A stretch of 64,000 nucleotides of DNA from Ruegeria aquimaris (lineage in GTDB: Bacteria; Pseudomonadota; Alphaproteobacteria; Rhodobacterales; Rhodobacteraceae): contig NZ_JAOWLB010000018.1 of NCBI RefSeq assembly GCF_025751555.1, positions 1 to 64,000 of the forward strand, read 5' to 3'. Both the position numbers and the translations under genes were made by a program. Every line of letters begins with the position of its first letter. Positions within the stretch are counted from its first letter, which is position 1. Under the pieces are notes generated by a model, which was given only the letters and a program-made list of their open reading frames with translations, made no database searches and was not told where the DNA came from. Below are positions 1 through 64,000 of this stretch, piece by piece.

Positions 1-81
1 CCGGTTCGCAAACCAGGCTGCATCGAGCTCCTGCTCAAGGGAAACCCTTCCTCACTGCAGACTTTTTCAGCGGCCTGTTAG
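1..81 (+). other. possible 3' end of an unidentified insertion element
   Basis: One frame stays open from the window edge to a TAG at 79-81, giving 26 residues that end in TFSAAC. The adjoining IS66 tnpB fragment loses its family sequence at about position 85, so a foreign sequence must join it there. I infer that the tail of another transposase gene or element end abuts the truncated IS66 copy. No terminal repeat could be defined and the family is not recognised. Confidence 0.25.
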
Positions 82-240
82 CCGATCACCTTTGCGCCCC
101 CGGAACGCGAAGACCGCGCCGCTCGCGGGCTTCTGGCGCAGCACGTCCTGCGCTAGAGCGGATAGCCCTGCAATCCCCTTCCTCATGTCGGTCGCGCCAC
201 AAGCAAGGTAGACGCGGACCCCGGTGCCTGGGCCGATCAT
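67..240 (-). pseudogene. tnpB: IS66 accessory protein TnpB, 3'-truncated
   Basis: The first ~50 residues match the start of IS66 Orf2/TnpB: MIGPGTGVRVYLACGATDMR, then the GAVFAFRGRKGDR segment. After GDR the expected continuation (the KLL-WW-G region) is missing and the frame stops after LTGR. The family protein is about 115 residues and this fragment is 57. Its ATG overlaps the stop of the upstream tnpA by 4 bp (ATGA), the normal IS66 arrangement. It is a dead remnant, and the transposase TnpC is absent from the window. Confidence 0.8.
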
Positions 241-605
241 GCGGCATCCACCGCCCGGATCAGCCGGGTCAGGGCCTCGCCATCCATGCTGCTGTCGAAA
301 CGGAGGCAGCGACCATTGGCAAGTCGTAGTTCCACAAGGACCGGCCGAGACGGCGTAGGGGATTGTGCGGGTTCGGACATTGCGCCGAAATCAACCGGTA
401 GGAAAACCGCCCCGCGATCCGGTGACCACAGCCCCTTCTTCCTCAGGTCACGGCGCCAGCCGTAGATCTGCGACCGCGTGAGCTCGTATCTTTGGGCAAC
501 CTGCGTGACCGAGGCCCCGCCAACACCCACCTCAAGCAAGATCTCGAGCTTCTCATCGTCACTCCACCGCCGGCGTCGCTCAACGCCCAGAACTTCGCCC
601 AGCAT
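237..605 (-). CDS. tnpA: IS66 family accessory protein TnpA
   Basis: This 122-residue protein has an N-terminal helix-turn-helix of the IS3/IS66 OrfA type (RRRWSDDEKLEILLEV, then VTQVAQRYELTRSQIYGWRRDL, residues ~10-55). The C-terminal half has the IS66 pattern VELRLANGRCLRFDSS. TnpA of IS66 elements is thought to bind DNA and help TnpB and TnpC in transposition. The gene looks intact, but its partner tnpB is truncated, so the element is not autonomous. Together they mark the left edge of the island as a site of repeated insertion. Confidence 0.85.
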   Translation of the reverse strand: MLGEVLGVERRRRWSDDEKLEILLEVGVGGASVTQVAQRYELTRSQIYGWRRDLRKKGLWSPDRGAVFLPVDFGAMSEPAQSPTPSRPVLVELRLANGRCLRFDSSMDGEALTRLIRAVDAA

Positions 606-614
606 GGCCTCTCC

Positions 615-659
615 CGCTAAGACACGTGCATAATACGTCTTTATGCACGTGTCTTAGCG
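615..659. repeat. perfect 19-bp inverted repeat at the IS66/RND junction
   Basis: CGCTAAGACACGTGCATAA (615-633) and its exact reverse complement (641-659) are separated by the 7 bp TACGTCT. The repeat lies between the tnpA start and the surviving RND fragment. A second small hairpin, CCTGCCT/AGGCAGG, follows at 663-681. It could be two element ends head to head, a leader hairpin of tnpA, or a terminator-like structure. No IS66 terminal repeat of known sequence can be assigned with confidence. Confidence 0.6.
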
Positions 660-697
660 CGCCCTGCCTTCGTCAGGCAGGCGGCCTCAATCGGGCC

Positions 698-1114
698 GTT
701 ACTTATCAGTCGTTCATGACGCCGCTTGTGGCGATGGCCGCTGTTCCTTTGGGGATGATCGGCGTATTCCCCGGCCACTGGATCATGGGGGCCGATTTTT
801 CAGCCACCTCGATGGTTGGGATCATTGCGTTGGCCGGGGTGGCGATCCGCAGCTCGCTTCTGATCATCGACTTTATCCGTGAAAACCAGAGCCAGGGCAT
901 GGCGCTGCAGGAGGCGGCCTATCAGGCCGGAGTCGTCCGGGCGCGCCCGATCCTTCTGACCACGCTTGCCGTCATCCTCGGCTCGGCCATCATGCTGACC
1001 GACCCGGTGTTTGGCGGGCTTGCGATCAGCCTGATCTTTGGAACCGGCGTGTCTTCGGCGCTCACGATCATCATCGTGCCAGTGCTTTATTATCGGGTAA
1101 AAAAGAACGGTTGA
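698..1114 (+). pseudogene. RND efflux pump, C-terminal fragment
   Basis: From VTYQSFMTPLVAMAAVPLG onward, about 138 residues match the last quarter of AcrB/CusA-type inner-membrane RND pumps. The segment ATSMVGIIALAGVAIRSSLL and the final helices with RARPILLTTLA, FGGLAISLIFG and IVPVLYY are all recognisable. An RND pump has about 1,030 residues and some 12 membrane helices; only the last four or so remain. The 5' part is gone at the junction with the IS66 remnant, so this is debris of an interrupted gene. An ATG at 626 is open but encodes junction sequence, not pump sequence. Confidence 0.85.
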
Positions 1115-1264
1115 AAACTGAAACCCTTGATCGGTCCGAAGCCGCCGCAGGACCCGCAACGCAAGGTCGATCTGACCCGCAGCCAGTGGTATCTGTGCAA
1201 TCGAGCAAGAGGGGATAGCCCTCATTCCCGACCCGACGCCTTCAGATGGCCCAACCAAGTCCGA

Positions 1265-2104
1265 CTACATATCTGAAAAGTCAGCCGAGAAACTGCGCAG
1301 GCCTGTTTGGTCCTGGCACCAGACCGTTCCACCGGCGTCGGTTTTGAGGCTGTGCAGTTGCAATTCGCAGGGCAGGGTGAGCGGCGCGAGTCCGCGGAAC
1401 GAAAACCGGTTGGGCGATGTTTTCAACGCATCCGCCGCCAGATTCAGAAGCAGCGTGGCCTGCAAGGGGCCATGCACAACAAGCCCGGAATAGGCTTCGG
1501 TTTCGGTGGCGTAGATGTGGTCATAGTGAATGCGATGGGCATTGAACGTCAGTGCCGAATAGCGAAACAGCAGAACAGGATCCGGGGTCAGGATCGATCT
1601 GAGCGTGGCGGGGTCACCCGCGTCAGGTGCGCTCTCGACCGTCCGAGGGGCGGAAATTTCACGATAAACGATCGTTTGCTGCTCCCGGATACAAAGCCGG
1701 TTGCCACTCAGATACTCATGTTCGACGATCACAAAGACCAATGGTCCACTGCGGCCCTGCTTGGCCACAGTATCCCTGATCGACGAGCGGCGGGTGATGG
1801 TTTCGCCGGTTTTCAGCGGCGCGATATGCGTAACATCGCCGCCAGCCCACATGCGGGCGGGCAGCGGAACAGGGGGCAGAAATCCACCTCTCGCGGCATG
1901 GCCGTCTTCTGACAGGGCGGCAGCTGGCACGGTATCAAGGGCAATGCACCAATGAATCCCCAGCGGGACATCGCCCGCTCCGTCCCAAAGATGCGGACCG
2001 AGCGTGGCGCGGAATTTGTCGATCAACCCCTGCGTCAGAACATCTTCCTTGGTCTCGGTGCGTCCCAGCCAGGGCGCCAGCGCGTCAAGGTCGATCTCAC
2101 CCAT
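1265..2104 (-). CDS. MaoC/HTD2-type acyl-CoA hydratase (mesaconyl-C4/itaconyl-CoA hydratase-like)
   Basis: The 279-residue product has the double-hotdog layout of the FAS1-like dehydratase / HTD2 family. The N-terminal hotdog contains PLGIHWCIALD and the wet strand MWAGGDVTHIAPLKTGETIT. The C-terminal hotdog has LLFRYSALTFNAHRIHYDH, whose N-AHRIHYD motif carries the catalytic Asp/His. Members hydrate mesaconyl-C4-CoA or itaconyl-CoA type substrates. The ATG at 2104 was chosen because it begins the conserved GEIDLDALAPWLG segment 11 bp after the ACAD stop. It is the last gene of the 11-gene minus-strand operon. The exact acyl group is unknown; a branched dicarboxylyl-CoA is plausible given the neighbours. 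Confidence 0.8.
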   Translation of the reverse strand: MGEIDLDALAPWLGRTETKEDVLTQGLIDKFRATLGPHLWDGAGDVPLGIHWCIALDTVPAAALSEDGHAARGGFLPPVPLPARMWAGGDVTHIAPLKTGETITRRSSIRDTVAKQGRSGPLVFVIVEHEYLSGNRLCIREQQTIVYREISAPRTVESAPDAGDPATLRSILTPDPVLLFRYSALTFNAHRIHYDHIYATETEAYSGLVVHGPLQATLLLNLAADALKTSPNRFSFRGLAPLTLPCELQLHSLKTDAGGTVWCQDQTGLRSFSADFSDM

Positions 2105-2114
2105 GTTTCTGGCC

Positions 2115-3278
2115 TCAGAAGGATCGTGGCATGCCGAGGATATGCTCGCCGACATAGGACAGGATCAGGTTAGTCGAGATCGGGGCCACCTGATACAGCC
2201 GGGCCTCGCGGAATTTGCGCTCGACATCGTATTCCCGCGCGAACCCGAAGCCGCCATGGGTCTGGATGCAGGCATTGGCCGCTTCCCAGCTGGCCTCCGA
2301 AGCCAGCAGCTTGGCCATATTCGCCTGCGCTCCGCAATCCAGCCCGGCATCGAACCGCCTGCAGGCTTCAAAGCGCATCAGATTGGCGGCCTCGATGTTC
2401 ACATAGGACCTGGCGATAGGAAATTGCACGCCCTGGTTCTGGCCGATGGGACGGTCAAAGACCACGCGGTCGCCGGCATAGGCGCGGGCCTTGTCAACGA
2501 ACCAGTATCCATCACCGATACATTCCGCCGCAATCAGGGTCCGTTCGGCATTCAGCCCGTCGAGGATATGGTAGAACCCGCGCCCTTCGGTGCCGATCAG
2601 GTTTTCCGCCGGAATCTCCAGATTGTCAAAGAACAGCTCGTTGGTCTCGTGCCCGGGCATATTGGCGATGGGGCGAACCTCCATGCCGTTGCCGACGGCC
2701 TCTTTCAGATCGACCATGAAGATCGACAGGCCCTGCGACTTTTTCTTGACCTCGCTCAGCGGCGTGGTGCGGGCCAGAAGGATCATCAGGTCAGAATGCT
2801 GGATACGGCTGATCCAGACCTTCTGGCCATTGATCTCATACCGGTCACCCTTCTTGACCGCGGTGGTCTTCAGTTTGGTGGTGTCCGTGCCGGTTGTGGG
2901 TTCGGTCACGGCCATGGATTGCAGGCGCAGATCGCCGCTGGCGATACCGGGCAGGTATTTCTGCTTCTGCTCGTCCGACCCATGCCGTAGAAGCGTGCCC
3001 ATGTTGTACATCTGCCCGTGGCAATGGCCGGCATTGCCGCCGCCGCGATTGACCTCTTCCATGATGATCGAGGCCTCGGTCAGGCCAAGGCCCGAGCCGC
3101 CATATTCCTCGGGGATCATCGCGGCAAGCCAGCCCTCGCGGGTCAGGGCCTCGACAAACTCTTCAGGATAGGTTTCGTCCGCGCCATGCTGGCGGTGGTA
3201 TTCAGGCGGGAACTGCGCGCAAAGTGCGCGCAGCGCGTCGCGCAGATCGTTATGGGTGTCGGGTGCCGAGGTTTGCAT
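2115..3278 (-). CDS. acyl-CoA dehydrogenase
   Basis: This flavoprotein of 387 residues oxidises an acyl-CoA at C2-C3 and passes electrons to ETF. The fold is clear: N-terminal helices ending IPEEYGGSGLGLTEA, the FAD strand AVTEPTTGTDTTKLKTTA, the substrate sheet with GQKVWISRIQHSD, and the C-terminal helical domain with QTHGGFGFAREYDVERKFRE. The likely base is the Glu in LNAERTLI, the position used by isovaleryl-CoA dehydrogenase. The usual YEGT near the C terminus is replaced by QVAPISTN. The ATG at 3278 (MQTSAPD) was preferred over an upstream in-frame ATG lying inside the citrate-synthase-like gene. Substrate unknown. Confidence 0.85.
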   Translation of the reverse strand: MQTSAPDTHNDLRDALRALCAQFPPEYHRQHGADETYPEEFVEALTREGWLAAMIPEEYGGSGLGLTEASIIMEEVNRGGGNAGHCHGQMYNMGTLLRHGSDEQKQKYLPGIASGDLRLQSMAVTEPTTGTDTTKLKTTAVKKGDRYEINGQKVWISRIQHSDLMILLARTTPLSEVKKKSQGLSIFMVDLKEAVGNGMEVRPIANMPGHETNELFFDNLEIPAENLIGTEGRGFYHILDGLNAERTLIAAECIGDGYWFVDKARAYAGDRVVFDRPIGQNQGVQFPIARSYVNIEAANLMRFEACRRFDAGLDCGAQANMAKLLASEASWEAANACIQTHGGFGFAREYDVERKFREARLYQVAPISTNLILSYVGEHILGMPRSF

Positions 3279-3282
3279 ATTC

Positions 3283-4077
3283 TCAAGGCGTCCCCGGCCC
3301 GCTGGTTTCCAGGATTTCCTCTTCAACCCTCTGCCAGATGTCATAGGAAATCGGATTTTCGCTTTCCTCCAGGATATGACCGACCAGCCCGATGGACCGG
3401 GCCATCACGCCAAAGCCGCGCACGATCTTCCAAGGGAAGCCGAATTCACAGCAGATCGCGCCAATCGCGCCGGTGGCGTTGATCGGCAGCATCTTGCCCG
3501 ATTTCGCCTCGGCCACCTCCTGAATTTTCTGGATCAGCGCGATATATTCGCCCAATTTGCCGTTTTCGGCCGCGATCTGAAACAGTCGCGGAGTGCGCGG
3601 ATCAACCGGTTTGTGCACCGGATGGCCCAGACCGGGCACGATGGCGCGGCGGGCGCGGAACTTCTCGACCGTTTCCAGCGCGATCGCATCCAAATCCGCG
3701 CCGGTGTCCAGCTTGTCCTGCGGCAGCGCCGCGTAAAGCATCTTCGACGCGCCCTCCATCGAGCCGACAAAGACCGTGCCCAGCCCACAAAGCCCGGCAG
3801 CCACAGCGGCCTGGAGCGATTCCGGCGCGCCCATATAGGTCATGCGCGCCGCGATAGCCGACGGCGTGATGCCATGTTCGACCAGCGTGATGACGATGGC
3901 GTTGAACACCCGGCTTTCCTCGGGCGTGGCTTTGCGACCGGTCAGTTGCAGAAACGCCAGATCGCCCAGGTTCATGTGGCCCAGGATCTCGCTCGGCAGG
4001 TCCAGCCCTCGCACGCTGATCCTGTCGGCGGTGCTCCAGGCGATGTCGGAGGTCAGTTTGTCCTTGCGTTTTCCCAT
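3283..4077 (-). CDS. citrate synthase-like protein (citryl-CoA lyase family)
   Basis: At 264 residues this is the short, catalytic-core-only form of the citrate synthase superfamily. The histidine motif PGLGHPVHK is present. The helix that carries the catalytic Asp in citrate synthase reads AICCEFGFPWKIVRGFGV, so the acidic residue appears to be Glu. Relatives are annotated citryl-CoA lyase and split a 3-hydroxy-3-carboxymethyl type acyl-CoA into acetyl-CoA and a keto acid. Its start overlaps the SDR stop by ATGA. Sitting with an HMG-CoA-lyase-like gene, it probably performs a C-C cleavage late in the pathway. Substrate unproven. Confidence 0.75.
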   Translation of the reverse strand: MGKRKDKLTSDIAWSTADRISVRGLDLPSEILGHMNLGDLAFLQLTGRKATPEESRVFNAIVITLVEHGITPSAIAARMTYMGAPESLQAAVAAGLCGLGTVFVGSMEGASKMLYAALPQDKLDTGADLDAIALETVEKFRARRAIVPGLGHPVHKPVDPRTPRLFQIAAENGKLGEYIALIQKIQEVAEAKSGKMLPINATGAIGAICCEFGFPWKIVRGFGVMARSIGLVGHILEESENPISYDIWQRVEEEILETSGPGTP

Positions 4078-4991
4078 CAGACCGGATCCCACGAAAAGAC
4101 GTCCGCCGATACTTCGAGCGGCGTGAATTGCGATTTGATCGCAGGAATAGCGCGCTCGGCGATTTCATCGGCGGTCCAGCCGTCGCCGGAATGGACCGAG
4201 CGCACCGGGCGGGGCTGGTTAAACAGGAAAATCTCGTTGTTGCGCACCGCAAAGATCTGTCCGCTGACACCCTCGGCCTTGTCGGACATCAGGAAACAGG
4301 CCATCGGCGCCACCTTGGCCGGTGTCATCTGTTTCAGCTTTTCGACCCGGGCCACCTGTTCCGGGGTGTCAGTCTTGATAGACGAGATCATCCGGCTCCA
4401 GGCGAAGGGTGCGATGCAGTTCGAACGCACGTTCCAACGCTTGAGGTCCAGCGCCACCGATTTCGAGAAGGCCGCGATGCCCAGCTTTGCCGCCGCATAG
4501 TTGGCCTGGGCCAAGTTGCCGATCAGTCCCGAGGTCGAGGTCATGTGCACCAGAGCGCCGCCTTCCTGTTCGCGGAAATAATCCGCCGCAGCACGGCTGG
4601 TGTTGAAGGCGCCGTAAAGATGAACCTTCACGACTGCGTCGAAATCCTCGTAGGTCATCTTGTGGAAGAACCCGTCGCGCAGGATGCCGGCGTTGTTCAC
4701 AACGGCGTCGATGCGGCCGAATTCCTTGACCCCGGCTTCGATCATCGCGCGGGCGGCATCGGGATCAGTGACCGAGCCGCCATCAGCAATAGCATCGCCC
4801 CCTGCGGCCCTGATTTCTTCGACGACTTTCTGCGCCGCAGTTTCGGTCTGACCGGTGCCTTTCAGCGATGCGCCCAGATCATTGACAACCACCGCAGCGC
4901 CTTCCGCCGCAGCCATCAGCGCAATATCACGCCCGATACCGCCACCCGCGCCGGTGACAAGAACAACCTTGCCGTCAAGTGCTTTTGTCAT
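4077..4991 (-). CDS. SDR, MFE2-type 3-hydroxyacyl-CoA dehydrogenase-like
   Basis: The 304-residue protein has the NAD(P) motif VTGAGGGIGRD at its N terminus, NNAG, the Ser of the STSGLIG strand and the catalytic pair in YAAAK. The long N-terminal half resembles the dehydrogenase domain of peroxisomal multifunctional enzyme type 2 (HSD17B4), including VVNDLGASLKGTG. It has a C-terminal extension after the FAVRNNEIFLFNQPR strand. It probably oxidises a 3-hydroxyacyl-CoA made by a hydratase of the same operon. It is translationally coupled to the citrate-synthase-like gene downstream. Confidence 0.85.
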   Translation of the reverse strand: MTKALDGKVVLVTGAGGGIGRDIALMAAAEGAAVVVNDLGASLKGTGQTETAAQKVVEEIRAAGGDAIADGGSVTDPDAARAMIEAGVKEFGRIDAVVNNAGILRDGFFHKMTYEDFDAVVKVHLYGAFNTSRAAADYFREQEGGALVHMTSTSGLIGNLAQANYAAAKLGIAAFSKSVALDLKRWNVRSNCIAPFAWSRMISSIKTDTPEQVARVEKLKQMTPAKVAPMACFLMSDKAEGVSGQIFAVRNNEIFLFNQPRPVRSVHSGDGWTADEIAERAIPAIKSQFTPLEVSADVFSWDPV

Positions 4992-5003
4992 CTTCTTCCC
5001 TCC

Positions 5004-5963
5004 TCAGCTTGCGTTACGGTATTTGTCCAACCCGCCGGTATGCATGACCCGGCCCATGAGCGGCACGCCGATGATCTCTTCCGCTTTGACCGCCGCTGCG
5101 ATCAGCTTGTCCAGATCAATGCCGGTTTCGATGCCGAGCTCGTGACACAGGAACACCGCATCCTCGGTGCAGACATTTCCTGCGGCCCGCGCGTGGCCGT
5201 GGCCCGCGAAAGGACAGCCACCAAGACCGGCGACCGAGCTTTCGAACATGTCAACACCCATCGACAGGGCCGCATGGACATTTGCGATGCCAAGTCCACG
5301 CGTGTCATGGATGTGCATACCGATGCGCGCCTCGGGCGCCATCTCGCGCAGCGCGCCGATCATGCGTTTGACTGCCTCGGGGTTCCCCCAGCCCATTGTG
5401 TCGGCGACCACGAGGATCGGCACGGGGATGTCCTCTTCCTCGCACAATTGCAGAATGAACCGGAAATCGTCCAGAATGCGCTCTTGCGGGATTTCGCCCT
5501 CGTAGTTGCAGCCGAAGGCGGTCATCACATAGGCTGCATCGACGGTATAGCCCTCTTCCTTGTAAAGGCGCACCCAGTCGCGTTGTTTTTCCCGCATTTC
5601 GGCGGACGAGCAGTTGTTGTTGGCTTGGGCAAACTTTTCGGAAGGATAGAACAACAAGCGCGGGTCGATATCGACCTCATGCGCCGTCAGCGCCTTGCGA
5701 AACCCTTTGTCGTTCAGCCACAGAGAGGTGTAATTCACGCCCGGCTTGCGCTTGATACGCTGGAACAACTCTCCGGTGTCTGCCATCTGCGGCACGTATT
5801 TCGGGCTGACGAAACTGCCGACCTGAATGCGCTTCAGACCGGTTTCGCTGAGCATGTCGATCAGTTCGATCCGCTCTTCGATCGGATAGATCTTTTTTTC
5901 GATCTGGAATCCCTCGCGCGGGCCTTCCTCGCGGAATTCGACGAATTTGGGAAAGTCGCTCAT
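5004..5963 (-). CDS. HMG-CoA lyase-like DRE-TIM metallolyase
   Basis: The 319-residue product belongs to the HMG-CoA lyase group. Metal and active-site motifs are visible: HIHDT, and GLGGCPFAGHGHARAAGNV with the mobile-loop Cys. The first loop reads GPREGFQ, so the usual Asp of RDG (Asp42 of HMG-CoA lyase) appears as Glu17. Family members split 3-hydroxy-3-methylglutaryl-type CoA esters into acetyl-CoA and a keto acid, which suits the product of carboxylase A plus a hydratase. The ATG at 5963 has GAGGAG seven bases upstream and overlaps the carboxylase end by a few bases only at the ribosome site. An upstream ATG at 6083 lies inside the carboxylase and was rejected. Confidence 0.85.
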   Translation of the reverse strand: MSDFPKFVEFREEGPREGFQIEKKIYPIEERIELIDMLSETGLKRIQVGSFVSPKYVPQMADTGELFQRIKRKPGVNYTSLWLNDKGFRKALTAHEVDIDPRLLFYPSEKFAQANNNCSSAEMREKQRDWVRLYKEEGYTVDAAYVMTAFGCNYEGEIPQERILDDFRFILQLCEEEDIPVPILVVADTMGWGNPEAVKRMIGALREMAPEARIGMHIHDTRGLGIANVHAALSMGVDMFESSVAGLGGCPFAGHGHARAAGNVCTEDAVFLCHELGIETGIDLDKLIAAAVKAEEIIGVPLMGRVMHTGGLDKYRNAS

Positions 5964-5967
5964 TTGG

Positions 5968-7974
5968 TCACTCCTCAAATGGCAGAATCTCGGCGATGAC
6001 CTGGCCGCGGTCGACCATGTCCCCATTCGAGACGGTGATATTGGTGGCGATGCCGGCAGCTGCTGCGCGGATCGAGATTTCAAGTTTCATGGATTCCATG
6101 ACGGCGACGATGTCGCCTTCGGAAACGGATTGTCCCTCAGTGACCTTGACCTCGACAATCATACCGGTGAGCGGGGATGCCACGGCGCGATCCGCCACCG
6201 CGTCTGCGCCCGCGAAATCAAGCGGTGCGGCCGGATGAAAGACCAGGCGGCCTTCGGGCGTATCCATTTCGATCACACCGGCATGCAGCCGGGCGTCGAT
6301 CACGAAGACTGCATCGCCTTCGCCAAAGCGCCAGCGGCCTGGTGCGATTTCCCGTGCACTCAGGGTGATAGCGGCACCATCTTCCGCCAAAACGGTGTAT
6401 CGGTGTCCGGGTTTGACTGGGCCCACACGCAGTTCTTCCGAGACACCATCCGCGCCCGTCAGCGTCACGCGCTGTCCCGCTTCGAGAGCGTCGCCGCCAA
6501 GACCCAACCGCCAGCCCGTGAAGGTGTCGCGATTGGCCCATGGTTCGGCCGCCGCATCCTGCCGTCCCGCAGCCACGAACAGCGTCGCGGCCGCTGATTT
6601 CCACAGCGCGGGCCGGGCAGGGGGGACAGGTTGCGTCAGCGCGTCGATGCGGCCGTCGATCCAGCGGGTGTGCACCTGCATCTTTTCAAAATCGGGGTCG
6701 CGGGCCAGCGCGCTCAGAAAGGACCGGTTGGTTTCGACACCTTCGACCGCGACATGGTCAAGCGCGGTGGCCAGACGTGCCAGTGCAGTTTCCCGATCGG
6801 ACGCGTGTACGATCAGCTTAGCGATCATCGGGTCGTAGTAGGGCGTGACGGCATCGCCTTCCTCGACGCCGCTGTCGATACGCAGGCCCGACGGCAGGCT
6901 GAGCGTTGTCAAGGTGCCGGTCGAGGGGGCGAAATGCATCGCTGGATCTTCGGCATAGAGCCGCGCTTCGACCGCGTGTCCGTTGATCTTGAGGTCGTCC
7001 TGCACCAGCCCGAGGCCCGCGCCTTCGGCAATGCGCAGGTGAAGCGCGACAAGGTCCAGCCCGGTGATCGCTTCGGTGACGGGATGTTCTACCTGAATGC
7101 GCGGGTTCACCTCAAGAAAGAAATATTCGTCCCCCGCGACCAGAAATTCGACCGTACCCAGCCCGCGATAATCCAGCGTTTCGCCCAAGCGCACCGCGTC
7201 ATGCGCGATCTCGTCCAGCAGTGTCCGGGGCAGGCCCCAGGCCGGTGCCTCTTCGATGACCTTCTGGTGACGACGCTGAAGCGTGCAATCGCGTTCGAAC
7301 AGATGCACCACATGGCCCTTGCCGTCGCCTGCGATCTGCACTTCGACATGGCGCGCCTCGGGTAGGAAACGTTCCAGCAAGAGCCCTTCGGAACCGAAGG
7401 TTGATTTCGCCTCGCGCAGCGCGCCCTCGATGTCTTCTGTCAGCGTGGCTTCGTCGGTCACCAGCCGCTGGCCGCGCCCGCCACCGCCACCGACCGCCTT
7501 CAAAAGGACCGGCAGGCCCATCTTGCGCACCTCGGTGGCAATTTCGGTCGGGTCGGACCGTGCGCCTTCGGCGCCCGAGATCACCGGCACGCCAGCGGCC
7601 ACAGCCGCGTCCTTGGCGCTGGCCTTGTCACCGAAACGTTCCAGCGTTTCCGGTGTCGGCCCCATGAAGGTCATGCCAGCGGCCTCGACGGCGCGGGCAA
7701 AGTCGGGGTTCTCGGCCAGGAATCCGTAGCCGGGATGAATTGCATCCGCGCCCACCGAGCGCGCGGCATCGATCACCGCGTCGGTCTTCAGGTAACTTTC
7801 GGAGGCCGGTCCGCCGCCGATACAGACGGATTGGCCGATCTCACGGACATGAAGGGCATTGGCGTCCGCCACGGAATGTACGCCCACAGGAGCAATGCCA
7901 CTGGCCCGCGCGGTGCGCGCGATCCGGCAGGCAATTTCGCCGCGGTTGGCAATGAGAAGCGTCTTGATCTTCAT
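5968..7974 (-). CDS. carboxylase A alpha subunit: biotin carboxylase plus BCCP
   Basis: This 668-residue subunit has the biotin carboxylase domain (residues ~1-450: IANRGEIACRIARTAR, HPGYGFLAENPDFA, ATP-grasp loop KAVGGGGGRGQRL, VNPRIQVEHPVTE). A BT linker domain follows, then a C-terminal biotinyl domain with MESMKLE as the lysine acceptor site. The architecture is that of 3-methylcrotonyl-, geranyl- or propionyl-CoA carboxylase alpha chains. It carries CO2 from bicarbonate onto biotin and hands it to the beta subunit encoded 9 bp upstream. The best guess is a 3-methylenoyl-CoA substrate because a HMG-CoA-lyase-like gene follows directly. Confidence 0.9.
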   Translation of the reverse strand: MKIKTLLIANRGEIACRIARTARASGIAPVGVHSVADANALHVREIGQSVCIGGGPASESYLKTDAVIDAARSVGADAIHPGYGFLAENPDFARAVEAAGMTFMGPTPETLERFGDKASAKDAAVAAGVPVISGAEGARSDPTEIATEVRKMGLPVLLKAVGGGGGRGQRLVTDEATLTEDIEGALREAKSTFGSEGLLLERFLPEARHVEVQIAGDGKGHVVHLFERDCTLQRRHQKVIEEAPAWGLPRTLLDEIAHDAVRLGETLDYRGLGTVEFLVAGDEYFFLEVNPRIQVEHPVTEAITGLDLVALHLRIAEGAGLGLVQDDLKINGHAVEARLYAEDPAMHFAPSTGTLTTLSLPSGLRIDSGVEEGDAVTPYYDPMIAKLIVHASDRETALARLATALDHVAVEGVETNRSFLSALARDPDFEKMQVHTRWIDGRIDALTQPVPPARPALWKSAAATLFVAAGRQDAAAEPWANRDTFTGWRLGLGGDALEAGQRVTLTGADGVSEELRVGPVKPGHRYTVLAEDGAAITLSAREIAPGRWRFGEGDAVFVIDARLHAGVIEMDTPEGRLVFHPAAPLDFAGADAVADRAVASPLTGMIVEVKVTEGQSVSEGDIVAVMESMKLEISIRAAAAGIATNITVSNGDMVDRGQVIAEILPFEE

Positions 7975-7983
7975 GGCTCGCCC

Positions 7984-9591
7984 TCACATCCTGAACACGC
8001 CAAAGTTGGTTTCGTCTTTGGGCCTGCGGGAGGTGACATCCAGCATCAACGCCATCACGTCGCGGGTTTCACAAGGCTCGATCACACTGTCGATCCAGAG
8101 GTTCGATGCGAAATTATAGGCGCCTTGGAAGTCTTCGTATTCCTTACGGATAGGAGCCTTGAATGCCTCCTCCTCCTCAGGCGTCCAGCTCTTGCCTTCG
8201 CGTTCGTTGATCTGCGCACGGACCTGCGCCAACACACTGGCGGCTTGTTCCGGCCCCATGATGGCTGCCCGGCCCGTAGGCCAGGCGAACATCGCGTCAG
8301 GCTGGAACGGGCGGCCCAGCATGGCCAGATACCCCGCCCCGTAAGAACCGCCGGTTATGATCGTGAACTTTGGCACCCGGGCCGAGGACATAGCGGTGAT
8401 CATCTTGGCACCCGCCTTGGCGATGCCCATCTGCTCGACTTCACGGCCCACCATGAAGCCATTCACGTCGGCTAGGAACAGCAAGGGAATGTCACGCTGC
8501 ACGCAGAGATTAATGAAATGTGTGGCCTTCAGTGCGGCCTCGACGAAAAGCACGCCGGTATTGGCAAGGATGCCGACCTCGTGGCCATGGATGCGGCCCC
8601 AACCGGTCATGAGCGTGTCGCCGTAAAGCGGCTTGAACTCGTGAAAATTGCTCTCATCGACCAACCGAGCCACGATTTCGCGGTTGTCGGTCGGTACCTT
8701 GGGGTCGCGGCTGATGAGTCCATAAATCTCTTCGACCGGGTAGGCGGGCGCACGGGGCGCTTCGGGCGTCTTGCGGGGTTGGGGTTTTTCGCCAAGATGG
8801 CTGACAATTTCGCGCGTGATGGCCAGAGCATGGGCGTCATCTTCAGCCAAATGGTCGGTCACGCCGGAGACGGACGAATGCATCTTGCCGCCACCCAGTG
8901 TCTCGGCGTCAACCTTTTCGCCTGTCGCGGCAAAAGTCAGTTCCGGCCCGCCCAGATACATGAAGCCTTGGCCGCGCACGATCACAATCTCATCGCAGAG
9001 CGCGGGAATATAGGCACCGCCAGCGGTGCAGGGGCCCATGACCACGGCGATCTGCGGGATACCATCGCCTGACATCCCAACCTGCTGGTGAAAGATCGAA
9101 CCGAACTGGCCTTCATCGGGAAAGATGTTTTCTTGGTCCGGAAGGAAAGCACCGCCGGAATCGACGAGCGTGATGACCGGAAGGCGGTTTTTCCAGGCGA
9201 ACTTCTGGGCGCGCACATGTTTGCGAGATGTCATGCCGAAATAGGTGCCACCCTTAACGGTGGCATCATTGGCGATGATCATGCACTGGCGGCCCTCGAT
9301 CACGCCAATTCCGGTGATGATGCCGGCACCCGGGGGCACACCATCATATTGGTTCAGCCCGGCAAGCTCTCCGACTTCAAGAAAGGGCGTGCCGGGATCG
9401 ATCAGCCGTTCGATCCTTTCACGCGGCAGGATCTTGCCTTTCTTCACATGCCGTTCGCGTGCCTTTTCGGGGCCCCCGACGCGTTGGGTCAAGCGAAGGG
9501 CGTGCAGTTCGGCAATCTTTGCGCGATACTGCGCGTCGTTTTCCCGGAAGTCATTAGACCCGGTGTCAAGAAGGGATTTCATTCGTGTCAT
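7984..9591 (-). CDS. carboxylase A beta subunit (carboxyltransferase)
   Basis: The 535-residue protein has both crotonase-like carboxyltransferase halves. The N-half shows GAGIITGIGVIEGRQ, ANDATVKGGTYF and PCTAGGAYIPALCDE; the C-half shows LFLADVNGFMVGRE, GGSYGAGYLAMLGR and FAWPTGRAAIMGPEQAA. Near the acyl pocket the segment EGQFGSIF keeps the Phe typical of short-chain 3-methylcrotonyl-CoA carboxylases. It pairs with the alpha subunit directly downstream. Its ATG overlaps the stop of the ligase gene by ATGA. Confidence 0.9.
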   Translation of the reverse strand: MTRMKSLLDTGSNDFRENDAQYRAKIAELHALRLTQRVGGPEKARERHVKKGKILPRERIERLIDPGTPFLEVGELAGLNQYDGVPPGAGIITGIGVIEGRQCMIIANDATVKGGTYFGMTSRKHVRAQKFAWKNRLPVITLVDSGGAFLPDQENIFPDEGQFGSIFHQQVGMSGDGIPQIAVVMGPCTAGGAYIPALCDEIVIVRGQGFMYLGGPELTFAATGEKVDAETLGGGKMHSSVSGVTDHLAEDDAHALAITREIVSHLGEKPQPRKTPEAPRAPAYPVEEIYGLISRDPKVPTDNREIVARLVDESNFHEFKPLYGDTLMTGWGRIHGHEVGILANTGVLFVEAALKATHFINLCVQRDIPLLFLADVNGFMVGREVEQMGIAKAGAKMITAMSSARVPKFTIITGGSYGAGYLAMLGRPFQPDAMFAWPTGRAAIMGPEQAASVLAQVRAQINEREGKSWTPEEEEAFKAPIRKEYEDFQGAYNFASNLWIDSVIEPCETRDVMALMLDVTSRRPKDETNFGVFRM

Positions 9592-10979
9592 GGCAGGTCG
9601 GGATATTCTCTCAGAACGAAGGCGACTTTAGCAGCACCGGGTTTTTCGAAAGTGTCGGGCGCGACCAGGTGAACGTCAGCCTTGAAGACAAGGGAATCGC
9701 GCAGGCGCTGCTCGATTTTTTTCTTCAGCGCGGGATCATCGACCGGATCGCGACCGGGACCGCGTTCGACGATCACGATCAGCGCGCCCTGTGTCGTGTG
9801 GCCTTCGAAATCGGCCACGATGCGCATGACACCGTTGGTTTCAGGCACCATCTCGGTGATCACGCTGTTGATTGCGGACGGAAAGACATTGGCCCCGCGA
9901 ACGATCAGCATGTCATCCGTGCGCCCGGTGCAACGGATCTTGGGGCCGGTGCGGCCGCAGGAACATTCAGTGTCGATGACCTCGATGTAGTCGCCTGACC
10001 GGAACCGCACCAACGGGCTGGCCTGGCGGCCAAGCGCGGTATAGATCATCTCGCCCTCGGCACCCTTTTCCCAGGGGATGATCTTGCCGGTCTCGGGATC
10101 AAGAAGCTCGGTGATGATATAGTCCATGTTGACCATGTGCATTCCCGTCTGGGTGTCGCATTCGGCCCAGTAGGTTACGCCCAGATCGGTGCCACCCAGC
10201 ATCTCGGTGCATTTTGCGCCCCAGGCCTTTTCGATCTTGGCGCGGATCGAGGGGATGCCGCCGCCCGGTTCACCGCCCACGATCACGCGTTCGACTCCCA
10301 GTTCGCTGGCCTTGCAGCCCAGCACTTCGGGCGCTATCTCTGCCAGGTGCAGCACGAAATTCGGGGCACCGACGATGCAGCGCGGACGGGTGTCGGCGCA
10401 GGCGCGCAGCAGCCGCTCGGCACCACCATCGGCCCCGACCGGCACGTCGATCGCGCCCATGTATTGCAGGCCTTGGACAACGGGAATGCCGCCAACAAAA
10501 CCCTTGGCCAGCGAAAACGCATGCAGGGCCATATCGCCTGGCCGCACACCGTTGGCAAAGAAACAGCGTGCCGTCATCTCGTGCCACATCTCGGCGTCGC
10601 TTTCGGTCAGGGCCACATAGGACGGGCTGCCTGTCGTACCAGACGATGCCTGCATCTGGATGATATCGGCCATCGCTGCGGCCCGGTGCTTGCCGAAGGG
10701 CGGTTCCGCAGCCAAGCTCTCGCGGATCTCGGTCTTGTAGGTATAGGGCAGTTTCTGCAGGTCCTCGATGGTGCGGGTATCGTCGAATTCCACACCGGCC
10801 TCGGCGAACTTTTCCTGATAGAAGGTCGAGTTCGCCTTGAGATAGGCCATCTGATCGCGCAGCCGCTCTTCCTGAATGCGGCGCACCTCGTCGAGCGGTG
10901 TGCCCTCGATCGTGTGCCAGAAGCGATCATTTACCTTGTCGGCGGCATCCTCCCGCCGGAAGCGCATTCCGAATTGCAT
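9588..10979 (-). CDS. PaaK-like acyl/aryl-CoA ligase
   Basis: This 463-residue AMP-forming ligase resembles phenylacetate-CoA ligase. Motifs in order are the P-loop QASSGTTGSPSYVALTESD, GGEPGGG, the adenine-binding MLGGTDLGVTYWAEC, the hinge with SCGRTGPKIRCTGRTDDML, and the small C-terminal domain. It activates a carboxylic acid to its CoA thioester with ATP, so it is a candidate entry step. The ATG at 10979 has GGAG six bases upstream; another ATG at 10991 has no ribosome site. Sequence alone cannot separate aromatic from alicyclic acids, and no aromatic ring-opening genes are nearby. Confidence 0.85.
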   Translation of the reverse strand: MQFGMRFRREDAADKVNDRFWHTIEGTPLDEVRRIQEERLRDQMAYLKANSTFYQEKFAEAGVEFDDTRTIEDLQKLPYTYKTEIRESLAAEPPFGKHRAAAMADIIQMQASSGTTGSPSYVALTESDAEMWHEMTARCFFANGVRPGDMALHAFSLAKGFVGGIPVVQGLQYMGAIDVPVGADGGAERLLRACADTRPRCIVGAPNFVLHLAEIAPEVLGCKASELGVERVIVGGEPGGGIPSIRAKIEKAWGAKCTEMLGGTDLGVTYWAECDTQTGMHMVNMDYIITELLDPETGKIIPWEKGAEGEMIYTALGRQASPLVRFRSGDYIEVIDTECSCGRTGPKIRCTGRTDDMLIVRGANVFPSAINSVITEMVPETNGVMRIVADFEGHTTQGALIVIVERGPGRDPVDDPALKKKIEQRLRDSLVFKADVHLVAPDTFEKPGAAKVAFVLREYPDLP

Positions 10980-11005
10980 GTCGTTCTCCATGTCGGGCAG
11001 AGCGA

Positions 11006-12166
11006 TCAATAAGACCGCGGCAGACCCATGACCTTTTCGCCGATGAAGCTGAGGCACAGCTCGCGGTTCACGGGCGCCGTGCGCAACAAGCGCACCAGCG
11101 GGTACATCTCGTATAGTCCCGTATCCTCGGTGAATCCCGATCCGCCATGCGCCTGAAGCGCGGCGTCCACGGCTTCGATCCCGGCTTCGGCGGCGGCATA
11201 TTTGGCCATGTTTGACGACGCCCCTGCCGGCAGTTTGTTGTCAAACTCCCATGCCGCACGCCGGGTCATGAGGCTGGCCATTTCGATGGCTGTATGAGCC
11301 TTGGCCATCGGGTGCTGCACGCCTTGGTGCGCACCGATGGGTTGGCCGAAAACATTGCGCTCAGACGCGTAACTCACGCCCTTGTTCAGCGCGAAGCGGC
11401 CGATACCGCAGCACAAGGCGGCAAGGATGATGCGCTCGGGATTGAGACTGTCGAAAAGGATCGAAAAGCCTTCGTCCACTTCGCCGACGATATCCTCGGG
11501 GCCCAGATCGACCTCGTCGAAGAACAGGGTCCACTGTTCCTCGGGCAGGGGGATCGAAATCTTCACCCGCTGCTTGTCGACGCCCTTTTTCTTCAGATCC
11601 ACGGCGAACAGGGTAAAGCCGTCAGTCTTGCGGCTGACTTCGGTGTGCGGCTTGGTGCGTGCGACCACGAGGCAGTAATCGGACACTTCAGCCCCGGTGA
11701 TAAAGGTCTTTTCCCCCGACAGGCTGAACCGGTTGCCATTACGCTTGGCCAGTGTCGTGGCTTTCATCGTATTCGATCCGGCGCCCGGTTCTGTGATAGC
11801 AAAACAGAACTGGATATCACCGCGGCAGGCGGCCGGCAGCAGTTCTTTCTTGTGGAATTCGCTCCCGTGGCTGGCGATATGGGCCAGCGACATGGTCGGG
11901 CCGACCACCATCATCAAAAGCGGAATGCCGTGATTGGCGGTGCCTTCCATGAACAGGGCCATTTCGGTCATGCCAAGGCCCGCACCACCGAATTCTTCGG
12001 GCACCATGATCCCGAGGAAGCCGTCATCGGCGATCTGGCGGAACATTTCGTGCGGAAACTCGTGCTTGCGCGCGTGTCTCAGCCAGTAATCGTTGTCGAA
12101 CTTTTGCGCCAGCTGGCCGCCATACTCGTAAATCTGGCGTTGTTCGTCGTTCAAAGTGAAATCCAT
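11006..12166 (-). CDS. acyl-CoA dehydrogenase
   Basis: The 386-residue protein has a full ACAD fold: VPEEFGGAGLGMTEMAL, the FAD segment FAITEPGAGSNTMKATTLAK, GEKTFITGAEVSDY and the C-terminal QAHGGSGFTEDTGLYEMYPLVR. The probable base is the Glu in LNPERIIL, the isovaleryl-CoA dehydrogenase position; LRTAPVNRELCL replaces the YEGT-type motif. It shares this variant layout with the ACAD at 2115-3278, so the operon carries two enzymes of one subgroup. Electrons would go to ETF, which is not encoded in this window. Confidence 0.85.
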   Translation of the reverse strand: MDFTLNDEQRQIYEYGGQLAQKFDNDYWLRHARKHEFPHEMFRQIADDGFLGIMVPEEFGGAGLGMTEMALFMEGTANHGIPLLMMVVGPTMSLAHIASHGSEFHKKELLPAACRGDIQFCFAITEPGAGSNTMKATTLAKRNGNRFSLSGEKTFITGAEVSDYCLVVARTKPHTEVSRKTDGFTLFAVDLKKKGVDKQRVKISIPLPEEQWTLFFDEVDLGPEDIVGEVDEGFSILFDSLNPERIILAALCCGIGRFALNKGVSYASERNVFGQPIGAHQGVQHPMAKAHTAIEMASLMTRRAAWEFDNKLPAGASSNMAKYAAAEAGIEAVDAALQAHGGSGFTEDTGLYEMYPLVRLLRTAPVNRELCLSFIGEKVMGLPRSY

Positions 12167-12175
12167 GTTCTGTCC

Positions 12176-12955
12176 TCAGGCCTTGAATCTGGGGGCGCGC
12201 CGGTTCTCGAATGCGTCGAGGCCCTCGGCCACGTCATCGCTGGGCAGTGCACGCACCGCGGCATCGCGCTCAAGCCGCATCTGCTGGTCGATACCAAGGT
12301 CCGCGCCTTCGCGCGCCAACCGCTTCATCTCGGCAACGCCGGGACGTGAACGGGTGGCGATTTTCTCGCAGTATTCCAGGGCCACCTTGTGCAGATCTGC
12401 ATCCGGCACGATGTAGTTGACCAGCCCGGCCTCTTTGGCTTCATCAGCCTTGAGCCAGCGGGCCGAGAACATCAGGTCGAGCGCCCGTCGCAGACCCATC
12501 AACCGTGTCAGCCGCTGCGAGCCACCCCAACCGGGAATCAGCCCGAATTGCGCGTGCTGATCGCCAAACTGGGCGCTTTCGGCCGCGAAACATACATCGC
12601 ATGCCAGCATCAGTTCGATCCCGCCGGCCAGACACAACCCCTGCACTGCCACCACGACAGGGAGGGAGGAGGTTTCGAGCGCACGCAGGTTTTCCATGCC
12701 AAAGGCGATGAAATGGTCCAGCGCGACGGGATCGTTCAATTTACCTTTCACTTCCACCAGATCGGCGCCGGTGCAAAAGTTCTTGCCTTGCGCCCGGATC
12801 AGGATCGCCCGAATATCCGGGTTCGCCTCGAATTCCGACCGCGCAGCAGAAATGCGCTCATGCACGTCAAGTGACAGGCAATTGAATTTCTCGGGGCGGG
12901 CAAGTTCGATGATGCCGGTGTTGCCCTCGGAAGTGACGAGGATGGGGCCGCTCAT
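12176..12955 (-). CDS. enoyl-CoA hydratase/isomerase (crotonase family)
   Basis: The 259-residue crotonase has the oxyanion-hole segments AQGKNFCTGADL and LCLAGGIELMLACD, so the first catalytic Glu (Glu144 of rat mitochondrial hydratase) is kept. At the second position the segment reads FGDQHAQFGLIPGWGG, putting His where most hydratases have Glu164. It may be a hydratase with altered mechanism, an isomerase or a hydrolase. It is coupled to the AliB-like dehydrogenase upstream by an ATGA overlap, which suggests it acts on that enzyme's product. Confidence 0.8.
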   Translation of the reverse strand: MSGPILVTSEGNTGIIELARPEKFNCLSLDVHERISAARSEFEANPDIRAILIRAQGKNFCTGADLVEVKGKLNDPVALDHFIAFGMENLRALETSSLPVVVAVQGLCLAGGIELMLACDVCFAAESAQFGDQHAQFGLIPGWGGSQRLTRLMGLRRALDLMFSARWLKADEAKEAGLVNYIVPDADLHKVALEYCEKIATRSRPGVAEMKRLAREGADLGIDQQMRLERDAAVRALPSDDVAEGLDAFENRRAPRFKA

Positions 12956-14133
12956 TTGGCGGCTCCCTTCGCCTTCTTGTCATACTGCAGCGCCATGCGA
13001 CCGACCTTCTCGCGGGCGATCACCAGCTTCTGGATCTGCGCGGTGCCGTCACCGATCTGCAAGCCGAGCACATCGTTGTAGCGCTGGTGGTGGGGCAGGT
13101 CGGTGGTGTAGCCGTAATGTCCGTGCAGGATCAGGCACTGGTGCAGGATCTCGCAGGCGGTTTTGGGCAGGTACCATTTGCACATGGCGGCCTGAGAGGT
13201 GTGGGGCAGGCCACGGTCGCGCAGGTCCAGCGTGTAATAGCAAAGCTGGCGCATCATGGTCAGTTGGGTCTCGGCCTCGGCCAGGGGAAAGCTGACACCC
13301 TGATACTGCACGATCGGGGCTCCGAATGCCTCGCGCTCCTGAACGTAGGCCCAGGTTTCATCCACCGACGCTTGCGCGGCCCCCAGACACTCCAGCCCGA
13401 TCAGTGCGCGGGAATAGTCAAAGCCCGCCATGATCGTGCCAAAGGCACGATCCTGTTCCGCCATCATGTTTTCGGCCGGTACGAAAACATCGTCAAAGAA
13501 CACCGACCCGCGCCCGACAGGCTTGGTGCCGATGTCGTCAAAATGGGTGCGCTTGATGCCTTCCTGGTTCAGGTCGACGAAAAAGGCGCTGACCCCGCGT
13601 GAGCCGCCGTCAGGATCGCCGGTACGGGCAAAGACTACCGCCGCATCCGCCTGACTGGCAAAACTCATGGATGTCTTCTCGCCGTTCAGCCGCCAGCCGT
13701 TGCCGGATTTCTCGGCCTTGAGAATCAGGTTCGCCGCATCCGAACCGCCACGCGGCTCGGTCAGGCCCAGACCGATGACGGCATCGCCGGATACGACCTT
13801 GGGCACCCATTCGGAGGCAATTTCTCTGGAGGCGTGCTTGGCAACCATCCCCCCCATGAGTGAGCCTAGAAGCTGCACATAGCTTGCGTTGAAATCGGCA
13901 TAGGCGATCTCTTCGACAATAAGGCCTGCGGTGACAGAGCTCTCGCCGAGCCCGCCGAACTCTTCCGGCAAATCAGGCGCGATTAGGCCCAGTTCGCCCA
14001 TCTCCTTGATCAGCGCACGGTCGAATGTATGGCCACTGGCGCGTTTTTGATATGTGGGCGCAAGCTTTTCAGTTGCGAAGCGCTTTGCGGTTTCGCGAAA
14101 CGCTTTTTGATCGTCTGTAGGCTGGAATTGCAC
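12952..14133 (-). CDS. acyl-CoA dehydrogenase, cyclohexanecarboxyl-CoA dehydrogenase (AliB)-like
   Basis: This 393-residue ACAD begins at a GTG behind GGGGAGGAG; the in-frame ATG at 14181 lies inside the operator and lacks a ribosome site. FAD and substrate motifs are clear: LGLTEPRGGSDAANLI, GEKTSMSFASQADAAVV and LHGHYGYTTDLPHHQRYND. The Glu of the IVD position is absent (FDYSRALIGLE), and near the C terminus the YEGT motif is GDGTAQIQK, with Asp instead of Glu. These features fit the AliB/BadJ group acting on cyclohexane-type carboxyl-CoAs. It is the first gene of the long minus-strand operon and faces the TetR-type operator at 14174-14189. Confidence 0.75.
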   Translation of the reverse strand: MQFQPTDDQKAFRETAKRFATEKLAPTYQKRASGHTFDRALIKEMGELGLIAPDLPEEFGGLGESSVTAGLIVEEIAYADFNASYVQLLGSLMGGMVAKHASREIASEWVPKVVSGDAVIGLGLTEPRGGSDAANLILKAEKSGNGWRLNGEKTSMSFASQADAAVVFARTGDPDGGSRGVSAFFVDLNQEGIKRTHFDDIGTKPVGRGSVFFDDVFVPAENMMAEQDRAFGTIMAGFDYSRALIGLECLGAAQASVDETWAYVQEREAFGAPIVQYQGVSFPLAEAETQLTMMRQLCYYTLDLRDRGLPHTSQAAMCKWYLPKTACEILHQCLILHGHYGYTTDLPHHQRYNDVLGLQIGDGTAQIQKLVIAREKVGRMALQYDKKAKGAAK

Positions 14134-14173
14134 GGGTACTCCTCCCCATGAGCGAAAATTTTCTTTCCAAAAA

Positions 14174-14189
14174 TCTAACAAATGTTAGA
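14174..14189. promoter_or_regulatory. TetR-type operator, site a
   Basis: TCTAACA-AA-TGTTAGA is a perfect 16-bp palindrome centred in the gap between the divergent AliB-like operon (GTG at 14133) and the flavoprotein gene (GTG at 14227). The same palindrome recurs at five other promoters in this window. A repressor bound here could control both transcripts. Confidence 0.85.
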
Positions 14190-14226
14190 ATGCAGATCAA
14201 GCGTAGTTTTGAGGAGGATGCCCACA

Positions 14227-16260
14227 GTGGGAAATAAGCCAACGGAGAGCTTTGGGACCATGCTCTCGCCCATCCGCGCAGGCCAGCATACATTGCGAAA
14301 TCGTGTCATCATGGGGTCGATGCACACGCGATTGGAAACCGAGCCTGACGGCATAGCTAAACAGATCGCTTTTTACTCTGAGCGGGCGCGGGGGGAGGCG
14401 GCGATTCTGGTCACCGGCGGGTTTTCGCCCAATGCCGAGGGCATATTCGATCCCGAAGGTCCGCGAATCGATGACCCGGAAGAAGCGCTTAGCCTGCGCC
14501 CGATCTGCGAGGCGGTGCAGGCCGAAGGCAGCCTGATCTGTGCCCAGATTTTGCATGCTGGCCGGTATGCAAAGATCGAAGGTTGCGTCGCGCCGTCACC
14601 GATTCGGTCTCCGATCAACCGGTTCATCCCGCGTGAAATGACCGAAGCCGACATTCTCCGTACCATCGAGGATTTTGCCGTGGCGGCCGCCAATGCGCAG
14701 GCCGCAGGCTTTGATGGCGTCGAGATTATGGGGTCCGAAGGGTATCTTCTCAACGAATTCACTGTCACACATACCAACAAGCGTGACGATGCGTGGGGCG
14801 GCAGCGCCGAAAACCGGCACCGCTTCCCGGTCGAGATCGTGCGTGCCGTACGCGACCGCTGCGGGCCGGATTTTCTGATTATCTACCGGATCTCGGCCGC
14901 CGATCTTGTCGAGGGCGGCGCACCTGCGGACGAAATCGCCGCGCTGGCCTGCAAGATCGAGGCGGCGGGTGCGGATATTCTGAACACCGGCATTGGCTGG
15001 CACGAGGCGCGCGTGCCGACGATTGCCTATCCGGTGCCGCGCGGTGCCTGGCGTAAGGCGGCAGCCAACGTGAAAGCGGCCGTGTCGATCCCGGTGGTCG
15101 CCTCGAACCGGATCAACACACCCCAGATTGCCGAAGACATACTTGCCTCTGGCGATGCGGACATGATCTCGATGGCGCGCCCGTTTCTGGCCGATCCGCA
15201 TTTCGTGAAAAAGGCGCGCGAGGGCCGCGCGGACGACATCAACACCTGCATTGCCTGCAACCAGGCCTGTCTGGATTTCATCTTTTCGGACCGGCCGGTG
15301 GGATGCCTGGTCAATCCAAGGGCCGGGCGCGAAACAGAATTCCGGGACACGCCAACCGACGCGCCAAGGAAAGTGGCCGTCGTTGGCGGTGGTGCAGCTG
15401 GCATGGCGACAGCCGCCGAGGCGGCGCGGTTGGGCCACGCCGTCACGCTGTTCGAAGCGCAGGACAAGTTGGGCGGTCAGCTGAATCTGGCCCGCGCCGC
15501 ACCAGGCAAGGGCGAATTCGACGAAACCTTGCGGTATTATGCCGGTCAGATGCAGAAACACGGGGTCACACAGTGTCTGGGACAGCAGGCAGAGGCGAGC
15601 GATCTTGACGGATTTGACCATGTGGTCATCGCCACCGGGGTCACGCCGCGCATTCCCGACCTGCCTGGTATCGACCATCCCAGCGTCGCGACCTACGCCG
15701 AAATTCTTTCCGGTGAACGCGTGGCGGGCGACCGTGTCGTCGTGATGGGGGCGGGGGGCATCGGTCATGATGTGGCCGAGTTCCTAGTGACCGAACCCGC
15801 CGAGACCGCCAACGCCGACGTCTTTTGCGAAACCTGGGGTGTGGATCCCGAGTTTGTCTCCTCGGGTGCCCTGGCGGGCGACCCTCTGGCACCGAAACCG
15901 TCGCGTCGCAAAGTTGTCATGCTGCAGCGCAAGACCGGGAAACCGGGCGCAGGGCTTGGTGTTTCGACAGGGTGGATCCTGCGCAACGCGCTGCGCAAAC
16001 ATGGGGTCGAGGCCATGGGCGGGGTGACCTATGAACGTATCGATTATGAGGGGCTGCACATCGTCGCGGACGGAAAGCCGACGGTCATGGCAGCCGATAC
16101 AATTGTGCTGTGTACCGGTCAGGAACCGGAACGGGCCCTGGCCCAAGAGCTTGCCGCGCGCGGCGTCCCGGTTACGATGATCGGCGGGGCAAAGGAGGCC
16201 GCCGAACTCGATGCATTGCGCGCTATTGATGAGGGTGTGCGATTGGCGCAAAGTTTCTGA
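14227..16260 (+). CDS. 2,4-dienoyl-CoA reductase (FadH)/old-yellow-enzyme type iron-sulfur flavoprotein
   Basis: The 677-residue protein has an N-terminal FMN-binding TIM barrel (residues ~10-340, with MLSPIRAGQHTLRNRVIMGS and GSEGYLLNEF). The 4Fe-4S motif CIACNQACLDFIF...GCLVNP follows, then FAD/NAD(P)H domains (VAVVGGGAAGMATAAEAARLG and VVVMGAGGIGHDVAEF). This matches bacterial 2,4-dienoyl-CoA reductase and BaiCD/BaiH-type enoate reductases, which reduce conjugated double bonds. The GTG start has GAGGAGG nine bases upstream; the ATG at 14218 touches that ribosome site and is less likely. It is the first gene right of operator a and is followed by a CoA ligase. Confidence 0.85.
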   Translation: MGNKPTESFGTMLSPIRAGQHTLRNRVIMGSMHTRLETEPDGIAKQIAFYSERARGEAAILVTGGFSPNAEGIFDPEGPRIDDPEEALSLRPICEAVQAEGSLICAQILHAGRYAKIEGCVAPSPIRSPINRFIPREMTEADILRTIEDFAVAAANAQAAGFDGVEIMGSEGYLLNEFTVTHTNKRDDAWGGSAENRHRFPVEIVRAVRDRCGPDFLIIYRISAADLVEGGAPADEIAALACKIEAAGADILNTGIGWHEARVPTIAYPVPRGAWRKAAANVKAAVSIPVVASNRINTPQIAEDILASGDADMISMARPFLADPHFVKKAREGRADDINTCIACNQACLDFIFSDRPVGCLVNPRAGRETEFRDTPTDAPRKVAVVGGGAAGMATAAEAARLGHAVTLFEAQDKLGGQLNLARAAPGKGEFDETLRYYAGQMQKHGVTQCLGQQAEASDLDGFDHVVIATGVTPRIPDLPGIDHPSVATYAEILSGERVAGDRVVVMGAGGIGHDVAEFLVTEPAETANADVFCETWGVDPEFVSSGALAGDPLAPKPSRRKVVMLQRKTGKPGAGLGVSTGWILRNALRKHGVEAMGGVTYERIDYEGLHIVADGKPTVMAADTIVLCTGQEPERALAQELAARGVPVTMIGGAKEAAELDALRAIDEGVRLAQSF

Positions 16261-16282
16261 GAACCCAAGGAAGGAGGCCGCC

Positions 16283-17803
16283 ATGCTTCCCGAGGTCATG
16301 CGCGCGGGGCGCGCCGATCTGTATTCCATTTTTCGAACCCGCGCGCAGGATTGCGCCGAGGCCCTGGCCATCGAGGATGGCTGCAAGACACTGACCTATG
16401 CGGAATTGCTGGGACGCGTTGATCGGCTGGCCTCGGTCTTTTTGGCAAAGGGGGTTGCGCCCGGGGACAGGGTCGCGATCCTCTCGCACAACCGGTCAGA
16501 GTATCTGGAGGTCGAACTTGCCGCGGCGGGAATCGGCGCGATCGTCGCCTGTCTGAACTGGCGGCTTGCTCCCGATGAACTGCGACACTGCATAGATCTG
16601 GTCGCGCCGGTTCTCGCGGTCGTCGAACAGGATCTTTCAGAAGCTTACCGGGCCGCCGCGGCAACGCCCTGTCTGATTATCGGGCCGGATCTGGAAACGG
16701 CCATTGCCGGGGCCGGACCGGACCCGCGCATCGGAACCATGGTCGACGACCCCGAGGCTGGTCTGACGATCCTTTATACCTCGGGGACCACGGGCCTGCC
16801 CAAGGGGGCGCTCATCAGCCACCGCGCGCATATCACCCGATCCATGGCTTTTGCGGCGCAGCTGGCGCTGGACCCCGGCGACGGGTTTATCGCCTGGGCG
16901 CCGATGTTCCACATGGCGTCCACGGATCATGCGTTGGCGACGGTCCTGCGGGGCGGAACCGTGGTGATGGTTGACGGTTTGCAGCCTGCGGTCATCAACA
17001 AGGCTTTGTCGCGCCACCGGATCGGCTGGTTCGTGATGATGCCCGGTGCGCTGGACGCCTTTATCGCAGAACGGCGCGCCAACCCTTTGCCGCTGAAGGG
17101 GATCAAAGTTTGCGGCGCGATGGCCGATCTGGTGCCGCCGCATCAGATCGCGGAACTGACAGCCCTTCTCGACACGCCCTATCTGAATTCCTTCGGCGCA
17201 ACTGAAACCGGCCTGCCGCCGGGCACCGCCGATCTGATTGCGCCGGGTGTGACTCCGGACCGGCTTTCCAAGCGCATAAGCGCATTTTGCGAGGTTCGGC
17301 TGGTCGATCCAGACGACCGCGAAGTGCCGGATGGAACGCCGGGCGAATTGGCCGTACGCGGCCCGACGCTGTTTTCAGGGTACTGGAACGCGAACGACTC
17401 CAATGCCCGCGATTTTCGCAACGGCTTTTTCCACATGGGCGACTTGTTCCGGCGCAATGCGGACCGCACCATCGACTTTGTGGACCGGGCGAAATACCTG
17501 ATCAAGACCGGTGGCGAGAACGTCTATCCGGCGGAAATCGAACGTGTGCTTCTATCTCATCCCGGTGTGGTCGATGCCGCGGTAGTGCGGGCATTCGACG
17601 TGAAATGGGGGGAAAGCCCGGTGGCCTTTGTCGCCTGCAGCAAGGGCGGGCCGGATGCCGAGGCGCTGATGAATTTGTGCCGCGAAAACCTCGCTGGCTA
17701 CAAACGGCCGCGCGAGTTTCTGTTCATCGCGTTCGAGGATTTTCCCAGATCGACCAGCGGAAAGGTCCAGCGGCATATCCTCGAAGCCCGGCTCGTAGAT
17801 TAA
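16283..17803 (+). CDS. acyl-CoA synthetase (AMP-forming)
   Basis: The 506-residue ligase has the ANL-superfamily motifs: P-loop LTILYTSGTTGLPKGALISH, NSFGATETG, the hinge aspartate and FVDRAKYLIKTGGENVYPAEIE, and the catalytic lysine region FPRSTSGKVQRHIL. It makes an acyl-CoA from a free acid, ATP and CoA. The ATG at 16283 follows AAGGAGG, 22 bp after the flavoprotein stop, so the two form an operon. It resembles fatty-acid and cyclohexanecarboxylate ligases. With the PaaK-like gene it gives the cluster two likely entry enzymes. Confidence 0.85.
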   Translation: MLPEVMRAGRADLYSIFRTRAQDCAEALAIEDGCKTLTYAELLGRVDRLASVFLAKGVAPGDRVAILSHNRSEYLEVELAAAGIGAIVACLNWRLAPDELRHCIDLVAPVLAVVEQDLSEAYRAAAATPCLIIGPDLETAIAGAGPDPRIGTMVDDPEAGLTILYTSGTTGLPKGALISHRAHITRSMAFAAQLALDPGDGFIAWAPMFHMASTDHALATVLRGGTVVMVDGLQPAVINKALSRHRIGWFVMMPGALDAFIAERRANPLPLKGIKVCGAMADLVPPHQIAELTALLDTPYLNSFGATETGLPPGTADLIAPGVTPDRLSKRISAFCEVRLVDPDDREVPDGTPGELAVRGPTLFSGYWNANDSNARDFRNGFFHMGDLFRRNADRTIDFVDRAKYLIKTGGENVYPAEIERVLLSHPGVVDAAVVRAFDVKWGESPVAFVACSKGGPDAEALMNLCRENLAGYKRPREFLFIAFEDFPRSTSGKVQRHILEARLVD

Positions 17804-17823
17804 TTTTTGCTCCGACCCGATCG

Positions 17824-17898
17824 TCACCCCGCCACGCCCGTTCGCCCCACTAGCGATCTAAGCGTTCCTGTCATCGTTGCGACGAGCTTCTCATCCCC
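17824..17898 (-). pseudogene. 3' remnant of a PaaI-type thioesterase gene
   Basis: Read on the minus strand, 24 codons before a stop encode GDEKLVATMTGTLRSLVGRT and end GVAG. This is nearly the same C terminus as the intact thioesterase at 20823-21278 (DEKLVATMTGTLMALIGRAG). Homology ends abruptly upstream. Nucleotides are also alike (AGCGTTCC-GTCATCGTTGCGACGAGCTT in both, with one substitution). The remnant is a direct repeat of the intact gene's 3' end. Confidence 0.75.
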
Positions 17899-18266
17899 GC
17901 CCTTTGGAGTAGCCCCCTGAAAGTGGTCCACCAACCGGGATAGATTGACCCGCGATTGACGTGCTGCCCTCTGTCGGACCACACGGCTGGGGGTTTCCCG
18001 GGGGTTTGAGCTCAGGCGGATTCTTCGATCCCTGAGCCATTCATCAGCGCGATCGGTGGTTTGTTCCCGGTTGCGCTGTGGGGGCAGCAGGTCACCCGGC
18101 GCTTCGCACGGACGGGCATGGAATGCCGGCAAGTGCCGGTTGGGGCTGCTGCGGGCCTTCAAGGGAAAGTCGGCGACTATCCGATGTGCGGGACAGAGCG
18201 GGTATTCACCAAGCGAACTCAAACGTCCGGTTCTGCACTGCGGCCCGACAAAACGATATCAAGTGA
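17899..18266. other. gene-free stretch with decayed sequence
   Basis: I see no intact gene between the thioesterase remnant and the GST gene. Short open frames here have no family resemblance and their codon pattern is unlike the neighbours. The stretch looks like rearrangement debris between the two copies of the thioesterase tail. Confidence 0.5.
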
Positions 18267-18971
18267 TCAGCGGTCAGCCGATTGCACCTGTGTAACAGTC
18301 TTCTTCGGCCCTCCTGTCTGCATGATCTGGGACAGGTAAGAATTGCGCCGTCTGATGAAGTCACGCAGAAGAGTCGGGTAGTCTTCACTGACGGCACTCT
18401 TCACAGAAACCCGACGCTCCAGTTCATATCGCCAGGCCCTTACACGGGCAAGCCCTGTGAAGACGCCAAACTCTCCGATGGCGTCAAAAACGTCGAAATA
18501 GCGGAAGACCGGGCCGAATACGACATCGACGAGGCTGAACTGGTGGCCGTCGAACCATGGTCCCTCCCCAAGCTCCGCGTCCAGCCGAAGGAACTTTGCG
18601 CGGAGCGCCGCGACTTTTGCTTCCAACGCTTTATCGTTCGGCGCCGAGTAGAACCCCGCAATGTCGTTCAAGACAGCAGATCCAAATTCAATCCAGGCAC
18701 GGTGGCGGGCGCGATCGAGAACGTCGTGCGGATGAAGCGCGTGGGGTTGTGTATCCTCAAGATATTCGAGGATAACCGCAGATTCGAAAATCGGCGTCCC
18801 GTCCACAACCAGGACAGGCGTCTTGCCCAGCGGAGATATGGCAAGAAACCAGTCGGGCTTGTTCGAAAGATCGATGTGAGTTCTCTCGAACGTGACACCT
18901 TTCTCAGTGAGCGAGATCGCTGCGCGCTGCACATATGGGCAGAGCGCATGGCTAATGAGGTGGAGGCTCAT
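18267..18971 (-). CDS. glutathione S-transferase family protein
   Basis: The 234-residue protein has a thioredoxin-like N-terminal domain (residues ~1-78) with LCPYVQRAAISLTEKGV, where SHALCPYVQ is the glutathione-activating loop. KTPVLVVDGTPIFESAVILE follows, with the cis-Pro and the Glu-Ser that bind glutathione. An all-helical C-terminal domain completes it. It probably detoxifies electrophiles or acts as a glutathione-dependent reductase. Its ATG overlaps the DoxX stop by ATGA, so the two are co-translated. Control is likely by the divergent MarR gene. Confidence 0.85.
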   Translation of the reverse strand: MSLHLISHALCPYVQRAAISLTEKGVTFERTHIDLSNKPDWFLAISPLGKTPVLVVDGTPIFESAVILEYLEDTQPHALHPHDVLDRARHRAWIEFGSAVLNDIAGFYSAPNDKALEAKVAALRAKFLRLDAELGEGPWFDGHQFSLVDVVFGPVFRYFDVFDAIGEFGVFTGLARVRAWRYELERRVSVKSAVSEDYPTLLRDFIRRRNSYLSQIMQTGGPKKTVTQVQSADR

Positions 18972-19402
18972 GTTGTCTCTCCCTCCATCTGCACGTTGCC
19001 GGGCGCGAAGGAGGGGCTGAGGGCGAAACGGCCGTCGCCCAGAAGTCCTTGCACGACGGCAAGCAGCGTCAGATAGGCCGGGTATTCCCACCCGCCGTTC
19101 TCGTATCCGAACATCCAGCCGTTTCCTGAGTGAGCCCAGGTCGCTCCGGCCAAGATGGGCACGGTCGCCGACGCGACCCACCGAGCCTGTACGCCGAGGA
19201 CCAAAAGGGCACCGGCAATCGCCTCGACTGCAAAGATCATATAGGCAAATGAGCCGGGCAGCCCGATCGAAACGAAGAACTGCGCCGTTCCGGGAAGTGT
19301 GAAAATGAAGAGCTTGAGAAACAGGCTGTGCGCCAGGAACATGATACCGAGTGCTATACGGAGCAGGAATATCCCAAATTCTGTGAGGTGCGATTGTGAC
19401 AT
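18968..19402 (-). CDS. DoxX family membrane protein
   Basis: The 144-residue product has four predicted membrane segments (LLRIALGIMFLAHSL; FAYMIFAVEAIAGALLVLG; SATVPILAGATWAH; YPAYLTLLAVVQGLLG) and the DoxX-family start FLLRIALGIMF. DoxX proteins are inner-membrane proteins often linked to thiol/redox stress; the biochemical role is not settled. It is the first gene of a two-gene unit with the GST, divergent from marR. Confidence 0.8.
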   Translation of the reverse strand: MSQSHLTEFGIFLLRIALGIMFLAHSLFLKLFIFTLPGTAQFFVSIGLPGSFAYMIFAVEAIAGALLVLGVQARWVASATVPILAGATWAHSGNGWMFGYENGGWEYPAYLTLLAVVQGLLGDGRFALSPSFAPGNVQMEGETT

Positions 19403-19420
19403 GATATGATCCCATATGTC

Positions 19421-19481
19421 GATGCATTTGCATCTATATATAACGCATCACATGCGACGTCAAGGTTGATGCACTTACATG
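19421..19481. promoter_or_regulatory. likely MarR operators between doxX and marR
   Basis: GATGCATTTGCATC (19421-19434) is a perfect palindrome, and a related half-degenerate copy GATGCACTTACATG sits at 19468-19481. Both lie in the 98-bp gap between the divergent doxX and marR genes, in an AT-rich patch. Two spaced imperfect palindromes are typical of MarR-family autoregulation. Confidence 0.6.
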
Positions 19482-19500
19482 TATATGATAGGTGCTGGAT

Positions 19501-19929
19501 ATGAACGAGATTGACCATGCTACTGAGGCCGCCTGGACAGCCCTCATGACTAAAAGCCGCGTTTTGCTTGAGGCTGTCGAATCGTCTCTGAAATCGGCAG
19601 GATACCCGCCACTTGCATGGTATGACGCGCTTCTCGAACTCGAGAAGGCAGGCCCGGACGGACTCCGTCCATTCGAACTCAAAGACCGGATTTTGTTACC
19701 CCAATACGGTACATCGCGGTTGCTGGACCGCATGGTGAAAGCAGGGCTGGTGGACCGACGGAACTGCTCGGAAGATGGGCGAGGTCAAAACATTTCTATC
19801 TCTGAAAAGGGTAAATCTGTCAGGAGGGCGATGTGGCCGATCTATGAACGGGTTCTGTCGGAAAGGATCGGCGCAAAGCTGAAACCCAAAGACGCCGCTC
19901 AATTGGCCACGCTACTCTCAAGGCTCTGA
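19501..19929 (+). CDS. MarR family transcriptional regulator
   Basis: The 142-residue protein has the winged helix-turn-helix of MarR regulators: LAWYDALLELEKAG, then the recognition region LLPQYGTSRLLDRMVKAGLV, and the wing with NCSEDGRGQNISISEKGK. It probably represses the divergent doxX-gst unit and itself and is released by a small ligand or oxidant. The ATG at 19501 was preferred over a GTG nine bases upstream. Codon use and lower GC differ from the catabolic genes, so this module may have arrived separately. Confidence 0.85.
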   Translation: MNEIDHATEAAWTALMTKSRVLLEAVESSLKSAGYPPLAWYDALLELEKAGPDGLRPFELKDRILLPQYGTSRLLDRMVKAGLVDRRNCSEDGRGQNISISEKGKSVRRAMWPIYERVLSERIGAKLKPKDAAQLATLLSRL

Positions 19930-20016
19930 AGTCTCGGTCGACTGACGCGAAACCTGTCTGTGACTTTCCACGCTAAGTGGCCCTGATTTTTTTCACGTTA
20001 ATTGGCCGACAGTTGC

Positions 20017-20543
20017 CTATGTCGGTGTGCGAAGGGTGTTTCGGGCTGTTCCGACGTCCTTTCGCATCCAACAGACTTCTGCGTGATCGTTGATAAATCC
20101 CATGGCCTGCATGAATGCATATACGGTGGTCGGTCCCACGAATTTGAAGCCAAGCTTTCGTAGATCTTTGGACAGGGTCTCGGACGCTGGTGATTTGGAC
20201 CGCATTTGTGGCAGTGCGTCGTCCTTGGCAGGTTCATATAGCCAGATGAATGCAGCGAAGGAGCCTTCCTCTTGGACGACCTCGAAAGTACGGTGAGCGT
20301 TGTTGATCACGGCTTCGATCTTGCCTCGATAGCGAACAATTCCTTCATCGGCAAGTAGGCGCTCAATGTCGTTGTCGTCAAAGTTCGCAACTCCCCGAAA
20401 GTCGAACCCGGCGAAGGCAGCACGAAAGTTCTCGCGCTTGGCCAGAATGGTGCGCCAGCTCAGCCCTGACTGGAAACTCCGGCGTGACGGCAGCCCATCG
20501 GCACCGTGGGCGTCCATCCGTTCCAATTACGGTTGCAGCATCA
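20017..20543 (-). pseudogene. tag: DNA-3-methyladenine glycosylase I (tag), internal deletion and frameshift
   Basis: From SFQSGLSWRTILAKRENFR to the end the frame matches Tag, including the C-terminal FINDHAEVC zinc-ligand region. The start of Tag (the DGRPRCRWAAV-TPEF segment) lies just upstream in a different frame. The roughly 27 residues normally between TPEF and SFQSG, with the YHDTEWG motif, are missing. I read this as a small deletion that removed the active-site strand and shifted the frame. A functional protein is unlikely. Confidence 0.7.
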
Positions 20544-20822
20544 GGCCGCTGCAGCATAAACTTGAACAGAAACCGAACCAGATCCTCCGTTACGATACAG
20601 TCTCAGCTCTCCGAAAAACCCTGACGACGGACAATCGGCGACCGCACTGCTAAAGGCTAACATTACCGCTTGGCAGGTCTGAACCTGCTGGCGGCGATCT
20701 GGATACCGCGCGCGCCTACGGGAAACGGTTGGCCGAGGTCGCGAGCCGCTGGAACAGCTGATCCAGCTGTCTGAATAATCGGCCCGGCCGCCCGGATCGG
20801 ATGTGCTGCGGCCGGGTTGCGC
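20544..20822. other. gene-free stretch with small coding remnants
   Basis: No intact gene is visible. Around 20693-20757 one plus-strand frame encodes GGDLDTARAYGKRLAEVASR before a stop, which looks like the C terminus of a flavodoxin-like NAD(P)H oxidoreductase. The rest is unassigned. Confidence 0.35.
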
Positions 20823-21278
20823 TCAGTCCGCGACCCCCGCCCGCCCGATCAGCGCCATGAGCGTTCCGGTCATCGTTGCGACGAGCTTTTCATCCTGGCC
20901 CTTCACGGCATAGGCACGCGCCTCGCATATGGTCAGCGTCCTGCCTGGTTTCACCACGTCAGCGACGAAGCGAAACCGTGCGCCGTCCGCGGGATTGAGT
21001 AGGTTGATCTTGAATTCGGCCGTCAACACTGCCGCGTCCGCTGGCATCAGCGAAAAGGCCGCGTATCCGCAGGCGCTGTCCAGCGCTGTCGACACGATTC
21101 CGGCATGCAAAAACCCATGCTGCTGGGTCAGTGCAACCTGATGTGCCATTTCCAGAACGATGCGGCCGGGTAACAACTCGGCAATGCTGATCCCCAACGT
21201 GTTCATTGCCTTCTGGCGATCGAAACTGTTGCGCACGCGTGCGTCATAGTCGGGGTTTTTCGGTTTGAATTGTGTCAT
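20823..21278 (-). CDS. PaaI-type hotdog thioesterase
   Basis: The 151-residue single-hotdog protein has the PaaI signature QHGFLHAGIVSTALDSACGYAAFS, with His and Asp in the active-site helix, and the strands VLTAEFKINLLNPADG and CEARAYAVKGQDEKLVATM. Such enzymes hydrolyse acyl- or aryl-CoA esters and often relieve CoA trapping when a pathway stalls. It ends the minus-strand unit after the AraC gene. A broken copy of its 3' end lies at 17824-17898. Confidence 0.85.
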   Translation of the reverse strand: MTQFKPKNPDYDARVRNSFDRQKAMNTLGISIAELLPGRIVLEMAHQVALTQQHGFLHAGIVSTALDSACGYAAFSLMPADAAVLTAEFKINLLNPADGARFRFVADVVKPGRTLTICEARAYAVKGQDEKLVATMTGTLMALIGRAGVAD

Positions 21279-21299
21279 GGCGGGTCTTCCTCTTCGATT

Positions 21300-22004
21300 T
21301 CATTCGTCAATGACCAATCTTAGGCGGTCTTTGAGGCGCGTATCTTGTAGCGAAAGGTCAAAACGACGCGGAATAGACAGAGCGCGCAACGCGCCGGGCG
21401 GTTTGCCGGCGAAGATCCGGCAAGCGGCGGACAAGTGAGATTGATCGTAATATCCGGCGTCCAGCGCCAGATCGCTCAGCGGCAGGGTCTTTGACGCAAG
21501 CTGCCCGAGAGCCCGGCGAAAGCGTCGCAAGGTCGCAAGCCGCCGCCGCGACACGCCGGTTTCCGCCCGCACCTTTCGACGTTTGGTCCGGTCGCTGTAA
21601 GCTCCGGGTGGTGCGGCAAAGCGCAGGTCTCTCGCAAGGCCGTCAAGCACCGCGATGAGCGCAGGCAGGTCATCGTCCCCGGTCTGAACCCGGGCCAGTT
21701 CGGAGGCCAGCATGTCCAGCCCTTTGGAGTCGGGAAATCGCTGCGGTCGTGACGACAGTCGCAGCCCGGCCACGACACCCTGGAATGGCCTTGGGCGGGG
21801 TGAAAAATAGGGGCGCGGTTCTGCCAGCGATACGCGCCCGCCGCCGCTGTCGTCGCGCGTTACCGAAAGGGTAAAGAGGTCGGTTGCGAACCGCCCGCGT
21901 CCACCACCGCTCAGCACACCGGTATCGCGGAACACGAACAAATGGTCGATCTGTTTGGCCGCTTCCTCAGGCGGCGCCAGTTCGAGATAAAGCGGCGCCG
22001 CCAT
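21300..22004 (-). CDS. AraC family transcriptional regulator
   Basis: In this 234-residue protein the C-terminal ~100 residues carry the two helix-turn-helix units of AraC regulators: TGVSRRRLATLRRFRRALGQ, and LALDAGYYDQSHLSAACRIFAGKPPGAL. The N-terminal half is a short sensor domain without a named match. The ATG at 22004 follows the NmrA-like gene by a few bases, so it is likely co-transcribed with the ligase and NmrA genes. Target genes are not evident. Confidence 0.8.
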   Translation of the reverse strand: MAAPLYLELAPPEEAAKQIDHLFVFRDTGVLSGGGRGRFATDLFTLSVTRDDSGGGRVSLAEPRPYFSPRPRPFQGVVAGLRLSSRPQRFPDSKGLDMLASELARVQTGDDDLPALIAVLDGLARDLRFAAPPGAYSDRTKRRKVRAETGVSRRRLATLRRFRRALGQLASKTLPLSDLALDAGYYDQSHLSAACRIFAGKPPGALRALSIPRRFDLSLQDTRLKDRLRLVIDE

Positions 22005-22008
22005 CAGG

Positions 22009-22863
22009 TTACTTGACGAAAGCATCCCGGTTCTCGGCGACGAAATCGGCAAACCGGCGCGCCGGGCGTCCCAGCACGTCGCTGACCGTAGTTTCTATGC
22101 CAGCAAGATAGCCCTTAGGCGCGATGGAGGCCAGTTCGACCATGGCCCCGGCGACCTCGTCCTGCATTCCGCCTGCGATCATACCCGCCTTGGCATCCTC
22201 GGCCGACAGGGGTGCGCAGGTGACAGTCCGACCTGTCACCTCGAACAGAAGCGCCGCGATATCCTCTCCGACAAGAGCTTCGGGTCCGGTCAGACCAAGA
22301 CCCTTGCCTTCGTACCCCGGAGCGGTCAGCGCCTCGGCGGCGACATCCGCGATGTCGCGGGCGTCGATCCAGGCCACAGGGCCGCCCAGATCGTCGTAAT
22401 AGACCCCATCTTTTGCAATATTGCCGGCCTGCCAGAGCAGGTTCTGCATGAAATAGGTCGGCTGGACGAAGGTCCAGTCAAGGCCGCTTTGCTTCAGCAG
22501 TTCCTGGGTTTCGGAATGCCATTTCCCAAATGTCAGCCCCGCCTTGGGCGAGGCGCCAAGCCCGGTGGCCACGACAACATGGCGCACCCCCGCGGTCTTG
22601 GCCGCCGCGATCACATTCGCCTTCCACTGACGCATGTCCAGATGGGCAGGCGTGACCAGGTATATCTTTTCTGCCCCGTCACAGGCCCGCGCCAGCGCGG
22701 CAGGGTCCGTGAAATTCGCAACGACCGCCTCGCATCCTTTGGCTTTTAGCGCATCGAGCCTGGAAGGGTCGCTGGTGACAGCACGCACGGTCGCGCCTTT
22801 TGCCATAAGCGTATCGACAAGAGGGGCGCCGGTGGTGCCCGTGGCTCCGAAAACAGTGATCAT
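22009..22863 (-). CDS. NmrA-like NAD(P)-binding protein
   Basis: The 284-residue atypical SDR starts MITVFGATGTTGAPLVDTLM, the NmrA/HSCARG Rossmann motif. It has VVVATGLGASPK in place of the usual catalytic tetrad and the WTFVQPTYFMQNLLW segment. Such proteins act as NAD(P) sensors, quinone reductases or isoflavone-type reductases; the reaction here is unknown. Its ATG overlaps the upstream ligase stop by ATGA, so the two are translated together. Confidence 0.8.
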   Translation of the reverse strand: MITVFGATGTTGAPLVDTLMAKGATVRAVTSDPSRLDALKAKGCEAVVANFTDPAALARACDGAEKIYLVTPAHLDMRQWKANVIAAAKTAGVRHVVVATGLGASPKAGLTFGKWHSETQELLKQSGLDWTFVQPTYFMQNLLWQAGNIAKDGVYYDDLGGPVAWIDARDIADVAAEALTAPGYEGKGLGLTGPEALVGEDIAALLFEVTGRTVTCAPLSAEDAKAGMIAGGMQDEVAGAMVELASIAPKGYLAGIETTVSDVLGRPARRFADFVAENRDAFVK

Positions 22864-24797
22864 GGCTTTTCCTTTTGCAGGTCTGCGATGGGTTGAATGG
22901 TTTCCGGGTTGCTGATCGACGACAGATCGCCCGGATCTTCGCCCAGAAAGGCCGCGCGCACGATCCGGCGCATGGTTTTCATGCTGCGGGTCTTGGGCAG
23001 GGCCTCGACAAAGTGGATCTCGCGCGGGCGGAAGGGTTTCGAGACGATCTCTCCGACCCGATCCTTGAGCCGCTCCACAAGCTCTGCGTCAGGCGTGACG
23101 CCCTGGGCTGCCACACAGACGCAGACGACGGCCACGCCTTTGATATCGTCGGGTGCGGCGATGGCAGCGGCGTCCACCACCTCTCCGGTTTCGGTCAGGG
23201 CCGCCTCAATCTCGGGCGGGCCGATGCGTTTGCCGGCGATGTTCAGTGTGTCGTCGGACCGGCCCAGGATATACCATGTCCCGTCCGGATCGCAGCGCAC
23301 CCAGTCGCCGTGCCGCCAGAGGCCGGGGAAAGTGGACCAATAGGTTTCAAGATAGCGATCGCGGTCCCCCCAGATGGCCGGGGTCAGACCCAGTGGCGGT
23401 TGAGTCACGACCAGTTCGCCGACCTCGCCCGGCGCGGCTTCGCTGCCGTCCTGGCGCAGCACCTTGGCGCCGACACCCAAGGCCTGGGCCGAAAATCCGC
23501 CGGGCTTGATTTCATGCAGCACGGTCGAGGTCAGGATCGCGCCAAAAAGCTCGGTCCCGCCCGAGATGTTCAGCGGCACCGCGCGGCGGCGGCAGATATG
23601 ATCGAGCTGCCAGAGCCAGGCGTCGTCGGTCCAGGGTTCACCGGTCGAGGCGACAATGCGCAGGGGCGACAGGTCGTAGCCCGACAAAGGTTCAGTATCC
23701 TGCGTCATGAACTGCCGGACCAGAGTCGGGGCCACGCCAAGATGCGTGACCTCCATTTCGGATGCAAGGCGCAGAAGTCTGAAGGGATCGCCGGGCATTG
23801 AAGGTGCGCCTTCGGCCAGCACCAGCGTCGAACCGGACAAGAGCACCGACAACAGCGTGAGCGGCCCCATAACCCACCCCATGTCGGTCATCCAGAGGTG
23901 CCGGTCGTCCCGTTTCATGTCGAGACAAAGCAGGAAATCGGCGGTGGCCTTGGCCTGTACCCCCAGATGGGTATGCACCACCCCCTTGGGCCGCCCGGTG
24001 GTGCCCGATGTATAGGCGATCAGAAAGGTGTCGTCGGCACTGACGGGAACGGCGGCAAACTCCGGACTGGCGCGGCCCACGGTTTCGGTCCAGTCCAGAT
24101 CGCGGGCCGGATCGGCCACCGCACCGCCGAACCGTCGCAGGCTGATCACGGTATGAACCGATGGCACGTCGGTCAAAGCCTGGGCAAGGGTCGCTTCCAT
24201 CCAGACCGGCTTGCCTCGCCGGGGTGTGGCATCCGCCGTCAACACCGCCACGGCATCCGCGTCGTTCAGACGCGATACGATGGCATGGGGCGCAAAACCG
24301 GAAAACAGCGGCACCGCAACCGCGCCCAGCCGGGCAATACCCAGAAGCGCGGCCTCGATTTCGGGGATCATCGGCATATAGATGCCCACCGCCTGACCGG
24401 GCCTTACACCGCGCGCGGCAAGGGCCGAGGCGACGCGGGAGGCTTCGGCGGTAAGGTCGGAATAGGTCCAGCGACGGCGGCTTCCGTCTTCGCCGACCCA
24501 GTCGATTGCGACCTTGTCGCCCAAGCCATCGGCAATTCGGGCGTCAAGACAGGTTTCCGTCAGATTCAAAGTACTCCCGACGGCCCACCGGATCGATTCG
24601 GGCCCTTCGGAGATATCTCGCAACCGGCTGTAGGGCCGCGCGAACCGTATCCCGGCATGGTCAATGATCTGGCCCCAGAACCAGTCTGGGTCTTCATTCG
24701 AACGGCGGACGAGATCCTCGTAACTGTCAATGCCGCAGCCCCTCAGAAATGCGGTCAGCGTGCTTGTCCGCTGGATGTCAGAGCCTGGCTGAAACAT
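22860..24797 (-). CDS. acetoacetyl-/acetyl-CoA synthetase-like AMP-forming ligase
   Basis: This 645-residue enzyme of the acetyl-CoA synthetase branch has the N-terminal cap with DWFWGQIIDHAGIRF, the P-loop FLIAYTSGTTGRPKGVVHTH, the motif NISGGTELFGAILTST, the hinge GRSDDTLNIAGKRIGPPEIE and the C-terminal KTRSMKTMRRIVRAAF. The catalytic-lysine region reads KTRSMKTMRR, as in acetoacetyl-CoA synthetase-like members rather than the GK of Acs. It could activate a keto acid or branched acid. The ATG at 24797 was chosen over one inside the terminator region. Confidence 0.8.
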   Translation of the reverse strand: MFQPGSDIQRTSTLTAFLRGCGIDSYEDLVRRSNEDPDWFWGQIIDHAGIRFARPYSRLRDISEGPESIRWAVGSTLNLTETCLDARIADGLGDKVAIDWVGEDGSRRRWTYSDLTAEASRVASALAARGVRPGQAVGIYMPMIPEIEAALLGIARLGAVAVPLFSGFAPHAIVSRLNDADAVAVLTADATPRRGKPVWMEATLAQALTDVPSVHTVISLRRFGGAVADPARDLDWTETVGRASPEFAAVPVSADDTFLIAYTSGTTGRPKGVVHTHLGVQAKATADFLLCLDMKRDDRHLWMTDMGWVMGPLTLLSVLLSGSTLVLAEGAPSMPGDPFRLLRLASEMEVTHLGVAPTLVRQFMTQDTEPLSGYDLSPLRIVASTGEPWTDDAWLWQLDHICRRRAVPLNISGGTELFGAILTSTVLHEIKPGGFSAQALGVGAKVLRQDGSEAAPGEVGELVVTQPPLGLTPAIWGDRDRYLETYWSTFPGLWRHGDWVRCDPDGTWYILGRSDDTLNIAGKRIGPPEIEAALTETGEVVDAAAIAAPDDIKGVAVVCVCVAAQGVTPDAELVERLKDRVGEIVSKPFRPREIHFVEALPKTRSMKTMRRIVRAAFLGEDPGDLSSISNPETIQPIADLQKEKP

Positions 24798-24810
24798 TCG
24801 CAACCTTTGT

Positions 24811-24842
24811 AGAATGAAAAGGGCCGCACATAAGGCGCGGCC
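24811..24842 (-). terminator. probable Rho-independent terminator of the BadH-like gene
   Basis: On the minus strand GGCCGC-GCCTTATGT-GCGGCC forms a 6-bp GC stem with a 9-nt loop and is followed by CTTTTC. It lies between the BadH-like stop and the ligase start and would separate the two transcripts. Confidence 0.6.
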
Positions 24843-24909
24843 AGTCGGGGAGGTAACTCTTGGCACGGTTTGGCAGCAGCGCCTTGAGTCCGGCGCTGCC
24901 GCCAGCGTT

Positions 24910-25671
24910 TTAACCGTGCATGGACAGGCCGCCCGAAACCGAAATCACCTGGCCGGTAATGAACCCTGCGTCGTCCGACGACAGGAAGCAGATGATGCCA
25001 GGGTAATCCGTCGGCTGCGCAAGACGCTTCATCGGAATCGCCCGCTTGAGACCTTCGGCGATCTTTTGACCGGCCTCGCCTTCGGCAACCTGAGCGAACA
25101 GAGGCGTATCGGTCGGGCCGGGGGCGACCGCATTCAATTGAATACCTTTACGCGCCAGTTCGCGCGCTACGGTTTTGGTGAACGAGATGATGCCACCCTT
25201 GCAGGCAGAATACACGGCTTCGCCGGATGATCCGACGCGTCCGGCGTCGGACGCGATGTTGACCACACGGCCGCCGCCGTTCTTGACCATGCCCGGAAGC
25301 ACCGCGTGATGCATATTCAGCGGACCGTAAAGATTGATGTCGATGACCTTCTTCCAAAGGTCGGGATCGGTGTCGAGGAACGGTTTGATCACGTCCCAGC
25401 CCGCGTTGTTCACCAGCACATCAATCGGTCCGCCGGATTCGAACTCGGCAACGGCGCTGTCGACCTGGGCACGATCGGAAATATCCACCTGAAATGCCGT
25501 CGCTTTTCCGCCGGATTCAGTGATTAGTTTGGCGGTTTCATCCGCTCCGGCTTTGTTCAGATCGAAAACGGCGACTTCGGCACCCTCCGCGCCGAACCGT
25601 TCGCAAACCGCTCGGCCAATGCCGCTCCCACCGCCGGTCACAACGACCCGTTTTCCACTCAACCCTCGCAT
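24910..25671 (-). CDS. SDR, 2-hydroxycyclohexanecarboxyl-CoA dehydrogenase (BadH)-like
   Basis: The 253-residue SDR has the cofactor motif VTGGGSGIGRAVCERF, an Asp after the second strand (VFDLN) that favours NAD, NNAGWD and YSACK. Several stretches follow BadH of Rhodopseudomonas palustris as I recall it: NNAGWD-KPF, MHHAVLPGMV, NIASD-GRVGSSGEAVY, and the end DDAGFITGQV-SVSGGL. BadH oxidises 2-hydroxycyclohexanecarboxyl-CoA to the ketone before ring opening. A BadI-like ring hydrolase was not recognised in the window. The gene faces the tandem TetR across operator b and is probably controlled by it. Confidence 0.75.
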   Translation of the reverse strand: MRGLSGKRVVVTGGGSGIGRAVCERFGAEGAEVAVFDLNKAGADETAKLITESGGKATAFQVDISDRAQVDSAVAEFESGGPIDVLVNNAGWDVIKPFLDTDPDLWKKVIDINLYGPLNMHHAVLPGMVKNGGGRVVNIASDAGRVGSSGEAVYSACKGGIISFTKTVARELARKGIQLNAVAPGPTDTPLFAQVAEGEAGQKIAEGLKRAIPMKRLAQPTDYPGIICFLSSDDAGFITGQVISVSGGLSMHG

Positions 25672-25735
25672 GTGGAGGTCCTCCTCTTCCGTTGCACCTT
25701 GAAAAGAGCTTGATTCGACACTCTCTCCGATGCAT

Positions 25736-25751
25736 TCTAACAGTTGTTAGA
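25736..25751. promoter_or_regulatory. TetR-type operator, site b
   Basis: TCTAACA-GT-TGTTAGA, a perfect palindrome, sits between the divergent BadH-like gene and the tandem TetR gene. This makes the tandem TetR the leading candidate for the protein that reads the motif and regulates itself. Confidence 0.85.
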
Positions 25752-25796
25752 TTTATTGCAATGGACAGCCTCATCTACGACAAGTATCGATAATGG

Positions 25797-27161
25797 ATGG
25801 CACGACAGATTGAAGATACCAGGATAGTGAATGACGATCTAAGCAAGTCGGAGAGGACCCGCGAAGCCATACTCGCTGCGGCCGCGCGACTTTTTCGGTA
25901 TGAAGGCTATCACGCAACGACTATGCGCGACATCGCGCAGGAAGCTGGCATTGAGGCCGGCAGCATTTATTATCATTTTCAATCCAAGGACCAGATTCTG
26001 AGCGAAGTTCTCGATTTTGGCGTCCGTCAACTATATGAGGCGGTCAGTGAAATCGTTCGGTCGGCACCGACAAGTTCGGAGGATTTTCGCAAGACTTTCG
26101 GACTGCTGATTGAAACACACCTTACCTACCTATTGACCGACAGCGACTTTACGTCAGCCAATATTCGGAACTATCCGATGTTGTCGGACGAAACACGCGC
26201 CCCGCATCGCGAATTGCGTGCATCATATGCGGGTGTCTGGGGCAAATTCCTGAATGACGCCAAACGCGCCGGCCACCTTCGAAGCGACATATCCACTGCT
26301 GTGATCCGCCAGTTCATCCTAAGTGCCATGAACTGGACCGTAGAATGGTACGATGTCGACAAGTATCCGGTGCGCATCCTCGCGGAACGAATGAGTAAGC
26401 TGATACTTGACGGAATGTGTCCACATCGCAAGGCGGATACCGAAGGCTTGAAGCTGTGCCCCGCCACTCCCGCCAAAACCCCGGATCCCGACAGCAAGGC
26501 GGCTAAGACCCGTGCAGAAATTCTAAAGGCCGCAGCGCGCTTTCTGAGGGACAATGGCTACAAGGCGACCACGCTGAGAAAGATCGCGGAAGAAGCGGAC
26601 ATGAAAGCGGGCAGCGTCTATTACCATTTCAACTCCAAAGAAGCGATCGTTGACGAAGTTCTAAACGCCGGACTGAGGGACTTGCTATCAGGTGTCGAAG
26701 CCGCCGTTCGGAAATTCGATGCCCCGTACGATCATCACGCCAAGATCGCGACTGCAATCTGGGCGCACCTGGATTTCCTCTTCAAGGCAAGCGAATTCAC
26801 CTCGGCGAATATCAGAAGCTATGGAATGCTCCCCAATCATTTCAGGGAGAGGCACAGGGGTATTCGCCATGAGTATGGAAAACTCTGGGATCGGATACTC
26901 CTTGAAGCTCAGGACGACGGTGCCATACGGTCGGATATCAAGATCGTCCCCTTGCGCCAGGTGATGTTGGGTGCCTTAAACTGGACGGTGGAATGGTTCG
27001 ACCCGAACAAGGCAGGAGTGGAAGGATATCTATCACTGCCTGAATTCTCCAGCATGCTCATCAATCTGTTACTGGAAGGCATTTGTAACCGGGAAGCGGC
27101 CCCGTCCACAGGACAAGGTAGCCCTGAAAGCGGTTGCCCCGGTCAGACCAGAAGGAAGTGA
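25797..27161 (+). CDS. double TetR regulator: two full TetR units in one chain
   Basis: At 454 residues this is about twice the usual TetR length. Unit 1 has its helix-turn-helix at ~22-66 (MRDIAQEAGIEAGSIYYHFQ). Unit 2 has one at ~238-284 (LRKIAEEADMKAGSVYYHFN). The ligand-binding halves are also repeated: FTSANIRNYPML and MNWTVEWYD in unit 1, FTSANIRSYGML and LNWTVEWFD in unit 2. A charged, Pro-rich linker (~210-237) joins them. No stop or frameshift separates the units. One chain could act as a built-in dimer on a 16-bp palindrome. The 3' end overlaps the convergent thioesterase gene by 19 bp. The ligand is presumably a pathway CoA ester; this is inference. Confidence 0.9.
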   Translation: MARQIEDTRIVNDDLSKSERTREAILAAAARLFRYEGYHATTMRDIAQEAGIEAGSIYYHFQSKDQILSEVLDFGVRQLYEAVSEIVRSAPTSSEDFRKTFGLLIETHLTYLLTDSDFTSANIRNYPMLSDETRAPHRELRASYAGVWGKFLNDAKRAGHLRSDISTAVIRQFILSAMNWTVEWYDVDKYPVRILAERMSKLILDGMCPHRKADTEGLKLCPATPAKTPDPDSKAAKTRAEILKAAARFLRDNGYKATTLRKIAEEADMKAGSVYYHFNSKEAIVDEVLNAGLRDLLSGVEAAVRKFDAPYDHHAKIATAIWAHLDFLFKASEFTSANIRSYGMLPNHFRERHRGIRHEYGKLWDRILLEAQDDGAIRSDIKIVPLRQVMLGALNWTVEWFDPNKAGVEGYLSLPEFSSMLINLLLEGICNREAAPSTGQGSPESGCPGQTRRK

Positions 27162-27544
27162 TACAGCCCTTCGGCAACCGCCTTTTCCCGATCCGTCTGC
27201 CAGCTGAGCACGCTGACGCTTGCCATCCGCTTGCCTTTGCGCGTGACGTTAGCGCGCGCAAAAAGCGGTCCCTTCACACCGGGTCTGAGGTAATCGACGG
27301 TCAGGTTGATCGGCTTGGCCGGAACGTCGGCGAAATCGGGCTGTACCGCGATGGCGGCAGTGGCCTCCATAAAACTCGCGATTATGCCGCCATGGTAGTA
27401 CTCCATGATCGGGTTACCGATATGGCGGTCATCAAAGGTCATTTCCGCCTCAGCATGGAGACTGTCTAGACTTCTGACCTCAAAGTTGAGAAATCGGAAG
27501 AACGGCACCCGGGATACATTGGCATTGACAGTTTGCACGTCCAT
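27143..27544 (-). CDS. hotdog thioesterase, pair 1 member B
   Basis: The 133-residue single hotdog has the PaaI-type helix MEYYHGGIIASFMEATAAIA and strand PINLTVDYLRPGVKGPLFARA. It ends with EGLYHFLLV. Its start overlaps the stop of the next hotdog gene (TGATG), so the two are probably made as partners. The pair is closely similar in sequence and order to the pair at 43809-44710. Probable function: hydrolysis of an acyl-CoA, perhaps as a hetero-oligomer. Confidence 0.8.
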   Translation of the reverse strand: MDVQTVNANVSRVPFFRFLNFEVRSLDSLHAEAEMTFDDRHIGNPIMEYYHGGIIASFMEATAAIAVQPDFADVPAKPINLTVDYLRPGVKGPLFARANVTRKGKRMASVSVLSWQTDREKAVAEGLYHFLLV

Positions 27545-28026
27545 CACGAGGTTTTTCCTTTTGTCATTGCGTCAAACAGGCTGGTTTCGCCGCGCGTCAA
27601 TGCAAACGAGGCGGTTCCCCTGGCTATTTCAGCATCCTCATGGCCCGCGAACCAGACGCTGCCGGAATTGAAGGCGATGTGGCGGGTCTTGCGAAAACAA
27701 TGCGCTTGAACGATGACATCCGCGCGCGAACGGGCCGGGCGCAGGTAATCAACTCTGAGGTCAAGAGTGGCCATGGTACTGACGCCTTCGATGGCAACAA
27801 AGTTCGCCAGTCCAAAGACACTGTCCAGAAGTGCCGTCAGGATACCACCGTGGAGCATCGATTGTTCCGCATCGACGCAAAAGTCCGGATTGAACGGCAT
27901 CCGAACCCGAACACTTTCGGTCGAGACCTCTTCGATCTCAAGCGCCATATGCGTTATCAGACCCTTGCCGCGCGCATTCCACATCTGCGCGATTTGCTCC
28001 ATCTTCTTTTGGGTGATGTCTGACAT
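27544..28026 (-). CDS. hotdog thioesterase, pair 1 member A
   Basis: The 160-residue hotdog protein has the active-site region FCVDAEQSMLHGGILTALLD and the strand TMATLDLRVDYLRPARSRAD. It matches the protein at 44207-44710 along its length (both have MLHGGILTALLDS-FGLANF and a V-FNSG strand). It is encoded in the six-gene minus-strand operon that starts with two ACADs at 32.1 kb. Confidence 0.8.
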   Translation of the reverse strand: MSDITQKKMEQIAQMWNARGKGLITHMALEIEEVSTESVRVRMPFNPDFCVDAEQSMLHGGILTALLDSVFGLANFVAIEGVSTMATLDLRVDYLRPARSRADVIVQAHCFRKTRHIAFNSGSVWFAGHEDAEIARGTASFALTRGETSLFDAMTKGKTS

Positions 28027-28038
28027 GCGATCTTTCCT

Positions 28039-28842
28039 TTAACGCCCCGTGAAATTGGGTTTTCGTTTTTCGACGAACGCAGCAACCGCCTCGTGGTGGT
28101 CTTCGGTCTGATGCATGAGCGCCTGATAGGCCGCCGCGGAATTCAGGAAATCCGGCAGGTCCATCCGTTCGGCATTGCGCATCAGACGCTTGGCGACCCG
28201 CACCGCGCGCGGCGGTTTCGCGGCGATGACAGCGGCCCGTTCGCGGGCCCGTTCCATCAATTTTTCATGAGGCACAAGTTCAAGCACCATACCAAGCTCC
28301 AGCGCTTCCTTGGCCTCGACCATGCGCCCTGAGAAGGTCAGATCGGCGGCCTTCTGGTGGCCCAGACGACGCAACAGGAACCAGCTGCCCGCATCGCCCG
28401 GAATGATTCCGAGATTCAGAAACACCTCGCCGAACCTTGCTTTTTCCGACGCGATGCGCATGTCGCACATCATGGTCAGGTCGCACCCCGCGCCTACCGC
28501 CGGGCCGTTGACTGCGGCGATGGTCGGAATATCCATGTTGTAGAGCGCAAGCGGCAGCCGCTGGACCCCATCAACATAGCTCTGCGCCGCCGCCAGCGGC
28601 TCCTTGCGGAACACGCTGTCGGGATCGTTCATTTCCTTGATGTCGCCGCCCGCACAAAAGGCCGGGTCGGCGCCGGTCAGGATCATCACGCTGACCTGAG
28701 GATCGGCCTGCACCTTGGCGAAGGTCTCAAGAAGGGCAGCGATCATGTCGTTTCCGGTGACCGGGTTGCGCCGCTCGGGATCGTTCAGCGTAACCGTGGC
28801 GATCCTGTTGGAAATTTCCAGAAGGACTGGGTTTTTACTCAT
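28039..28842 (-). CDS. crotonase family enoyl-CoA hydratase/isomerase
   Basis: The 267-residue protein has crotonase oxyanion-hole motifs LTGADPAFCAGGDIKEMND and GPAVGAGCDLTMMCD. The first catalytic Glu is Asp here (GAGCDL), and the second Glu position reads FGEVFLNLGIIPGDAG, with Phe in its place and an extra Asp in the following loop. That favours an isomerase or specialised hydratase over a standard enoyl-CoA hydratase. The ATG at 28842 has GGGGAG nine bases upstream, while the ATG at 28851 directly abuts it. It overlaps the SDR end by 8 bp. Confidence 0.8.
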   Translation of the reverse strand: MSKNPVLLEISNRIATVTLNDPERRNPVTGNDMIAALLETFAKVQADPQVSVMILTGADPAFCAGGDIKEMNDPDSVFRKEPLAAAQSYVDGVQRLPLALYNMDIPTIAAVNGPAVGAGCDLTMMCDMRIASEKARFGEVFLNLGIIPGDAGSWFLLRRLGHQKAADLTFSGRMVEAKEALELGMVLELVPHEKLMERARERAAVIAAKPPRAVRVAKRLMRNAERMDLPDFLNSAAAYQALMHQTEDHHEAVAAFVEKRKPNFTGR

Positions 28843-29695
28843 TCTTGCCATCTCCCCGTTCGCGTTTCTCGAACATCGCGGGGTTGATCATGTCCCGCGC
28901 GTCATGACCCATATGCAAGGTCTCACCGCCGTCTACATAAATGTCTTCTCCGGTGATGAAACCGCCAAGTTTCGAGGCCAGGAAAATGATCGTGCCTGCG
29001 ATGTCCTCGGCCGCCCCCATCCGGTTTAGCACCGAGCGGTTCAGCTTTTTCCACAGTTCCGGGGGAATCGGATAGCGGCCAAGCGCATCGGTCTTGATCG
29101 TGCCCGGCGCGACACAGTTCAGCCGGATGCCGTACTCGCCCCATTCGGCGGCCAGCGTTTTCATCATGCCCGTCACACCGGCGCGGGCGGCGACGGTGTG
29201 TGTAAAGCCGGTAAGCGCGGTGCGCGCCGAGATGGCGGTGACAAACACAACCGATCCACCATTGTCGTACATGAAGTGATCCGCCGCTGCCCGGGTCATT
29301 TGCCAAGATCCGATCAGGTTGTTTCGGATCACGGCTTCGAAGCCCTTGTTGGTGATATCGCGGGCGGCCGCGATATACTGACCGCCGGCATTGTTCACCA
29401 AAACATCCAACTGCCCATAGTGGTCCTTGATCCGCCCCATCGCAGTTTCGATACTGTCTTCGTCGCGGGTGTCTCCGGGCACGACAAAGGCCTCGCCCCC
29501 CGCCGCCCGGATCATTTCGGCGGTCTCTTCCAGCGGCTCTTCGCGGCGCGCGAACAGCGCAAGCCTGGCCCCGCAAGCGGCCATTTCGATCGCCGTCGCC
29601 CGGCCCATTCCAGATCCGGATCCGGATCCCGTAACCAGGGCAACCTGGCCCGCCATGAGATCCGACGCGTAACGCCTTGATTTCGCTTCGCTCAT
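28835..29695 (-). CDS. SDR, 2,4-dienoyl-CoA reductase-like
   Basis: The 286-residue SDR has a Gly-rich loop VTGSGSGSGMGRA, an Arg pair after strand 2 (FARREE) that suggests NADPH, and NNAGG. The usual Tyr-x3-Lys is absent: the segment reads FTHTVAARAGV, with His/Thr and Arg in those places. Peroxisomal and mitochondrial 2,4-dienoyl-CoA reductases also lack the standard Tyr, so a reductase of that kind is possible. It lies between an ACAD and a crotonase in one operon. Confidence 0.7.
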   Translation of the reverse strand: MSEAKSRRYASDLMAGQVALVTGSGSGSGMGRATAIEMAACGARLALFARREEPLEETAEMIRAAGGEAFVVPGDTRDEDSIETAMGRIKDHYGQLDVLVNNAGGQYIAAARDITNKGFEAVIRNNLIGSWQMTRAAADHFMYDNGGSVVFVTAISARTALTGFTHTVAARAGVTGMMKTLAAEWGEYGIRLNCVAPGTIKTDALGRYPIPPELWKKLNRSVLNRMGAAEDIAGTIIFLASKLGGFITGEDIYVDGGETLHMGHDARDMINPAMFEKRERGDGKNE

Positions 29696-29704
29696 GTTCC
29701 GCCC

Positions 29705-30904
29705 CTAGTTCTTCAGCAATTCGCCAGAGATGATGAGTTTGCGAACCTCTTGGGTGCCTGCGCCGACCTCAAGTACGCGACCGGTCCGGTACAGCCGGTT
29801 CACTTCTGTATCACGCATGTAACCCGAGCCGCCGTGGATCTGCACTGCCTTGTCCAGCACGAACGACGTCGCCTCGGCCGCTTTGAAAATCGCCGCTGCC
29901 GTGAGTTTGTGGATTTCACCACGCCCGCCTTCGCCTTCTTCCAGGCCCTCGCACATGGCAGCCGTTTTTAGCGACAAGCTGCGCGCGGCCTCGATTTGCG
30001 TGTACATGTCGGCCAGCATCGCCTGCACCATCTGGAAACTGGCGATCGGCTTGCCAAACTGCTGGCGTGTCTTGGCGTAATCGATGGAAATATCCAACGC
30101 CCGCTGCGCAATGCCCAGAGCGTTGAAACAGACGATGGCACGTTCCAGATCAAGTCCGGACATGGTAACGGCAACCCCGCCATCCAGCTTGCCGACCATG
30201 TTTCTGGCCGGAACGCGGCAATCTTCGAACACCAGTTCGCCGGTGGGCGAGCCGCGAAAGCCCATCTTGTTCAGCTTCTGCGCCACCTTGAAACCCGGCG
30301 TGTCGGTTTCCACGATAAAGGCGGAAATGCCCTTGGCGCCCTTTTCCGGCGAAGTCTTCGCATAGACAAGGACCAGATCGGCAATCGGCCCATTGGTGAT
30401 GTAGATCTTGGCGCCGTTCAGGATGTAGTCGTCACCATCTTGTTTGGCCGTGGTCCGCATCGAGCCAAGCGCATCAGACCCCGCGCCGGGTTCGGTCAGA
30501 CCCAGGGCGCCGATCAGCGTGCCATTGCAAAGCCCCGGCAGATACTTGCGGCGCAGATCGTCATTGGCGTTGCGGTAGATATTGTTGACGCACAAGTTGT
30601 CATGGGCCACATGGGTCAGCCCGATGGCCGCCGAGGCGCGCGACATCTCTTCGGTGATGATGCAGGCCGAGGTGAAATCCAGCCCCGCGCCGCCGAATTC
30701 CGGCGGCACGTTCAGGCCCAGATAGCCCATTTCGCCCAGCTTTGGAAAAACCGAAGGGGGTAAATCGTCGGTGTCGTCCATTTCCGCGTTCAGATGGTGG
30801 AACTCGGACATGAAGAACTTACCAGCCTGATCGGCCAGCGCCTGCTGTTCGTCCGTCATGAAATGGCTCGGCAGAGCGGTATCGTTGCGCAGTTGCTTGT
30901 TCAT
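29705..30904 (-). CDS. acyl-CoA dehydrogenase, isovaleryl-CoA dehydrogenase-like
   Basis: The 399-residue ACAD has LGLTEPGAGSDALGSMRTTA for FAD, NGAKIYITNGPIADLVLVY, the Glu base in MSGLDLERAIV (Glu254 position of isovaleryl-CoA dehydrogenase), and the C-terminal QIHGGSGYMRDTEVNRLYR. Branched short-chain substrates are typical of this subgroup. It is a close tandem paralogue of the next gene (30918-32132), sharing KGISAFI-ETD-PGFKVAQKL and GFRGSPTGELVFEDCRVPA. The ATG at 30904 begins after the ribosome site GGGAGACG. Confidence 0.85.
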   Translation of the reverse strand: MNKQLRNDTALPSHFMTDEQQALADQAGKFFMSEFHHLNAEMDDTDDLPPSVFPKLGEMGYLGLNVPPEFGGAGLDFTSACIITEEMSRASAAIGLTHVAHDNLCVNNIYRNANDDLRRKYLPGLCNGTLIGALGLTEPGAGSDALGSMRTTAKQDGDDYILNGAKIYITNGPIADLVLVYAKTSPEKGAKGISAFIVETDTPGFKVAQKLNKMGFRGSPTGELVFEDCRVPARNMVGKLDGGVAVTMSGLDLERAIVCFNALGIAQRALDISIDYAKTRQQFGKPIASFQMVQAMLADMYTQIEAARSLSLKTAAMCEGLEEGEGGRGEIHKLTAAAIFKAAEATSFVLDKAVQIHGGSGYMRDTEVNRLYRTGRVLEVGAGTQEVRKLIISGELLKN

Positions 30905-30917
30905 GGTCTCGTCTCCC

Positions 30918-32132
30918 TCAGGCGCGCAAAAGTTCTTCGGCAATGATGATCTTGCGGACTTCGCTTGTTCCAGCGCCGATCTCCAACAGCTTGTTGGCGC
31001 GGTAGAGCCGGTTGATTTCGGTGTCCTGCATGTAGCCGGAGCCACCATGTATATGGCAGGCTTCGGTGACCGCCTTGTTGAATGCCTCGCCTGCGTAAAG
31101 ACAGGCCGCCGCGGTCAGCTTGTGGATTTCGCCACGGCCCCCGGCGCCTTTCGGCAGGCCCGTACAGGCGGCCAGCGCCCGATACCCGAAGGCGCGTGCC
31201 GTTTCGACCTCGGTGTAGATCTCGGCCAGTTTCGACTGCATCATCTGGAAACTTGCAATTGGCTTGCCGAACTGTTCGCGAATCTTGGCGTATTCCAGCC
31301 CCAGTTCCAGCGCGCGTTCGGCCATGCCGACACAGACCGATGCGACCATGGCGCGTTCCAGATCCAGTCCGCTCATTACCACCGAAACGCCGGTGTTTTC
31401 CTGTCCAACCATGGCGGATGCGGGTACGCGGCAATCCTCAAACACCAGTTCTCCGGTTGGCGAGCCGCGGAAGCCCATCTTGTCAAGCTTTTGCGCCACC
31501 TTGAAACCAGGATTGTCCGTCTCGATGATGAAAGCAGAAATGCCCTTGGCGCCCTTCGATTTGTCGGTCTTGGCATAAAGCAGGATCACATCGGCAATCG
31601 GCCCGTTGGTGATGTAGATCTTCGAGCCGTTGATGACATAGTCGTCGCCGTCGCGGCGCGCGGTGGTCGCCATGGACCCAAGCGCATCGGACCCCGCGCC
31701 CGGCTCTGTCAGACCCAGAGCACCAACCAAGTCGCCCGAGCATAGGCCCGGCACATATTTCTTCACCTGCTCTTGCGAGCCATTGCGCAGCAGGTTGTTC
31801 AGGCACAGGTTGTCATGCGCGCCATGCGACAGACCTACCGCCGGATTCCATTTGGCAATCAATTCGGAAACCAGCGCCTGGGTGAACTCGTTCTGCCCGG
31901 ATCCGCCCAGCTCCTCGGGCGCGGTGATCCCCAGCAGGCCCAGCTCACCCATTTGCTTGAACAGATCGTCGGGCCACCATTCCTCTTCGTCCATGCGCGC
32001 CTGTAGCGGATGCAGAACCTCGCGCGATACCCGATCCACGTGATCGACGATCTGGCGTTGCTCATCGGTCAACGAATAGTTTGCCCTGATGGCCTCCAGA
32101 TCAGCCGCGATAGCCTCACTTTGAGTCGTCAT
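30918..32132 (-). CDS. acyl-CoA dehydrogenase, isovaleryl-CoA dehydrogenase-like
   Basis: The 404-residue ACAD is a paralogue of its downstream neighbour, with LGLTEPGAGSDALGSMATTA, MSGLDLERAMVA carrying the Glu base, and HIHGGSGYMQDTEINRLYR. The ATG at 32132 has GGGAGGA before it; an upstream in-frame ATG at 32183 falls beyond the operator half-site. It is the first gene of the minus-strand operon that faces operator c. Two close ACADs may split chain lengths or stereoisomers of one branched substrate. Confidence 0.85.
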   Translation of the reverse strand: MTTQSEAIAADLEAIRANYSLTDEQRQIVDHVDRVSREVLHPLQARMDEEEWWPDDLFKQMGELGLLGITAPEELGGSGQNEFTQALVSELIAKWNPAVGLSHGAHDNLCLNNLLRNGSQEQVKKYVPGLCSGDLVGALGLTEPGAGSDALGSMATTARRDGDDYVINGSKIYITNGPIADVILLYAKTDKSKGAKGISAFIIETDNPGFKVAQKLDKMGFRGSPTGELVFEDCRVPASAMVGQENTGVSVVMSGLDLERAMVASVCVGMAERALELGLEYAKIREQFGKPIASFQMMQSKLAEIYTEVETARAFGYRALAACTGLPKGAGGRGEIHKLTAAACLYAGEAFNKAVTEACHIHGGSGYMQDTEINRLYRANKLLEIGAGTSEVRKIIIAEELLRA

Positions 32133-32173
32133 ATCATCCTCCCGAAAAATGTCGTCTGTAGTGTTGACCAAAA

Positions 32174-32189
32174 TCAAACACATGTTAGA
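32174..32189. promoter_or_regulatory. TetR-type operator, site c
   Basis: TCAAACA-CA-TGTTAGA matches sites a and b with one change in the left half. It lies in the 114-bp gap between the divergent ACAD operon (minus) and the crotonase-AtuA-carboxylase B operon (plus), so it can control both. Confidence 0.8.
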
Positions 32190-32246
32190 AAATAGATCAA
32201 GCCAAGCTTTTTACGACCTGACGTTAGAAAGCCTGGAGGTCATAAA

Positions 32247-33053
32247 ATGCGGGGGGGAGCTGTGGAAATGATTGAGAGCGTTGTCCAATCGCATGCGCGC
32301 GGCGGCGAATTACGTATTACGATTCGACGGCCCGACAGTCGAAATGCCCTCAACCGTGAGGTCGCGGACGGGATCATTGCCGCCATCCATGCTGCCGAGG
32401 GTGACAGCGATTGCCGAGTGATCGTTCTAACTGGCGAGGGCGAGCGAGCCTTCTGTGCCGGGGGCGACATCAAGGCGGGGGCGGATGGCGGCCCGTTTGT
32501 TCAGGATCCGGCGGACCCGGATCATTTTGCCGGAAGGTTGTTCGAGACGATACAGGCGTGCCGAAAGCCAACGATCGCGCGCATCAATGGCATCGCGATG
32601 GGGGCGGGGGCGGGCATCATCTGTGCCTGCGATCTGGCAGTGATGGCGGATCATGCCCGCATCGGAACGCCCGAAGTCAAGGTGGGCCTGTTTCCTATGA
32701 CGATCGTACCACCCATGATGCGCGTGCTGCCCCGGCGGAGGCTGATGGAAATGTTCATCACCGGCGTTCCCCTGACTGCCGAAGAAGCCCTGCAATTCAA
32801 TCTGGTCAACTATGTGACCGATGCCGCGGGGCTGGACGACAAGGTTGCAGAACTGGTTGCCCAGATTGCCGCGCAGTCGCCGAGCGCGATCCGGCTGGGA
32901 AAATACGCCTGTCACGCGATGGAGGACATGACCTATCCGCAGCAAATGCGGTTTGCAGAAACGTTATTACCCCGCGTTGCACAGACAGAAGACGCGCGCG
33001 AGGGCTTTGATGCCTTTATTGAGAAGCGCAAACCTGAATGGACGGGCCGCTGA
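32247..33053 (+). CDS. crotonase, AtuE/LiuC-like unsaturated-acyl-CoA hydratase
   Basis: The 268-residue crotonase has LTGEGERAFCAGGDIKAG and GIAMGAGAGIICACD. The first catalytic Glu is replaced by Gly, while the second is kept in GTPEVKVGLFPMTI. This one-Glu pattern is also seen in the LiuC-like protein at 50777-51571 and suits 3-methylglutaconyl- or isohexenylglutaconyl-CoA hydratases. The ATG has GGAGG seven bases upstream. It leads the operon with AtuA and carboxylase B, as expected for a hydratase acting on the carboxylase product. Confidence 0.8.
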   Translation: MRGGAVEMIESVVQSHARGGELRITIRRPDSRNALNREVADGIIAAIHAAEGDSDCRVIVLTGEGERAFCAGGDIKAGADGGPFVQDPADPDHFAGRLFETIQACRKPTIARINGIAMGAGAGIICACDLAVMADHARIGTPEVKVGLFPMTIVPPMMRVLPRRRLMEMFITGVPLTAEEALQFNLVNYVTDAAGLDDKVAELVAQIAAQSPSAIRLGKYACHAMEDMTYPQQMRFAETLLPRVAQTEDAREGFDAFIEKRKPEWTGR

Positions 33054-33074
33054 TCAAACGGGGAGGAGAGGAAT

Positions 33075-34874
33075 ATGTCGGATCAAAAGCTGCGCATCGG
33101 ATGCGCATCGGGATTTTGGGGCGATACGCCCGAAGCGGTCGGGCAGTTGGTTTCCCTCGGCGAGATCGACTATCTCGTCTTCGATTACCTGGCCGAAGTG
33201 ACGATGTCCTTGATGGCGCGTGCGCGCGCCAAGTCGCCCGAGGCAGGGTTCGCCCCGGATTTTGTCAAGGCGCTGACCCCCTGGCTGGCAGAGATCAAGC
33301 GCAAGAGGATCAAGGTGGTGGCCAATGCCGGCGGCGTGAACCCGCGCGGCTGCCGCGAAGCGCTGGCCAAGGCGGCTGAAGCCGCGGGCATCGACATATC
33401 AATCGGCGTCGTACTGGGGGACGACCTGCTGGACCAGGGCGACAAGATTCGCGACCGCGGCGTAACCGAAATGTTTTCGGGTGTGGATTTCCCCGACGAT
33501 ATCTGGAGTATGAACGCCTATCTCGGCGCCCGCCCAATCGCCGCAGCGCTGGATGCCGGGGCCGAGATCGTGATCACCGGCCGCTGCGCCGACAGCGCCG
33601 TGGCGCTCGGCCCCTTGATGCACGAATTCGGCTGGGGTGATGAAGATTGGGACAAGCTCAGCCAGGGATCGCTGGCGGGCCACCTGATCGAATGCGGGCC
33701 GCAGGGCACGGGCGGCAATTTCACCGACTGGCAGGAGGTGCCGGGCTGGGACGACATGGGCATGCCCATTGTCGAGGTCTTCGCTGATGGCAGCTTTGTC
33801 ATGACCAAAACGCCTGATACCGGCGGACTGGTCGTGCCCGGATCTGTCGGCGAACAGATGCTCTATGAAATAGGCAATCCGCGCGCCTACCTGCTGCCCG
33901 ATGTCATCTGTGACTGGTCTGGCGTTACGCTGGAACAGGTTGGCCCCGACCGGGTGCTGGTGAAGGGTGGCAAAGGCCTTGGACGTACAGGCAGCTACAA
34001 AGTGTCGGCGACCCATGCAGACGGCTGGCGCGCCGTTACCACTCTGACGCTGGCCGCCATCGACGCGCCTGCCAAGGCCGAGCGCGTCGCCGAGGCGATA
34101 CTGAAGCGCTGTCGCCGAATCTTCCGAGACCGCAACCTGGGCGATTTCCGCGAGGTCAGCGTCGAGGTGCTCGGCGCCGAGGCCGCCTATGGCGCGAACG
34201 CTCGGGCCCAGACGCGCGAGGTGGTTTTGAAAGTCGGCGTGACGCATGACGATCGAAGCGCGCTCAATATTTTCGCGGGAGAGATCGCGCCAATGGCCAT
34301 TTCCACCGCGCAGGGCCTGACCGGGTTCTTCGCCGGGCGGCCCAAGGTGCAGCCGGTGGTGAGGTTGTTCTCTTTTCTACAGGACAAGGCAGAAACGCCG
34401 GTCGCGGTCGAGGTTGACGGCAAGGCCGTACCGGTTACCCTCGCCAACGACGCCGTGCAGCTCGATGCGCCAGCTGCACCGGCGTTGGAAAGCCGTGAGG
34501 CCGGTCCGTACGCGGTCAAGGTGCGGCTGGTGGATCTGGCGTGGGGACGTTCCGGTGACAAAGGTGATATCGCCAATATTGGCATCCTCGCCCGCAAGCC
34601 GGACTACCTGCCTTACATCCGCTCGACGCTAACCGAGACGGTGGTCAAGGATTACTTCGCCCACCTGTGCAAGGGCCCGGTGGAACGCTTCGATCTGCCC
34701 GGAACAAACGCGCTGAATTTCCTGCTGCACGAATCCCTCGGAGGCGGCGGCATCGCCTCGGTCCGGATCGATCCGCAGGGCAAGGGCTTTGCGCAGATGC
34801 TACTAGACATCGAAATCCCCGTGCCGGCTGAACTGGCCGCGAGGGATGGACTGAACGCCGCGAACCGGAACTAA
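33075..34874 (+). CDS. AtuA-like acyclic terpene utilisation protein (DUF1446)
   Basis: In this 599-residue protein the N-terminal ~450 residues are the AtuA/DUF1446 domain: IGCASGFWGDTPEAVGQLV, VVANAGGVNPRGCREALAK, ITGRCADSAVALGPLMHEF and GTGGNFTDWQ. The C-terminal ~100 residues are the AtuA-associated domain with LVDLAWGRSGDKGDIANIGI and LNFLLHESLGGGG. AtuA of Pseudomonas is needed for growth on citronellol-type terpenes; its biochemical role is not established. The gene sits between an AtuE-like hydratase and a geranyl-CoA-carboxylase-like set, the same company it keeps in Atu clusters. Confidence 0.85.
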   Translation: MSDQKLRIGCASGFWGDTPEAVGQLVSLGEIDYLVFDYLAEVTMSLMARARAKSPEAGFAPDFVKALTPWLAEIKRKRIKVVANAGGVNPRGCREALAKAAEAAGIDISIGVVLGDDLLDQGDKIRDRGVTEMFSGVDFPDDIWSMNAYLGARPIAAALDAGAEIVITGRCADSAVALGPLMHEFGWGDEDWDKLSQGSLAGHLIECGPQGTGGNFTDWQEVPGWDDMGMPIVEVFADGSFVMTKTPDTGGLVVPGSVGEQMLYEIGNPRAYLLPDVICDWSGVTLEQVGPDRVLVKGGKGLGRTGSYKVSATHADGWRAVTTLTLAAIDAPAKAERVAEAILKRCRRIFRDRNLGDFREVSVEVLGAEAAYGANARAQTREVVLKVGVTHDDRSALNIFAGEIAPMAISTAQGLTGFFAGRPKVQPVVRLFSFLQDKAETPVAVEVDGKAVPVTLANDAVQLDAPAAPALESREAGPYAVKVRLVDLAWGRSGDKGDIANIGILARKPDYLPYIRSTLTETVVKDYFAHLCKGPVERFDLPGTNALNFLLHESLGGGGIASVRIDPQGKGFAQMLLDIEIPVPAELAARDGLNAANRN

Positions 34875-34886
34875 GAGGATAACGAC

Positions 34887-36356
34887 ATGACCATTTCGAA
34901 ACTTCTGGTCGCAAATCGGGGCGAGATCGCGGCGCGCGTGTTGCGCACCGCCAAGGCCCGCGGGCTTGCGACGGCCGTGTTGCGCCACGCCACGGAACAA
35001 GAGGGGCCTGCCCATCTGATCGCGGATGAGGTTGTGACCATCGACGGCCCGACACCGGTGGCAGCCTATCTCGATATTTCGCAGATCGTCGCGGCGGCAA
35101 CAAAGATCGGCGCGGATGCGGTGCATCCCGGCTATGGCTTTCTGTCCGAGAACGCGGCCTTCGTCGCGGCGCTGGAAGAGGCCGGCGTGACATTTGTCGG
35201 CCCCACCTCCCAGACCATCGACCTGATGGGCGACAAGGTCCGCGCCCGCGCCTTTGTCGAGGAACGCGGTTTTCCCGTCGCCCCCTCGGCGATCGAGGAT
35301 GATGATCCGGCGAGCTTTGTCGAACGCGCCCGCGCCGTTGGCTATCCGCTGCTCATCAAGCCCTCGGCCGGCGGTGGCGGCAAGGGCATGCGCGTCGTGC
35401 GCGAGGACAGCACGCTGGAGACCGAAATCGAAACCGCGCGCCGCGAAGGCGAACGGTATTTCGGTGACGGCCGTCTGTTTGTCGAACGCTATATCGAACG
35501 CCCGCGCCATATCGAGGTGCAGGTGATGGGCGACGGGCAGGGCAATGTCGTGCACTTCTGGGAACGTGAATGTTCGATCCAGCGCCGGTTCCAGAAGATT
35601 ATCGAGGAAACGCCCTCACCGGCGCTGACCCCCGAACAACGGGACGAAATCTGCGAAACCGCGGCCGGGATTGCCCGCGCCGTCAAATACCGCGGGGCGG
35701 GGACGGTCGAATTCATCTATGCGCAGGATGGGGCCTTTTATTTCCTGGAAATGAACACCCGCCTTCAGGTCGAACATCCGGTGACCGAACTGGTGACCGG
35801 CTTCGATCTGGTTGCCGAGCAGCTGCGTGTCGCGGCGGGCAAGGGCTTGAGCGCCGTGCAGGCGGATATTCCCCAAACCGGACACTCGATCGAACTGCGC
35901 ATCTGTGCCGAGGATGCGACGGCCGATTTTCGCCCCGCGATCGGCGATATCCGGCTGCTGGACGAACCCCAGGGCGAGGGTGTCCGCGTAGACAGCGGCA
36001 TTCTGGATGGCGGCAAGGTAACGACCGACTTCGACCCGATGTTGTCCAAGCTGATCGTGCATGGCCCGGATCGCGCGCAGGCCATCGCCCGTGCCCGGAA
36101 CGCGGTGCAGAACTATGTGATTCTCGGGGTGACGACCAATACCGGTTACCTGGATGCAATCCTTGCACATCCGGATTTCGCCTCTGGTGACGTTTCAACT
36201 GGCTTCCTGGCTGAACAATCCGAAACGCTGACCGCGCCGGGCGAAGATGTCTCTGACTTGCTGATGGCGGCGGCGGCCCTATCGGACGCGCGGCTGGTGA
36301 GTGACGTAATGCAGATACCGGAAATGTACCGCAAGATGGGCGGGTGGAGAAACTGA
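34887..36356 (+). CDS. carboxylase B biotin carboxylase subunit (split alpha)
   Basis: The 489-residue protein has a complete ATP-grasp biotin carboxylase: VANRGEIAARVLRTAKARG, HPGYGFLSENAAF, KPSAGGGGKGMRVVRED and MNTRLQVEHPVTE. Only ~40 residues follow the core, and there is no biotinyl domain; that lies in the next gene, which starts within the stop codon (TGATG). In typical geranyl- or methylcrotonyl-CoA carboxylases these domains form one alpha chain. The subunit carboxylates biotin using ATP and bicarbonate. Confidence 0.9.
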   Translation: MTISKLLVANRGEIAARVLRTAKARGLATAVLRHATEQEGPAHLIADEVVTIDGPTPVAAYLDISQIVAAATKIGADAVHPGYGFLSENAAFVAALEEAGVTFVGPTSQTIDLMGDKVRARAFVEERGFPVAPSAIEDDDPASFVERARAVGYPLLIKPSAGGGGKGMRVVREDSTLETEIETARREGERYFGDGRLFVERYIERPRHIEVQVMGDGQGNVVHFWERECSIQRRFQKIIEETPSPALTPEQRDEICETAAGIARAVKYRGAGTVEFIYAQDGAFYFLEMNTRLQVEHPVTELVTGFDLVAEQLRVAAGKGLSAVQADIPQTGHSIELRICAEDATADFRPAIGDIRLLDEPQGEGVRVDSGILDGGKVTTDFDPMLSKLIVHGPDRAQAIARARNAVQNYVILGVTTNTGYLDAILAHPDFASGDVSTGFLAEQSETLTAPGEDVSDLLMAAAALSDARLVSDVMQIPEMYRKMGGWRN

Positions 36357-36859
36357 TGCAACGGATTTTTCAGATCGACGGAGAAGAGACTGATTGCTGG
36401 CTGGGTCATGATGGCAGCCGGTTCGTGCTCAATACCCCCACTGGCGCTGTTGCCTGCCAATTGGACCCGACGGGTCTGCCGGGCGGGTATACGTTGCGGG
36501 CCAAGGGTGTTGTGCGCGAATTGCGACTGGTCGTGGGGCCGGAAGCAACTTTTGTGCATATGGACGGGCGAACCTATGAAGTCGGGCGGGTTGATCCCGC
36601 CGAACGCCTGGCCGGAAGCGACGGTGGCGCGAGCGATGACCGATTGGTGGCGCCCATGCCGGGTGTCGTGGTGTCGGTTGCGGTTAAACCCGGCGATGCG
36701 GTTGAAGAAGGCCAGCCGCTTCTGGTGATCGAAAGCATGAAGTTGGAAACCACACTGACGGCGCCGCGCGACGGGGTCGTTGCCGAAATGCCATTCGCCG
36801 AAGGCGACAGTTTTGGTCTGAAAGACATCCTGGCCCAATTGGCCCCGGAGGAGGAGTGA
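36356..36859 (+). CDS. carboxylase B biotin carboxyl carrier subunit (split alpha)
   Basis: This 167-residue protein has an N-terminal beta-rich region (residues ~1-85) resembling the BT domain that docks alpha on beta subunits. A biotinyl domain follows (MPGVVVSVAVKPGDAVEEGQ, then ESMKLETTL with the biotin Lys). It carries carboxybiotin from the upstream carboxylase to the transferase downstream. The break from the biotin carboxylase falls at a domain boundary, so it looks like gene fission rather than damage. Confidence 0.88.
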   Translation: MQRIFQIDGEETDCWLGHDGSRFVLNTPTGAVACQLDPTGLPGGYTLRAKGVVRELRLVVGPEATFVHMDGRTYEVGRVDPAERLAGSDGGASDDRLVAPMPGVVVSVAVKPGDAVEEGQPLLVIESMKLETTLTAPRDGVVAEMPFAEGDSFGLKDILAQLAPEEE

Positions 36860-36861
36860 CA

Positions 36862-38469
36862 ATGCGCAGGATTGAAAGTCAGATCGACACCAATGCCGCC
36901 GACTACAAGGCAAATTATGCCGCCATGTCTGAACGGCTGAAGGAATTCCACGCCCGCCAGCACGCGGCGCGTTTCGAACGCCCGCAACGCGATATCGACC
37001 GCCTTGCCCGCCAGAACAAACTGGGCGTGCGCGAGCGGTTGAAACTGCTGCTGGACCCCGGCACTCCGTTTTTGGAGTTTTCCACACTTGCCGCCTGTCG
37101 CGAATACGACGGCACCGTGCCCGGCGCCGCTGTGGTGACGGGCATCGGTATTGTGCAGGGCCGCGAGGTCGCCATCCACGCCAACGATGCCAGCGTCAAG
37201 GGCGGGGCCTGGTATCCACATACGGTAAAAAAGGTTGTGCGTCTTCTGGATGTCGCGCTGGAAAACCGTCTGCCGGTCATCCATATCTGCGACAGCGCGG
37301 GCGGTTTCCTGCCGCTGCAGCACGGGGTGTTTCCCGACCGGTATCTGGGCGGGCGGGTGTTCCGCAACCAGGTCAAGCTGAGCCAGGCCAATATCCCGCA
37401 GATTGCTGTGGTCGGCGGACACTGCACGGCTGGTGGCGCCTATGTGCCGACACTGAGCGACTACAACATCATCATCGAAGGCACAGGGGCGATTTTCCTT
37501 GGCGGTCCGCCGCTGGTCAAGGCAGCCACCGGCGAGGAGGTCGGCGTTCAGGAACTGGGCGGGGCGGTAATGCACACCTCGGTTTCGGGCACGGGCGACT
37601 ATCGCGCCGCGACCGAACAACACGCCTTTTCACTGGCCCGCGAGATTGTCGGCCAGTGGAAGCGTACGCCAAAAACAATCATCGAAACCGCGACCTTTGA
37701 AGAGCCTTACTATGACCCCAAAGAACTTTACGGGATCATTCCAAAGGACCGGAAAACCCAGTTCGACATGCGCGAGGTTCTGGCCCGGATCGTAGACGGT
37801 TCACGCTTTCACGAGTATCAGCCCGACTATGGCACCACGATGCTGTGCGGCTTTGCCCATATCTGGGGTTACAAGGTCGGCATTCTTGCCAACAACGGGG
37901 TGCTGTTCAACGACAGCTCGCTCAAGGCCGCGCATTTCATGCAGCTTTGCAACCAGAACCGGACGCCTCTGGTCTTCTTCCAGAACATCACCGGTTACAT
38001 GGTGGGCCGCGAATACGAAGAACGCGGCATCGCCAAGGACGGCGCCAAGATGCTGATGGCGCAGGGCGGCTCGGTCGTGCCGAAGTTCACCGTGATCGCC
38101 AATGCGTCTTACGGGGCCGGCAATTACGGCATGTGTGGGCGGGCCTGGGATGCGCGCACGCTGTTCATGTGGCCACAGGCCGAAATCGGCGTCATGGGGG
38201 CGGAGCAGGCCGCCAATACCATGGCTGATGTCAAAATCCGTCAGCTTCAGCGCGAAGGCAAAAAACTGTCGGAAGAGGAAATTGCCGCGATCCGCGAGCC
38301 AGTGCTGGAAAAGTACAGCCGGGACGTCGAAGCCTACACCTCGACGTCAGAGATATGGGACGATGGCATCCTCGACCCGGCGGATACGCGCAATGCGCTC
38401 GGCATGTCCATCTCGGCATCGCTAAATGCACCGATCGACGATCCGCATTATGGAATATTCCGCCTGTAA
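36862..38469 (+). CDS. carboxylase B beta subunit (carboxyltransferase, geranyl-CoA carboxylase-like)
   Basis: The 535-residue transferase has both halves: GAAVVTGIGIVQGREVAIH, ANDASVKGGAWY and HCTAGGAYVPTLSDYN, then FFQNITGYMVGREYEERG, ASYGAGNYGMCGRAWDAR and MWPQAEIGVMGAEQAANT. The pocket segment reads RYLGGRVFRNQ, where carboxylases A and C have QFGSIF and HFGNSF; Phe is replaced by Gly. A Phe-to-Gly difference is known to widen the pocket in geranyl-CoA carboxylase. ATG 36862 follows GGAGGAG; a GTG two codons earlier is the alternative. It ends the plus-strand operon. Confidence 0.85.
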   Translation: MRRIESQIDTNAADYKANYAAMSERLKEFHARQHAARFERPQRDIDRLARQNKLGVRERLKLLLDPGTPFLEFSTLAACREYDGTVPGAAVVTGIGIVQGREVAIHANDASVKGGAWYPHTVKKVVRLLDVALENRLPVIHICDSAGGFLPLQHGVFPDRYLGGRVFRNQVKLSQANIPQIAVVGGHCTAGGAYVPTLSDYNIIIEGTGAIFLGGPPLVKAATGEEVGVQELGGAVMHTSVSGTGDYRAATEQHAFSLAREIVGQWKRTPKTIIETATFEEPYYDPKELYGIIPKDRKTQFDMREVLARIVDGSRFHEYQPDYGTTMLCGFAHIWGYKVGILANNGVLFNDSSLKAAHFMQLCNQNRTPLVFFQNITGYMVGREYEERGIAKDGAKMLMAQGGSVVPKFTVIANASYGAGNYGMCGRAWDARTLFMWPQAEIGVMGAEQAANTMADVKIRQLQREGKKLSEEEIAAIREPVLEKYSRDVEAYTSTSEIWDDGILDPADTRNALGMSISASLNAPIDDPHYGIFRL

Positions 38470-38710
38470 AGGCGTGGTGCTGGCGGTGCACCGGCTTGCG
38501 CCAATCGCCAAGGTTCGAAGAACGGATCGAGGACCGGAATGCCCATGTCTGAAAGGGTCTTGGGACCCGTGCCAGATTTACGGATGGCGTCTAGTGAAAT
38601 GAGTTCGCTCAGATGTTTATGGCGTGTTCCTCGTCGCCAATCAACGAGCTGAACAGACCTCCAAGCCCAAGAGGTTACAATTTGACAGAATACAGATTTC
38701 CCACTATAAC

Positions 38711-38724
38711 CAAACAATCGTTTG
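38711..38724. promoter_or_regulatory. putative operator of the TetR at 38741
   Basis: CAAACAATCGTTTG has CAAAC/GTTTG arms around AATC and lies 16 bp before the TetR start. It differs from the common TGTTAG palindrome, which suits the different recognition helix of this TetR. The rest of the gap 38470-38740 shows no gene. Confidence 0.5.
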
Positions 38725-38740
38725 CTTTTATGTGTACGCT

Positions 38741-39352
38741 ATGCCAACTCTCGCCACCCACAAGCCGCAGGCCAACAACCGCCGGGAAATCGTTCTTGAG
38801 ATCGCCGCCGGGTTCTTTGTCCGCAAGGGTTTCAACGGCACGTCCATCCGCGACATCGCCAAGGAAGCGGGCATGTTGCCGGGGTCGCTTTACTATCATT
38901 TTCCTTCCAAAGAGGCCTTGCTGGTCGCTGTCTTTGAGGAAGGGGTCCAACGAATTAGCGCCGCCGCCGAAGCGGCGCTTGCGGCCTGTCAGGGCAACGC
39001 ATGGGAGCGGTTGCAGGCTGCGTGCGAGGCGCATCTTGTTACCCTTCTGGAAGGGAGCGACTTCGCGAGTGTGATCGTGCGCGTCCTCCCACAGGATGTA
39101 CCCGGGGCTGCGGAAGAACTGATCTCCCTGCGTAACGACTACGAAAAAACTTTCATTGCTCTGGTCGATGCCTTGCCCTTGCCGGCCGGAACTGATCGGA
39201 GCCTGTTTCGGCTTATGCTCATAGGGGCTCTCAACCATGTGCCGCTTTGGTATCGCCCCGGGAGAGAGACCCCGTCAAATCTTGCAAGGCAAATCGTGGC
39301 CAACCTGCGATTTGCGCAAGACAACACCAAGACAGAAGGGAAAAGAACATGA
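38741..39352 (+). CDS. TetR family regulator of the mutase genes
   Basis: The 203-residue TetR has its helix-turn-helix at residues ~15-60 (IRDIAKEAGMLPGSLYYHFP). The recognition helix begins LPGSLYYHF, unlike the AGS-(I/V)-YYHF of the other TetR units here. The ligand-binding domain keeps the shared end LMLIGALNHVPLWY. Its TGA overlaps the ATG of the mutase small subunit (ATGA), so it is co-translated with the mutase genes and probably regulates them. Several upstream in-frame starts exist, but the sequence before MPTLATHK is not TetR-like and contains the operator. Confidence 0.85.
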   Translation: MPTLATHKPQANNRREIVLEIAAGFFVRKGFNGTSIRDIAKEAGMLPGSLYYHFPSKEALLVAVFEEGVQRISAAAEAALAACQGNAWERLQAACEAHLVTLLEGSDFASVIVRVLPQDVPGAAEELISLRNDYEKTFIALVDALPLPAGTDRSLFRLMLIGALNHVPLWYRPGRETPSNLARQIVANLRFAQDNTKTEGKRT

Positions 39353-39777
39353 CACTGGATACTGTCATTCCCGCGCGCGTTCTGGTCACCAAAATAGGCC
39401 TCGACGGCCATGATCGCGGCAGCCGGATCGTGGCGGCATATCTCCGCGATGCCGGAATGGAGGTAATCTATACTGATCCCTGGCAGAAGCTTGAGGCGGT
39501 CGTGGCGCTGGCCTTGCAAGAGGATGTGGACGTGATCGGGATAAGCTCGCTGGCGACAGATCACCTGTTGGTACCGAAGCTGATGAAAGCGCTTGATGAA
39601 GCTGGCTTGGGCCATATTCGCGTGATTGTCGGTGGCATCGTGCCTGCAGAGGAAGAAGCGGATCTTTTGAAGGCCGGGGTATCGCGGGTGTTCCACCCCG
39701 GTTCTGGCCGCGAAGAGATTGTTGAAGCGGTGGCGAAGCTGGCGGTCGATGCCGCCGACGATCGCACAGATGACTGA
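39349..39777 (+). CDS. B12-binding small subunit of an acyl-CoA mutase
   Basis: The 142-residue protein is the stand-alone cobalamin domain of methylmalonyl-CoA mutase-type enzymes: VLVTKIGLDGHDRGSRIVAA contains the DxHxxG motif whose His ligates cobalt, followed by IGISSLATDHLL and VIVGGIVPAEE. It works with the large subunit encoded next. The size matches split mutases such as 2-hydroxyisobutyryl-CoA mutase or isobutyryl-CoA mutase rather than fused methylmalonyl-CoA mutase. Confidence 0.9.
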   Translation: MTLDTVIPARVLVTKIGLDGHDRGSRIVAAYLRDAGMEVIYTDPWQKLEAVVALALQEDVDVIGISSLATDHLLVPKLMKALDEAGLGHIRVIVGGIVPAEEEADLLKAGVSRVFHPGSGREEIVEAVAKLAVDAADDRTDD

Positions 39778-39792
39778 CAAGGGGTGCATGCG

Positions 39793-41481
39793 ATGAACAA
39801 GATTGACGCCAAGGTGCATTCGGGCGGCTCCGACCGGGAAACGGCCGCGCGGGATTGGAAGTCAGGCTATCAGGCACAGGTCAGAGAGGGAAAAACCGTC
39901 CGCAACCGGTCCGGGCTGGAAATCCAACCTCTCTATTGGCCCGACGAAGAGGTCGATGCCACCTATGACGCAAAGCTAGGGTTCCCAGGTTCGGGACCGA
40001 TGACGCGCGGTATCTATCCATCGATGCACCGCGGACGCACCTGGACCCAACGCCAACTGATCGGTCTGGGTCGCCCGGAAGATTTCAACGGCCGGATCAA
40101 GAAGATCCTGAAATCCGGGGCCTCGGCCCTTAGCATAATTCCCTGCAATTCGGTTTATCGCGGCGTCGACGCCAACGAGGTCGAGCCCGAGTTGCTGGGC
40201 ACCTGCGGCACGGTTATCAACACCGTCCAGGATATGGATATAAGCCTGGCCGATATTCCTATTGGCGATATTTCGATTGGTCTGAACGACCCCAATCCGT
40301 TCACCATGCTGGCACAGCTTCTTATCGTCGCCGAGCAACGCGGTGTACCCTGGAGCAAGATTACCGGAACATCGAACCAAAGTGATTACATTTCGCACTT
40401 CGTCGCAAACCACATGTTCTATCGCCTGTCACTGACCGGTGCGCGGCGGGTGCAGCTGGACGCGATCGAGTGGTTGGCCGAAAACGTGCCCAATTGGAAC
40501 CCGTTGTCAGTGGTCGGACAGCACATGCAGCAGGCCGGCGCCACTCCGGCACAGGCAATGGGCCTTACCCTGTCCTCGGCAATCCAGTATGCCGAAGATT
40601 GCATGGCGCGCGGCCTCGAACCGAACAAGTTCCTGGAACGGTTCACCTTCTTCTTCGACATCTCGATCAGTTTCTTCGAAGAGGTGGCCAAATTCCGCGC
40701 GGGCAGGCGCATCTGGGCGCGACTGGTCGAAGAGCGGTTCGGCGTGTCAAACCTTAGAGCCAAACGATTCAAGTTTCACGCGCAAACGTCTGGTGTCGAT
40801 CTGACCCGCCAGCAACCCCTGAACAACATTTCGCGCGTGGCGGTGCAGGCCATGGCCGGTATTCTTGGTGGATTGCAGTCGCTGCACACCGACGGATATG
40901 ACGAAGTTTTCACGACCCCTACAGAAGGCCCCGCCAAGGTTGCCATCGCCACGCAGAACATCCTCAAGCACGAGGCTGGGCTGTGCGATGTGATCGATCC
41001 GCTTGGTGGCTCATACTATGTCGAAACGCTGACTGACCAGATGGAGGCGGAAATCCTGCGGGTCATTGCCGAGATCGACGAACAGGGCGGCATGTTCAAG
41101 GCGGTTGAGAATGGCTTCGTCCAGAAGGCAATCGGTGAAAGCGCTCTGGGGTTCCAAGAAGCCGTGGACACGGGTGAACAGATAGTGGTCGGCGTAAATG
41201 CCTATCAGGAGGAAGAGGAGGAAACCGTCCTTCCGGCCATCGACCGGCCCGATCCCGACTGGATGCAGGGCCAGATCGACCGGCTGGCCGCCTACAAGGC
41301 GAATCGCGATCAAGGAGGCGTCACGACGGCGCTGAGTGACATGCGCACCGCCGCGCGGTCCGAGAGCGAAAACACCTTCGCCGCGATTGTCGTGGCCACC
41401 CGCGCCGGGGCCACCCAAGGCGAGATCATCGCGGTATTGCGTGACGAATTGGGTTTTGGCCGACCTTTGGTGGTGGCCTGA
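39793..41481 (+). CDS. B12-dependent acyl-CoA mutase large subunit, divergent active site
   Basis: The 562-residue TIM-barrel subunit of the methylmalonyl-CoA mutase family is recognisable by [69 protein letters not shown] and [13 protein letters not shown]. Aligned by eye to the Propionibacterium enzyme, Tyr89 is Leu89, Arg207 (binds the methylmalonyl carboxylate) is Asn206 and Tyr243 is Gln243; His244 is kept. The usual FDLPTHRGYDSD loop reads [13 protein letters not shown]. The substrate therefore should not be methylmalonyl-CoA. A branched or hydroxylated acyl-CoA rearrangement is my inference. The ATG at 39793 lies behind AAGGGG; a GTG three codons earlier is possible. Confidence 0.85.
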
Positions 41482-41485
41482 ACAT

Positions 41486-42454
41486 ATGAAGCAGGCAACA
41501 CCCGAGATGCCCGCGCTAGCGCGGCGCCTGATAAACGGGGAAACGGCAGCGCTGGCACGTGCAATCAGCGTGGTGGAGCGAGACACTCCCCAAGCCATCG
41601 AAATCCTGCGCGCGATCCGTCCACATCTGGGTCAGGCGATCGTTGTCGGATTCACTGGCCCGCCCGGGGCCGGCAAATCAACTCTGGTCAACGCGTACGT
41701 CGCCGAATTGCGCCGACGTGGAAAGACGGTGGGCATAGTCGCGGTGGACCCGTCCAGCCCGATCACCGGGGGCGCGGTTCTGGGTGACCGGATCCGCATG
41801 GCGGAACACACCCTGGACGAAGGCGTTTTCATCCGCTCCCTGGCCTCGCGCGGGGCCTTAGGGGGCCTGTCGGCATCAGCAGCGCAAGTCGCCGATCTGA
41901 TGGATGCCGCGGACCGCGATGTTGTCATCCTGGAAACCGTCGGAACCGGGCAGTCCGAGGTCGAGATGGCCACCATTGCCGACGTGCGTGTGGTCATCGC
42001 CGCCCCAGGGCTGGGCGATGACGTCCAGGCGATCAAGGCGGGTATTTTGGAAATTGCCGATGTCCTGGTGGTCAACAAGGCAGATCAACCACTAGCCTCG
42101 CAAACCCGTCGGCAACTCAACGCAATGCTTGGCCTGCGAGCGACTGCCGAACATCCGGTGCCCGTGCTGAGCACAGACGCCATCAATCGGGTTGGAGTTG
42201 CCGATTTGGCCGACGCCGTGACGGTTGTGGCCGACCGGCGCGACAGGCAAACGGACCGGTCGGCCCTGGCGGGACGCACCCGGCACCTTCTGGCGCAAGC
42301 GGTGTCCAAGGCGGCAGAGGCGCACGTCATGAACAGCAGATCGGAGAAAGTCGAAGATATTCTGCATGCGGTTCAGGATGCGCGGCTCGGTTTAACAGAC
42401 GCGGCAAAACAAATCCTAGGTGGTATCCTGGGGTATAACGCCAATGAGCAATGA
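41486..42454 (+). CDS. meaB: MeaB-type G-protein chaperone of the B12 mutase
   Basis: The 322-residue GTPase of the MeaB/ArgK (MMAA) family has the P-loop VVGFTGPPGAGKSTLVNAYV, VDPSSPITGGAVLGDRIRM, the switch motif ILETVGTGQSEVEMA and the guanine motif NKADQ. MeaB proteins gate cofactor loading and protect the mutase from inactivation. It starts 4 bp after the mutase large subunit, as in 2-hydroxyisobutyryl-CoA and methylmalonyl-CoA mutase operons. Its 3' end overlaps the thioesterase gene by 11 bp. Confidence 0.92.
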   Translation: MKQATPEMPALARRLINGETAALARAISVVERDTPQAIEILRAIRPHLGQAIVVGFTGPPGAGKSTLVNAYVAELRRRGKTVGIVAVDPSSPITGGAVLGDRIRMAEHTLDEGVFIRSLASRGALGGLSASAAQVADLMDAADRDVVILETVGTGQSEVEMATIADVRVVIAAPGLGDDVQAIKAGILEIADVLVVNKADQPLASQTRRQLNAMLGLRATAEHPVPVLSTDAINRVGVADLADAVTVVADRRDRQTDRSALAGRTRHLLAQAVSKAAEAHVMNSRSEKVEDILHAVQDARLGLTDAAKQILGGILGYNANEQ

Positions 42455-42872
42455 CCAATCGCCTTCGCCGGCCGATCTGGGACGCGAGTTTTCGCGCCGG
42501 GACGGGTTCATGCGCCACTTGGGTATAGACCTTGTAAATATCGGGACGGGAACTTCGGAACTGCGTATGCAGGTTCAATCCTTTCATATCAATTTCAACA
42601 GAACCTGTCATGGCGGCGCGCTCTTTGCTTTGGCTGACAGCGCTTTTGGTCTGGCCTCGAACAGCCAGGGGGTTCTCTCTGCGGGGATTGACACACATAT
42701 GACGTATCAGGCCGCAGTGTCCGAAGGTGAAACATTGACGGCAAAGGCTTGGGAAACGTCGCGGTCCCGCCGGATTGCCATGTACCGCGTCGATGTCAGC
42801 AATTCCCAAGGTAACTTGGTCGCTGGATTTACCGGAACAGTATATATCACAGGCAAAATCAACAACGGCTAA
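42444..42872 (+). CDS. PaaI-type acyl-CoA thioesterase
   Basis: The 142-residue hotdog protein has the PaaI signature NRTCHGGALFALADSAFGLASNS, with the catalytic Asp in the ADSAFG helix, and the strand IDTHMTYQAAVSEGETL. It closely follows the PaaI thioesterase layout of the phenylacetate pathway. It would release CoA from dead-end intermediates. It is translated across the end of meaB, so it belongs to the mutase operon. Confidence 0.88.
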   Translation: MSNDQSPSPADLGREFSRRDGFMRHLGIDLVNIGTGTSELRMQVQSFHINFNRTCHGGALFALADSAFGLASNSQGVLSAGIDTHMTYQAAVSEGETLTAKAWETSRSRRIAMYRVDVSNSQGNLVAGFTGTVYITGKINNG

Positions 42873-42944
42873 AAGCTCAAGCGGTCCATGGGGCGGACCC
42901 AGGACAATCCTCTAGGCCTTGGAGACAGATTGGAAGGGCAAGAT

Positions 42945-43784
42945 ATGAACTACGAGACTATTTCCGTTAGGCCGGTTGCAGGCGCTATCGGTGCAGAAAT
43001 CCACGGGGTCGACCTGACGGGGGCCATCAGCGATCTGAACATTTCGGAAATTGCGCAGGCGCAACGCGATTTTCTTGTCGTGTTCTTCCGCAATCAGCAT
43101 ATTACAGCGGCCCAGCATCTGGCAGTTGCCGAGCGGTTCGGGACAGTACTGGAATATCCGATGGTCAAGGGTATTGAAGGTTTCCCGCAGATAGCACCGG
43201 TCGTCAAACTGGAGCATGAAACAACGAATTTCGGTGGCATCTGGCATTCGGATACGGCCTATCTGGATGCGCCCCCCAAGGCCACGATGTTGGTGGCCCG
43301 CGAATTGCCCCCTTATGGTGGCGATACGCTGTTTTCCAACATGTATCTGGCCTATGAAACACTGTCGGATGGGCTACAAATGATGCTGGACGGATTGCGG
43401 GCGGTGAACTCCTCGGCCAAAGCGGACGCCTCGGCCACGCGGGAGGACCGGTTGAAAACCGAGGCCAAACAGGATTCAGACACGGTTCTGGAAGCTGTGC
43501 ATCCGGTTGTCAGAACGCATCCCGAGACCGGAAAAAAACTGTTGTACGTCAATATCGGCCACACCACGCATTTCGAAGGCATGACCGTCGAGGAAAGCGC
43601 GCCGCTGCTGCATTTTCTGTTCGCGCATCAATCCCGACCGGAATTTACATGCCGCTTCGCGTGGCAGCCCGGTTCCATCGCCTTTTGGGACAACCGTGCC
43701 TGTCATCACAATCCGATTAATGACTATCACGGATTCAAACGCGTCATGCACCGAATAACACTGGCCGGAGAACGCCCTGAATAA
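42945..43784 (+). CDS. TauD/TfdA-type 2-oxoglutarate-dependent dioxygenase
   Basis: The 279-residue enzyme has the iron-binding HxD motif in GIWHSDTAYLDAPPKATML and the distal His-Arg set in HGFKRVMHRITLAG. The N terminus (VRPVAGAIGAEIHGVDLTG) is typical of TauD, TfdA and similar dioxygenases. It would hydroxylate an unactivated carbon using O2 and 2-oxoglutarate; the substrate is unknown. The ATG at 42945 follows GGAAGGG. It is the last plus-strand gene before the convergent hotdog pair and may be co-transcribed with the mutase genes. Confidence 0.85.
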   Translation: MNYETISVRPVAGAIGAEIHGVDLTGAISDLNISEIAQAQRDFLVVFFRNQHITAAQHLAVAERFGTVLEYPMVKGIEGFPQIAPVVKLEHETTNFGGIWHSDTAYLDAPPKATMLVARELPPYGGDTLFSNMYLAYETLSDGLQMMLDGLRAVNSSAKADASATREDRLKTEAKQDSDTVLEAVHPVVRTHPETGKKLLYVNIGHTTHFEGMTVEESAPLLHFLFAHQSRPEFTCRFAWQPGSIAFWDNRACHHNPINDYHGFKRVMHRITLAGERPE

Positions 43785-43808
43785 GCAGGGAAAAAGCCTG
43801 TTTTCGCG

Positions 43809-44210
43809 CTATACCAACAAAAAGTGGAACAACCCCTTCGCGACTGGTTTTGCCGGGTCTTTTTGCCATGCAACGGTTTCAATGCTGGACATTCGACGGC
43901 CCTTCTTCGAAATATCAGCACGAACAAACAGAGTGCCCGCCAAAGCCGGGCGTAAATAATCCACCGTCAGGTTAATTGGTTTTGGGCGCAGGATTTCCCA
44001 ATTGTGCGACACTGCAGTCGACGCGATTGCCTCCATGAAACTGGCCGTGATGCCGCCATGATATGCTTTTAAGACAGGGTTACCGACATGACGGGCGGAC
44101 TGTTCCATCCGTGCGTGGATACAGTCATCATCGACATCGGTGATTTCGAAACCGAGAAAGCGAAAAAACGGCACCCTGTCGCATTGCGCCTGGAGTTTAT
44201 CCAACGTCAT
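43809..44210 (-). CDS. hotdog thioesterase, pair 2 member B
   Basis: The 133-residue hotdog protein has LKAYHGGITASFMEAIAST and PINLTVDYLRPALAGTLFVRA, ending KGLFHFLLV. It is the counterpart of the protein at 27143-27544 and has the same length. The ATG at 44210 overlaps the upstream hotdog stop (ATGA); longer upstream starts would lie inside that gene. It converges on the TauD gene with a 24-bp gap. Confidence 0.8.
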   Translation of the reverse strand: MTLDKLQAQCDRVPFFRFLGFEITDVDDDCIHARMEQSARHVGNPVLKAYHGGITASFMEAIASTAVSHNWEILRPKPINLTVDYLRPALAGTLFVRADISKKGRRMSSIETVAWQKDPAKPVAKGLFHFLLV

Positions 44211-44710
44211 TGTCCGGGCCCCATCGTATTCAACTTGTCCAACAAGCTGTTCGTTCCCCGCGTAACCGAAAACGTGCCCATAGCACGGGCGACTTCGGGT
44301 TGCCCGTTTGTATCGAACCAGATACGGCCGCTGTTGAAAGCAACGTGCTGCGTCTGCCGGTAGCATTCCGTGAAAACCAGTATGTCGGCGCGCGACTGTG
44401 CGGGGCCCAGATATTCAACCCGCAGATCTATGGTCGCCATCGATTCGAGGTCCTCGACGGCAAGAAAATTGGCCAATCCAAAAGCGCTGTCGAGTAACGC
44501 GGTCAGTATCCCGCCGTGGAGCATGGTGCCTTCTTCATCGACGCAAAATTCCGGATTGTAGGGCATGCGAAGTTGAACGCCATCAAGTGCTGATCTTTCA
44601 ATCTGCAAATTCATTTCGGTGATGAAACCAAGCGCGCGTTCGTTCCAGACTTCAGCAGCGCGCGCCAATAATTTGGACGAGTTTTCGTTTTTTGTTTGTT
44701 TTTTCACCAT
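44207..44710 (-). CDS. hotdog thioesterase, pair 2 member A
   Basis: The 167-residue hotdog protein has FCVDEEGTMLHGGILTALLD and SMATIDLRVEYLGPAQSRAD. It parallels the protein at 27544-28026. The N terminus is Lys/Asn-rich (VKKQTKNENSSK), unlike pair 1. It is the first clear gene downstream of operator d on the minus strand. The repeated two-gene order and overlap suggest that a thioesterase pair was duplicated as a unit. Confidence 0.8.
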   Translation of the reverse strand: MVKKQTKNENSSKLLARAAEVWNERALGFITEMNLQIERSALDGVQLRMPYNPEFCVDEEGTMLHGGILTALLDSAFGLANFLAVEDLESMATIDLRVEYLGPAQSRADILVFTECYRQTQHVAFNSGRIWFDTNGQPEVARAMGTFSVTRGTNSLLDKLNTMGPGQ

Positions 44711-44762
44711 AGCTTACCTTACTTGACGGAAAAATCGGCTAGCGGGTGTTCTCAATCGCTCC

Positions 44763-44909
44763 CTAACCGGGTCCGTCCGCCCCCGAACCGATGATGACAT
44801 GTCTTGGGTCAGGGTTGTTCAGTCCGCCGGCACCGTTTTGCACCCATGCCTCCATCAAGGGAAAATCGAAGCCCAAAACCGCTTCCCGAAAGAAATAATA
44901 GCCCGGCAC
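44763..44909 (-). CDS. small ORF or gene remnant upstream of hotdog pair 2
   Basis: A GTG-initiated frame of 48 codons lies between operator d and the thioesterase pair. It includes LGFDFPLMEAWVQNGAGGLN and then PDPRHVIIGSG. Its codon pattern looks coding, but there is no ribosome site and I recognise no family. It may be the C-terminal remnant of a lost gene or a short leader protein. Confidence 0.3.
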   Translation of the reverse strand: MPGYYFFREAVLGFDFPLMEAWVQNGAGGLNNPDPRHVIIGSGADGPG

Positions 44910-44915
44910 CGCCAG

Positions 44916-44931
44916 TCAAACATATGTTAGA
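44916..44931. promoter_or_regulatory. TetR-type operator, site d
   Basis: TCAAACA-TA-TGTTAGA, the same form as sites c and e, lies upstream of the second hotdog thioesterase pair. The gap 44711-45014 otherwise holds only the small frame at 44763-44909. Confidence 0.8.
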
Positions 44932-45040
44932 TTTCCTGACAAGTCCAAGCGAAGGCCACTGATAGATCCGTGTTCGCCCAGCCATCGCCAAGAGGAGCCC
45001 GGTAATAATATCGATGACCTGCTCCCCTCAGAGTCCGCGT

Positions 45041-45862
45041 TTATAAGTTAGCTCTGTTCAGGTTTTGGTCCTCTTTCGACCGTTGATGATATTCCCACGG
45101 GGTGAGCCCGTCGAGGCTCGTATGGGGGCGGTGATAGTTATAGTCTTCGCGCCAGGCGTGGATCAGATGGCTGGCATGGCGCAGATTTGAGAACAGGTGC
45201 TCGTTCAGACATTCGTCGCGCAATCGGCCATTGAAGCTTTCCACGAAGCCGTTCTGCATCGGTTTGCCCGGTGCGATGTAGTGCCACTCGACCTGCCGGT
45301 CCTCCTGCCATTTCAGGATCGCATTGCTGGTCAGTTCGGTGCCGTTGTCCGAGACCACCATGCAGGGATAGCCTCGCAGCTCGGCAATCCGGTCCAGTTC
45401 ACGTGCCACGCGGATACCGGAGAGCGATGTGTCAACAACCGTCGCAAGACATTCCCGGCTGAAGTCGTCAATCACGCACAGCACCCTGAACCTGCGCCCG
45501 CAGGACAAGCTGTCGGATACGAAGTCCAGGCTCCAGCGTTGGTTTAGCCCTTGCGGGATCGCCATGGGCGCTCTTGTCCCGATGGCGCGCTTGCGACCGC
45601 CCCGCTTACGAACTGTTAAGCCTTCTTCCCTGTAGATCCGATAGAGCTTCTTCCAATTCACCTGCCAGCCCTCGCGCTTGAGCAGGATGTGCAGACGGCG
45701 ATAGCCAAACCGTCGCCGCTCGCCGGACAACTCCCGCAGCCGCTGGCGCAGTTCCCTGTCCTCCGGCCTGGTTGGCCGTCGCCGGTAGACACGCGGATCG
45801 ATCCCGGCCAAAGCACAGGCTCGCCTTTGCGAATAACACCTTTCCTTCATGGCCCAGTCCAC
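45041..45862 (-). CDS. IS3-family transposase OrfB (DDE catalytic part)
   Basis: The product has 273 residues from a GTG at 45862. It has the HTH_21 region ([20 protein letters not shown]) and the rve-type DDE catalytic core: Asp in LDFVSDS, Asp in [15 protein letters not shown] and Glu in [15 protein letters not shown]. The C terminus [15 protein letters not shown] is typical of IS3-group enzymes. The frame is open upstream to the A-AAA-AAC heptamer in orfA, so the active transposase is probably an OrfAB fusion made by -1 frameshifting. Confidence 0.9.
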
Positions 45863-45885
45863 GGCTCTTCTCCGCGAGCCGGGCC

Positions 45886-46152
45886 TCAGAAGTTTTTTCC
45901 GAGCATTTCCTTGAGTGTCGCAACATCCATCATCTGCTCGGCCAGGAGCTTCTTCAGCTTCGCGTTCTCTGCTTCCAGTGTCTTCAGACGCTTGGCGTCG
46001 GACACTTCCATGCCGCCGTATTTAGAACGCCACTTGTAGAATGTTGCATCGCTGATCCCGTGCTTGCGGCACAGTTCCTTGGCTCCAAGCCCAGCCTGGT
46101 GCTCTTTCAGGATGCCGATAATCTGCTCTTCGCTGAAACGGCTTCTCTTCAT
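45886..46152 (-). CDS. IS3-family OrfA (HTH protein)
   Basis: The 88-residue protein has a helix-turn-helix ([20 protein letters not shown], then [20 protein letters not shown]) and a leucine-zipper-like helix ([18 protein letters not shown]). This is the standard OrfA/Tnp_1 form that binds the IS ends. It ends EMLGKNF just after a slippery heptamer from which OrfAB would be produced. Confidence 0.9.
45892..45898 (-). other. programmed -1 frameshift site A-AAA-AAC
   Basis: The minus strand reads GGA-AAA-AAC-TTC-TGA in the orfA frame, so the heptamer A-AAA-AAC sits two codons before the orfA stop. Slipping one base back continues as AAA-CTT-CTG-AGG into the open orfB frame. This is the classical signal used by IS3-family elements. 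Confidence 0.8.
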
Positions 46153-46312
46153 CGTCTGTCTCCTTCGTCAGAGAACAGACTAACCTCAAACCGCGGACTT
46201 TTCAGGGGAGCAGGTCATCGAGGTTGAGGCGTCCGCTCTACTTGACCCCTGCGATGGCGACCCACCACGGCTAGCTTAAACATTGACAGCAAGAGAAGTC
46301 GCAAATAAAAAT

Positions 46313-46328
46313 TCAAACACTTGTTAGA
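46313..46328. promoter_or_regulatory. TetR-type operator, site e
   Basis: TCAAACA-CT-TGTTAGA lies directly before the ribosome site AAGGAG of the thiolase gene. A repressor bound here would block access to the promoter or early transcript. Confidence 0.8.
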
Positions 46329-46342
46329 ATAAGGAGCGCGAA

Positions 46343-47533
46343 GTGGAACGGAGAAACAAAGCTTATGTCACGGGCGTTGGGATGGTTCCATTCCAGAAGC
46401 CGGGTAAATCCGAAAGCTATGACATCATGGCTGCGGCGGCGACCCGCGCCGCGCTCGCGGACGCAGGGCTCGATTATGACAAAGTTCAGCAAGCGTATGT
46501 GGGTTATGTGTATGGCGACAGTACCTGTGGCCAGCGCTCCTTGTATCGCGTCGGCATGACCGGGATTCCGGTGCTGAACGTCAACAACAACTGCTCGACC
46601 GGATCATCTGCGCTGTTCCTGGCCCGTCAGGCCGTGGAAAGCGGCGCGGTAGAGTGTGCCCTGGCGCTTGGTTTCGAACAGATGCAGCCCGGCGCGATCG
46701 GGGCAATGTTCCACGATCGGATCAGCCCGTTTGCGGCGTTCGACGAAGAGACGGATGATCTGGTTGGTAATGCTGAGATCCCGCTGGCCCTTCGCTATTT
46801 CGGTGGTGCGGGCAAGGCCCATATGGAAGAGTTCGGAACCACGCTTGAAACCTTTGCCAAGATCCGGGCCAAGGCCAGCCGACATGCGGCCAAGAATCCG
46901 GTTGCCCTGTTCCGGCAGGAAGTGACAGCGGATGATGTTATGGCAGCGCAGGTCGTTTGGCCCGGCGTTATGACCAAGCTGATGGCCTGTCCTCCGACCT
47001 GCGGCGCTGCCGCGGCGATTATCTGTTCCAAGGAATTTGCCGACAAGCACGGTCTCGACAGTTCTGTCCGCATTGCGGCTCAGGCCATGACGACGGACGG
47101 GCCGGAAACCTTCGATGCCCATGACATGCGCGAAGTCGTCGGATTCTCCATGGCCAAACGTGCCGCCGATCAGGTCTATGAGGCTGCAGGCATCGGGCCC
47201 GAAGACGTGGACGTGGTCGAGCTGCACGACTGTTTTGCGCATAACGAATTGATCACCTACGAAGCCTTGGGCCTATGCGGTCGCGGAGATGCGGCGAAGT
47301 TTGTGGACGACGGCGACAATACCTATGGCGGAAAATACGTGACCAACCCATCGGGCGGACTGTTGTCCAAGGGGCATCCTCTCGGGGCAACCGGGCTTGC
47401 GCAGTGTACCGAACTGGTCCAGCAGCTTCGCGGGCAGGCCGATGCGCGGCAGGTCGATGGCGCGCGGCTCGCACTCCAGCACAACCTGGGTTTGGGTGGG
47501 GCCTGTGTAACCACGCTTTATGAAAAAGCCTGA
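46343..47533 (+). CDS. SCP2-type thiolase (acetyl-CoA acyltransferase)
   Basis: The 396-residue thiolase of the sterol-carrier-protein-x subgroup has the nucleophilic Cys in NVNNNCSTGSSALFLARQ, the HDCFAHNELITYEALGLC segment and the C-terminal SKGHPLGATGLAQCTELV. It performs CoA-dependent cleavage of a 3-ketoacyl-CoA, the final beta-oxidation step, and the SCP2 group accepts branched chains. The start is a GTG with AAGGAG seven bases upstream. It is followed 24 bp later by an SDR that could make its substrate. Confidence 0.88.
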   Translation: MERRNKAYVTGVGMVPFQKPGKSESYDIMAAAATRAALADAGLDYDKVQQAYVGYVYGDSTCGQRSLYRVGMTGIPVLNVNNNCSTGSSALFLARQAVESGAVECALALGFEQMQPGAIGAMFHDRISPFAAFDEETDDLVGNAEIPLALRYFGGAGKAHMEEFGTTLETFAKIRAKASRHAAKNPVALFRQEVTADDVMAAQVVWPGVMTKLMACPPTCGAAAAIICSKEFADKHGLDSSVRIAAQAMTTDGPETFDAHDMREVVGFSMAKRAADQVYEAAGIGPEDVDVVELHDCFAHNELITYEALGLCGRGDAAKFVDDGDNTYGGKYVTNPSGGLLSKGHPLGATGLAQCTELVQQLRGQADARQVDGARLALQHNLGLGGACVTTLYEKA

Positions 47534-47557
47534 CATAGTCAAAAGGGAGGATCAGTC

Positions 47558-48388
47558 ATGACTGCAAAACTCGACGGGCGCGTGGCGCTGGTATCCGGTT
47601 CTGGCCGGGGTATTGGCCGTGAAATTGCACTCAAGCTGGCGTCGGAGGGGGCCCGCGTTGTCGTTAACGATCTGGATGCCGATCCCGCCAATGAAACTGC
47701 GGAAGCGATCCGCGCAGTCGGAGGCGAGGCCGTGGTCTGCGCCGGCAGTGTAACCGAGGACGGTTTCGCCGAGCGATTTGTTCAGACCGGTGTGGACAGC
47801 TTTGGCGGTCTGGATATCATTGTGAACAACGCCGGCTATACTTGGGACAGTGTCGTCCAGAAAATGACGGACGAACAGTGGCAGGCGATTATCGACGTTC
47901 ACCTGACCGCGCCTTTCAGGATCATGCGCGCTGCCCAGCCGGTGATCAGCGCCAAGGCCAAGGAAGAGGCTGCCGCCGGACAGGAGGTATTCCGCAAAGT
48001 TGTGAATATCTCGTCCATCGCGGGGACCGGCGGCAATGCCGGCCAGATCAACTATTCCGCCGCCAAGGCCGGTATCCTGGGGGTCACCCGGACAATGGCC
48101 AAGGAATGGGGCCGCTACAAGGTCAACGTCAACGCCGTGGCCTTCGGGCCGATCCGCACGCGATTGACCGAAGGCAGCGCGGACGGCGACAGCACGATCA
48201 AGGTCGAGGAAAAAGAGATCAAGGTCGGAGTGAACCCTGATCTTTTATCCCAGATGGAGCGCATGATTCCGCTGGGTCGTGTCGGCACCCCCGAAGAGGC
48301 AGCAGGCGCGGTCTATCTGTTCTGCGCGCCTGAATCGAACTTCATCTCGGGTCAGCATATAATTTGCGGCGGCGGCTTCACGATCTAA
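47558..48388 (+). CDS. SDR, probable 3-hydroxyacyl-CoA dehydrogenase
   Basis: The 276-residue SDR has VSGSGRGIGREIALKLASEG, NNAGYTWDSVVQKM, the Ser in ISSIAGTGG and YSAAK. Asp after strand 2 (VNDLDADP) points to NAD. It resembles the dehydrogenase part of multifunctional enzyme type 2 and the SDR at 4077-4991. Together with the thiolase upstream it forms the last two steps of a beta-oxidation turn under operator e. Confidence 0.85.
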   Translation: MTAKLDGRVALVSGSGRGIGREIALKLASEGARVVVNDLDADPANETAEAIRAVGGEAVVCAGSVTEDGFAERFVQTGVDSFGGLDIIVNNAGYTWDSVVQKMTDEQWQAIIDVHLTAPFRIMRAAQPVISAKAKEEAAAGQEVFRKVVNISSIAGTGGNAGQINYSAAKAGILGVTRTMAKEWGRYKVNVNAVAFGPIRTRLTEGSADGDSTIKVEEKEIKVGVNPDLLSQMERMIPLGRVGTPEEAAGAVYLFCAPESNFISGQHIICGGGFTI

Positions 48389-48493
48389 ATCCAATCGGTC
48401 GTCGGCTGTATGGAAATAGCAGTCGGCGGCCGCACTGTATTTTTGCGAATGTCCAGTTGGTTTCTTACAAAGTGCTTGACATTCGTCACGCAA

Positions 48494-48509
48494 CCTAACA
48501 AGTGTTAGT
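48494..48509. promoter_or_regulatory. TetR-type operator, site f
   Basis: CCTAACA-AG-TGTTAGT has a perfect CTAACA/TGTTAG core and lies 27 bp before the TetR gene that leads the carboxylase C operon. This fits autoregulation. Confidence 0.85.
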
Positions 48510-48535
48510 TATGTACGAAGTTGCAGAAATTTCCC

Positions 48536-49165
48536 ATGTCTAATCTCGAAACGAACCAAGTAACTCAGCAAGCCCGCGGTCCGGTCGGGCGAGAGGGCGT
48601 GCTGGATGTTGCTGCACGGCTTTTTCGCGAGCAGGGCTATGGTTCTGTTTCCCTCAGGAAAATCGCACAGGTTGCGGGGATCAAGGCCGGCAGCATTTAT
48701 TATCATTTTGGTTCAAAGGACGAAATAGTGCTGTCGATTCTCGACACCGGTATCATGGCCGTACACGATGAAATGCGCCTTGCCGTTTCATCGCAGGCGT
48801 CCGACGCAAGCGCAGAAGTCATCTTGCGCGCGGCGATCACGGCGCATTTGCGCGCCCTTCTGGATGTCAGTGATTATTCTTCGGCAAATGTGCGCATATT
48901 CGGACAGGTGCCGCAGTCAGTCCGGGATGCCAATCTGCCGACACGCCGTTCTTATGAAGCGGAGTGGGACAGCCTGCTGGCACGGCTAAAGGCGAACGGC
49001 GCATTGAAACAAGATGTGGATGTTCGTCACCTGCGGTTGATGCTGATCGGCGCACTCAACGCGACGCTTGAATGGTTCGACCCCAAGCGCGGCAGCGTCG
49101 AGGCGCTGGCGAAAAATTACGCTGACGTATTCGTTCACGGAATACTCGAAAAACAGGATAACTGA
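48536..49165 (+). CDS. TetR family regulator of carboxylase C operon
   Basis: The 209-residue single-unit TetR has its helix-turn-helix at residues ~22-67 (LRKIAQVAGIKAGSIYYHFG). Its recognition helix AGSIYYHF is the same as in unit 1 of the tandem TetR. The ligand domain shares SSANVRIFG and LMLIGALNATLEWFD with the other TetRs here. The ATG at 48536 was chosen over a TTG five codons upstream. It is followed 3 bp later by the carboxyltransferase gene, so it is the first gene of the operon and likely regulates itself and the other sites. Confidence 0.87.
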   Translation: MSNLETNQVTQQARGPVGREGVLDVAARLFREQGYGSVSLRKIAQVAGIKAGSIYYHFGSKDEIVLSILDTGIMAVHDEMRLAVSSQASDASAEVILRAAITAHLRALLDVSDYSSANVRIFGQVPQSVRDANLPTRRSYEAEWDSLLARLKANGALKQDVDVRHLRLMLIGALNATLEWFDPKRGSVEALAKNYADVFVHGILEKQDN

Positions 49166-49168
49166 GAA

Positions 49169-50767
49169 ATGGCGCAGCTTGAAACAACTGTAATCGCCTC
49201 TTCAGAAGTCTATGCACGCAACCATGCGGCGCAGAGCGCACGGGTTGAAACTTTGCGGGAGCGGATTGCAGCGGCCTCTGGTGGCGGGCGTCTAGAAATG
49301 GTCGAACGCCACCGCAATCGCGGCAAGCTTCTTGTTCGCGAGCGGATTGACCTGCTGGTGGATCCGGGCACTGCCTTTCTGGAGCTGTCGTCCCTGGCGG
49401 CCTATGGGCAATATGGCGGCGAAGTCCCTGGGGCAGGGATCGTTACGGGCATCGGGATCGTTCACGGCCTTCCGTGCATGATCATCGCAAACGATGCGAC
49501 AGTGAAGGGCGGGTCATTCTACCATGAGACGGTGCAAAAACATATCCGTGCGCAAGAAATTGCAGCGGAAAACCGGATGCCTTGCCTTTACCTCGTGGAT
49601 TGTGGCGGCGCCTATCTGCCCGAACAGGATCGGGTCTTTCCCGACGCGCGTCATTTCGGCAATTCCTTTTATCGCCAGACCAACATGTCGGCGTCAGGCC
49701 TGCCGCAAATCTCGGCAGTGTTCGGTGGCTGCACGGCAGGCGGGGCCTATATTCCCGCCCTGTCGGACGAAGTCATTATGGTGCGCGGCAACGCGCGCAT
49801 CCATTTGGGCGGGCCATCAATCGTCAAGGTCGCCATCAACGAAGACGTAGATGGTGAAACATTAGGCGGGGCCGAGATGCATTCACATATCTCGGGCGTA
49901 TCCGATCATCTGGCCGAGGATGAGTATCACGCGCTGGCCCTGATGCGTGATATCGTGGCTGAATTGGGCCAATCACGTCCGATGAAGCCCGACGCAGCCC
50001 CCGCACAGCCCGCGCATGACCCGGAGGAACTGCTGGGCGTCATCAGTGCCGATCGCAAACAGCCCTATGACATGCGCGAGGTTTTGCTGCGCATGATTGA
50101 CGCGGGCGAGTTCCGCGAATTCAAGCCCGGCTGGGGTGAGACATTGGTCTGTGGTACGGCACGTATCCATGGCTATCGCGTGGGGATTCTCGCCAATAAC
50201 GGGGCTCTTCTGTCCGAAAGCTCTCTCAAAGGGGCGCAGTTCGTGTCCATGTGCGACCAGCGAAACATCCCCCTGCTGTTCCTGCATAACATTTCGGGTT
50301 TCATGGTCGGAACAGATGCGGAGCGTGGCGGCATCGCCAAGGACAGTGCCAAACTGGTCTATGCCATGTCCGTTGCCAAGGTGCCGCGCCTGTCGGTGCT
50401 GCTGGGTGGGTCCTATGGAGCGGGCAATTACGGCATGTGCGGGCGCGGGTTTGCGCCGAATTTCTTGTTTGCCTGGCCGACTGCGGAACTGGCCACCATG
50501 TCCGCCGACATCGCCACCAACGTGATGCTGGAGCTGCGCCGCCAGAAGGGGGGCAATCCGGAGAGGATGCAGACCGACATGGCTAGGATCGAAGCCCAGG
50601 TGCGCGCCCAGTATGGCGAACAGTCCGATCCCTATTATGCCACCTCGCGGCTGTGGGACGACGGGCTAATCGAACCGGGCCAGACCCGCGATATTCTCGG
50701 GCTGTGCCTTTCTATTGTGACATCGGTGCCTGAAGCCGGGCGCCATACTCCCGTATTCAGAATGTGA
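49169..50767 (+). CDS. carboxylase C beta subunit (3-methylcrotonyl-CoA carboxylase-like)
   Basis: The 532-residue carboxyltransferase has GAGIVTGIGIVHGLPCMII, ANDATVKGGSFYHETV and GCTAGGAYIPALSDE, then LFLHNISGFMVGTDAERGGI, GGSYGAGNYGMCGRGFAPN and FAWPTAELATMSADIAT. The pocket segment ARHFGNSFYRQ keeps Phe, the methylcrotonyl-type residue. Order beta-hydratase-alpha-ACAD is like liu operons for leucine and the lower isoprenoid pathway. It probably carboxylates a short 3-methylenoyl-CoA. Confidence 0.88.
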   Translation: MAQLETTVIASSEVYARNHAAQSARVETLRERIAAASGGGRLEMVERHRNRGKLLVRERIDLLVDPGTAFLELSSLAAYGQYGGEVPGAGIVTGIGIVHGLPCMIIANDATVKGGSFYHETVQKHIRAQEIAAENRMPCLYLVDCGGAYLPEQDRVFPDARHFGNSFYRQTNMSASGLPQISAVFGGCTAGGAYIPALSDEVIMVRGNARIHLGGPSIVKVAINEDVDGETLGGAEMHSHISGVSDHLAEDEYHALALMRDIVAELGQSRPMKPDAAPAQPAHDPEELLGVISADRKQPYDMREVLLRMIDAGEFREFKPGWGETLVCGTARIHGYRVGILANNGALLSESSLKGAQFVSMCDQRNIPLLFLHNISGFMVGTDAERGGIAKDSAKLVYAMSVAKVPRLSVLLGGSYGAGNYGMCGRGFAPNFLFAWPTAELATMSADIATNVMLELRRQKGGNPERMQTDMARIEAQVRAQYGEQSDPYYATSRLWDDGLIEPGQTRDILGLCLSIVTSVPEAGRHTPVFRM

Positions 50768-50776
50768 GCTTCACAC

Positions 50777-51571
50777 ATGACCCAGACCTACAACACAATC
50801 CTGGTTGAAACCGATGATCGTGGCGTTGCGACGATCACGCTCAACCGGGCAGACAAACACAATGCCCTGAACGGCGATCTTATCGCCGAGCTTTATGACG
50901 CCGCGGAAAAAATGGCCACGGACGAGGCTGTCCGCATCATCATTCTGACCGGCAACGGCAAAAGCTTCTGCGCGGGCGGCGATTTTAATTGGTTTTCGTC
51001 GAATGTCGAAAAGACCCGCGCCGAACGGGTCGAGCAAAGCGCGACCCTTGCGCGGCTTCTGCGCCGACTCGATACAATGCCCAAGCCCCTGATCGGTCGG
51101 ATCAACGGCCCGGCCTATGGCGGTGGGGTCGGCATGATTTCTGTCTGCGACTACACGATCGGCGCCGAAGGGGCGCGCTTCGGCCTGACCGAGGTAAAGC
51201 TGGGCCTTTTGCCGGCCAATATCTCGCCCTATGTCGTGGCCCGGATCGGCAAGGTGCATTCGCGCGAAACCATGTTGTCGGGTGCCTTGTTCGACTCTGC
51301 AAGGGCAGAGCGGATCGGGCTTTTGACCGAGGTTGTCGCGCCCGATGATCTGGATACCGCCGTGGAACGGGTGGTGCATGATCACCTTCAGGCAGCACCG
51401 GGCGCGGTTGCGGACACCAAGGCGCTGATTGCCTATGTGGCCAGCCATGACCTTGAAACAAACATGATCTATACCGCCGATCGACTGGCCGATGCTTGGG
51501 AAACCGAAGAAGGCATCAAAGGCATCAACAGCTTCCTGAACAAGGATATTCCCTCGTGGCGGGTCAAATGA
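50777..51571 (+). CDS. methylglutaconyl-CoA hydratase-like crotonase (LiuC-like)
   Basis: The 264-residue crotonase has GKSFCAGGDFNWFSSNVEK and INGPAYGGGVGMISVCD. The first Glu position is Gly, while the second is kept in FGLTEVKLGLLPANISPYVV; this combination and the ISPYVV segment are typical of LiuC-type 3-methylglutaconyl-CoA hydratases. It would hydrate the carboxylase product to an HMG-type CoA. It overlaps the alpha-subunit start by ATGA. Confidence 0.87.
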   Translation: MTQTYNTILVETDDRGVATITLNRADKHNALNGDLIAELYDAAEKMATDEAVRIIILTGNGKSFCAGGDFNWFSSNVEKTRAERVEQSATLARLLRRLDTMPKPLIGRINGPAYGGGVGMISVCDYTIGAEGARFGLTEVKLGLLPANISPYVVARIGKVHSRETMLSGALFDSARAERIGLLTEVVAPDDLDTAVERVVHDHLQAAPGAVADTKALIAYVASHDLETNMIYTADRLADAWETEEGIKGINSFLNKDIPSWRVK

Positions 51572-53571
51572 GCTTTACCCGAGTCCTGATCGCAAACCGT
51601 GGCGAAATCGCCCGCCGCATCCAACGCGCCTGCCGCAAGCTGGGACTGGAAAGCGTCGCGGTCTTCTCCGAAGCGGACCGCGACGCACCCTTCGTGGCCG
51701 AGGCCGACCATGCCATTTGTATAGGTGGTGCCGCCCCGGCTGACAGCTACCTGAACATTCCGGCCATTCTTGAGGCCGCGCGCGCGACCGGCGCGGGCGC
51801 GGTGCATCCGGGCTATGGCTTCTTGTCGGAAAATGCGGATTTCGCGGCCGCGGTGGAAGCCGCAGGACTGGTGTTCGTCGGCCCCGAGGCCGATGCTATT
51901 TCGCGCATGGGTTCCAAGATCGAGGCCAAGGCCGCCGCCGAGGCCGCCGGCATGCCCGTTCTTCCCGGCTATCGCGGCGAAGATCAGTCCGATGTGAAAT
52001 TGCTGGACGAGGCTCGGGCACTTGGTACCCCGTTTCTGGTCAAGGCCAGCGCAGGCGGCGGCGGGCGCGGGATGCGTCTTGTCACCGATTTGCAGGACGC
52101 GGCCGAAGCCATCGCCTCGGCCCGGTCCGAGGCAAAGGGCGCGTTTGGCGACGCGGCGGTGTTCCTGGAACGCTACGCCCCGCGCGCGCGCCATATCGAG
52201 GTGCAGGTTCTTGGCGACAGCCATGGTACTGCGCTGCATCTGGGCGACCGCGACTGTTCGCTGCAACGCAACCACCAGAAACTGATCGAAGAGGCCCCGG
52301 CCGCCGATCTGCCCGAAGCCCTGCGCGCAGACATGCGCGCGGCGGCGGTCCGGCTGGCTGAAGCCATTGGCTATCGCTCGGCCGGAACGGTGGAATACCT
52401 CTATGACCCGAAACGCGGCGAATACTATTTTCTTGAGATGAACACCCGCCTTCAGGTGGAGCATCCAGTGACCGAGGCCATTACCGGAATTGATCTGGTC
52501 GAATGGCAGTTGCGCATCGCGCGTGGCGAGGCGCTGACGCTGGAGCAATCCGATATCGGCTTTGACGGGCACGCGATCGAGATCCGTATCGCAGCCGAAG
52601 ACCCGGCAGAGAATTTCCGGCCCGAAACAGGCCAGATCACCCTTTGGGCAACGCCTCCGGGTGTGCGGCTGGACAGCGGCGTCGAGACCGGTTCGGTCGT
52701 CAGCCACCACTACGATTCCATGCTGGCCAAGCTGATCGTACATGCGCCGGATCGAGCCGGAGCAATCCGTCAGGCGGTCGCGGCTATTGATACCTTCGCC
52801 GTCGGCGGCGTAGGCCTGAACCTAACCTATCAGCGCGCATTGCTGACACATCCCGAGTTTCAGGCATTCCGGCACCACACCTCGGGCTTGCCCGAGATGT
52901 TCCCCGATGGCTGGACCGAGCCCGAACCCGATGAGCAAAGCACTGCATTGGCCGCTATTGCCTTGCACCTACATCTTGCCCCATCGGATCAAAGCCCCTG
53001 GCAAAGCTTGGGAAGCTGGCGCCTGACCGGTGCTGCCGGACGGCTTGGCATGGCCTCATATTGGCACAACAGCAGTGATGGCCCCGTGCGAGTGAGCAGC
53101 GGCGCAGCACAGCTCGCGGCCATTCTGACGAATGATACGCATTGCGCGGTCGAGGCGCCCGGATTGAACGCCGGTCGGCTGAGTGGCCATGTTGATGGGG
53201 TTCCCTTCTCTCGTGTTGCCCATGTTGAACGCACAGGCGATTGCTGGACGGTGCATCTTCAGACCCCGACCGGCATGACAACACACCAGTTCCAGACGCT
53301 TCAGGACCGGCATCTGCGTCGCTCTTCGGGCGAGGCTGCTGGTGACGACACCCTGACCGCACCGATGCCCGGTGCCGTTGCCGAGATCCGCGTCGCCCCG
53401 GGCGACCGTGTCGCTGCCGGCGATACCCTGGTGGTGCTGGAAGCGATGAAACTTCTTCAAAGCCTGCCTGCGCCGGTCGCGGGCGTGGTGGCCGAAATCT
53501 ATTGCGCCCCAGGTGACACCGTTGCCGGGAACGCCCCCCTCGTAAAACTTGATCCGGAGGACAAGACATGA
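51568..53571 (+). CDS. carboxylase C alpha subunit: biotin carboxylase plus BCCP
   Basis: The 667-residue subunit has IANRGEIARRIQRACRKLG, HPGYGFLSENADFAAAV, KASAGGGGRGMRLVTD and MNTRLQVEHPVTEAITG. A BT region follows, then the biotinyl domain with VLEAMKLLQS, whose Lys is biotinylated. It has the size and order of methylcrotonyl-CoA carboxylase alpha. The ATG at 51568 overlaps the hydratase stop; an in-frame upstream start would run inside that gene. The beta subunit is two genes upstream. Confidence 0.9.
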   Translation: MSFTRVLIANRGEIARRIQRACRKLGLESVAVFSEADRDAPFVAEADHAICIGGAAPADSYLNIPAILEAARATGAGAVHPGYGFLSENADFAAAVEAAGLVFVGPEADAISRMGSKIEAKAAAEAAGMPVLPGYRGEDQSDVKLLDEARALGTPFLVKASAGGGGRGMRLVTDLQDAAEAIASARSEAKGAFGDAAVFLERYAPRARHIEVQVLGDSHGTALHLGDRDCSLQRNHQKLIEEAPAADLPEALRADMRAAAVRLAEAIGYRSAGTVEYLYDPKRGEYYFLEMNTRLQVEHPVTEAITGIDLVEWQLRIARGEALTLEQSDIGFDGHAIEIRIAAEDPAENFRPETGQITLWATPPGVRLDSGVETGSVVSHHYDSMLAKLIVHAPDRAGAIRQAVAAIDTFAVGGVGLNLTYQRALLTHPEFQAFRHHTSGLPEMFPDGWTEPEPDEQSTALAAIALHLHLAPSDQSPWQSLGSWRLTGAAGRLGMASYWHNSSDGPVRVSSGAAQLAAILTNDTHCAVEAPGLNAGRLSGHVDGVPFSRVAHVERTGDCWTVHLQTPTGMTTHQFQTLQDRHLRRSSGEAAGDDTLTAPMPGAVAEIRVAPGDRVAAGDTLVVLEAMKLLQSLPAPVAGVVAEIYCAPGDTVAGNAPLVKLDPEDKT

Positions 53572-54734
53572 CCAGCCAAGACACGATCACCGCCGCAAAC
53601 GGACCATTCAACGAAGATCTCGAGATGATCCGCGACCAGCTGCGCCGCTTCATCGAAACCGAGGTGACGGCCAAGGCCGACGCTTGGGAAGAGGACGGCA
53701 TGGTGCCGCGCGACGTGCTGCGCCGGATGGGAGATCTGGGCGTTCTGGGGATGCGCTATGACGAACAATACGGCGGGGCAGGGATGGACGTGATGTCCAG
53801 CGTGATGCTGGCCGAAGAAGTCGGTCGTTCCACCTTCGGTGGCTTTTCGGCCACCGTTCTGGTGCATACCGATATGGCCTCGCCGCATCTCGAAAACGCG
53901 GGAACCCCGGAACAAAAGGCACGCTGGATGCCGTCAATCACCTCGGGTGAAAAGATCACCGCTGTTGCCGTGACCGAACCGGGCGCAGGCTCGGACGTGG
54001 CCGGTATGCGCACCCGCGCGGTGCGGGACGGGTCGGACTGGGTTCTGAACGGCACCAAGATGTTCATCACCAACGGCGTTCACGGCGACCTCTATTTTGT
54101 CGGGGCCAAGACCGACCCTGATGCCAAAGGATCGCGCGGGATCACGATGTTCGCTGTTGAAAAGGGCACGCCGGGCTTTTCGGTCGGCCGGGCGCTGAAC
54201 AAGACCGGCTGGCTGTGCTCGGACACTGCCGAACTGATCTTCGAAGATGTCCGCATCCCGGCCGAAAACATCCTGGGCGAGGTCAACCGGGGTTTCTATT
54301 CGGTGATGAAGAACTTCCAGAACGAACGGATCGTCCTGGGTGCGATGGCCTGTGGCGAAGCGCAGTCGGCGCTGGACATGACCGTGGATTACGTCAAGCA
54401 ACGTAAGGCCTTCGGCGGGGTTCTGTGGGACAAGCAGGCCGTGCGCCAGCGGCTGGCCGACTGTCAGACGCGGATCGCGGCAGGACGTCAGCTGGTCTAT
54501 CACGCCGCCGGTCTGGATGCCGCAGGGCAGGACTGCGTAAAAGAGGTCTCGATGGTCAAGGCCTATTGCGGCGAACTCGTCAACTCCGTGCTCTATGACT
54601 GTGTGCAATTCCATGGTGGCATGGGCTACATGCGTGAAACACCTGTTGAGCGGATGTCACGCGATGCGCGTGTTCAGGCCATAGGCGGCGGCGCGACCGA
54701 GGTAATGCTCGAGGAAGTCGCGAAGCGCATGTGA
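53568..54734 (+). CDS. acyl-CoA dehydrogenase, citronellyl-CoA dehydrogenase (AtuD)-like
   Basis: The 388-residue ACAD has VAVTEPGAGSDVAGMRTRAV, NGTKMFITNGVHGDLYFV, the probable base Glu in FQNERIVLGAMACG and the C-terminal VQFHGGMGYMRETPVERMSR. The YEGT-type motif is replaced by GGGATEVM. The pattern is closer to citronellyl-CoA or branched-chain enzymes than to straight-chain ones, but this rests on few motifs. It is coupled by ATGA to the alpha subunit and ends the core of the operon. Confidence 0.82.
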   Translation: MTSQDTITAANGPFNEDLEMIRDQLRRFIETEVTAKADAWEEDGMVPRDVLRRMGDLGVLGMRYDEQYGGAGMDVMSSVMLAEEVGRSTFGGFSATVLVHTDMASPHLENAGTPEQKARWMPSITSGEKITAVAVTEPGAGSDVAGMRTRAVRDGSDWVLNGTKMFITNGVHGDLYFVGAKTDPDAKGSRGITMFAVEKGTPGFSVGRALNKTGWLCSDTAELIFEDVRIPAENILGEVNRGFYSVMKNFQNERIVLGAMACGEAQSALDMTVDYVKQRKAFGGVLWDKQAVRQRLADCQTRIAAGRQLVYHAAGLDAAGQDCVKEVSMVKAYCGELVNSVLYDCVQFHGGMGYMRETPVERMSRDARVQAIGGGATEVMLEEVAKRM

Positions 54735-54781
54735 AGATACCAATGAAAAAGCGCAAGTTTGAAATCAAAAGGGACATCTAA

Positions 54782-55348
54782 ATGAACGCGGTACCTATTC
54801 AACAACGGTCAATCTACTTCACGACCCGAGAGGCCCTAATTCTACTTCTCGGCTCAATCTTACTGACAGTCTCTGCAAAAATCGTGGTACCTTTCTATCC
54901 GGTCCCAATGTCGACACAGACAGTAATAGTATTGGGCCTTGGTCTTTTTCTAGGACCCATTCGAGGCAGCCTTGTAGTCTTCGTTTACTTGCTAGAAGGT
55001 ATTTTCGGATTGCCAGTATTCGCGGGTACGCCGCCCGCACCAGCCGGGCTGGCTTATGTATTTGGACCTACTGGTGGGTTCCTGGCGGGCTTCTTGCTCG
55101 CAGCCGCGGTCACCGGATGGATAGTCAGGAGAATCGACGGAATTCCGCTTGTCCTAACTACGGCACTGGCGGTGGTAGCAGGTTCGGTGGTCCTGTATAT
55201 TCCTGGACTCATTTGGCTGGGCAACTTTGTCGGGTATGAAAAAAGGCTTCTTGAGGTCGGGCTTTATCCATTCATCCTCGGGGATGCGGTGAAAGCGGCG
55301 ATTGCAATTACTCTGTACGTGATCGTTCGTGGTCGTCGCTCTATTTGA
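54782..55348 (+). CDS. bioY: biotin transporter substrate-binding subunit BioY
   Basis: The 188-residue membrane protein of the BioY family (S component of ECF transporters) has about six hydrophobic segments and the signatures VPFYPVPMSTQTVIVL and PTGGFLAGFLLAAAVTGWI. It takes up biotin, alone or with BioMN. It lies 47 bp after the ACAD, in the same direction as carboxylase C, and the window encodes three biotin enzymes, so co-function is likely. Its GC content and codon choice are visibly lower than the upstream genes, hinting at a different origin. Confidence 0.92.
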   Translation: MNAVPIQQRSIYFTTREALILLLGSILLTVSAKIVVPFYPVPMSTQTVIVLGLGLFLGPIRGSLVVFVYLLEGIFGLPVFAGTPPAPAGLAYVFGPTGGFLAGFLLAAAVTGWIVRRIDGIPLVLTTALAVVAGSVVLYIPGLIWLGNFVGYEKRLLEVGLYPFILGDAVKAAIAITLYVIVRGRRSI

Positions 55349-55377
55349 GAATTGCTGTTTTGAACTCCATCATCCGG

Positions 55378-55397
55378 TGCCCAAAAAATTTTGGGCA
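55378..55397. repeat. 20-bp palindrome after bioY
   Basis: TGCCCAAAA-AA-TTTTGGGCA is a perfect inverted repeat 30 bp after the bioY stop. It could form a terminator-like hairpin, though no clear T-run follows, or be a protein-binding site. Confidence 0.5.
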
Positions 55398-55827
55398 TCG
55401 GCATTTCTGGGCGCGCACTTCACCATTGCAAAAAATGAAGCAACACCCAGAAAATGGTTTCGATTCTGATAATATGCTTCCGCCTGAAATCCTCAGCAGA
55501 GACAGGATTGGAAAAACATCGCCGATGAGGTCGCCGCTTTTGCGATCAGCCAGGCAAAAGCGGTGTCGTGCTTCTTGGTCGTGATGATCGTCGGGATCAC
55601 AATCAACGTAAGACAGAACCTTGAATTCCCACGCAAGCATCCATTATTTAACATAATCTACATTCTGCGTGACTGACGCTGATTCGTGTCATGGTGTATT
55701 GACGGTCATCGCTACTCGCCCTAGTAGCATTTACAACACCAAGTACCCGGAACTGCATGCAAATTGGTCCTATTTCTCTAAGCACCGATTTTCGATTTTT
55801 CTGCTCCCTCACCTTCGAATGTAACAT

Positions 55828-55844
55828 ATATCGCGTGGCGATAT
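55828..55844. promoter_or_regulatory. likely operator of the small Xre regulator
   Basis: ATATCGC-GTG-GCGATAT is a perfect palindrome with 7-bp arms, 28 bp before the Xre start codon. The position fits autoregulation by the encoded helix-turn-helix protein. Confidence 0.65.
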
Positions 55845-55871
55845 TTCGCGCACCATGTCCGTTTCGCGGGC

Positions 55872-56081
55872 ATGAACTTGCGGGACCGTGTAGCACTGAA
55901 CATCCAGGAATTGAGACGCGCCCGCGGCCTCAGCCAGGAGGAGCTTGCTCATCGGGCCGATGTGAGCCGCGGCCATATGGGCAAGGTCGAAAACGCCAAG
56001 TTCGCGGCCTCCCTCGACCTTCTCGAACGCATCGCCAAGGCGCTCAATGTCGATCCCGAAGAGCTTTTCGCGAGGCGTTAA
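55872..56081 (+). CDS. small Xre-family (Cro/CI-type) regulator
   Basis: The 69-residue protein consists almost only of an HTH_3 domain (LNIQELRRARGLSQEELAHR, then VSRGHMGKVENAKFAASLDL). Such small regulators occur in plasmids, phage and conjugative elements. It lies before the conjugation genes with its own palindrome upstream. It may control entry into the conjugative state, which is inference. Confidence 0.85.
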   Translation: MNLRDRVALNIQELRRARGLSQEELAHRADVSRGHMGKVENAKFAASLDLLERIAKALNVDPEELFARR

Positions 56082-56157
56082 TCCGCTTCCTGAGGCTTTG
56101 ATCCCGCCTCAATTTCAAAAGTTAAAACGGCAAGAACGGTACGAGTAGCGCGGGTAC

Positions 56158-56358
56158 ATGGCGAAAAGAAAGACAGGCTGGCCCTTCCAGGAAGGGTTTA
56201 TCATCGACGGAACGGACGAAACCCATGTGTTTACCGACTATCGCTGGGATGATGGAAGCGTGAGCCGCCGCCAGTTTGTGGATCCATGCAGTTACGACCA
56301 TACGCTTGTCGAATTACGGACAGTTTCACTCAAGTTGCCGGACAGCCAAGATCAGTAG
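56158..56358 (+). CDS. small protein of unknown function
   Basis: The 66-residue soluble protein contains WPFQEGFIIDGTDETHVFTD and ends LKLPDSQDQ. No family is recognised. There are no membrane or signal segments. Its 3' end overlaps the convergent TrbM-like gene by 7 bp. The coding character is supported by ordinary codon use and its position between two clear genes. Confidence 0.5.
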   Translation: MAKRKTGWPFQEGFIIDGTDETHVFTDYRWDDGSVSRRQFVDPCSYDHTLVELRTVSLKLPDSQDQ

Positions 56359-56930
56359 GAAAACCACTCCGAGTGGCCCATGTTGACCTCGTAGTCGCCG
56401 TATTCGACCATGATGCTGCGGGAATAGAAGTGCCATAGGCCACCACCGCTTGGGTAGGCAATCTCCTGACCGCTTTCGGAGATGAATGTCGCGGGCCAAG
56501 GCGTGTGGGAACCGTGAACCCGCTGAATGTAGCGGCAGGTCCGGTTCTCACGATCGCAAGAGCGGATCGACCAGTCCCACTGTCGCGGCTCGTCGCGCGG
56601 CTCGTACGAGCGCCCGGTGAACCAGATCACGTGGGTCCGGTTCAGCCATTCGTATTCCGGCAGATTGGTGTCGAGCTCGCCCTCCCCGCCGGGCCCGCCC
56701 AGCTCGACCGGCACATGGGCGAAGGTGCAGACCCCGAAGGGCGGCAGGCTCGGCCAGGGGGTTATGCGGCGGATCATGGTGCGATAGGCCCGCGCGCAGA
56801 CCGCGCTCGGGGGGAAACCACCCGCCATGCAGAGCATGATGGCGCAGTCGATGTCATAGGCCTGCGCCTTCTCAGGGGCTCCGAACACCGCCATCACTCC
56901 CATTGCAGCTGCCATCGCCTGTCGCTTCAT
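56352..56930 (-). CDS. TrbM-like secreted conjugation protein
   Basis: The 192-residue protein has a signal peptide (MKRQAMAAAMGVMAVFGAPEK, cut near AQA). The next segment, IDCAIMLCMAGGFPPSAVCA, has the Cys spacing of TrbM/KikA-type proteins of conjugation systems. The rest is Trp/Tyr-rich and unassigned. The ATG at 56930 follows GGGAGAG. It is transcribed away from the virB operon and probably acts in the periplasm in mating. TrbM assignment rests mainly on the Cys-rich segment. Confidence 0.6.
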   Translation of the reverse strand: MKRQAMAAAMGVMAVFGAPEKAQAYDIDCAIMLCMAGGFPPSAVCARAYRTMIRRITPWPSLPPFGVCTFAHVPVELGGPGGEGELDTNLPEYEWLNRTHVIWFTGRSYEPRDEPRQWDWSIRSCDRENRTCRYIQRVHGSHTPWPATFISESGQEIAYPSGGGLWHFYSRSIMVEYGDYEVNMGHSEWFSY

Positions 56931-57062
56931 GTCGCTCTCCCGCAAAAGTTGCGCAGACTATCGCGCAATATGTTTTTATCTGCAATATGTCGTATTGACT
57001 CCATATGACTTTATGGATTTAAGCGCAGGAAGTAGAAGGGCTCTCGTGGGGAGAGTCCGAAC

Positions 57063-57377
57063 ATGCCGATAGCGCGCAACCAGATCCTGATCACCATCGA
57101 TGGTGTCAAAGACCTGTCCGAGAAGGGCATCGCGTTCCGCTGCCGGTATGAACTCGTGGGGTTCACGGACGATGGCAAGCCGCGCTACCAGTGCATCTAC
57201 CTGCGCGAGGGTGAGCCGGAAGCCATTCTGGTCTCTACCCGGATCACCCCGCACGGGCCCGAGCCGCGGTATTTCAACATATGGCCGGGGCTCTTCAAAC
57301 ATCATCTCGAGTTCGGTGACGGGCGCGATCTGCGCTTTGGTCCTGACTACAGCATTACCCTCGAGGAGCGCGGCTGA
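57063..57377 (+). CDS. conserved-looking protein at the head of the virB operon, unknown function
   Basis: The 104-residue soluble protein starts [20 protein letters not shown] and ends SITLEERG. The ribosome site GGGGAGAG lies before the ATG. No domain is recognised. The virB1 gene starts within its 3' end in another frame, so the two are tightly linked. The position suggests a cytoplasmic role tied to the conjugation operon. Confidence 0.6.
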
Positions 57378-58014
57378 CGTCATCGCCTTCGGCCGCGACG
57401 GGACAGCCCGGACCTCGGGCTGGACCTTTCATGGCGAACGACCTGCTTGGGCGGGGCTGGGTGATAGCGCTGAGGCCGGGGTGGTTCTTGCCTCGCTGGA
57501 TGCCACACCGCCGTCCGGACGCGACGACATTTTCTCCCTAATCCGCACGACTGCTGACCGGCACCAGGGGAACCGTGCCCTGCGGCAAGTCGGCCTGGGT
57601 GCCGACGACTGGCAGATCCTGTTCCGCGCCCTGGTCGAGGCCGAGAGCAGCTACAACCCAACCGCCGTGAGCCCAAAGGGCGCTTACGGTTTGGGCCAGT
57701 TGATGCCAGACACGGCCCGCGCGCTCGGCGTCGATCCGCGTGATCCCTCCCAGAACCTCGACGGCGCGGCGCGCTACCTGCTCGCGCAGATCGCCACGTT
57801 CAAGGACATCGATCTGGCGCTCGCAGCCTATAACGCGGGCCCGCACCGCGTGGTCGAGTACTCCGGCATCCCGCCTTTCACCGAGACTCGCGACTACATC
57901 GCGCGCATCCATCGGATCCGGTCCCGGCTGGCGGGTGCGCCTTTTTCCGCGCCGGATATCCGTGTCGCGACCCGCGTGCCTGCCCGCGCGCCGGTCCTTA
58001 TCGAACTTCAGTAA
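57316..58014 (+). CDS. virB1: VirB1-like lytic transglycosylase
   Basis: The 232-residue protein starts from a GTG inside the preceding gene, which gives a good signal peptide ([18 protein letters not shown]). The SLT domain covers residues ~95-215: catalytic Glu110 in [10 protein letters not shown], then [19 protein letters not shown] and [13 protein letters not shown]. It cuts peptidoglycan locally for assembly of the secretion channel. It precedes virB2, as in standard vir order. A longer upstream frame exists but is the shadow of the 57063 gene. Confidence 0.85.
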
Positions 58015-58030
58015 AACAAGGGAACTTCGC

Positions 58031-58312
58031 ATGCTTCGACATCGCCTCAGCCGCCTCTTGCCTGCCGCCACAACCCTGGCGGCTTTCGCAACGCCCGCCC
58101 TCGCGCAAGACTTGTCACCGATCCAGACCATGCTGGAAACCGTCGAGGCCGCGCTGACCGGTCCCATCGGGATCGCAGTCGCCACGCTCGCCGTCATCGG
58201 TACCGGCTTCATGTGCATGATGGGACGGCTCAACTGGGGCTGGTTTGCCTCGGTCATCATCGGGATCGTGCTGATCTTCTCGGCCGGCACCATCGTCGAC
58301 GGATTCTCCTGA
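58031..58312 (+). CDS. virB2: VirB2-type pilin
   Basis: The 93-residue protein has a long signal peptide ending ATPALA-QD, followed by two hydrophobic helices (PIGIAVATLAVIGTGFMCMMG and FASVIIGIVLIFSAGTIV) around the short loop RLNWG. This is the VirB2/TrbC pilin layout. It forms the conjugative pilus after processing. Confidence 0.88.
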   Translation: MLRHRLSRLLPAATTLAAFATPALAQDLSPIQTMLETVEAALTGPIGIAVATLAVIGTGFMCMMGRLNWGWFASVIIGIVLIFSAGTIVDGFS

Positions 58313-58327
58313 GGTTGGAGAATAGAG

Positions 58328-58606
58328 TTGGCAGAACGATCCCCCCTTTTTCTGGGCCTCGCCCGTCCGCCCAAGTATCTGGGCCTCCCTGTCGGATACC
58401 TGGTGGTGCTGGCGACAGGGGTCGTTTTGCCGTTCATCTGGACGAAGTCCATGGTCTTCTTTCTGATCGGCCTCGTTGCCTATCCGATCCTCTGGTTCGT
58501 CGCCGACCGCGAGCCGCATTTCTTCGAGGTCCTGCGCGTCTCTTACGGCTCGGTGCGCCCGACAAAGAACCGCGCCCTGCATGGGGGTGACAGCTTTGGC
58601 GCTTGA
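58328..58606 (+). CDS. virB3: VirB3-type inner membrane protein
   Basis: The 92-residue protein starts at a TTG behind GGTTGGAG and has one hydrophobic hairpin (VGYLVVLATGVVLPFIWTK, MVFFLIGLVAYPILWFVADR) and the family start PLFLGLARPPKYLG. VirB3 works with VirB4 in pilus assembly. Its 3' end overlaps virB4 by ~26 bp. Confidence 0.85.
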   Translation: MAERSPLFLGLARPPKYLGLPVGYLVVLATGVVLPFIWTKSMVFFLIGLVAYPILWFVADREPHFFEVLRVSYGSVRPTKNRALHGGDSFGA

Positions 58607-60974
58607 TGCGGGCACACTTTCCACTCACGGAACGGCACTCCTTCAAGCAGGCGGCCGGGAGTTCGCGCGGGAGAGCTATCTCGCCGAACACCTGCCGTAT
58701 TTCGCGCTGGCGGATGAGGATGTGATGGTGCTGCGCGAGGGCGACCTCATGGCCACCCTGCGCCTTGATGGTCTGAACCCGATGACCAGTGAGGACGCCC
58801 GGCTCGATGCGCTCAAACGCGCGGTCGCCGCCATCGTCGCCCAGACCGGCAACGCCTTTGGTTTCTACATCCACCGCATCTCGGTGCCGCAAGATCTTGG
58901 GATGCGCCCCATCGAAGGGGACAGCTTTGCCGCCGCGATTGATGCGCGCTGGCAGACCCATGTCAAAGACCTCCGCCCCGCCAAGCGCCAACTCTATCTC
59001 AGCGTCATCCGGCGGCCCGACATTTCGTCGCGCATTCCGCTCCTGCGGGCGCTGGCCCGCAAGGCCTGGGTCAAGGACCGCGCCACGCGTGTACAGGAAC
59101 TCAACGAGGTCATGGGCTTTTTCGAGGTGGCGCTTGCCTCGGCCAACCCGGTCCGGCTCACGAAGTCGGGCGGGGAGTGGCTGGGCTATCTCAATACTCT
59201 GAACGCGGGCAGCTTCTCCCCCATCGGCTTCGGGCAAAGCGCCCTGCCCCTCTCGCATACATTGAGCAATTGCCGCGCGACCTTCGATGGCGACGTCGTC
59301 ACCCTGAGCGACGCCGTGACCGGTCAGGTCAAATACGGTGCGCTCTTCTCGATGAAGACTTATCCGGCGCTCACGGACGTCACGCTGCTCGACGCGCTCG
59401 ACCTGCCCCTCGACATCGTGCTGACGAACTCCTTCAGCCCAATCCCGAACAACATCATGGCCGAACGCATCCAGCGCATCATCCGCCAGATGCATGCCTC
59501 CGACGATGCCGCCGTCTCGCTGCGGGAACAGCTCGGGCAAGCCGCCGATGACCAGGAGGCGGGCCGCATCGCCTTTGGCGACCATCACCTCTCTATCGCC
59601 GTCTATGCGCCGGATCGCGACATCCTCGAACGGGCCGCCGCCCAGATCAAGCGCGTCGGCCAGGAAATCATGTCGGTCATCGTACGCGAGAACATGGCGC
59701 TGAAAGCCACCTACTTCGCGCAGTCACCCGGTAACTTCGGCTACCGGGCGCGGAAGACGCCTATCTCCTCGATCAATTTCGCCGACTTCGCGGCCCTGCA
59801 TGGCAGCGTCGAAGGGCGCGGTCCTGACCAATCCCCTTGGGGTCAGACGATCTCGGTCCTGCCCACGGTCGGCACCTCGGGTTATCGCTTCAATTTCCAC
59901 GAGGCGGGCAGTCCCGGCAAGGAACCCACGGTCGGCCATACGCTTGTGCTCGGGCGCACCGGCACCGGCAAGACGCTCACCACCGCCTTCCTTGCAGCCC
60001 AGGCGCAGCGGGTCGGCGCGCGGCTCTTTTTCTTCGACAAGGACCGGGGGCTCGAGATGGCGGTCCGCGCCCTTGGCGGCCGCTACAACGAAATCCGCGC
60101 AGGCGTACCGACGGGCCTGAACCCGCTCGCCACCGAGACCGACGAGCGCGGCCGCGCCTGGCTCTCGGACTGGCTTGCGACACTTCTCACCCGCAATGGC
60201 ACGCTCTCGGGCGAGCAATCGCGCCACATTCAGAGCGCCGTCGGCCAGAACGCCGATGCGGGCGCGGCCCTGCAGCGCTTCGCGAGTTTCGAGACGCTGT
60301 TTCAGTCGCTTGACGATGATGGCGAGCTGCAATCCCGCGTTGCCGAATGGGCGCCAGGTGGGCGCTATGGCTGGGTCTTCGACGAGCCCGAGCGCGGCGC
60401 CGGCCTCAAGCTCACGGGCGATATCGTCGGGTTCGACATGACCGAGATCCTCGACATGACCACCGAGCGCATGGCCGTGCTCTCCTACATCTTCCGCCAG
60501 ATCGAACGCGTGGTCGAGGATCGCCGCCCCACCATCATCGTCCTCGACGAGGCCTGGAAGCTTCTCGACGATCCCTACTTCGGGGCCAGGCTGGAAAACT
60601 GGTTGGTGACGCTACGCAAGATGAACTGCGTCGTGATCATGATGACGCAGTATCCGAGCCAGCTGCGCGACAGCCGCGTCGGCAAGACCATCGTCGAGAC
60701 GGTGCCAACCCAGATCCTCTTCCCGAACGATCGCGCCACGGTCTCCGATTACGATTTTCTCCGCGTGAACGCCAAGGAGGCTGCCCTTCTCGTGCAGCCC
60801 ACCATTGGCCAGCGCATCGCGCTTGTGCGCTCGGCGGGCGACAGCGTCTTCGTCGATGCGGACCTCTCAGCACTTGGCGATCTCCTTCCCATCCTTGGCG
60901 GCGGCGCCACCGGCGAAGCCCGCGTGCCCGCCGATTGGCGCGCCAATCCCGATTTCTGGAGACATGTGATATGA
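58581..60974 (+). CDS. virB4: VirB4-type T4SS ATPase
   Basis: The 797-residue ATPase has an N-terminal CagE/TrbE/VirB domain (~1-400), Walker A LVLGRTGTGKTLTTAF (~455), Walker B TIIVLDEAWKLLDD and a downstream MTQYPSQLRDS motif. It powers pilus extension and substrate transfer from the inner membrane. An alternative GTG two codons later (58587) is possible. The stop overlaps the lipoprotein ATG by ATGA. Confidence 0.92.
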   Translation: MGVTALALDAGTLSTHGTALLQAGGREFARESYLAEHLPYFALADEDVMVLREGDLMATLRLDGLNPMTSEDARLDALKRAVAAIVAQTGNAFGFYIHRISVPQDLGMRPIEGDSFAAAIDARWQTHVKDLRPAKRQLYLSVIRRPDISSRIPLLRALARKAWVKDRATRVQELNEVMGFFEVALASANPVRLTKSGGEWLGYLNTLNAGSFSPIGFGQSALPLSHTLSNCRATFDGDVVTLSDAVTGQVKYGALFSMKTYPALTDVTLLDALDLPLDIVLTNSFSPIPNNIMAERIQRIIRQMHASDDAAVSLREQLGQAADDQEAGRIAFGDHHLSIAVYAPDRDILERAAAQIKRVGQEIMSVIVRENMALKATYFAQSPGNFGYRARKTPISSINFADFAALHGSVEGRGPDQSPWGQTISVLPTVGTSGYRFNFHEAGSPGKEPTVGHTLVLGRTGTGKTLTTAFLAAQAQRVGARLFFFDKDRGLEMAVRALGGRYNEIRAGVPTGLNPLATETDERGRAWLSDWLATLLTRNGTLSGEQSRHIQSAVGQNADAGAALQRFASFETLFQSLDDDGELQSRVAEWAPGGRYGWVFDEPERGAGLKLTGDIVGFDMTEILDMTTERMAVLSYIFRQIERVVEDRRPTIIVLDEAWKLLDDPYFGARLENWLVTLRKMNCVVIMMTQYPSQLRDSRVGKTIVETVPTQILFPNDRATVSDYDFLRVNAKEAALLVQPTIGQRIALVRSAGDSVFVDADLSALGDLLPILGGGATGEARVPADWRANPDFWRHVI

Positions 60975-61180
60975 GTTCGAAACCTCTCCTCGCGCTTTGC
61001 GCCGCCGCGAGCCTTCTGGCGGCTTGCGAGACATATACCGAGAAAACCTCGCCCTGCTTTGGACGCAATGGCGAGCCGCAGGTTACCCGGTCCGCGCTTT
61101 CCTTCTCGACCATGGGCGCACCGGCTCAGGAGACGGTCAAACCCGACTGCAATTTCGAGCCCCTGCCCCGTCCGGAATGA
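60971..61180 (+). CDS. small lipoprotein, VirB7-like
   Basis: The 69-residue product has a lipoprotein signal, LLALCAAASLLAACETY, with the lipobox Cys at LAAC. The mature part is short with two further Cys residues. VirB7 proteins are small outer-membrane lipoproteins that stabilise VirB9. Position and size fit, but VirB7 sequences diverge too much for a firm call. It overlaps both neighbours by 4 bp. Confidence 0.6.
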   Translation: MSSKPLLALCAAASLLAACETYTEKTSPCFGRNGEPQVTRSALSFSTMGAPAQETVKPDCNFEPLPRPE

Positions 61181-62289
61181 GCCGCGCCGCGATCATATCC
61201 GCCGGGCTCTGCCTCGGCCTCAGCGGCCTACCCGCGCATGCCCAGGGCGTGCCGACGCAGGACAATTCCGCGATTGGCCGCGCCATCGCGCGGGTGACGG
61301 CGCTGGCCGAGGATCTAGGCGTCCAGCAGGACAAGGATCGGACCGAGTCCACGCTGGCCGATGTGCAGGCCGACCAGCTGCGCGTCCTCGAAGAGATGAC
61401 GGCGGCCATCACCGGGCCCGGCTTCGATATCCGCGCGCTCGAAGGAAACGCGGATTTTGGCGTGGCGGCGGTCTATCCCAATACCGATCCGAATCCGATG
61501 AACAACCGCCTCTTCGGCGAGGGACGCGAGACGGTCGAGATGATGATCGTCGAGGTCGCGGGCGAATTCGCTGGCGCCCCGGGTGTGGCCCGCGCCGGTC
61601 TCTCGGCCACCCAGTGGCGCTGCCTCTTTCAGGCCCTGATCAAGCAGGAGAGCCGCTTCAACGTCGCCGCCGAAAGTCCGGTCGGGGCCTATGGTCTGAC
61701 CCAGCTCATGCCCGGCACCGCCGCCGATCTCGGCGTCGACCGCTATGACGTGAAGGACAACCTGCGCGGCGGGGCGCGCTACATCACCACGCAGCTCAAC
61801 CGCTTCGGCAACATCCCCCATGCGCTCGCGGCCTATAACGCAGGCCCCGGCCGGGTGATCGAATATGGTGGCGTGCCGCCCTTTGCCGAGACTCAAGGCT
61901 ACGTCCGCAACATCTCCAAGTTTTATAACGAGTACCTGGCCGTGGTGGGCGGCGCCGATGCGCTCGGTACGCTCTCGCCCTCGGACTTTGCGCTCGCTGA
62001 ATATGCCAGCATCTCCGAGGCCGGCGTCTATTACGCCGCCGACAGCTCGGCCACGACCGAACAGGTCATCAGCCGGTTGCGCGCGATCATCCTGCAGATC
62101 GATGCGCAGCCCAATGCCAAGGCGGCCTGGGAGCTCAACACCTACGCCAAGGCCGAGATCGGTCGCATTCTCAACCTCCGTGTCCGGCTGATGGCGGCAA
62201 ACCAGCAGCGCGAGGCGGCCTACGCGCAACACCTCGTCGCCGACCGGCTGGCCGGGCGCGACTTCATGCAGATGGGAGTTCCCGAATGA
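61177..62289 (+). CDS. VirB5/VirB1 chimera: SLT transglycosylase inside a VirB5-like frame
   Basis: The 370-residue secreted protein has a signal peptide cut after LPAHA-QG. Residues 23-50 (QGVPTQDNSAIGRAIARVTA then AEDLGVQ) match the N terminus of the VirB5 next door (QGVPTFDGSQLGQLVAQ then AEDLNVQ). Residues ~305-345 (IDAQPNAKAAWELNTYAKAE, then IGRIL) match that VirB5's C-terminal helix (IDDQDGLKAAVDLNTRVTAE, then LGIIL). Between them, residues ~145-255 form an SLT domain with catalytic Glu158 in IKQESRFN, and GAYGLTQLMPGTA. It is the second transglycosylase of the operon. A pilus-tip protein able to cut peptidoglycan is the inference. Confidence 0.8.
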   Translation: MSRAAIISAGLCLGLSGLPAHAQGVPTQDNSAIGRAIARVTALAEDLGVQQDKDRTESTLADVQADQLRVLEEMTAAITGPGFDIRALEGNADFGVAAVYPNTDPNPMNNRLFGEGRETVEMMIVEVAGEFAGAPGVARAGLSATQWRCLFQALIKQESRFNVAAESPVGAYGLTQLMPGTAADLGVDRYDVKDNLRGGARYITTQLNRFGNIPHALAAYNAGPGRVIEYGGVPPFAETQGYVRNISKFYNEYLAVVGGADALGTLSPSDFALAEYASISEAGVYYAADSSATTEQVISRLRAIILQIDAQPNAKAAWELNTYAKAEIGRILNLRVRLMAANQQREAAYAQHLVADRLAGRDFMQMGVPE

Positions 62290-63053
62290 GACATTTTCTT
62301 CTGGTGACCACCGCGGTCGTCGCGCTCGGCGTTGGCGGACCGGCCAAGGCCCAGGGCGTGCCGACTTTCGATGGTTCGCAGCTTGGTCAACTCGTGGCCC
62401 AGCTCGAGCACATGGCCGAGGACCTGAACGTCCAGATGCAGCAGCTCGCGACCATGCGGCTGGAACTGGAAACCCAACTGTCACAGCTGACGAACCTCGA
62501 GGCGCAACTGACCTCGCTCATTGAAGGCAGCGGGCTCGGAGAACTCTTTGCCACGGTCGAAGAATTCCGAGCGCTGCGCGGCAAGCTGATCGCGCCCCTC
62601 AATACCGCACAATCTCTGGCAAGCGGCGATTTTCTCAGCGGCTTCAATCCCGGCGCGGAACTCTCGGCCTCGGTCGAGCGGGTTTTGTCTGGCAGCGGTT
62701 TCACGTCAGAGCGCCTGATCACGCTCTCGGGATCGGATCAGCCCGCCGACAACCGCATCGCCACCTCGGCAGGGGCCAGCGCCATGTTGTCGGTCGCCGC
62801 ACAGGAAAGCCACGAAGAGGCGGGGCAAAGCCTTGAGCGGCTCGAAACCATGGTCGGGCTCATCGACGACCAGGACGGGCTGAAAGCCGCCGTCGATCTC
62901 AACACCCGCGTCACCGCCGAGCTCGGCATCATCTTGACCCAGATCTGGCGGCTGGAAGCGGCCCAGGGCGTCAGCGCCGGCCAGCTTGGCGTTGTCGATG
63001 CCGCGACGCTCGCGGATGAACGCAAGTTCCGCTCGATGGCGGTGGATCCATGA
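62286..63053 (+). CDS. virB5: VirB5-type minor pilin
   Basis: The 255-residue secreted protein has a signal peptide ending PAKA-QG, long amphipathic helices (VAQLEHMAEDLNVQMQQLAT; TQLSQLTNLEAQLTSLI) and a C-terminal helix with LNTRVTAELGIILTQIWRL. This is the VirB5/TrbJ layout of the pilus-tip subunit. Its ATG overlaps the chimera stop by ATGA. Confidence 0.85.
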   Translation: MRHFLLVTTAVVALGVGGPAKAQGVPTFDGSQLGQLVAQLEHMAEDLNVQMQQLATMRLELETQLSQLTNLEAQLTSLIEGSGLGELFATVEEFRALRGKLIAPLNTAQSLASGDFLSGFNPGAELSASVERVLSGSGFTSERLITLSGSDQPADNRIATSAGASAMLSVAAQESHEEAGQSLERLETMVGLIDDQDGLKAAVDLNTRVTAELGIILTQIWRLEAAQGVSAGQLGVVDAATLADERKFRSMAVDP

Positions 63054-63487
63054 GGCAAGTCATGACCCTCAACTTGGCACCAGTTCTATCTCTTGGTCTC
63101 GCCGCGCTTGTCGTGGCCGCCCTACCAAGTGTTGCGTTGGCCCAAACTCCGACCACGCAGCCCTCCGGTGACACACCCTTCAACTCGATGGCCATCGCGC
63201 GGGACGAGGCCGACGCATGCCGTGTCCCGAAACCGCCCATCGATCTGGCCAAGACCGCCTATCTGCGCAACGGCTACCGGGCGATCCTGCGCATCCTGAT
63301 TGCCGAAGAGGCGCTCGCCTCAGAGAACTGCACCTGCCTGCTCGACCAGTTCAGCTGGGATCAGGCGCTCACCGCCCTGCCCCGGTTCCAGACCACGGAC
63401 AACCTGCGCCTGCCGTTTAAGGTGCTGGACCTTTACGCCAAAGCCGACGCGCTCGAGGCGCAAGTTGCGGAGGCCTGTGCCGAGTAG
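63050..63487 (+). CDS. secreted protein of unknown function in the virB operon
   Basis: The 145-residue protein has a signal peptide (LSLGLAALVVAALPSVALAQ). The mature part has four Cys residues, including the CTC of ENCTCLLDQFSWD, and a C-terminal helix KVLDLYAKADALEAQVAEA. No family is recognised. It sits between virB5 and virB6, where some systems carry exclusion or TrbJ/K-like proteins. A role in the periplasm during mating is inferred from position only. Confidence 0.6.
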   Translation: MRQVMTLNLAPVLSLGLAALVVAALPSVALAQTPTTQPSGDTPFNSMAIARDEADACRVPKPPIDLAKTAYLRNGYRAILRILIAEEALASENCTCLLDQFSWDQALTALPRFQTTDNLRLPFKVLDLYAKADALEAQVAEACAE

Positions 63488-64000
63488 ATGGGCGTTATTC
63501 GCGACATCCTGAGCCAGGTCGACGCCGCGGTGGATACCGTGGCGCAGGACGGCTTTCTCTCTTCGGCAGGTGCTGTCGGCGACGTGATCTCCGCCGGGGC
63601 TGCGCTCCTCGTTGTGCTCCTCGGGATCAACGCGGTGATGCAGCTCCGCCCCCTGCCCTTCGGCACCGGCTTTGCCTTCGGGATGAAGGTGGCGCTCGTG
63701 GGGATGTTCGCGCAGAGCTGGGACAATTTCAGCGTCATCTATGACATCGTCACACGGGTGCCCGACTCCGTCGGCGCGTCGATCCTGGCGCTCACCGGCT
63801 CGGGCGACGAGGCCGGGGTCTATGAGAGCCTCGACAACATGGTCGCGCGCATCACCGCCTATGGCGACACGATCGGCGACCGCGCGGGCTGGGTCTTCGG
63901 CGCGGTTCTGGGTGCCATCTTCTTTGTCCTCTCCGCCGTCTTTGCCGCCGTCACTGCCGGGATCATCGCCTTCGCCCGCATCGTCTTCGCGCTGATGATC
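63488..64000 (+). CDS. virB6: VirB6/TrbL-type inner membrane protein, cut by window end
   Basis: At least 171 codons are open from the ATG, which follows the preceding stop by one codon, to the window edge. The sequence shows several hydrophobic segments (AGAALLVVLLGINAVMQL, FGMKVALVGMFAQSW, VFGAVLGAIFFVLSAVFAAV, then IIAFARIVFALMI). The FARIVFALMI ending is typical of the central VirB6 segment. VirB6 forms part of the inner-membrane channel. virB8 to virB11 would be expected beyond the edge. Confidence 0.8.
   Translation, partial: MGVIRDILSQVDAAVDTVAQDGFLSSAGAVGDVISAGAALLVVLLGINAVMQLRPLPFGTGFAFGMKVALVGMFAQSWDNFSVIYDIVTRVPDSVGASILALTGSGDEAGVYESLDNMVARITAYGDTIGDRAGWVFGAVLGAIFFVLSAVFAAVTAGIIAFARIVFALMI

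What the first reader, a model, noticed from the sequence alone, without database searches (positions are those of the whole stretch)
14174..48509. One palindrome ties at least six promoters into a regulon
TCWAACA-NN-TGTTAGA occurs at 14174, 25736, 32174, 44916, 46313 and 48494, always 16 bp, always with a 2-bp centre and always just before start sites of catabolic or TetR genes. I did not notice it inside coding sequence. Three of the six sit in divergent gaps, so nine or more transcription units could be covered. This defines a single regulon spanning about 40 kb, and it includes genes whose role would not be guessed otherwise.
Basis: seen in the sequence. Interest (0 to 1): 0.85.

Follow-up and report, generated by a model that had tools for sequence, protein, structure and literature searches.

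The report
Twin-headed repressor's catabolic regulon
A DNA palindrome repeated in front of about a dozen groups of break-down genes in a bacterium appears to be the landing site of an unusual two-in-one TetR repressor that travels with these genes, partly on plasmids, and so probably switches them together.

Summary
The palindrome is real. Five of six sites match exactly; 48494 has two mismatches. In the own genome all 9 places with at most one mismatch lie on the window's contig or on contig C16; at two mismatches 3 of 14 do. That gives twelve candidate operators over about 100 kb, if the two contigs adjoin as in relatives. The likely regulator is a 454-aa fusion of two TetR units (25797-27161). 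Nine of 292 genomes of the order have it; all 9 carry the strict motif, against 17 of 283 without it. The site lies just upstream of its gene in 78 of 80 named relatives, down to 53% identity. Eight of 12 sites keep one of two distances to a TTGA[CT] element (5% expected; distances chosen after inspection), which fits repression. On one complete conjugative plasmid all 9 sites (at most two mismatches) lie in the island. Corrections: 44916 is cut off by an insertion sequence; 48494 is a consistently different variant before a single TetR; the regulon is larger than 40 kb. The same 16-mer also stands beside an unrelated TetR elsewhere. Double-TetR repressors are known (Mce3R), but Mce3R binds a non-palindrome. 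Binding and substrate are untested.

The parts
14174..14189 (.). operator TCTAACAAATGTTAGA in the divergent gap between an acyl-CoA dehydrogenase gene run (12952-14181 -) and an OYE/2,4-dienoyl-CoA-reductase-like gene (14182-16260 +)
   Evidence: exact match; site at the orthologous promoter in 5 of 5 relatives read and on plasmid p5; TTGAT 5 bp away
25736..25751 (.). operator TCTAACAGTTGTTAGA between the BadH-like SDR gene (24910-25671 -) and the double-TetR gene
   Evidence: site with at most 2 mismatches in 78 of 80 named loci; 1.78 bits in the palindrome against 0.56 in flanks over 29 nonredundant promoters
25797..27161 (+). double TetR (454 aa), two fused TetR units, N unit 43% identical to C unit; proposed regulator
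   Evidence: orthologues in 9 of 292 genomes including the own one; among 153 PDB sequence hits is the double TetR Mce3R 9b7y, E 3.1e-15, ranked below single TetRs
32174..32189 (.). operator TCAAACACATGTTAGA in the divergent gap between an acyl-CoA dehydrogenase gene run (30918-32183 -) and the enoyl-CoA hydratase/AtuA/carboxylase gene run (32247 +)
   Evidence: 5 of 5 relatives read; TTGAC 4 bp away on one side, TTGAT 5 bp on the other
44916..44931 (.). operator TCAAACATATGTTAGA, probably the distal operator of the thiolase promoter, now separated from it by an IS
   Evidence: two sites 82 bp apart precede the orthologous thiolase gene in G152 and G194 and on plasmid p5; in G147 the second one is weaker (3 mismatches, read); the IS lies between the window's two sites
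45015..46217 (-). IS element (IS3-type by recall) with an rve transposase; inverted ends TGACCTGCTCCCCT..., TCGA on both flanks
   Evidence: Pfam rve_3/rve/HTH_21/rve_2; ends
46313..46328 (.). operator TCAAACACTTGTTAGA directly after a TTGACA-N17-TAAAAA promoter-like sequence, before the thiolase gene 46343-47533 +
48494..48509 (.). variant operator CCTAACAAGTGTTAGT before the single TetR gene and downstream acyl-CoA carboxylase genes
   Evidence: a site beginning CC upstream of 10 of 12 single-TetR genes, the own one included, and on p5
48521..49165 (+). single TetR (214 aa, TetR_C_24), 34-35% identical to either unit of the double TetR
   Evidence: found in 12 of 292 genomes including the own one
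38624..39352 (+). third TetR (TetR_C_24), no site with up to 3 mismatches listed beside it; next to methylmalonyl-CoA-mutase-type genes
32247..38469 (+). likely target gene run: enoyl-CoA hydratase, AtuA, biotin carboxylase, biotin carrier, carboxyltransferase
   Evidence: operon structure inferred
1265..14181 (-). likely target gene run: acyl-CoA dehydrogenases, enoyl-CoA hydratase, PaaK-like ligase, acyl-CoA carboxylase, HMG-CoA lyase, SDR, dehydratase-like; 3283-4092 named citryl-CoA lyase only from its counterpart on p5
   Evidence: operon structure inferred
46343..48388 (+). likely target gene run: thiolase and SDR

Best explanation
The palindrome YCTAACA-NN-TGTTAGR is the operator of a fused double-TetR repressor encoded at 25797-27161. 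One polypeptide carries two similar helix-turn-helix units, which I infer grip the two half-sites. It sits on the -10 region or the spacer of each promoter, blocks RNA polymerase, and represses itself and about a dozen gene runs of a mobile catabolic island for branched or isoprenoid-like acyl-CoA substrates. A pathway intermediate, probably an acyl-CoA, releases it. The single TetR at 48521 binds the slightly different site in front of itself and its carboxylase genes, with possible cross-talk. Shown here: site distribution, co-occurrence, conservation, promoter geometry. Inferred: binding, repression, ligand, substrate.
For: Own genome: 9 of 9 places with at most 1 mismatch lie on contigs C9 and C16. 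Nine of 9 genomes with the double TetR carry the strict motif, 17 of 283 without it do (Fisher p 8e-11; three or more sites: 8 of 9 against 1 of 283, p 7e-14; the reversed control rang once each in 6 of 292 genomes by my count, none of the 9). Site upstream of the double-TetR gene in 78 of 80 named loci. Sites at orthologous promoters in five relatives. 1.78 against 0.56 bits over 29 nonredundant promoters. TTGAC within 0-40 bp of 30 of 63 sites against 8.8% of random intergenic positions; TTGA[CT] at 3-6 or 19-24 bp in 8 of 12 own sites against 5%. Plasmid p5: 9 of 9 sites with at most 2 mismatches lie in the island, none in the other 64 kb. Single-TetR relatives also occur in G103, G067 and G175, which have neither the double TetR nor the strict motif, so the double TetR is the better partner.
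Against: At 2 mismatches only 3 of 14 places lie on C9 or C16, so C16 25455, C16 50077 and 48494 rest on conservation in relatives. G256 has three island operators but no detected double TetR. L117 (Acidocella) has the protein without the site. The string TCTAACATATGTTAGA also stands beside an unrelated TetR gene in 9 genomes. Mce3R, a solved double TetR, binds a non-palindromic site (PMC11667970, passages). Relatives share the island by transfer, so genomes are not independent. Four of 12 own sites fail the spacing test, whose distances I chose. The promoters in the footprint were picked by having the site, and the 16 bp just downstream of it are also conserved (up to about 1.4 bits).
Confidence: 0.75

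Rival explanations
1. The single TetR at 48521 is the master regulator of all sites and the double TetR only one of its targets.
For: Its DNA-binding region is 44-51% identical to those of the double TetR, a related site precedes its own gene, and relatives of it occur in all 9 double-TetR genomes.
Against: Relatives also occur in G103, G067 and G175, which have no strict motif. Its own site differs consistently (10 of 12 begin CC, 7 of 12 end GTTAGT).
Confidence: 0.12
2. Both proteins bind all sites with different affinity, giving an overlapping two-regulator network (compatible with, and partly contained in, the best explanation).
For: Similar recognition regions (AGSIYYHF/AGSVYYHF) and operators differing mainly in the outer bases.
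Against: The outer-base difference is kept across relatives, which suggests separation.
Confidence: 0.3
3. The sites are shared only because the island spread recently; the palindrome has no function.
For: Patchy distribution (absent from G103 of the same genus), 98% protein identity across genera and plasmid carriage.
Against: The palindrome keeps 1.78 bits while flanks average 0.56 over nonredundant promoters, and it persists to 53% protein identity, in Bradyrhizobium.
Confidence: 0.03
4. The sites are bound by an activator rather than a repressor.
For: TetR-family activators exist (AtrA, PMC3511530, passage).
Against: The palindromes overlap the inferred -10 or spacer.
Confidence: 0.08

Closest known systems
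Mce3R of Mycobacterium tuberculosis (double TetR repressor, PDB 9b7y)
   Same: Two TetR units fused in one polypeptide; phmmer match E 3.1e-15; regulated genes tied to lipid/cholesterol metabolism (PMC11667970, passages).
   Different: Its two 25-bp operator sites are non-palindromic (same passages). Here the site is a near-symmetric 16-bp palindrome at about 12 promoters in alphaproteobacteria. Several single TetRs score higher by sequence.
KstR regulon of mycobacteria
   Same: An autoregulating TetR with a short palindrome overlapping the -10 at many promoters of a lipid-catabolic regulon (PMC1995591, passages including part of the abstract).
   Different: KstR is a single-unit protein binding as a dimer to TnnAACnnGTTnnA (2 bp between AAC and GTT); here the gap is 4 bp and the protein is fused. 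No KshA_C match in this genome.
AtuR of Pseudomonas aeruginosa (acyclic terpene utilisation)
   Same: A TetR-like repressor (PMC3511530, passage); AtuA and acyl-CoA carboxylase genes stand behind an operator here too.
   Different: AtuR's operator was not read here; that it uses inverted repeats is recalled. The regulon here is larger and the regulator fused.
Double TetR on a Rhodococcus plasmid (H55, pRB98)
   Same: 29.7% identical over 91% of the length; neighbours include HMG-CoA lyase, OB-fold protein, thiolases, CaiB and acyl-CoA dehydrogenases.
   Different: No site within 2 mismatches in the 19 kb read; an inverted repeat CCTAATC-CA-GATTAGG stands upstream, not the best-scoring repeat there and not tested for chance.

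Membership tests
TetR family repressors | N-terminal TetR helix-turn-helix domain | tested here: met
   NCBIfam TetR-type hits in two stretches of the 454-aa protein; Pfam TetR_N in the two single TetRs
TetR family repressors | binds a short palindrome near its own gene | not testable with these tools
   a site is present in 78 of 80 loci; binding itself not shown
double-TetR repressors | two TetR units in one polypeptide | tested here: met
   units 43% identical to each other; both units aligned without a break in 9 of 9 genomes; flags one TGA in three of them (G264, G194, G203), which searches place at the C-terminal end
Mce3R-type DNA recognition | asymmetric, non-palindromic operator | tested here: not met
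   the candidate site is palindromic and conserved; hence not filed as a Mce3R-like binder; actual binding untested
steroid 9,10-seco pathway | 3-ketosteroid 9-alpha-hydroxylase KshA | tested here: not met
   PF19298: 0 matches in the own genome; only this marker was tested, and the control rang in 1 of 14 genomes, above cut-off in none
KstR regulon | motif TnnAACnnGTTnnA | tested here: not met
   sites have AAC-N4-GTT against AAC-N2-GTT (PMC1995591)
Atu/isoprenoid catabolism | AtuA with acyl-CoA carboxylase | tested here: met
   PF07287 E 5.9e-142, biotin carboxylase and carboxyltransferase in one gene run
Atu/isoprenoid catabolism | growth on terpenes | not testable with these tools
   none

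The most novel reading that the evidence does not exclude
A single-chain TetR pseudo-dimer reads a symmetric operator with its two fused heads and, having two ligand-binding regions, could act as a two-signal gate. It travels with a partly plasmid-borne catabolic island of a dozen operators as a self-contained regulatory module, and arose from a single TetR whose present-day relative keeps a slightly shifted operator in the same island.
Probability: 0.35. Interest if true: 0.68.

Novelty: new variant of a known kind. Interest (0 to 1): 0.56.

Why it matters
It gives a defined operator, a named candidate regulator and a list of target gene runs for a large, mobile, poorly annotated catabolic island found in many roseobacters and on conjugative plasmids. 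It also offers a natural comparison, double against single TetR in one island, for how fused TetR proteins recognise DNA, where the solved case seen here (Mce3R) uses a non-palindromic site.

Tried and rejected
Steroid 9,10-seco catabolism: suggested by the Ltp/ChsH2-like genes on C16, set aside because KshA_C gave no match (one marker, weak control). Alkane catabolism as the core function: AlkB is on C16 with aldehyde dehydrogenase, GMC oxidoreductase, ligase and thiolase genes and an 870-aa protein with a LuxR-type C-terminus, but the gene table of plasmid p5 lists no alkane monooxygenase (that table is incomplete by design), so it looks like an add-on. The motif alone as proof of the regulon: rejected, since 9 genomes carry TCTAACATATGTTAGA beside another TetR. 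A link to CrgA/alkB2: dropped, the matches were oligonucleotides (passages). One search (protein C16 17445-18191) found no solved relative; (AtuA) none; one search gave only generic CoA transferases. PMC6850023 (pristane proteome) was opened at passages and bore on nothing here.

Not in print: one search looked for TCTAACA, TGTTAGA and TetR together (61 papers, 10 listed, two opened at passages); none described this motif. (listings seen only) showed no such regulon; one search returned nothing; one search was mostly chemistry noise. The library is open-access only.

G183, G194 and G219 were fetched only in part, so missing sites there are not all true absences. Sites in relatives with no labelled counterpart here: G194 58536 and 63260 (the latter inside a predicted ORF), G183 10236 and 10282, G219 24857 and G219b 2096. 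One search asked for at least 5 palindromic pairs; it lists the same number of sites (63).
Full report
OBSERVATION. The six coordinates each hold a 16-bp near-palindrome with a 2-bp centre. Five match TCWAACANNTGTTAGA exactly; 48494 differs at both outer bases. With up to 3 mismatches there are 13 strand matches in the window against a shuffled mean of 1.81 and maximum of 7. In the own genome (5.04 Mb, 61 contigs) TNWAACANNTGTTWNA gives 7 sites and 0 for the reversed control: five in the window, two on contig C16. With up to 3 mismatches there are 109 forward and 112 reverse matches, fewer than the reversed control (176 and 188), so loose matches mean nothing. By place, 9 of 9 at 0-1 mismatch lie on C9 or C16; at 2 mismatches 3 of 14 do. 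Twelve candidate operators follow: C9 14174, 25736, 32174, 44916, 46313, 48494; C16 291, 18184, 21852, 25455, 50077, 52557. The three at 2 mismatches (48494, C16 25455, C16 50077) rest on their conservation in relatives.

EXTENT. In G147, G152 and G194 the counterpart of the leftmost catabolic gene of C9 lies next to the counterpart of the first gene of C16, and both contigs begin with the same 80-bp repeat (98.75%). I infer that C9 (reversed) and C16 adjoin, which gives about 100 kb with twelve operators.

REGULATOR. The gene beside 25736 encodes 454 aa with two TetR units, 43% identical to each other and 34-35% to the single TetR at 48521. In 292 genomes of the order 9 have it at E at most 1e-60, the own one included; G103 of the same genus does not. 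The strict motif TCWAACANNTGTTWGA occurs in 26 of 292 genomes: all 9 of these (7, 5, 7, 3, 7, 1, 6, 6 and 5 sites) and 17 of 283 others (Fisher p 8e-11; the genomes are not independent, because the island moves). G203, with one strict site, has 9 at up to one mismatch. The reversed control rang once each in 6 genomes by my count.

EXCEPTIONS. I fetched a site neighbourhood for all 17 exceptions. Nine hold TCTAACATATGTTAGA beside a TetR gene; eight of these proteins are 51-69% identical to the ninth, and all are only distantly related to ours. In the two loci whose neighbour I read by eye (L175, L178) it looks like an RND adaptor; no family search was run. Seven have single matches, six of them inside predicted ORFs. 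G256 has three island operators without a detected double TetR. An AtuA search of G256 found only a 43% relative while the control G147 rang at 88%, so that part of the island is lost or unassembled there.

NAMED RELATIVES. A scan of genome contigs with alignment A1 kept 80 loci (226 stretches encode a relative; the best 80 are kept), mostly roseobacters, also Rhizobiales and others, down to 53% identity. Within 300 bp upstream 78 of 80 have the site with at most 2 mismatches (45 exact, 27 with one, 6 with two); L106 is cut at the contig edge and L117 lacks it. The control stretch inside the gene gave 4-7 mismatches. Over 29 nonredundant promoters the 14 specified bases hold 1.78 bits against 0.56 in the flanks; these promoters were picked by having the site (78 of 80 do), and the 16 bp just downstream are conserved too, up to about 1.4 bits.

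ORTHOLOGOUS PROMOTERS. In five relatives read around the sites (G183, G194 and G219 in part only), sites with at most 2 mismatches stand at the promoters matching 14174, 25736, 32174, C16 18184 (in G183 by one flanking gene only) and C16 21852 in 5 of 5; the thiolase promoter in 4 of 5; C16 50077 in 4; C16 291 and C16 25455 in 3; 48494 and C16 52557 in 2. Six further sites there have no labelled counterpart here (see Tried and rejected).

PROMOTER GEOMETRY. TTGAC stands within 0-40 bp of 30 of 63 sites, own and relatives', against 8.8% of 20,000 random intergenic positions. The distances looked fixed, so I then tested TTGA[CT] at 3-6 or 19-24 bp: 8 of 12 own sites against 5% (distances chosen). 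Such distances place the palindrome over the -10 or the spacer. The four that fail are 44916, 48494 (TTGAC at 12 bp), C16 25455 and C16 52557.

THE TWO ODD SITES. 44916 and 46313 flank an IS (45015-46217, TCGA on both flanks). In G152 and G194 and on plasmid p5 two sites 82 bp apart precede the orthologous thiolase gene; in G147 the second is weak (3 mismatches, read). Without the IS the window's pair would be about 174 bp apart, so the correspondence is likely but not exact. 48494: upstream of the single-TetR gene in 12 genomes, own included, 10 of 12 have a site beginning CC (nine CCTAAC, one CCTACC) and 7 of 12 end GTTAGT. Three of these genomes (G103, G067, G175) lack the double TetR and the strict motif.

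COMPLETE REPLICON. The double TetR is found on 42 of 72,556 plasmid records at E at most 1e-40, 13 predicted conjugative; 21 of the 42 are one genus, Pseudosulfitobacter, and three are Rhodococcus at 30% identity. On plasmid p5 of Sagittula sp. MA-2 (141 kb, predicted conjugative) all 9 sites with at most 2 mismatches lie between annotated genes of the 77-kb island and none in the other 64 kb; three further 3-mismatch matches were counted but not printed there. One such, CCTAACAGGCGTTAGT, stands upstream of its single TetR.

FUNCTION OF THE ISLAND. Acyl-CoA dehydrogenases, CaiB-type CoA transferases, Ltp-like thiolase with OB-fold protein, three acyl-CoA carboxylases, AtuA, HMG-CoA lyase, methylmalonyl-CoA-mutase-type genes and two ABC-transporter groups. 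This fits degradation of a branched or isoprenoid-like acid (inference; substrate unknown). AlkB (E 7.7e-169 to 8sbb) is on C16 but not in the gene table of p5. KshA_C gave no match.

COMPARISON. Mce3R is the nearest known architecture (PMC11667970, passages only), but its operator is non-palindromic. KstR (PMC1995591, passages) is the nearest in regulon logic. I found no paper describing this motif or regulon in the searches named under Tried and rejected, which cover an open-access library only.

The count of sites at two mismatches, the TGA flags, the G147 second site, the post-hoc choice of distances and the uncounted 3-mismatch places on p5 were mended; confidence went from 0.76 to 0.75 because three sites rest on conservation alone.

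Noticed in passing
L174-L182: Nine genomes of the order carry the identical 16-mer TCTAACATATGTTAGA beside an unrelated TetR gene (beside what looks like an RND adaptor gene in the two loci read by eye): possibly convergent operators.
   Followed up: partly
L197 8688-8703: A Rhodococcus plasmid double TetR (30% identical) has an inverted repeat CCTAATC-CA-GATTAGG upstream, the same 7-2-7 layout with related half-sites, and an HMG-CoA lyase/OB-fold/thiolase neighbourhood. Another repeat there scores higher.
   Followed up: partly
window 38624-44710: TetR, methylmalonyl-CoA-mutase-type, MeaB, TauD and thioesterase genes stand where plasmid p5 is annotated with only a hexapeptide transferase gene: an accessory insert in the island.
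   Followed up: no
C9 1-80 and C16 1-80: Both contigs of the own assembly begin with the same 80-bp repeat, and C16 134-233 resembles C9 1281-1380 in reverse (74.5%), suggesting a mobile element or recombination at the junction.
   Followed up: partly
L173 1339-3951: 870-aa protein with a LuxR-type C-terminus near AlkB and a ferredoxin-reductase-like gene, of the size of AlkS (size recalled).
   Followed up: no
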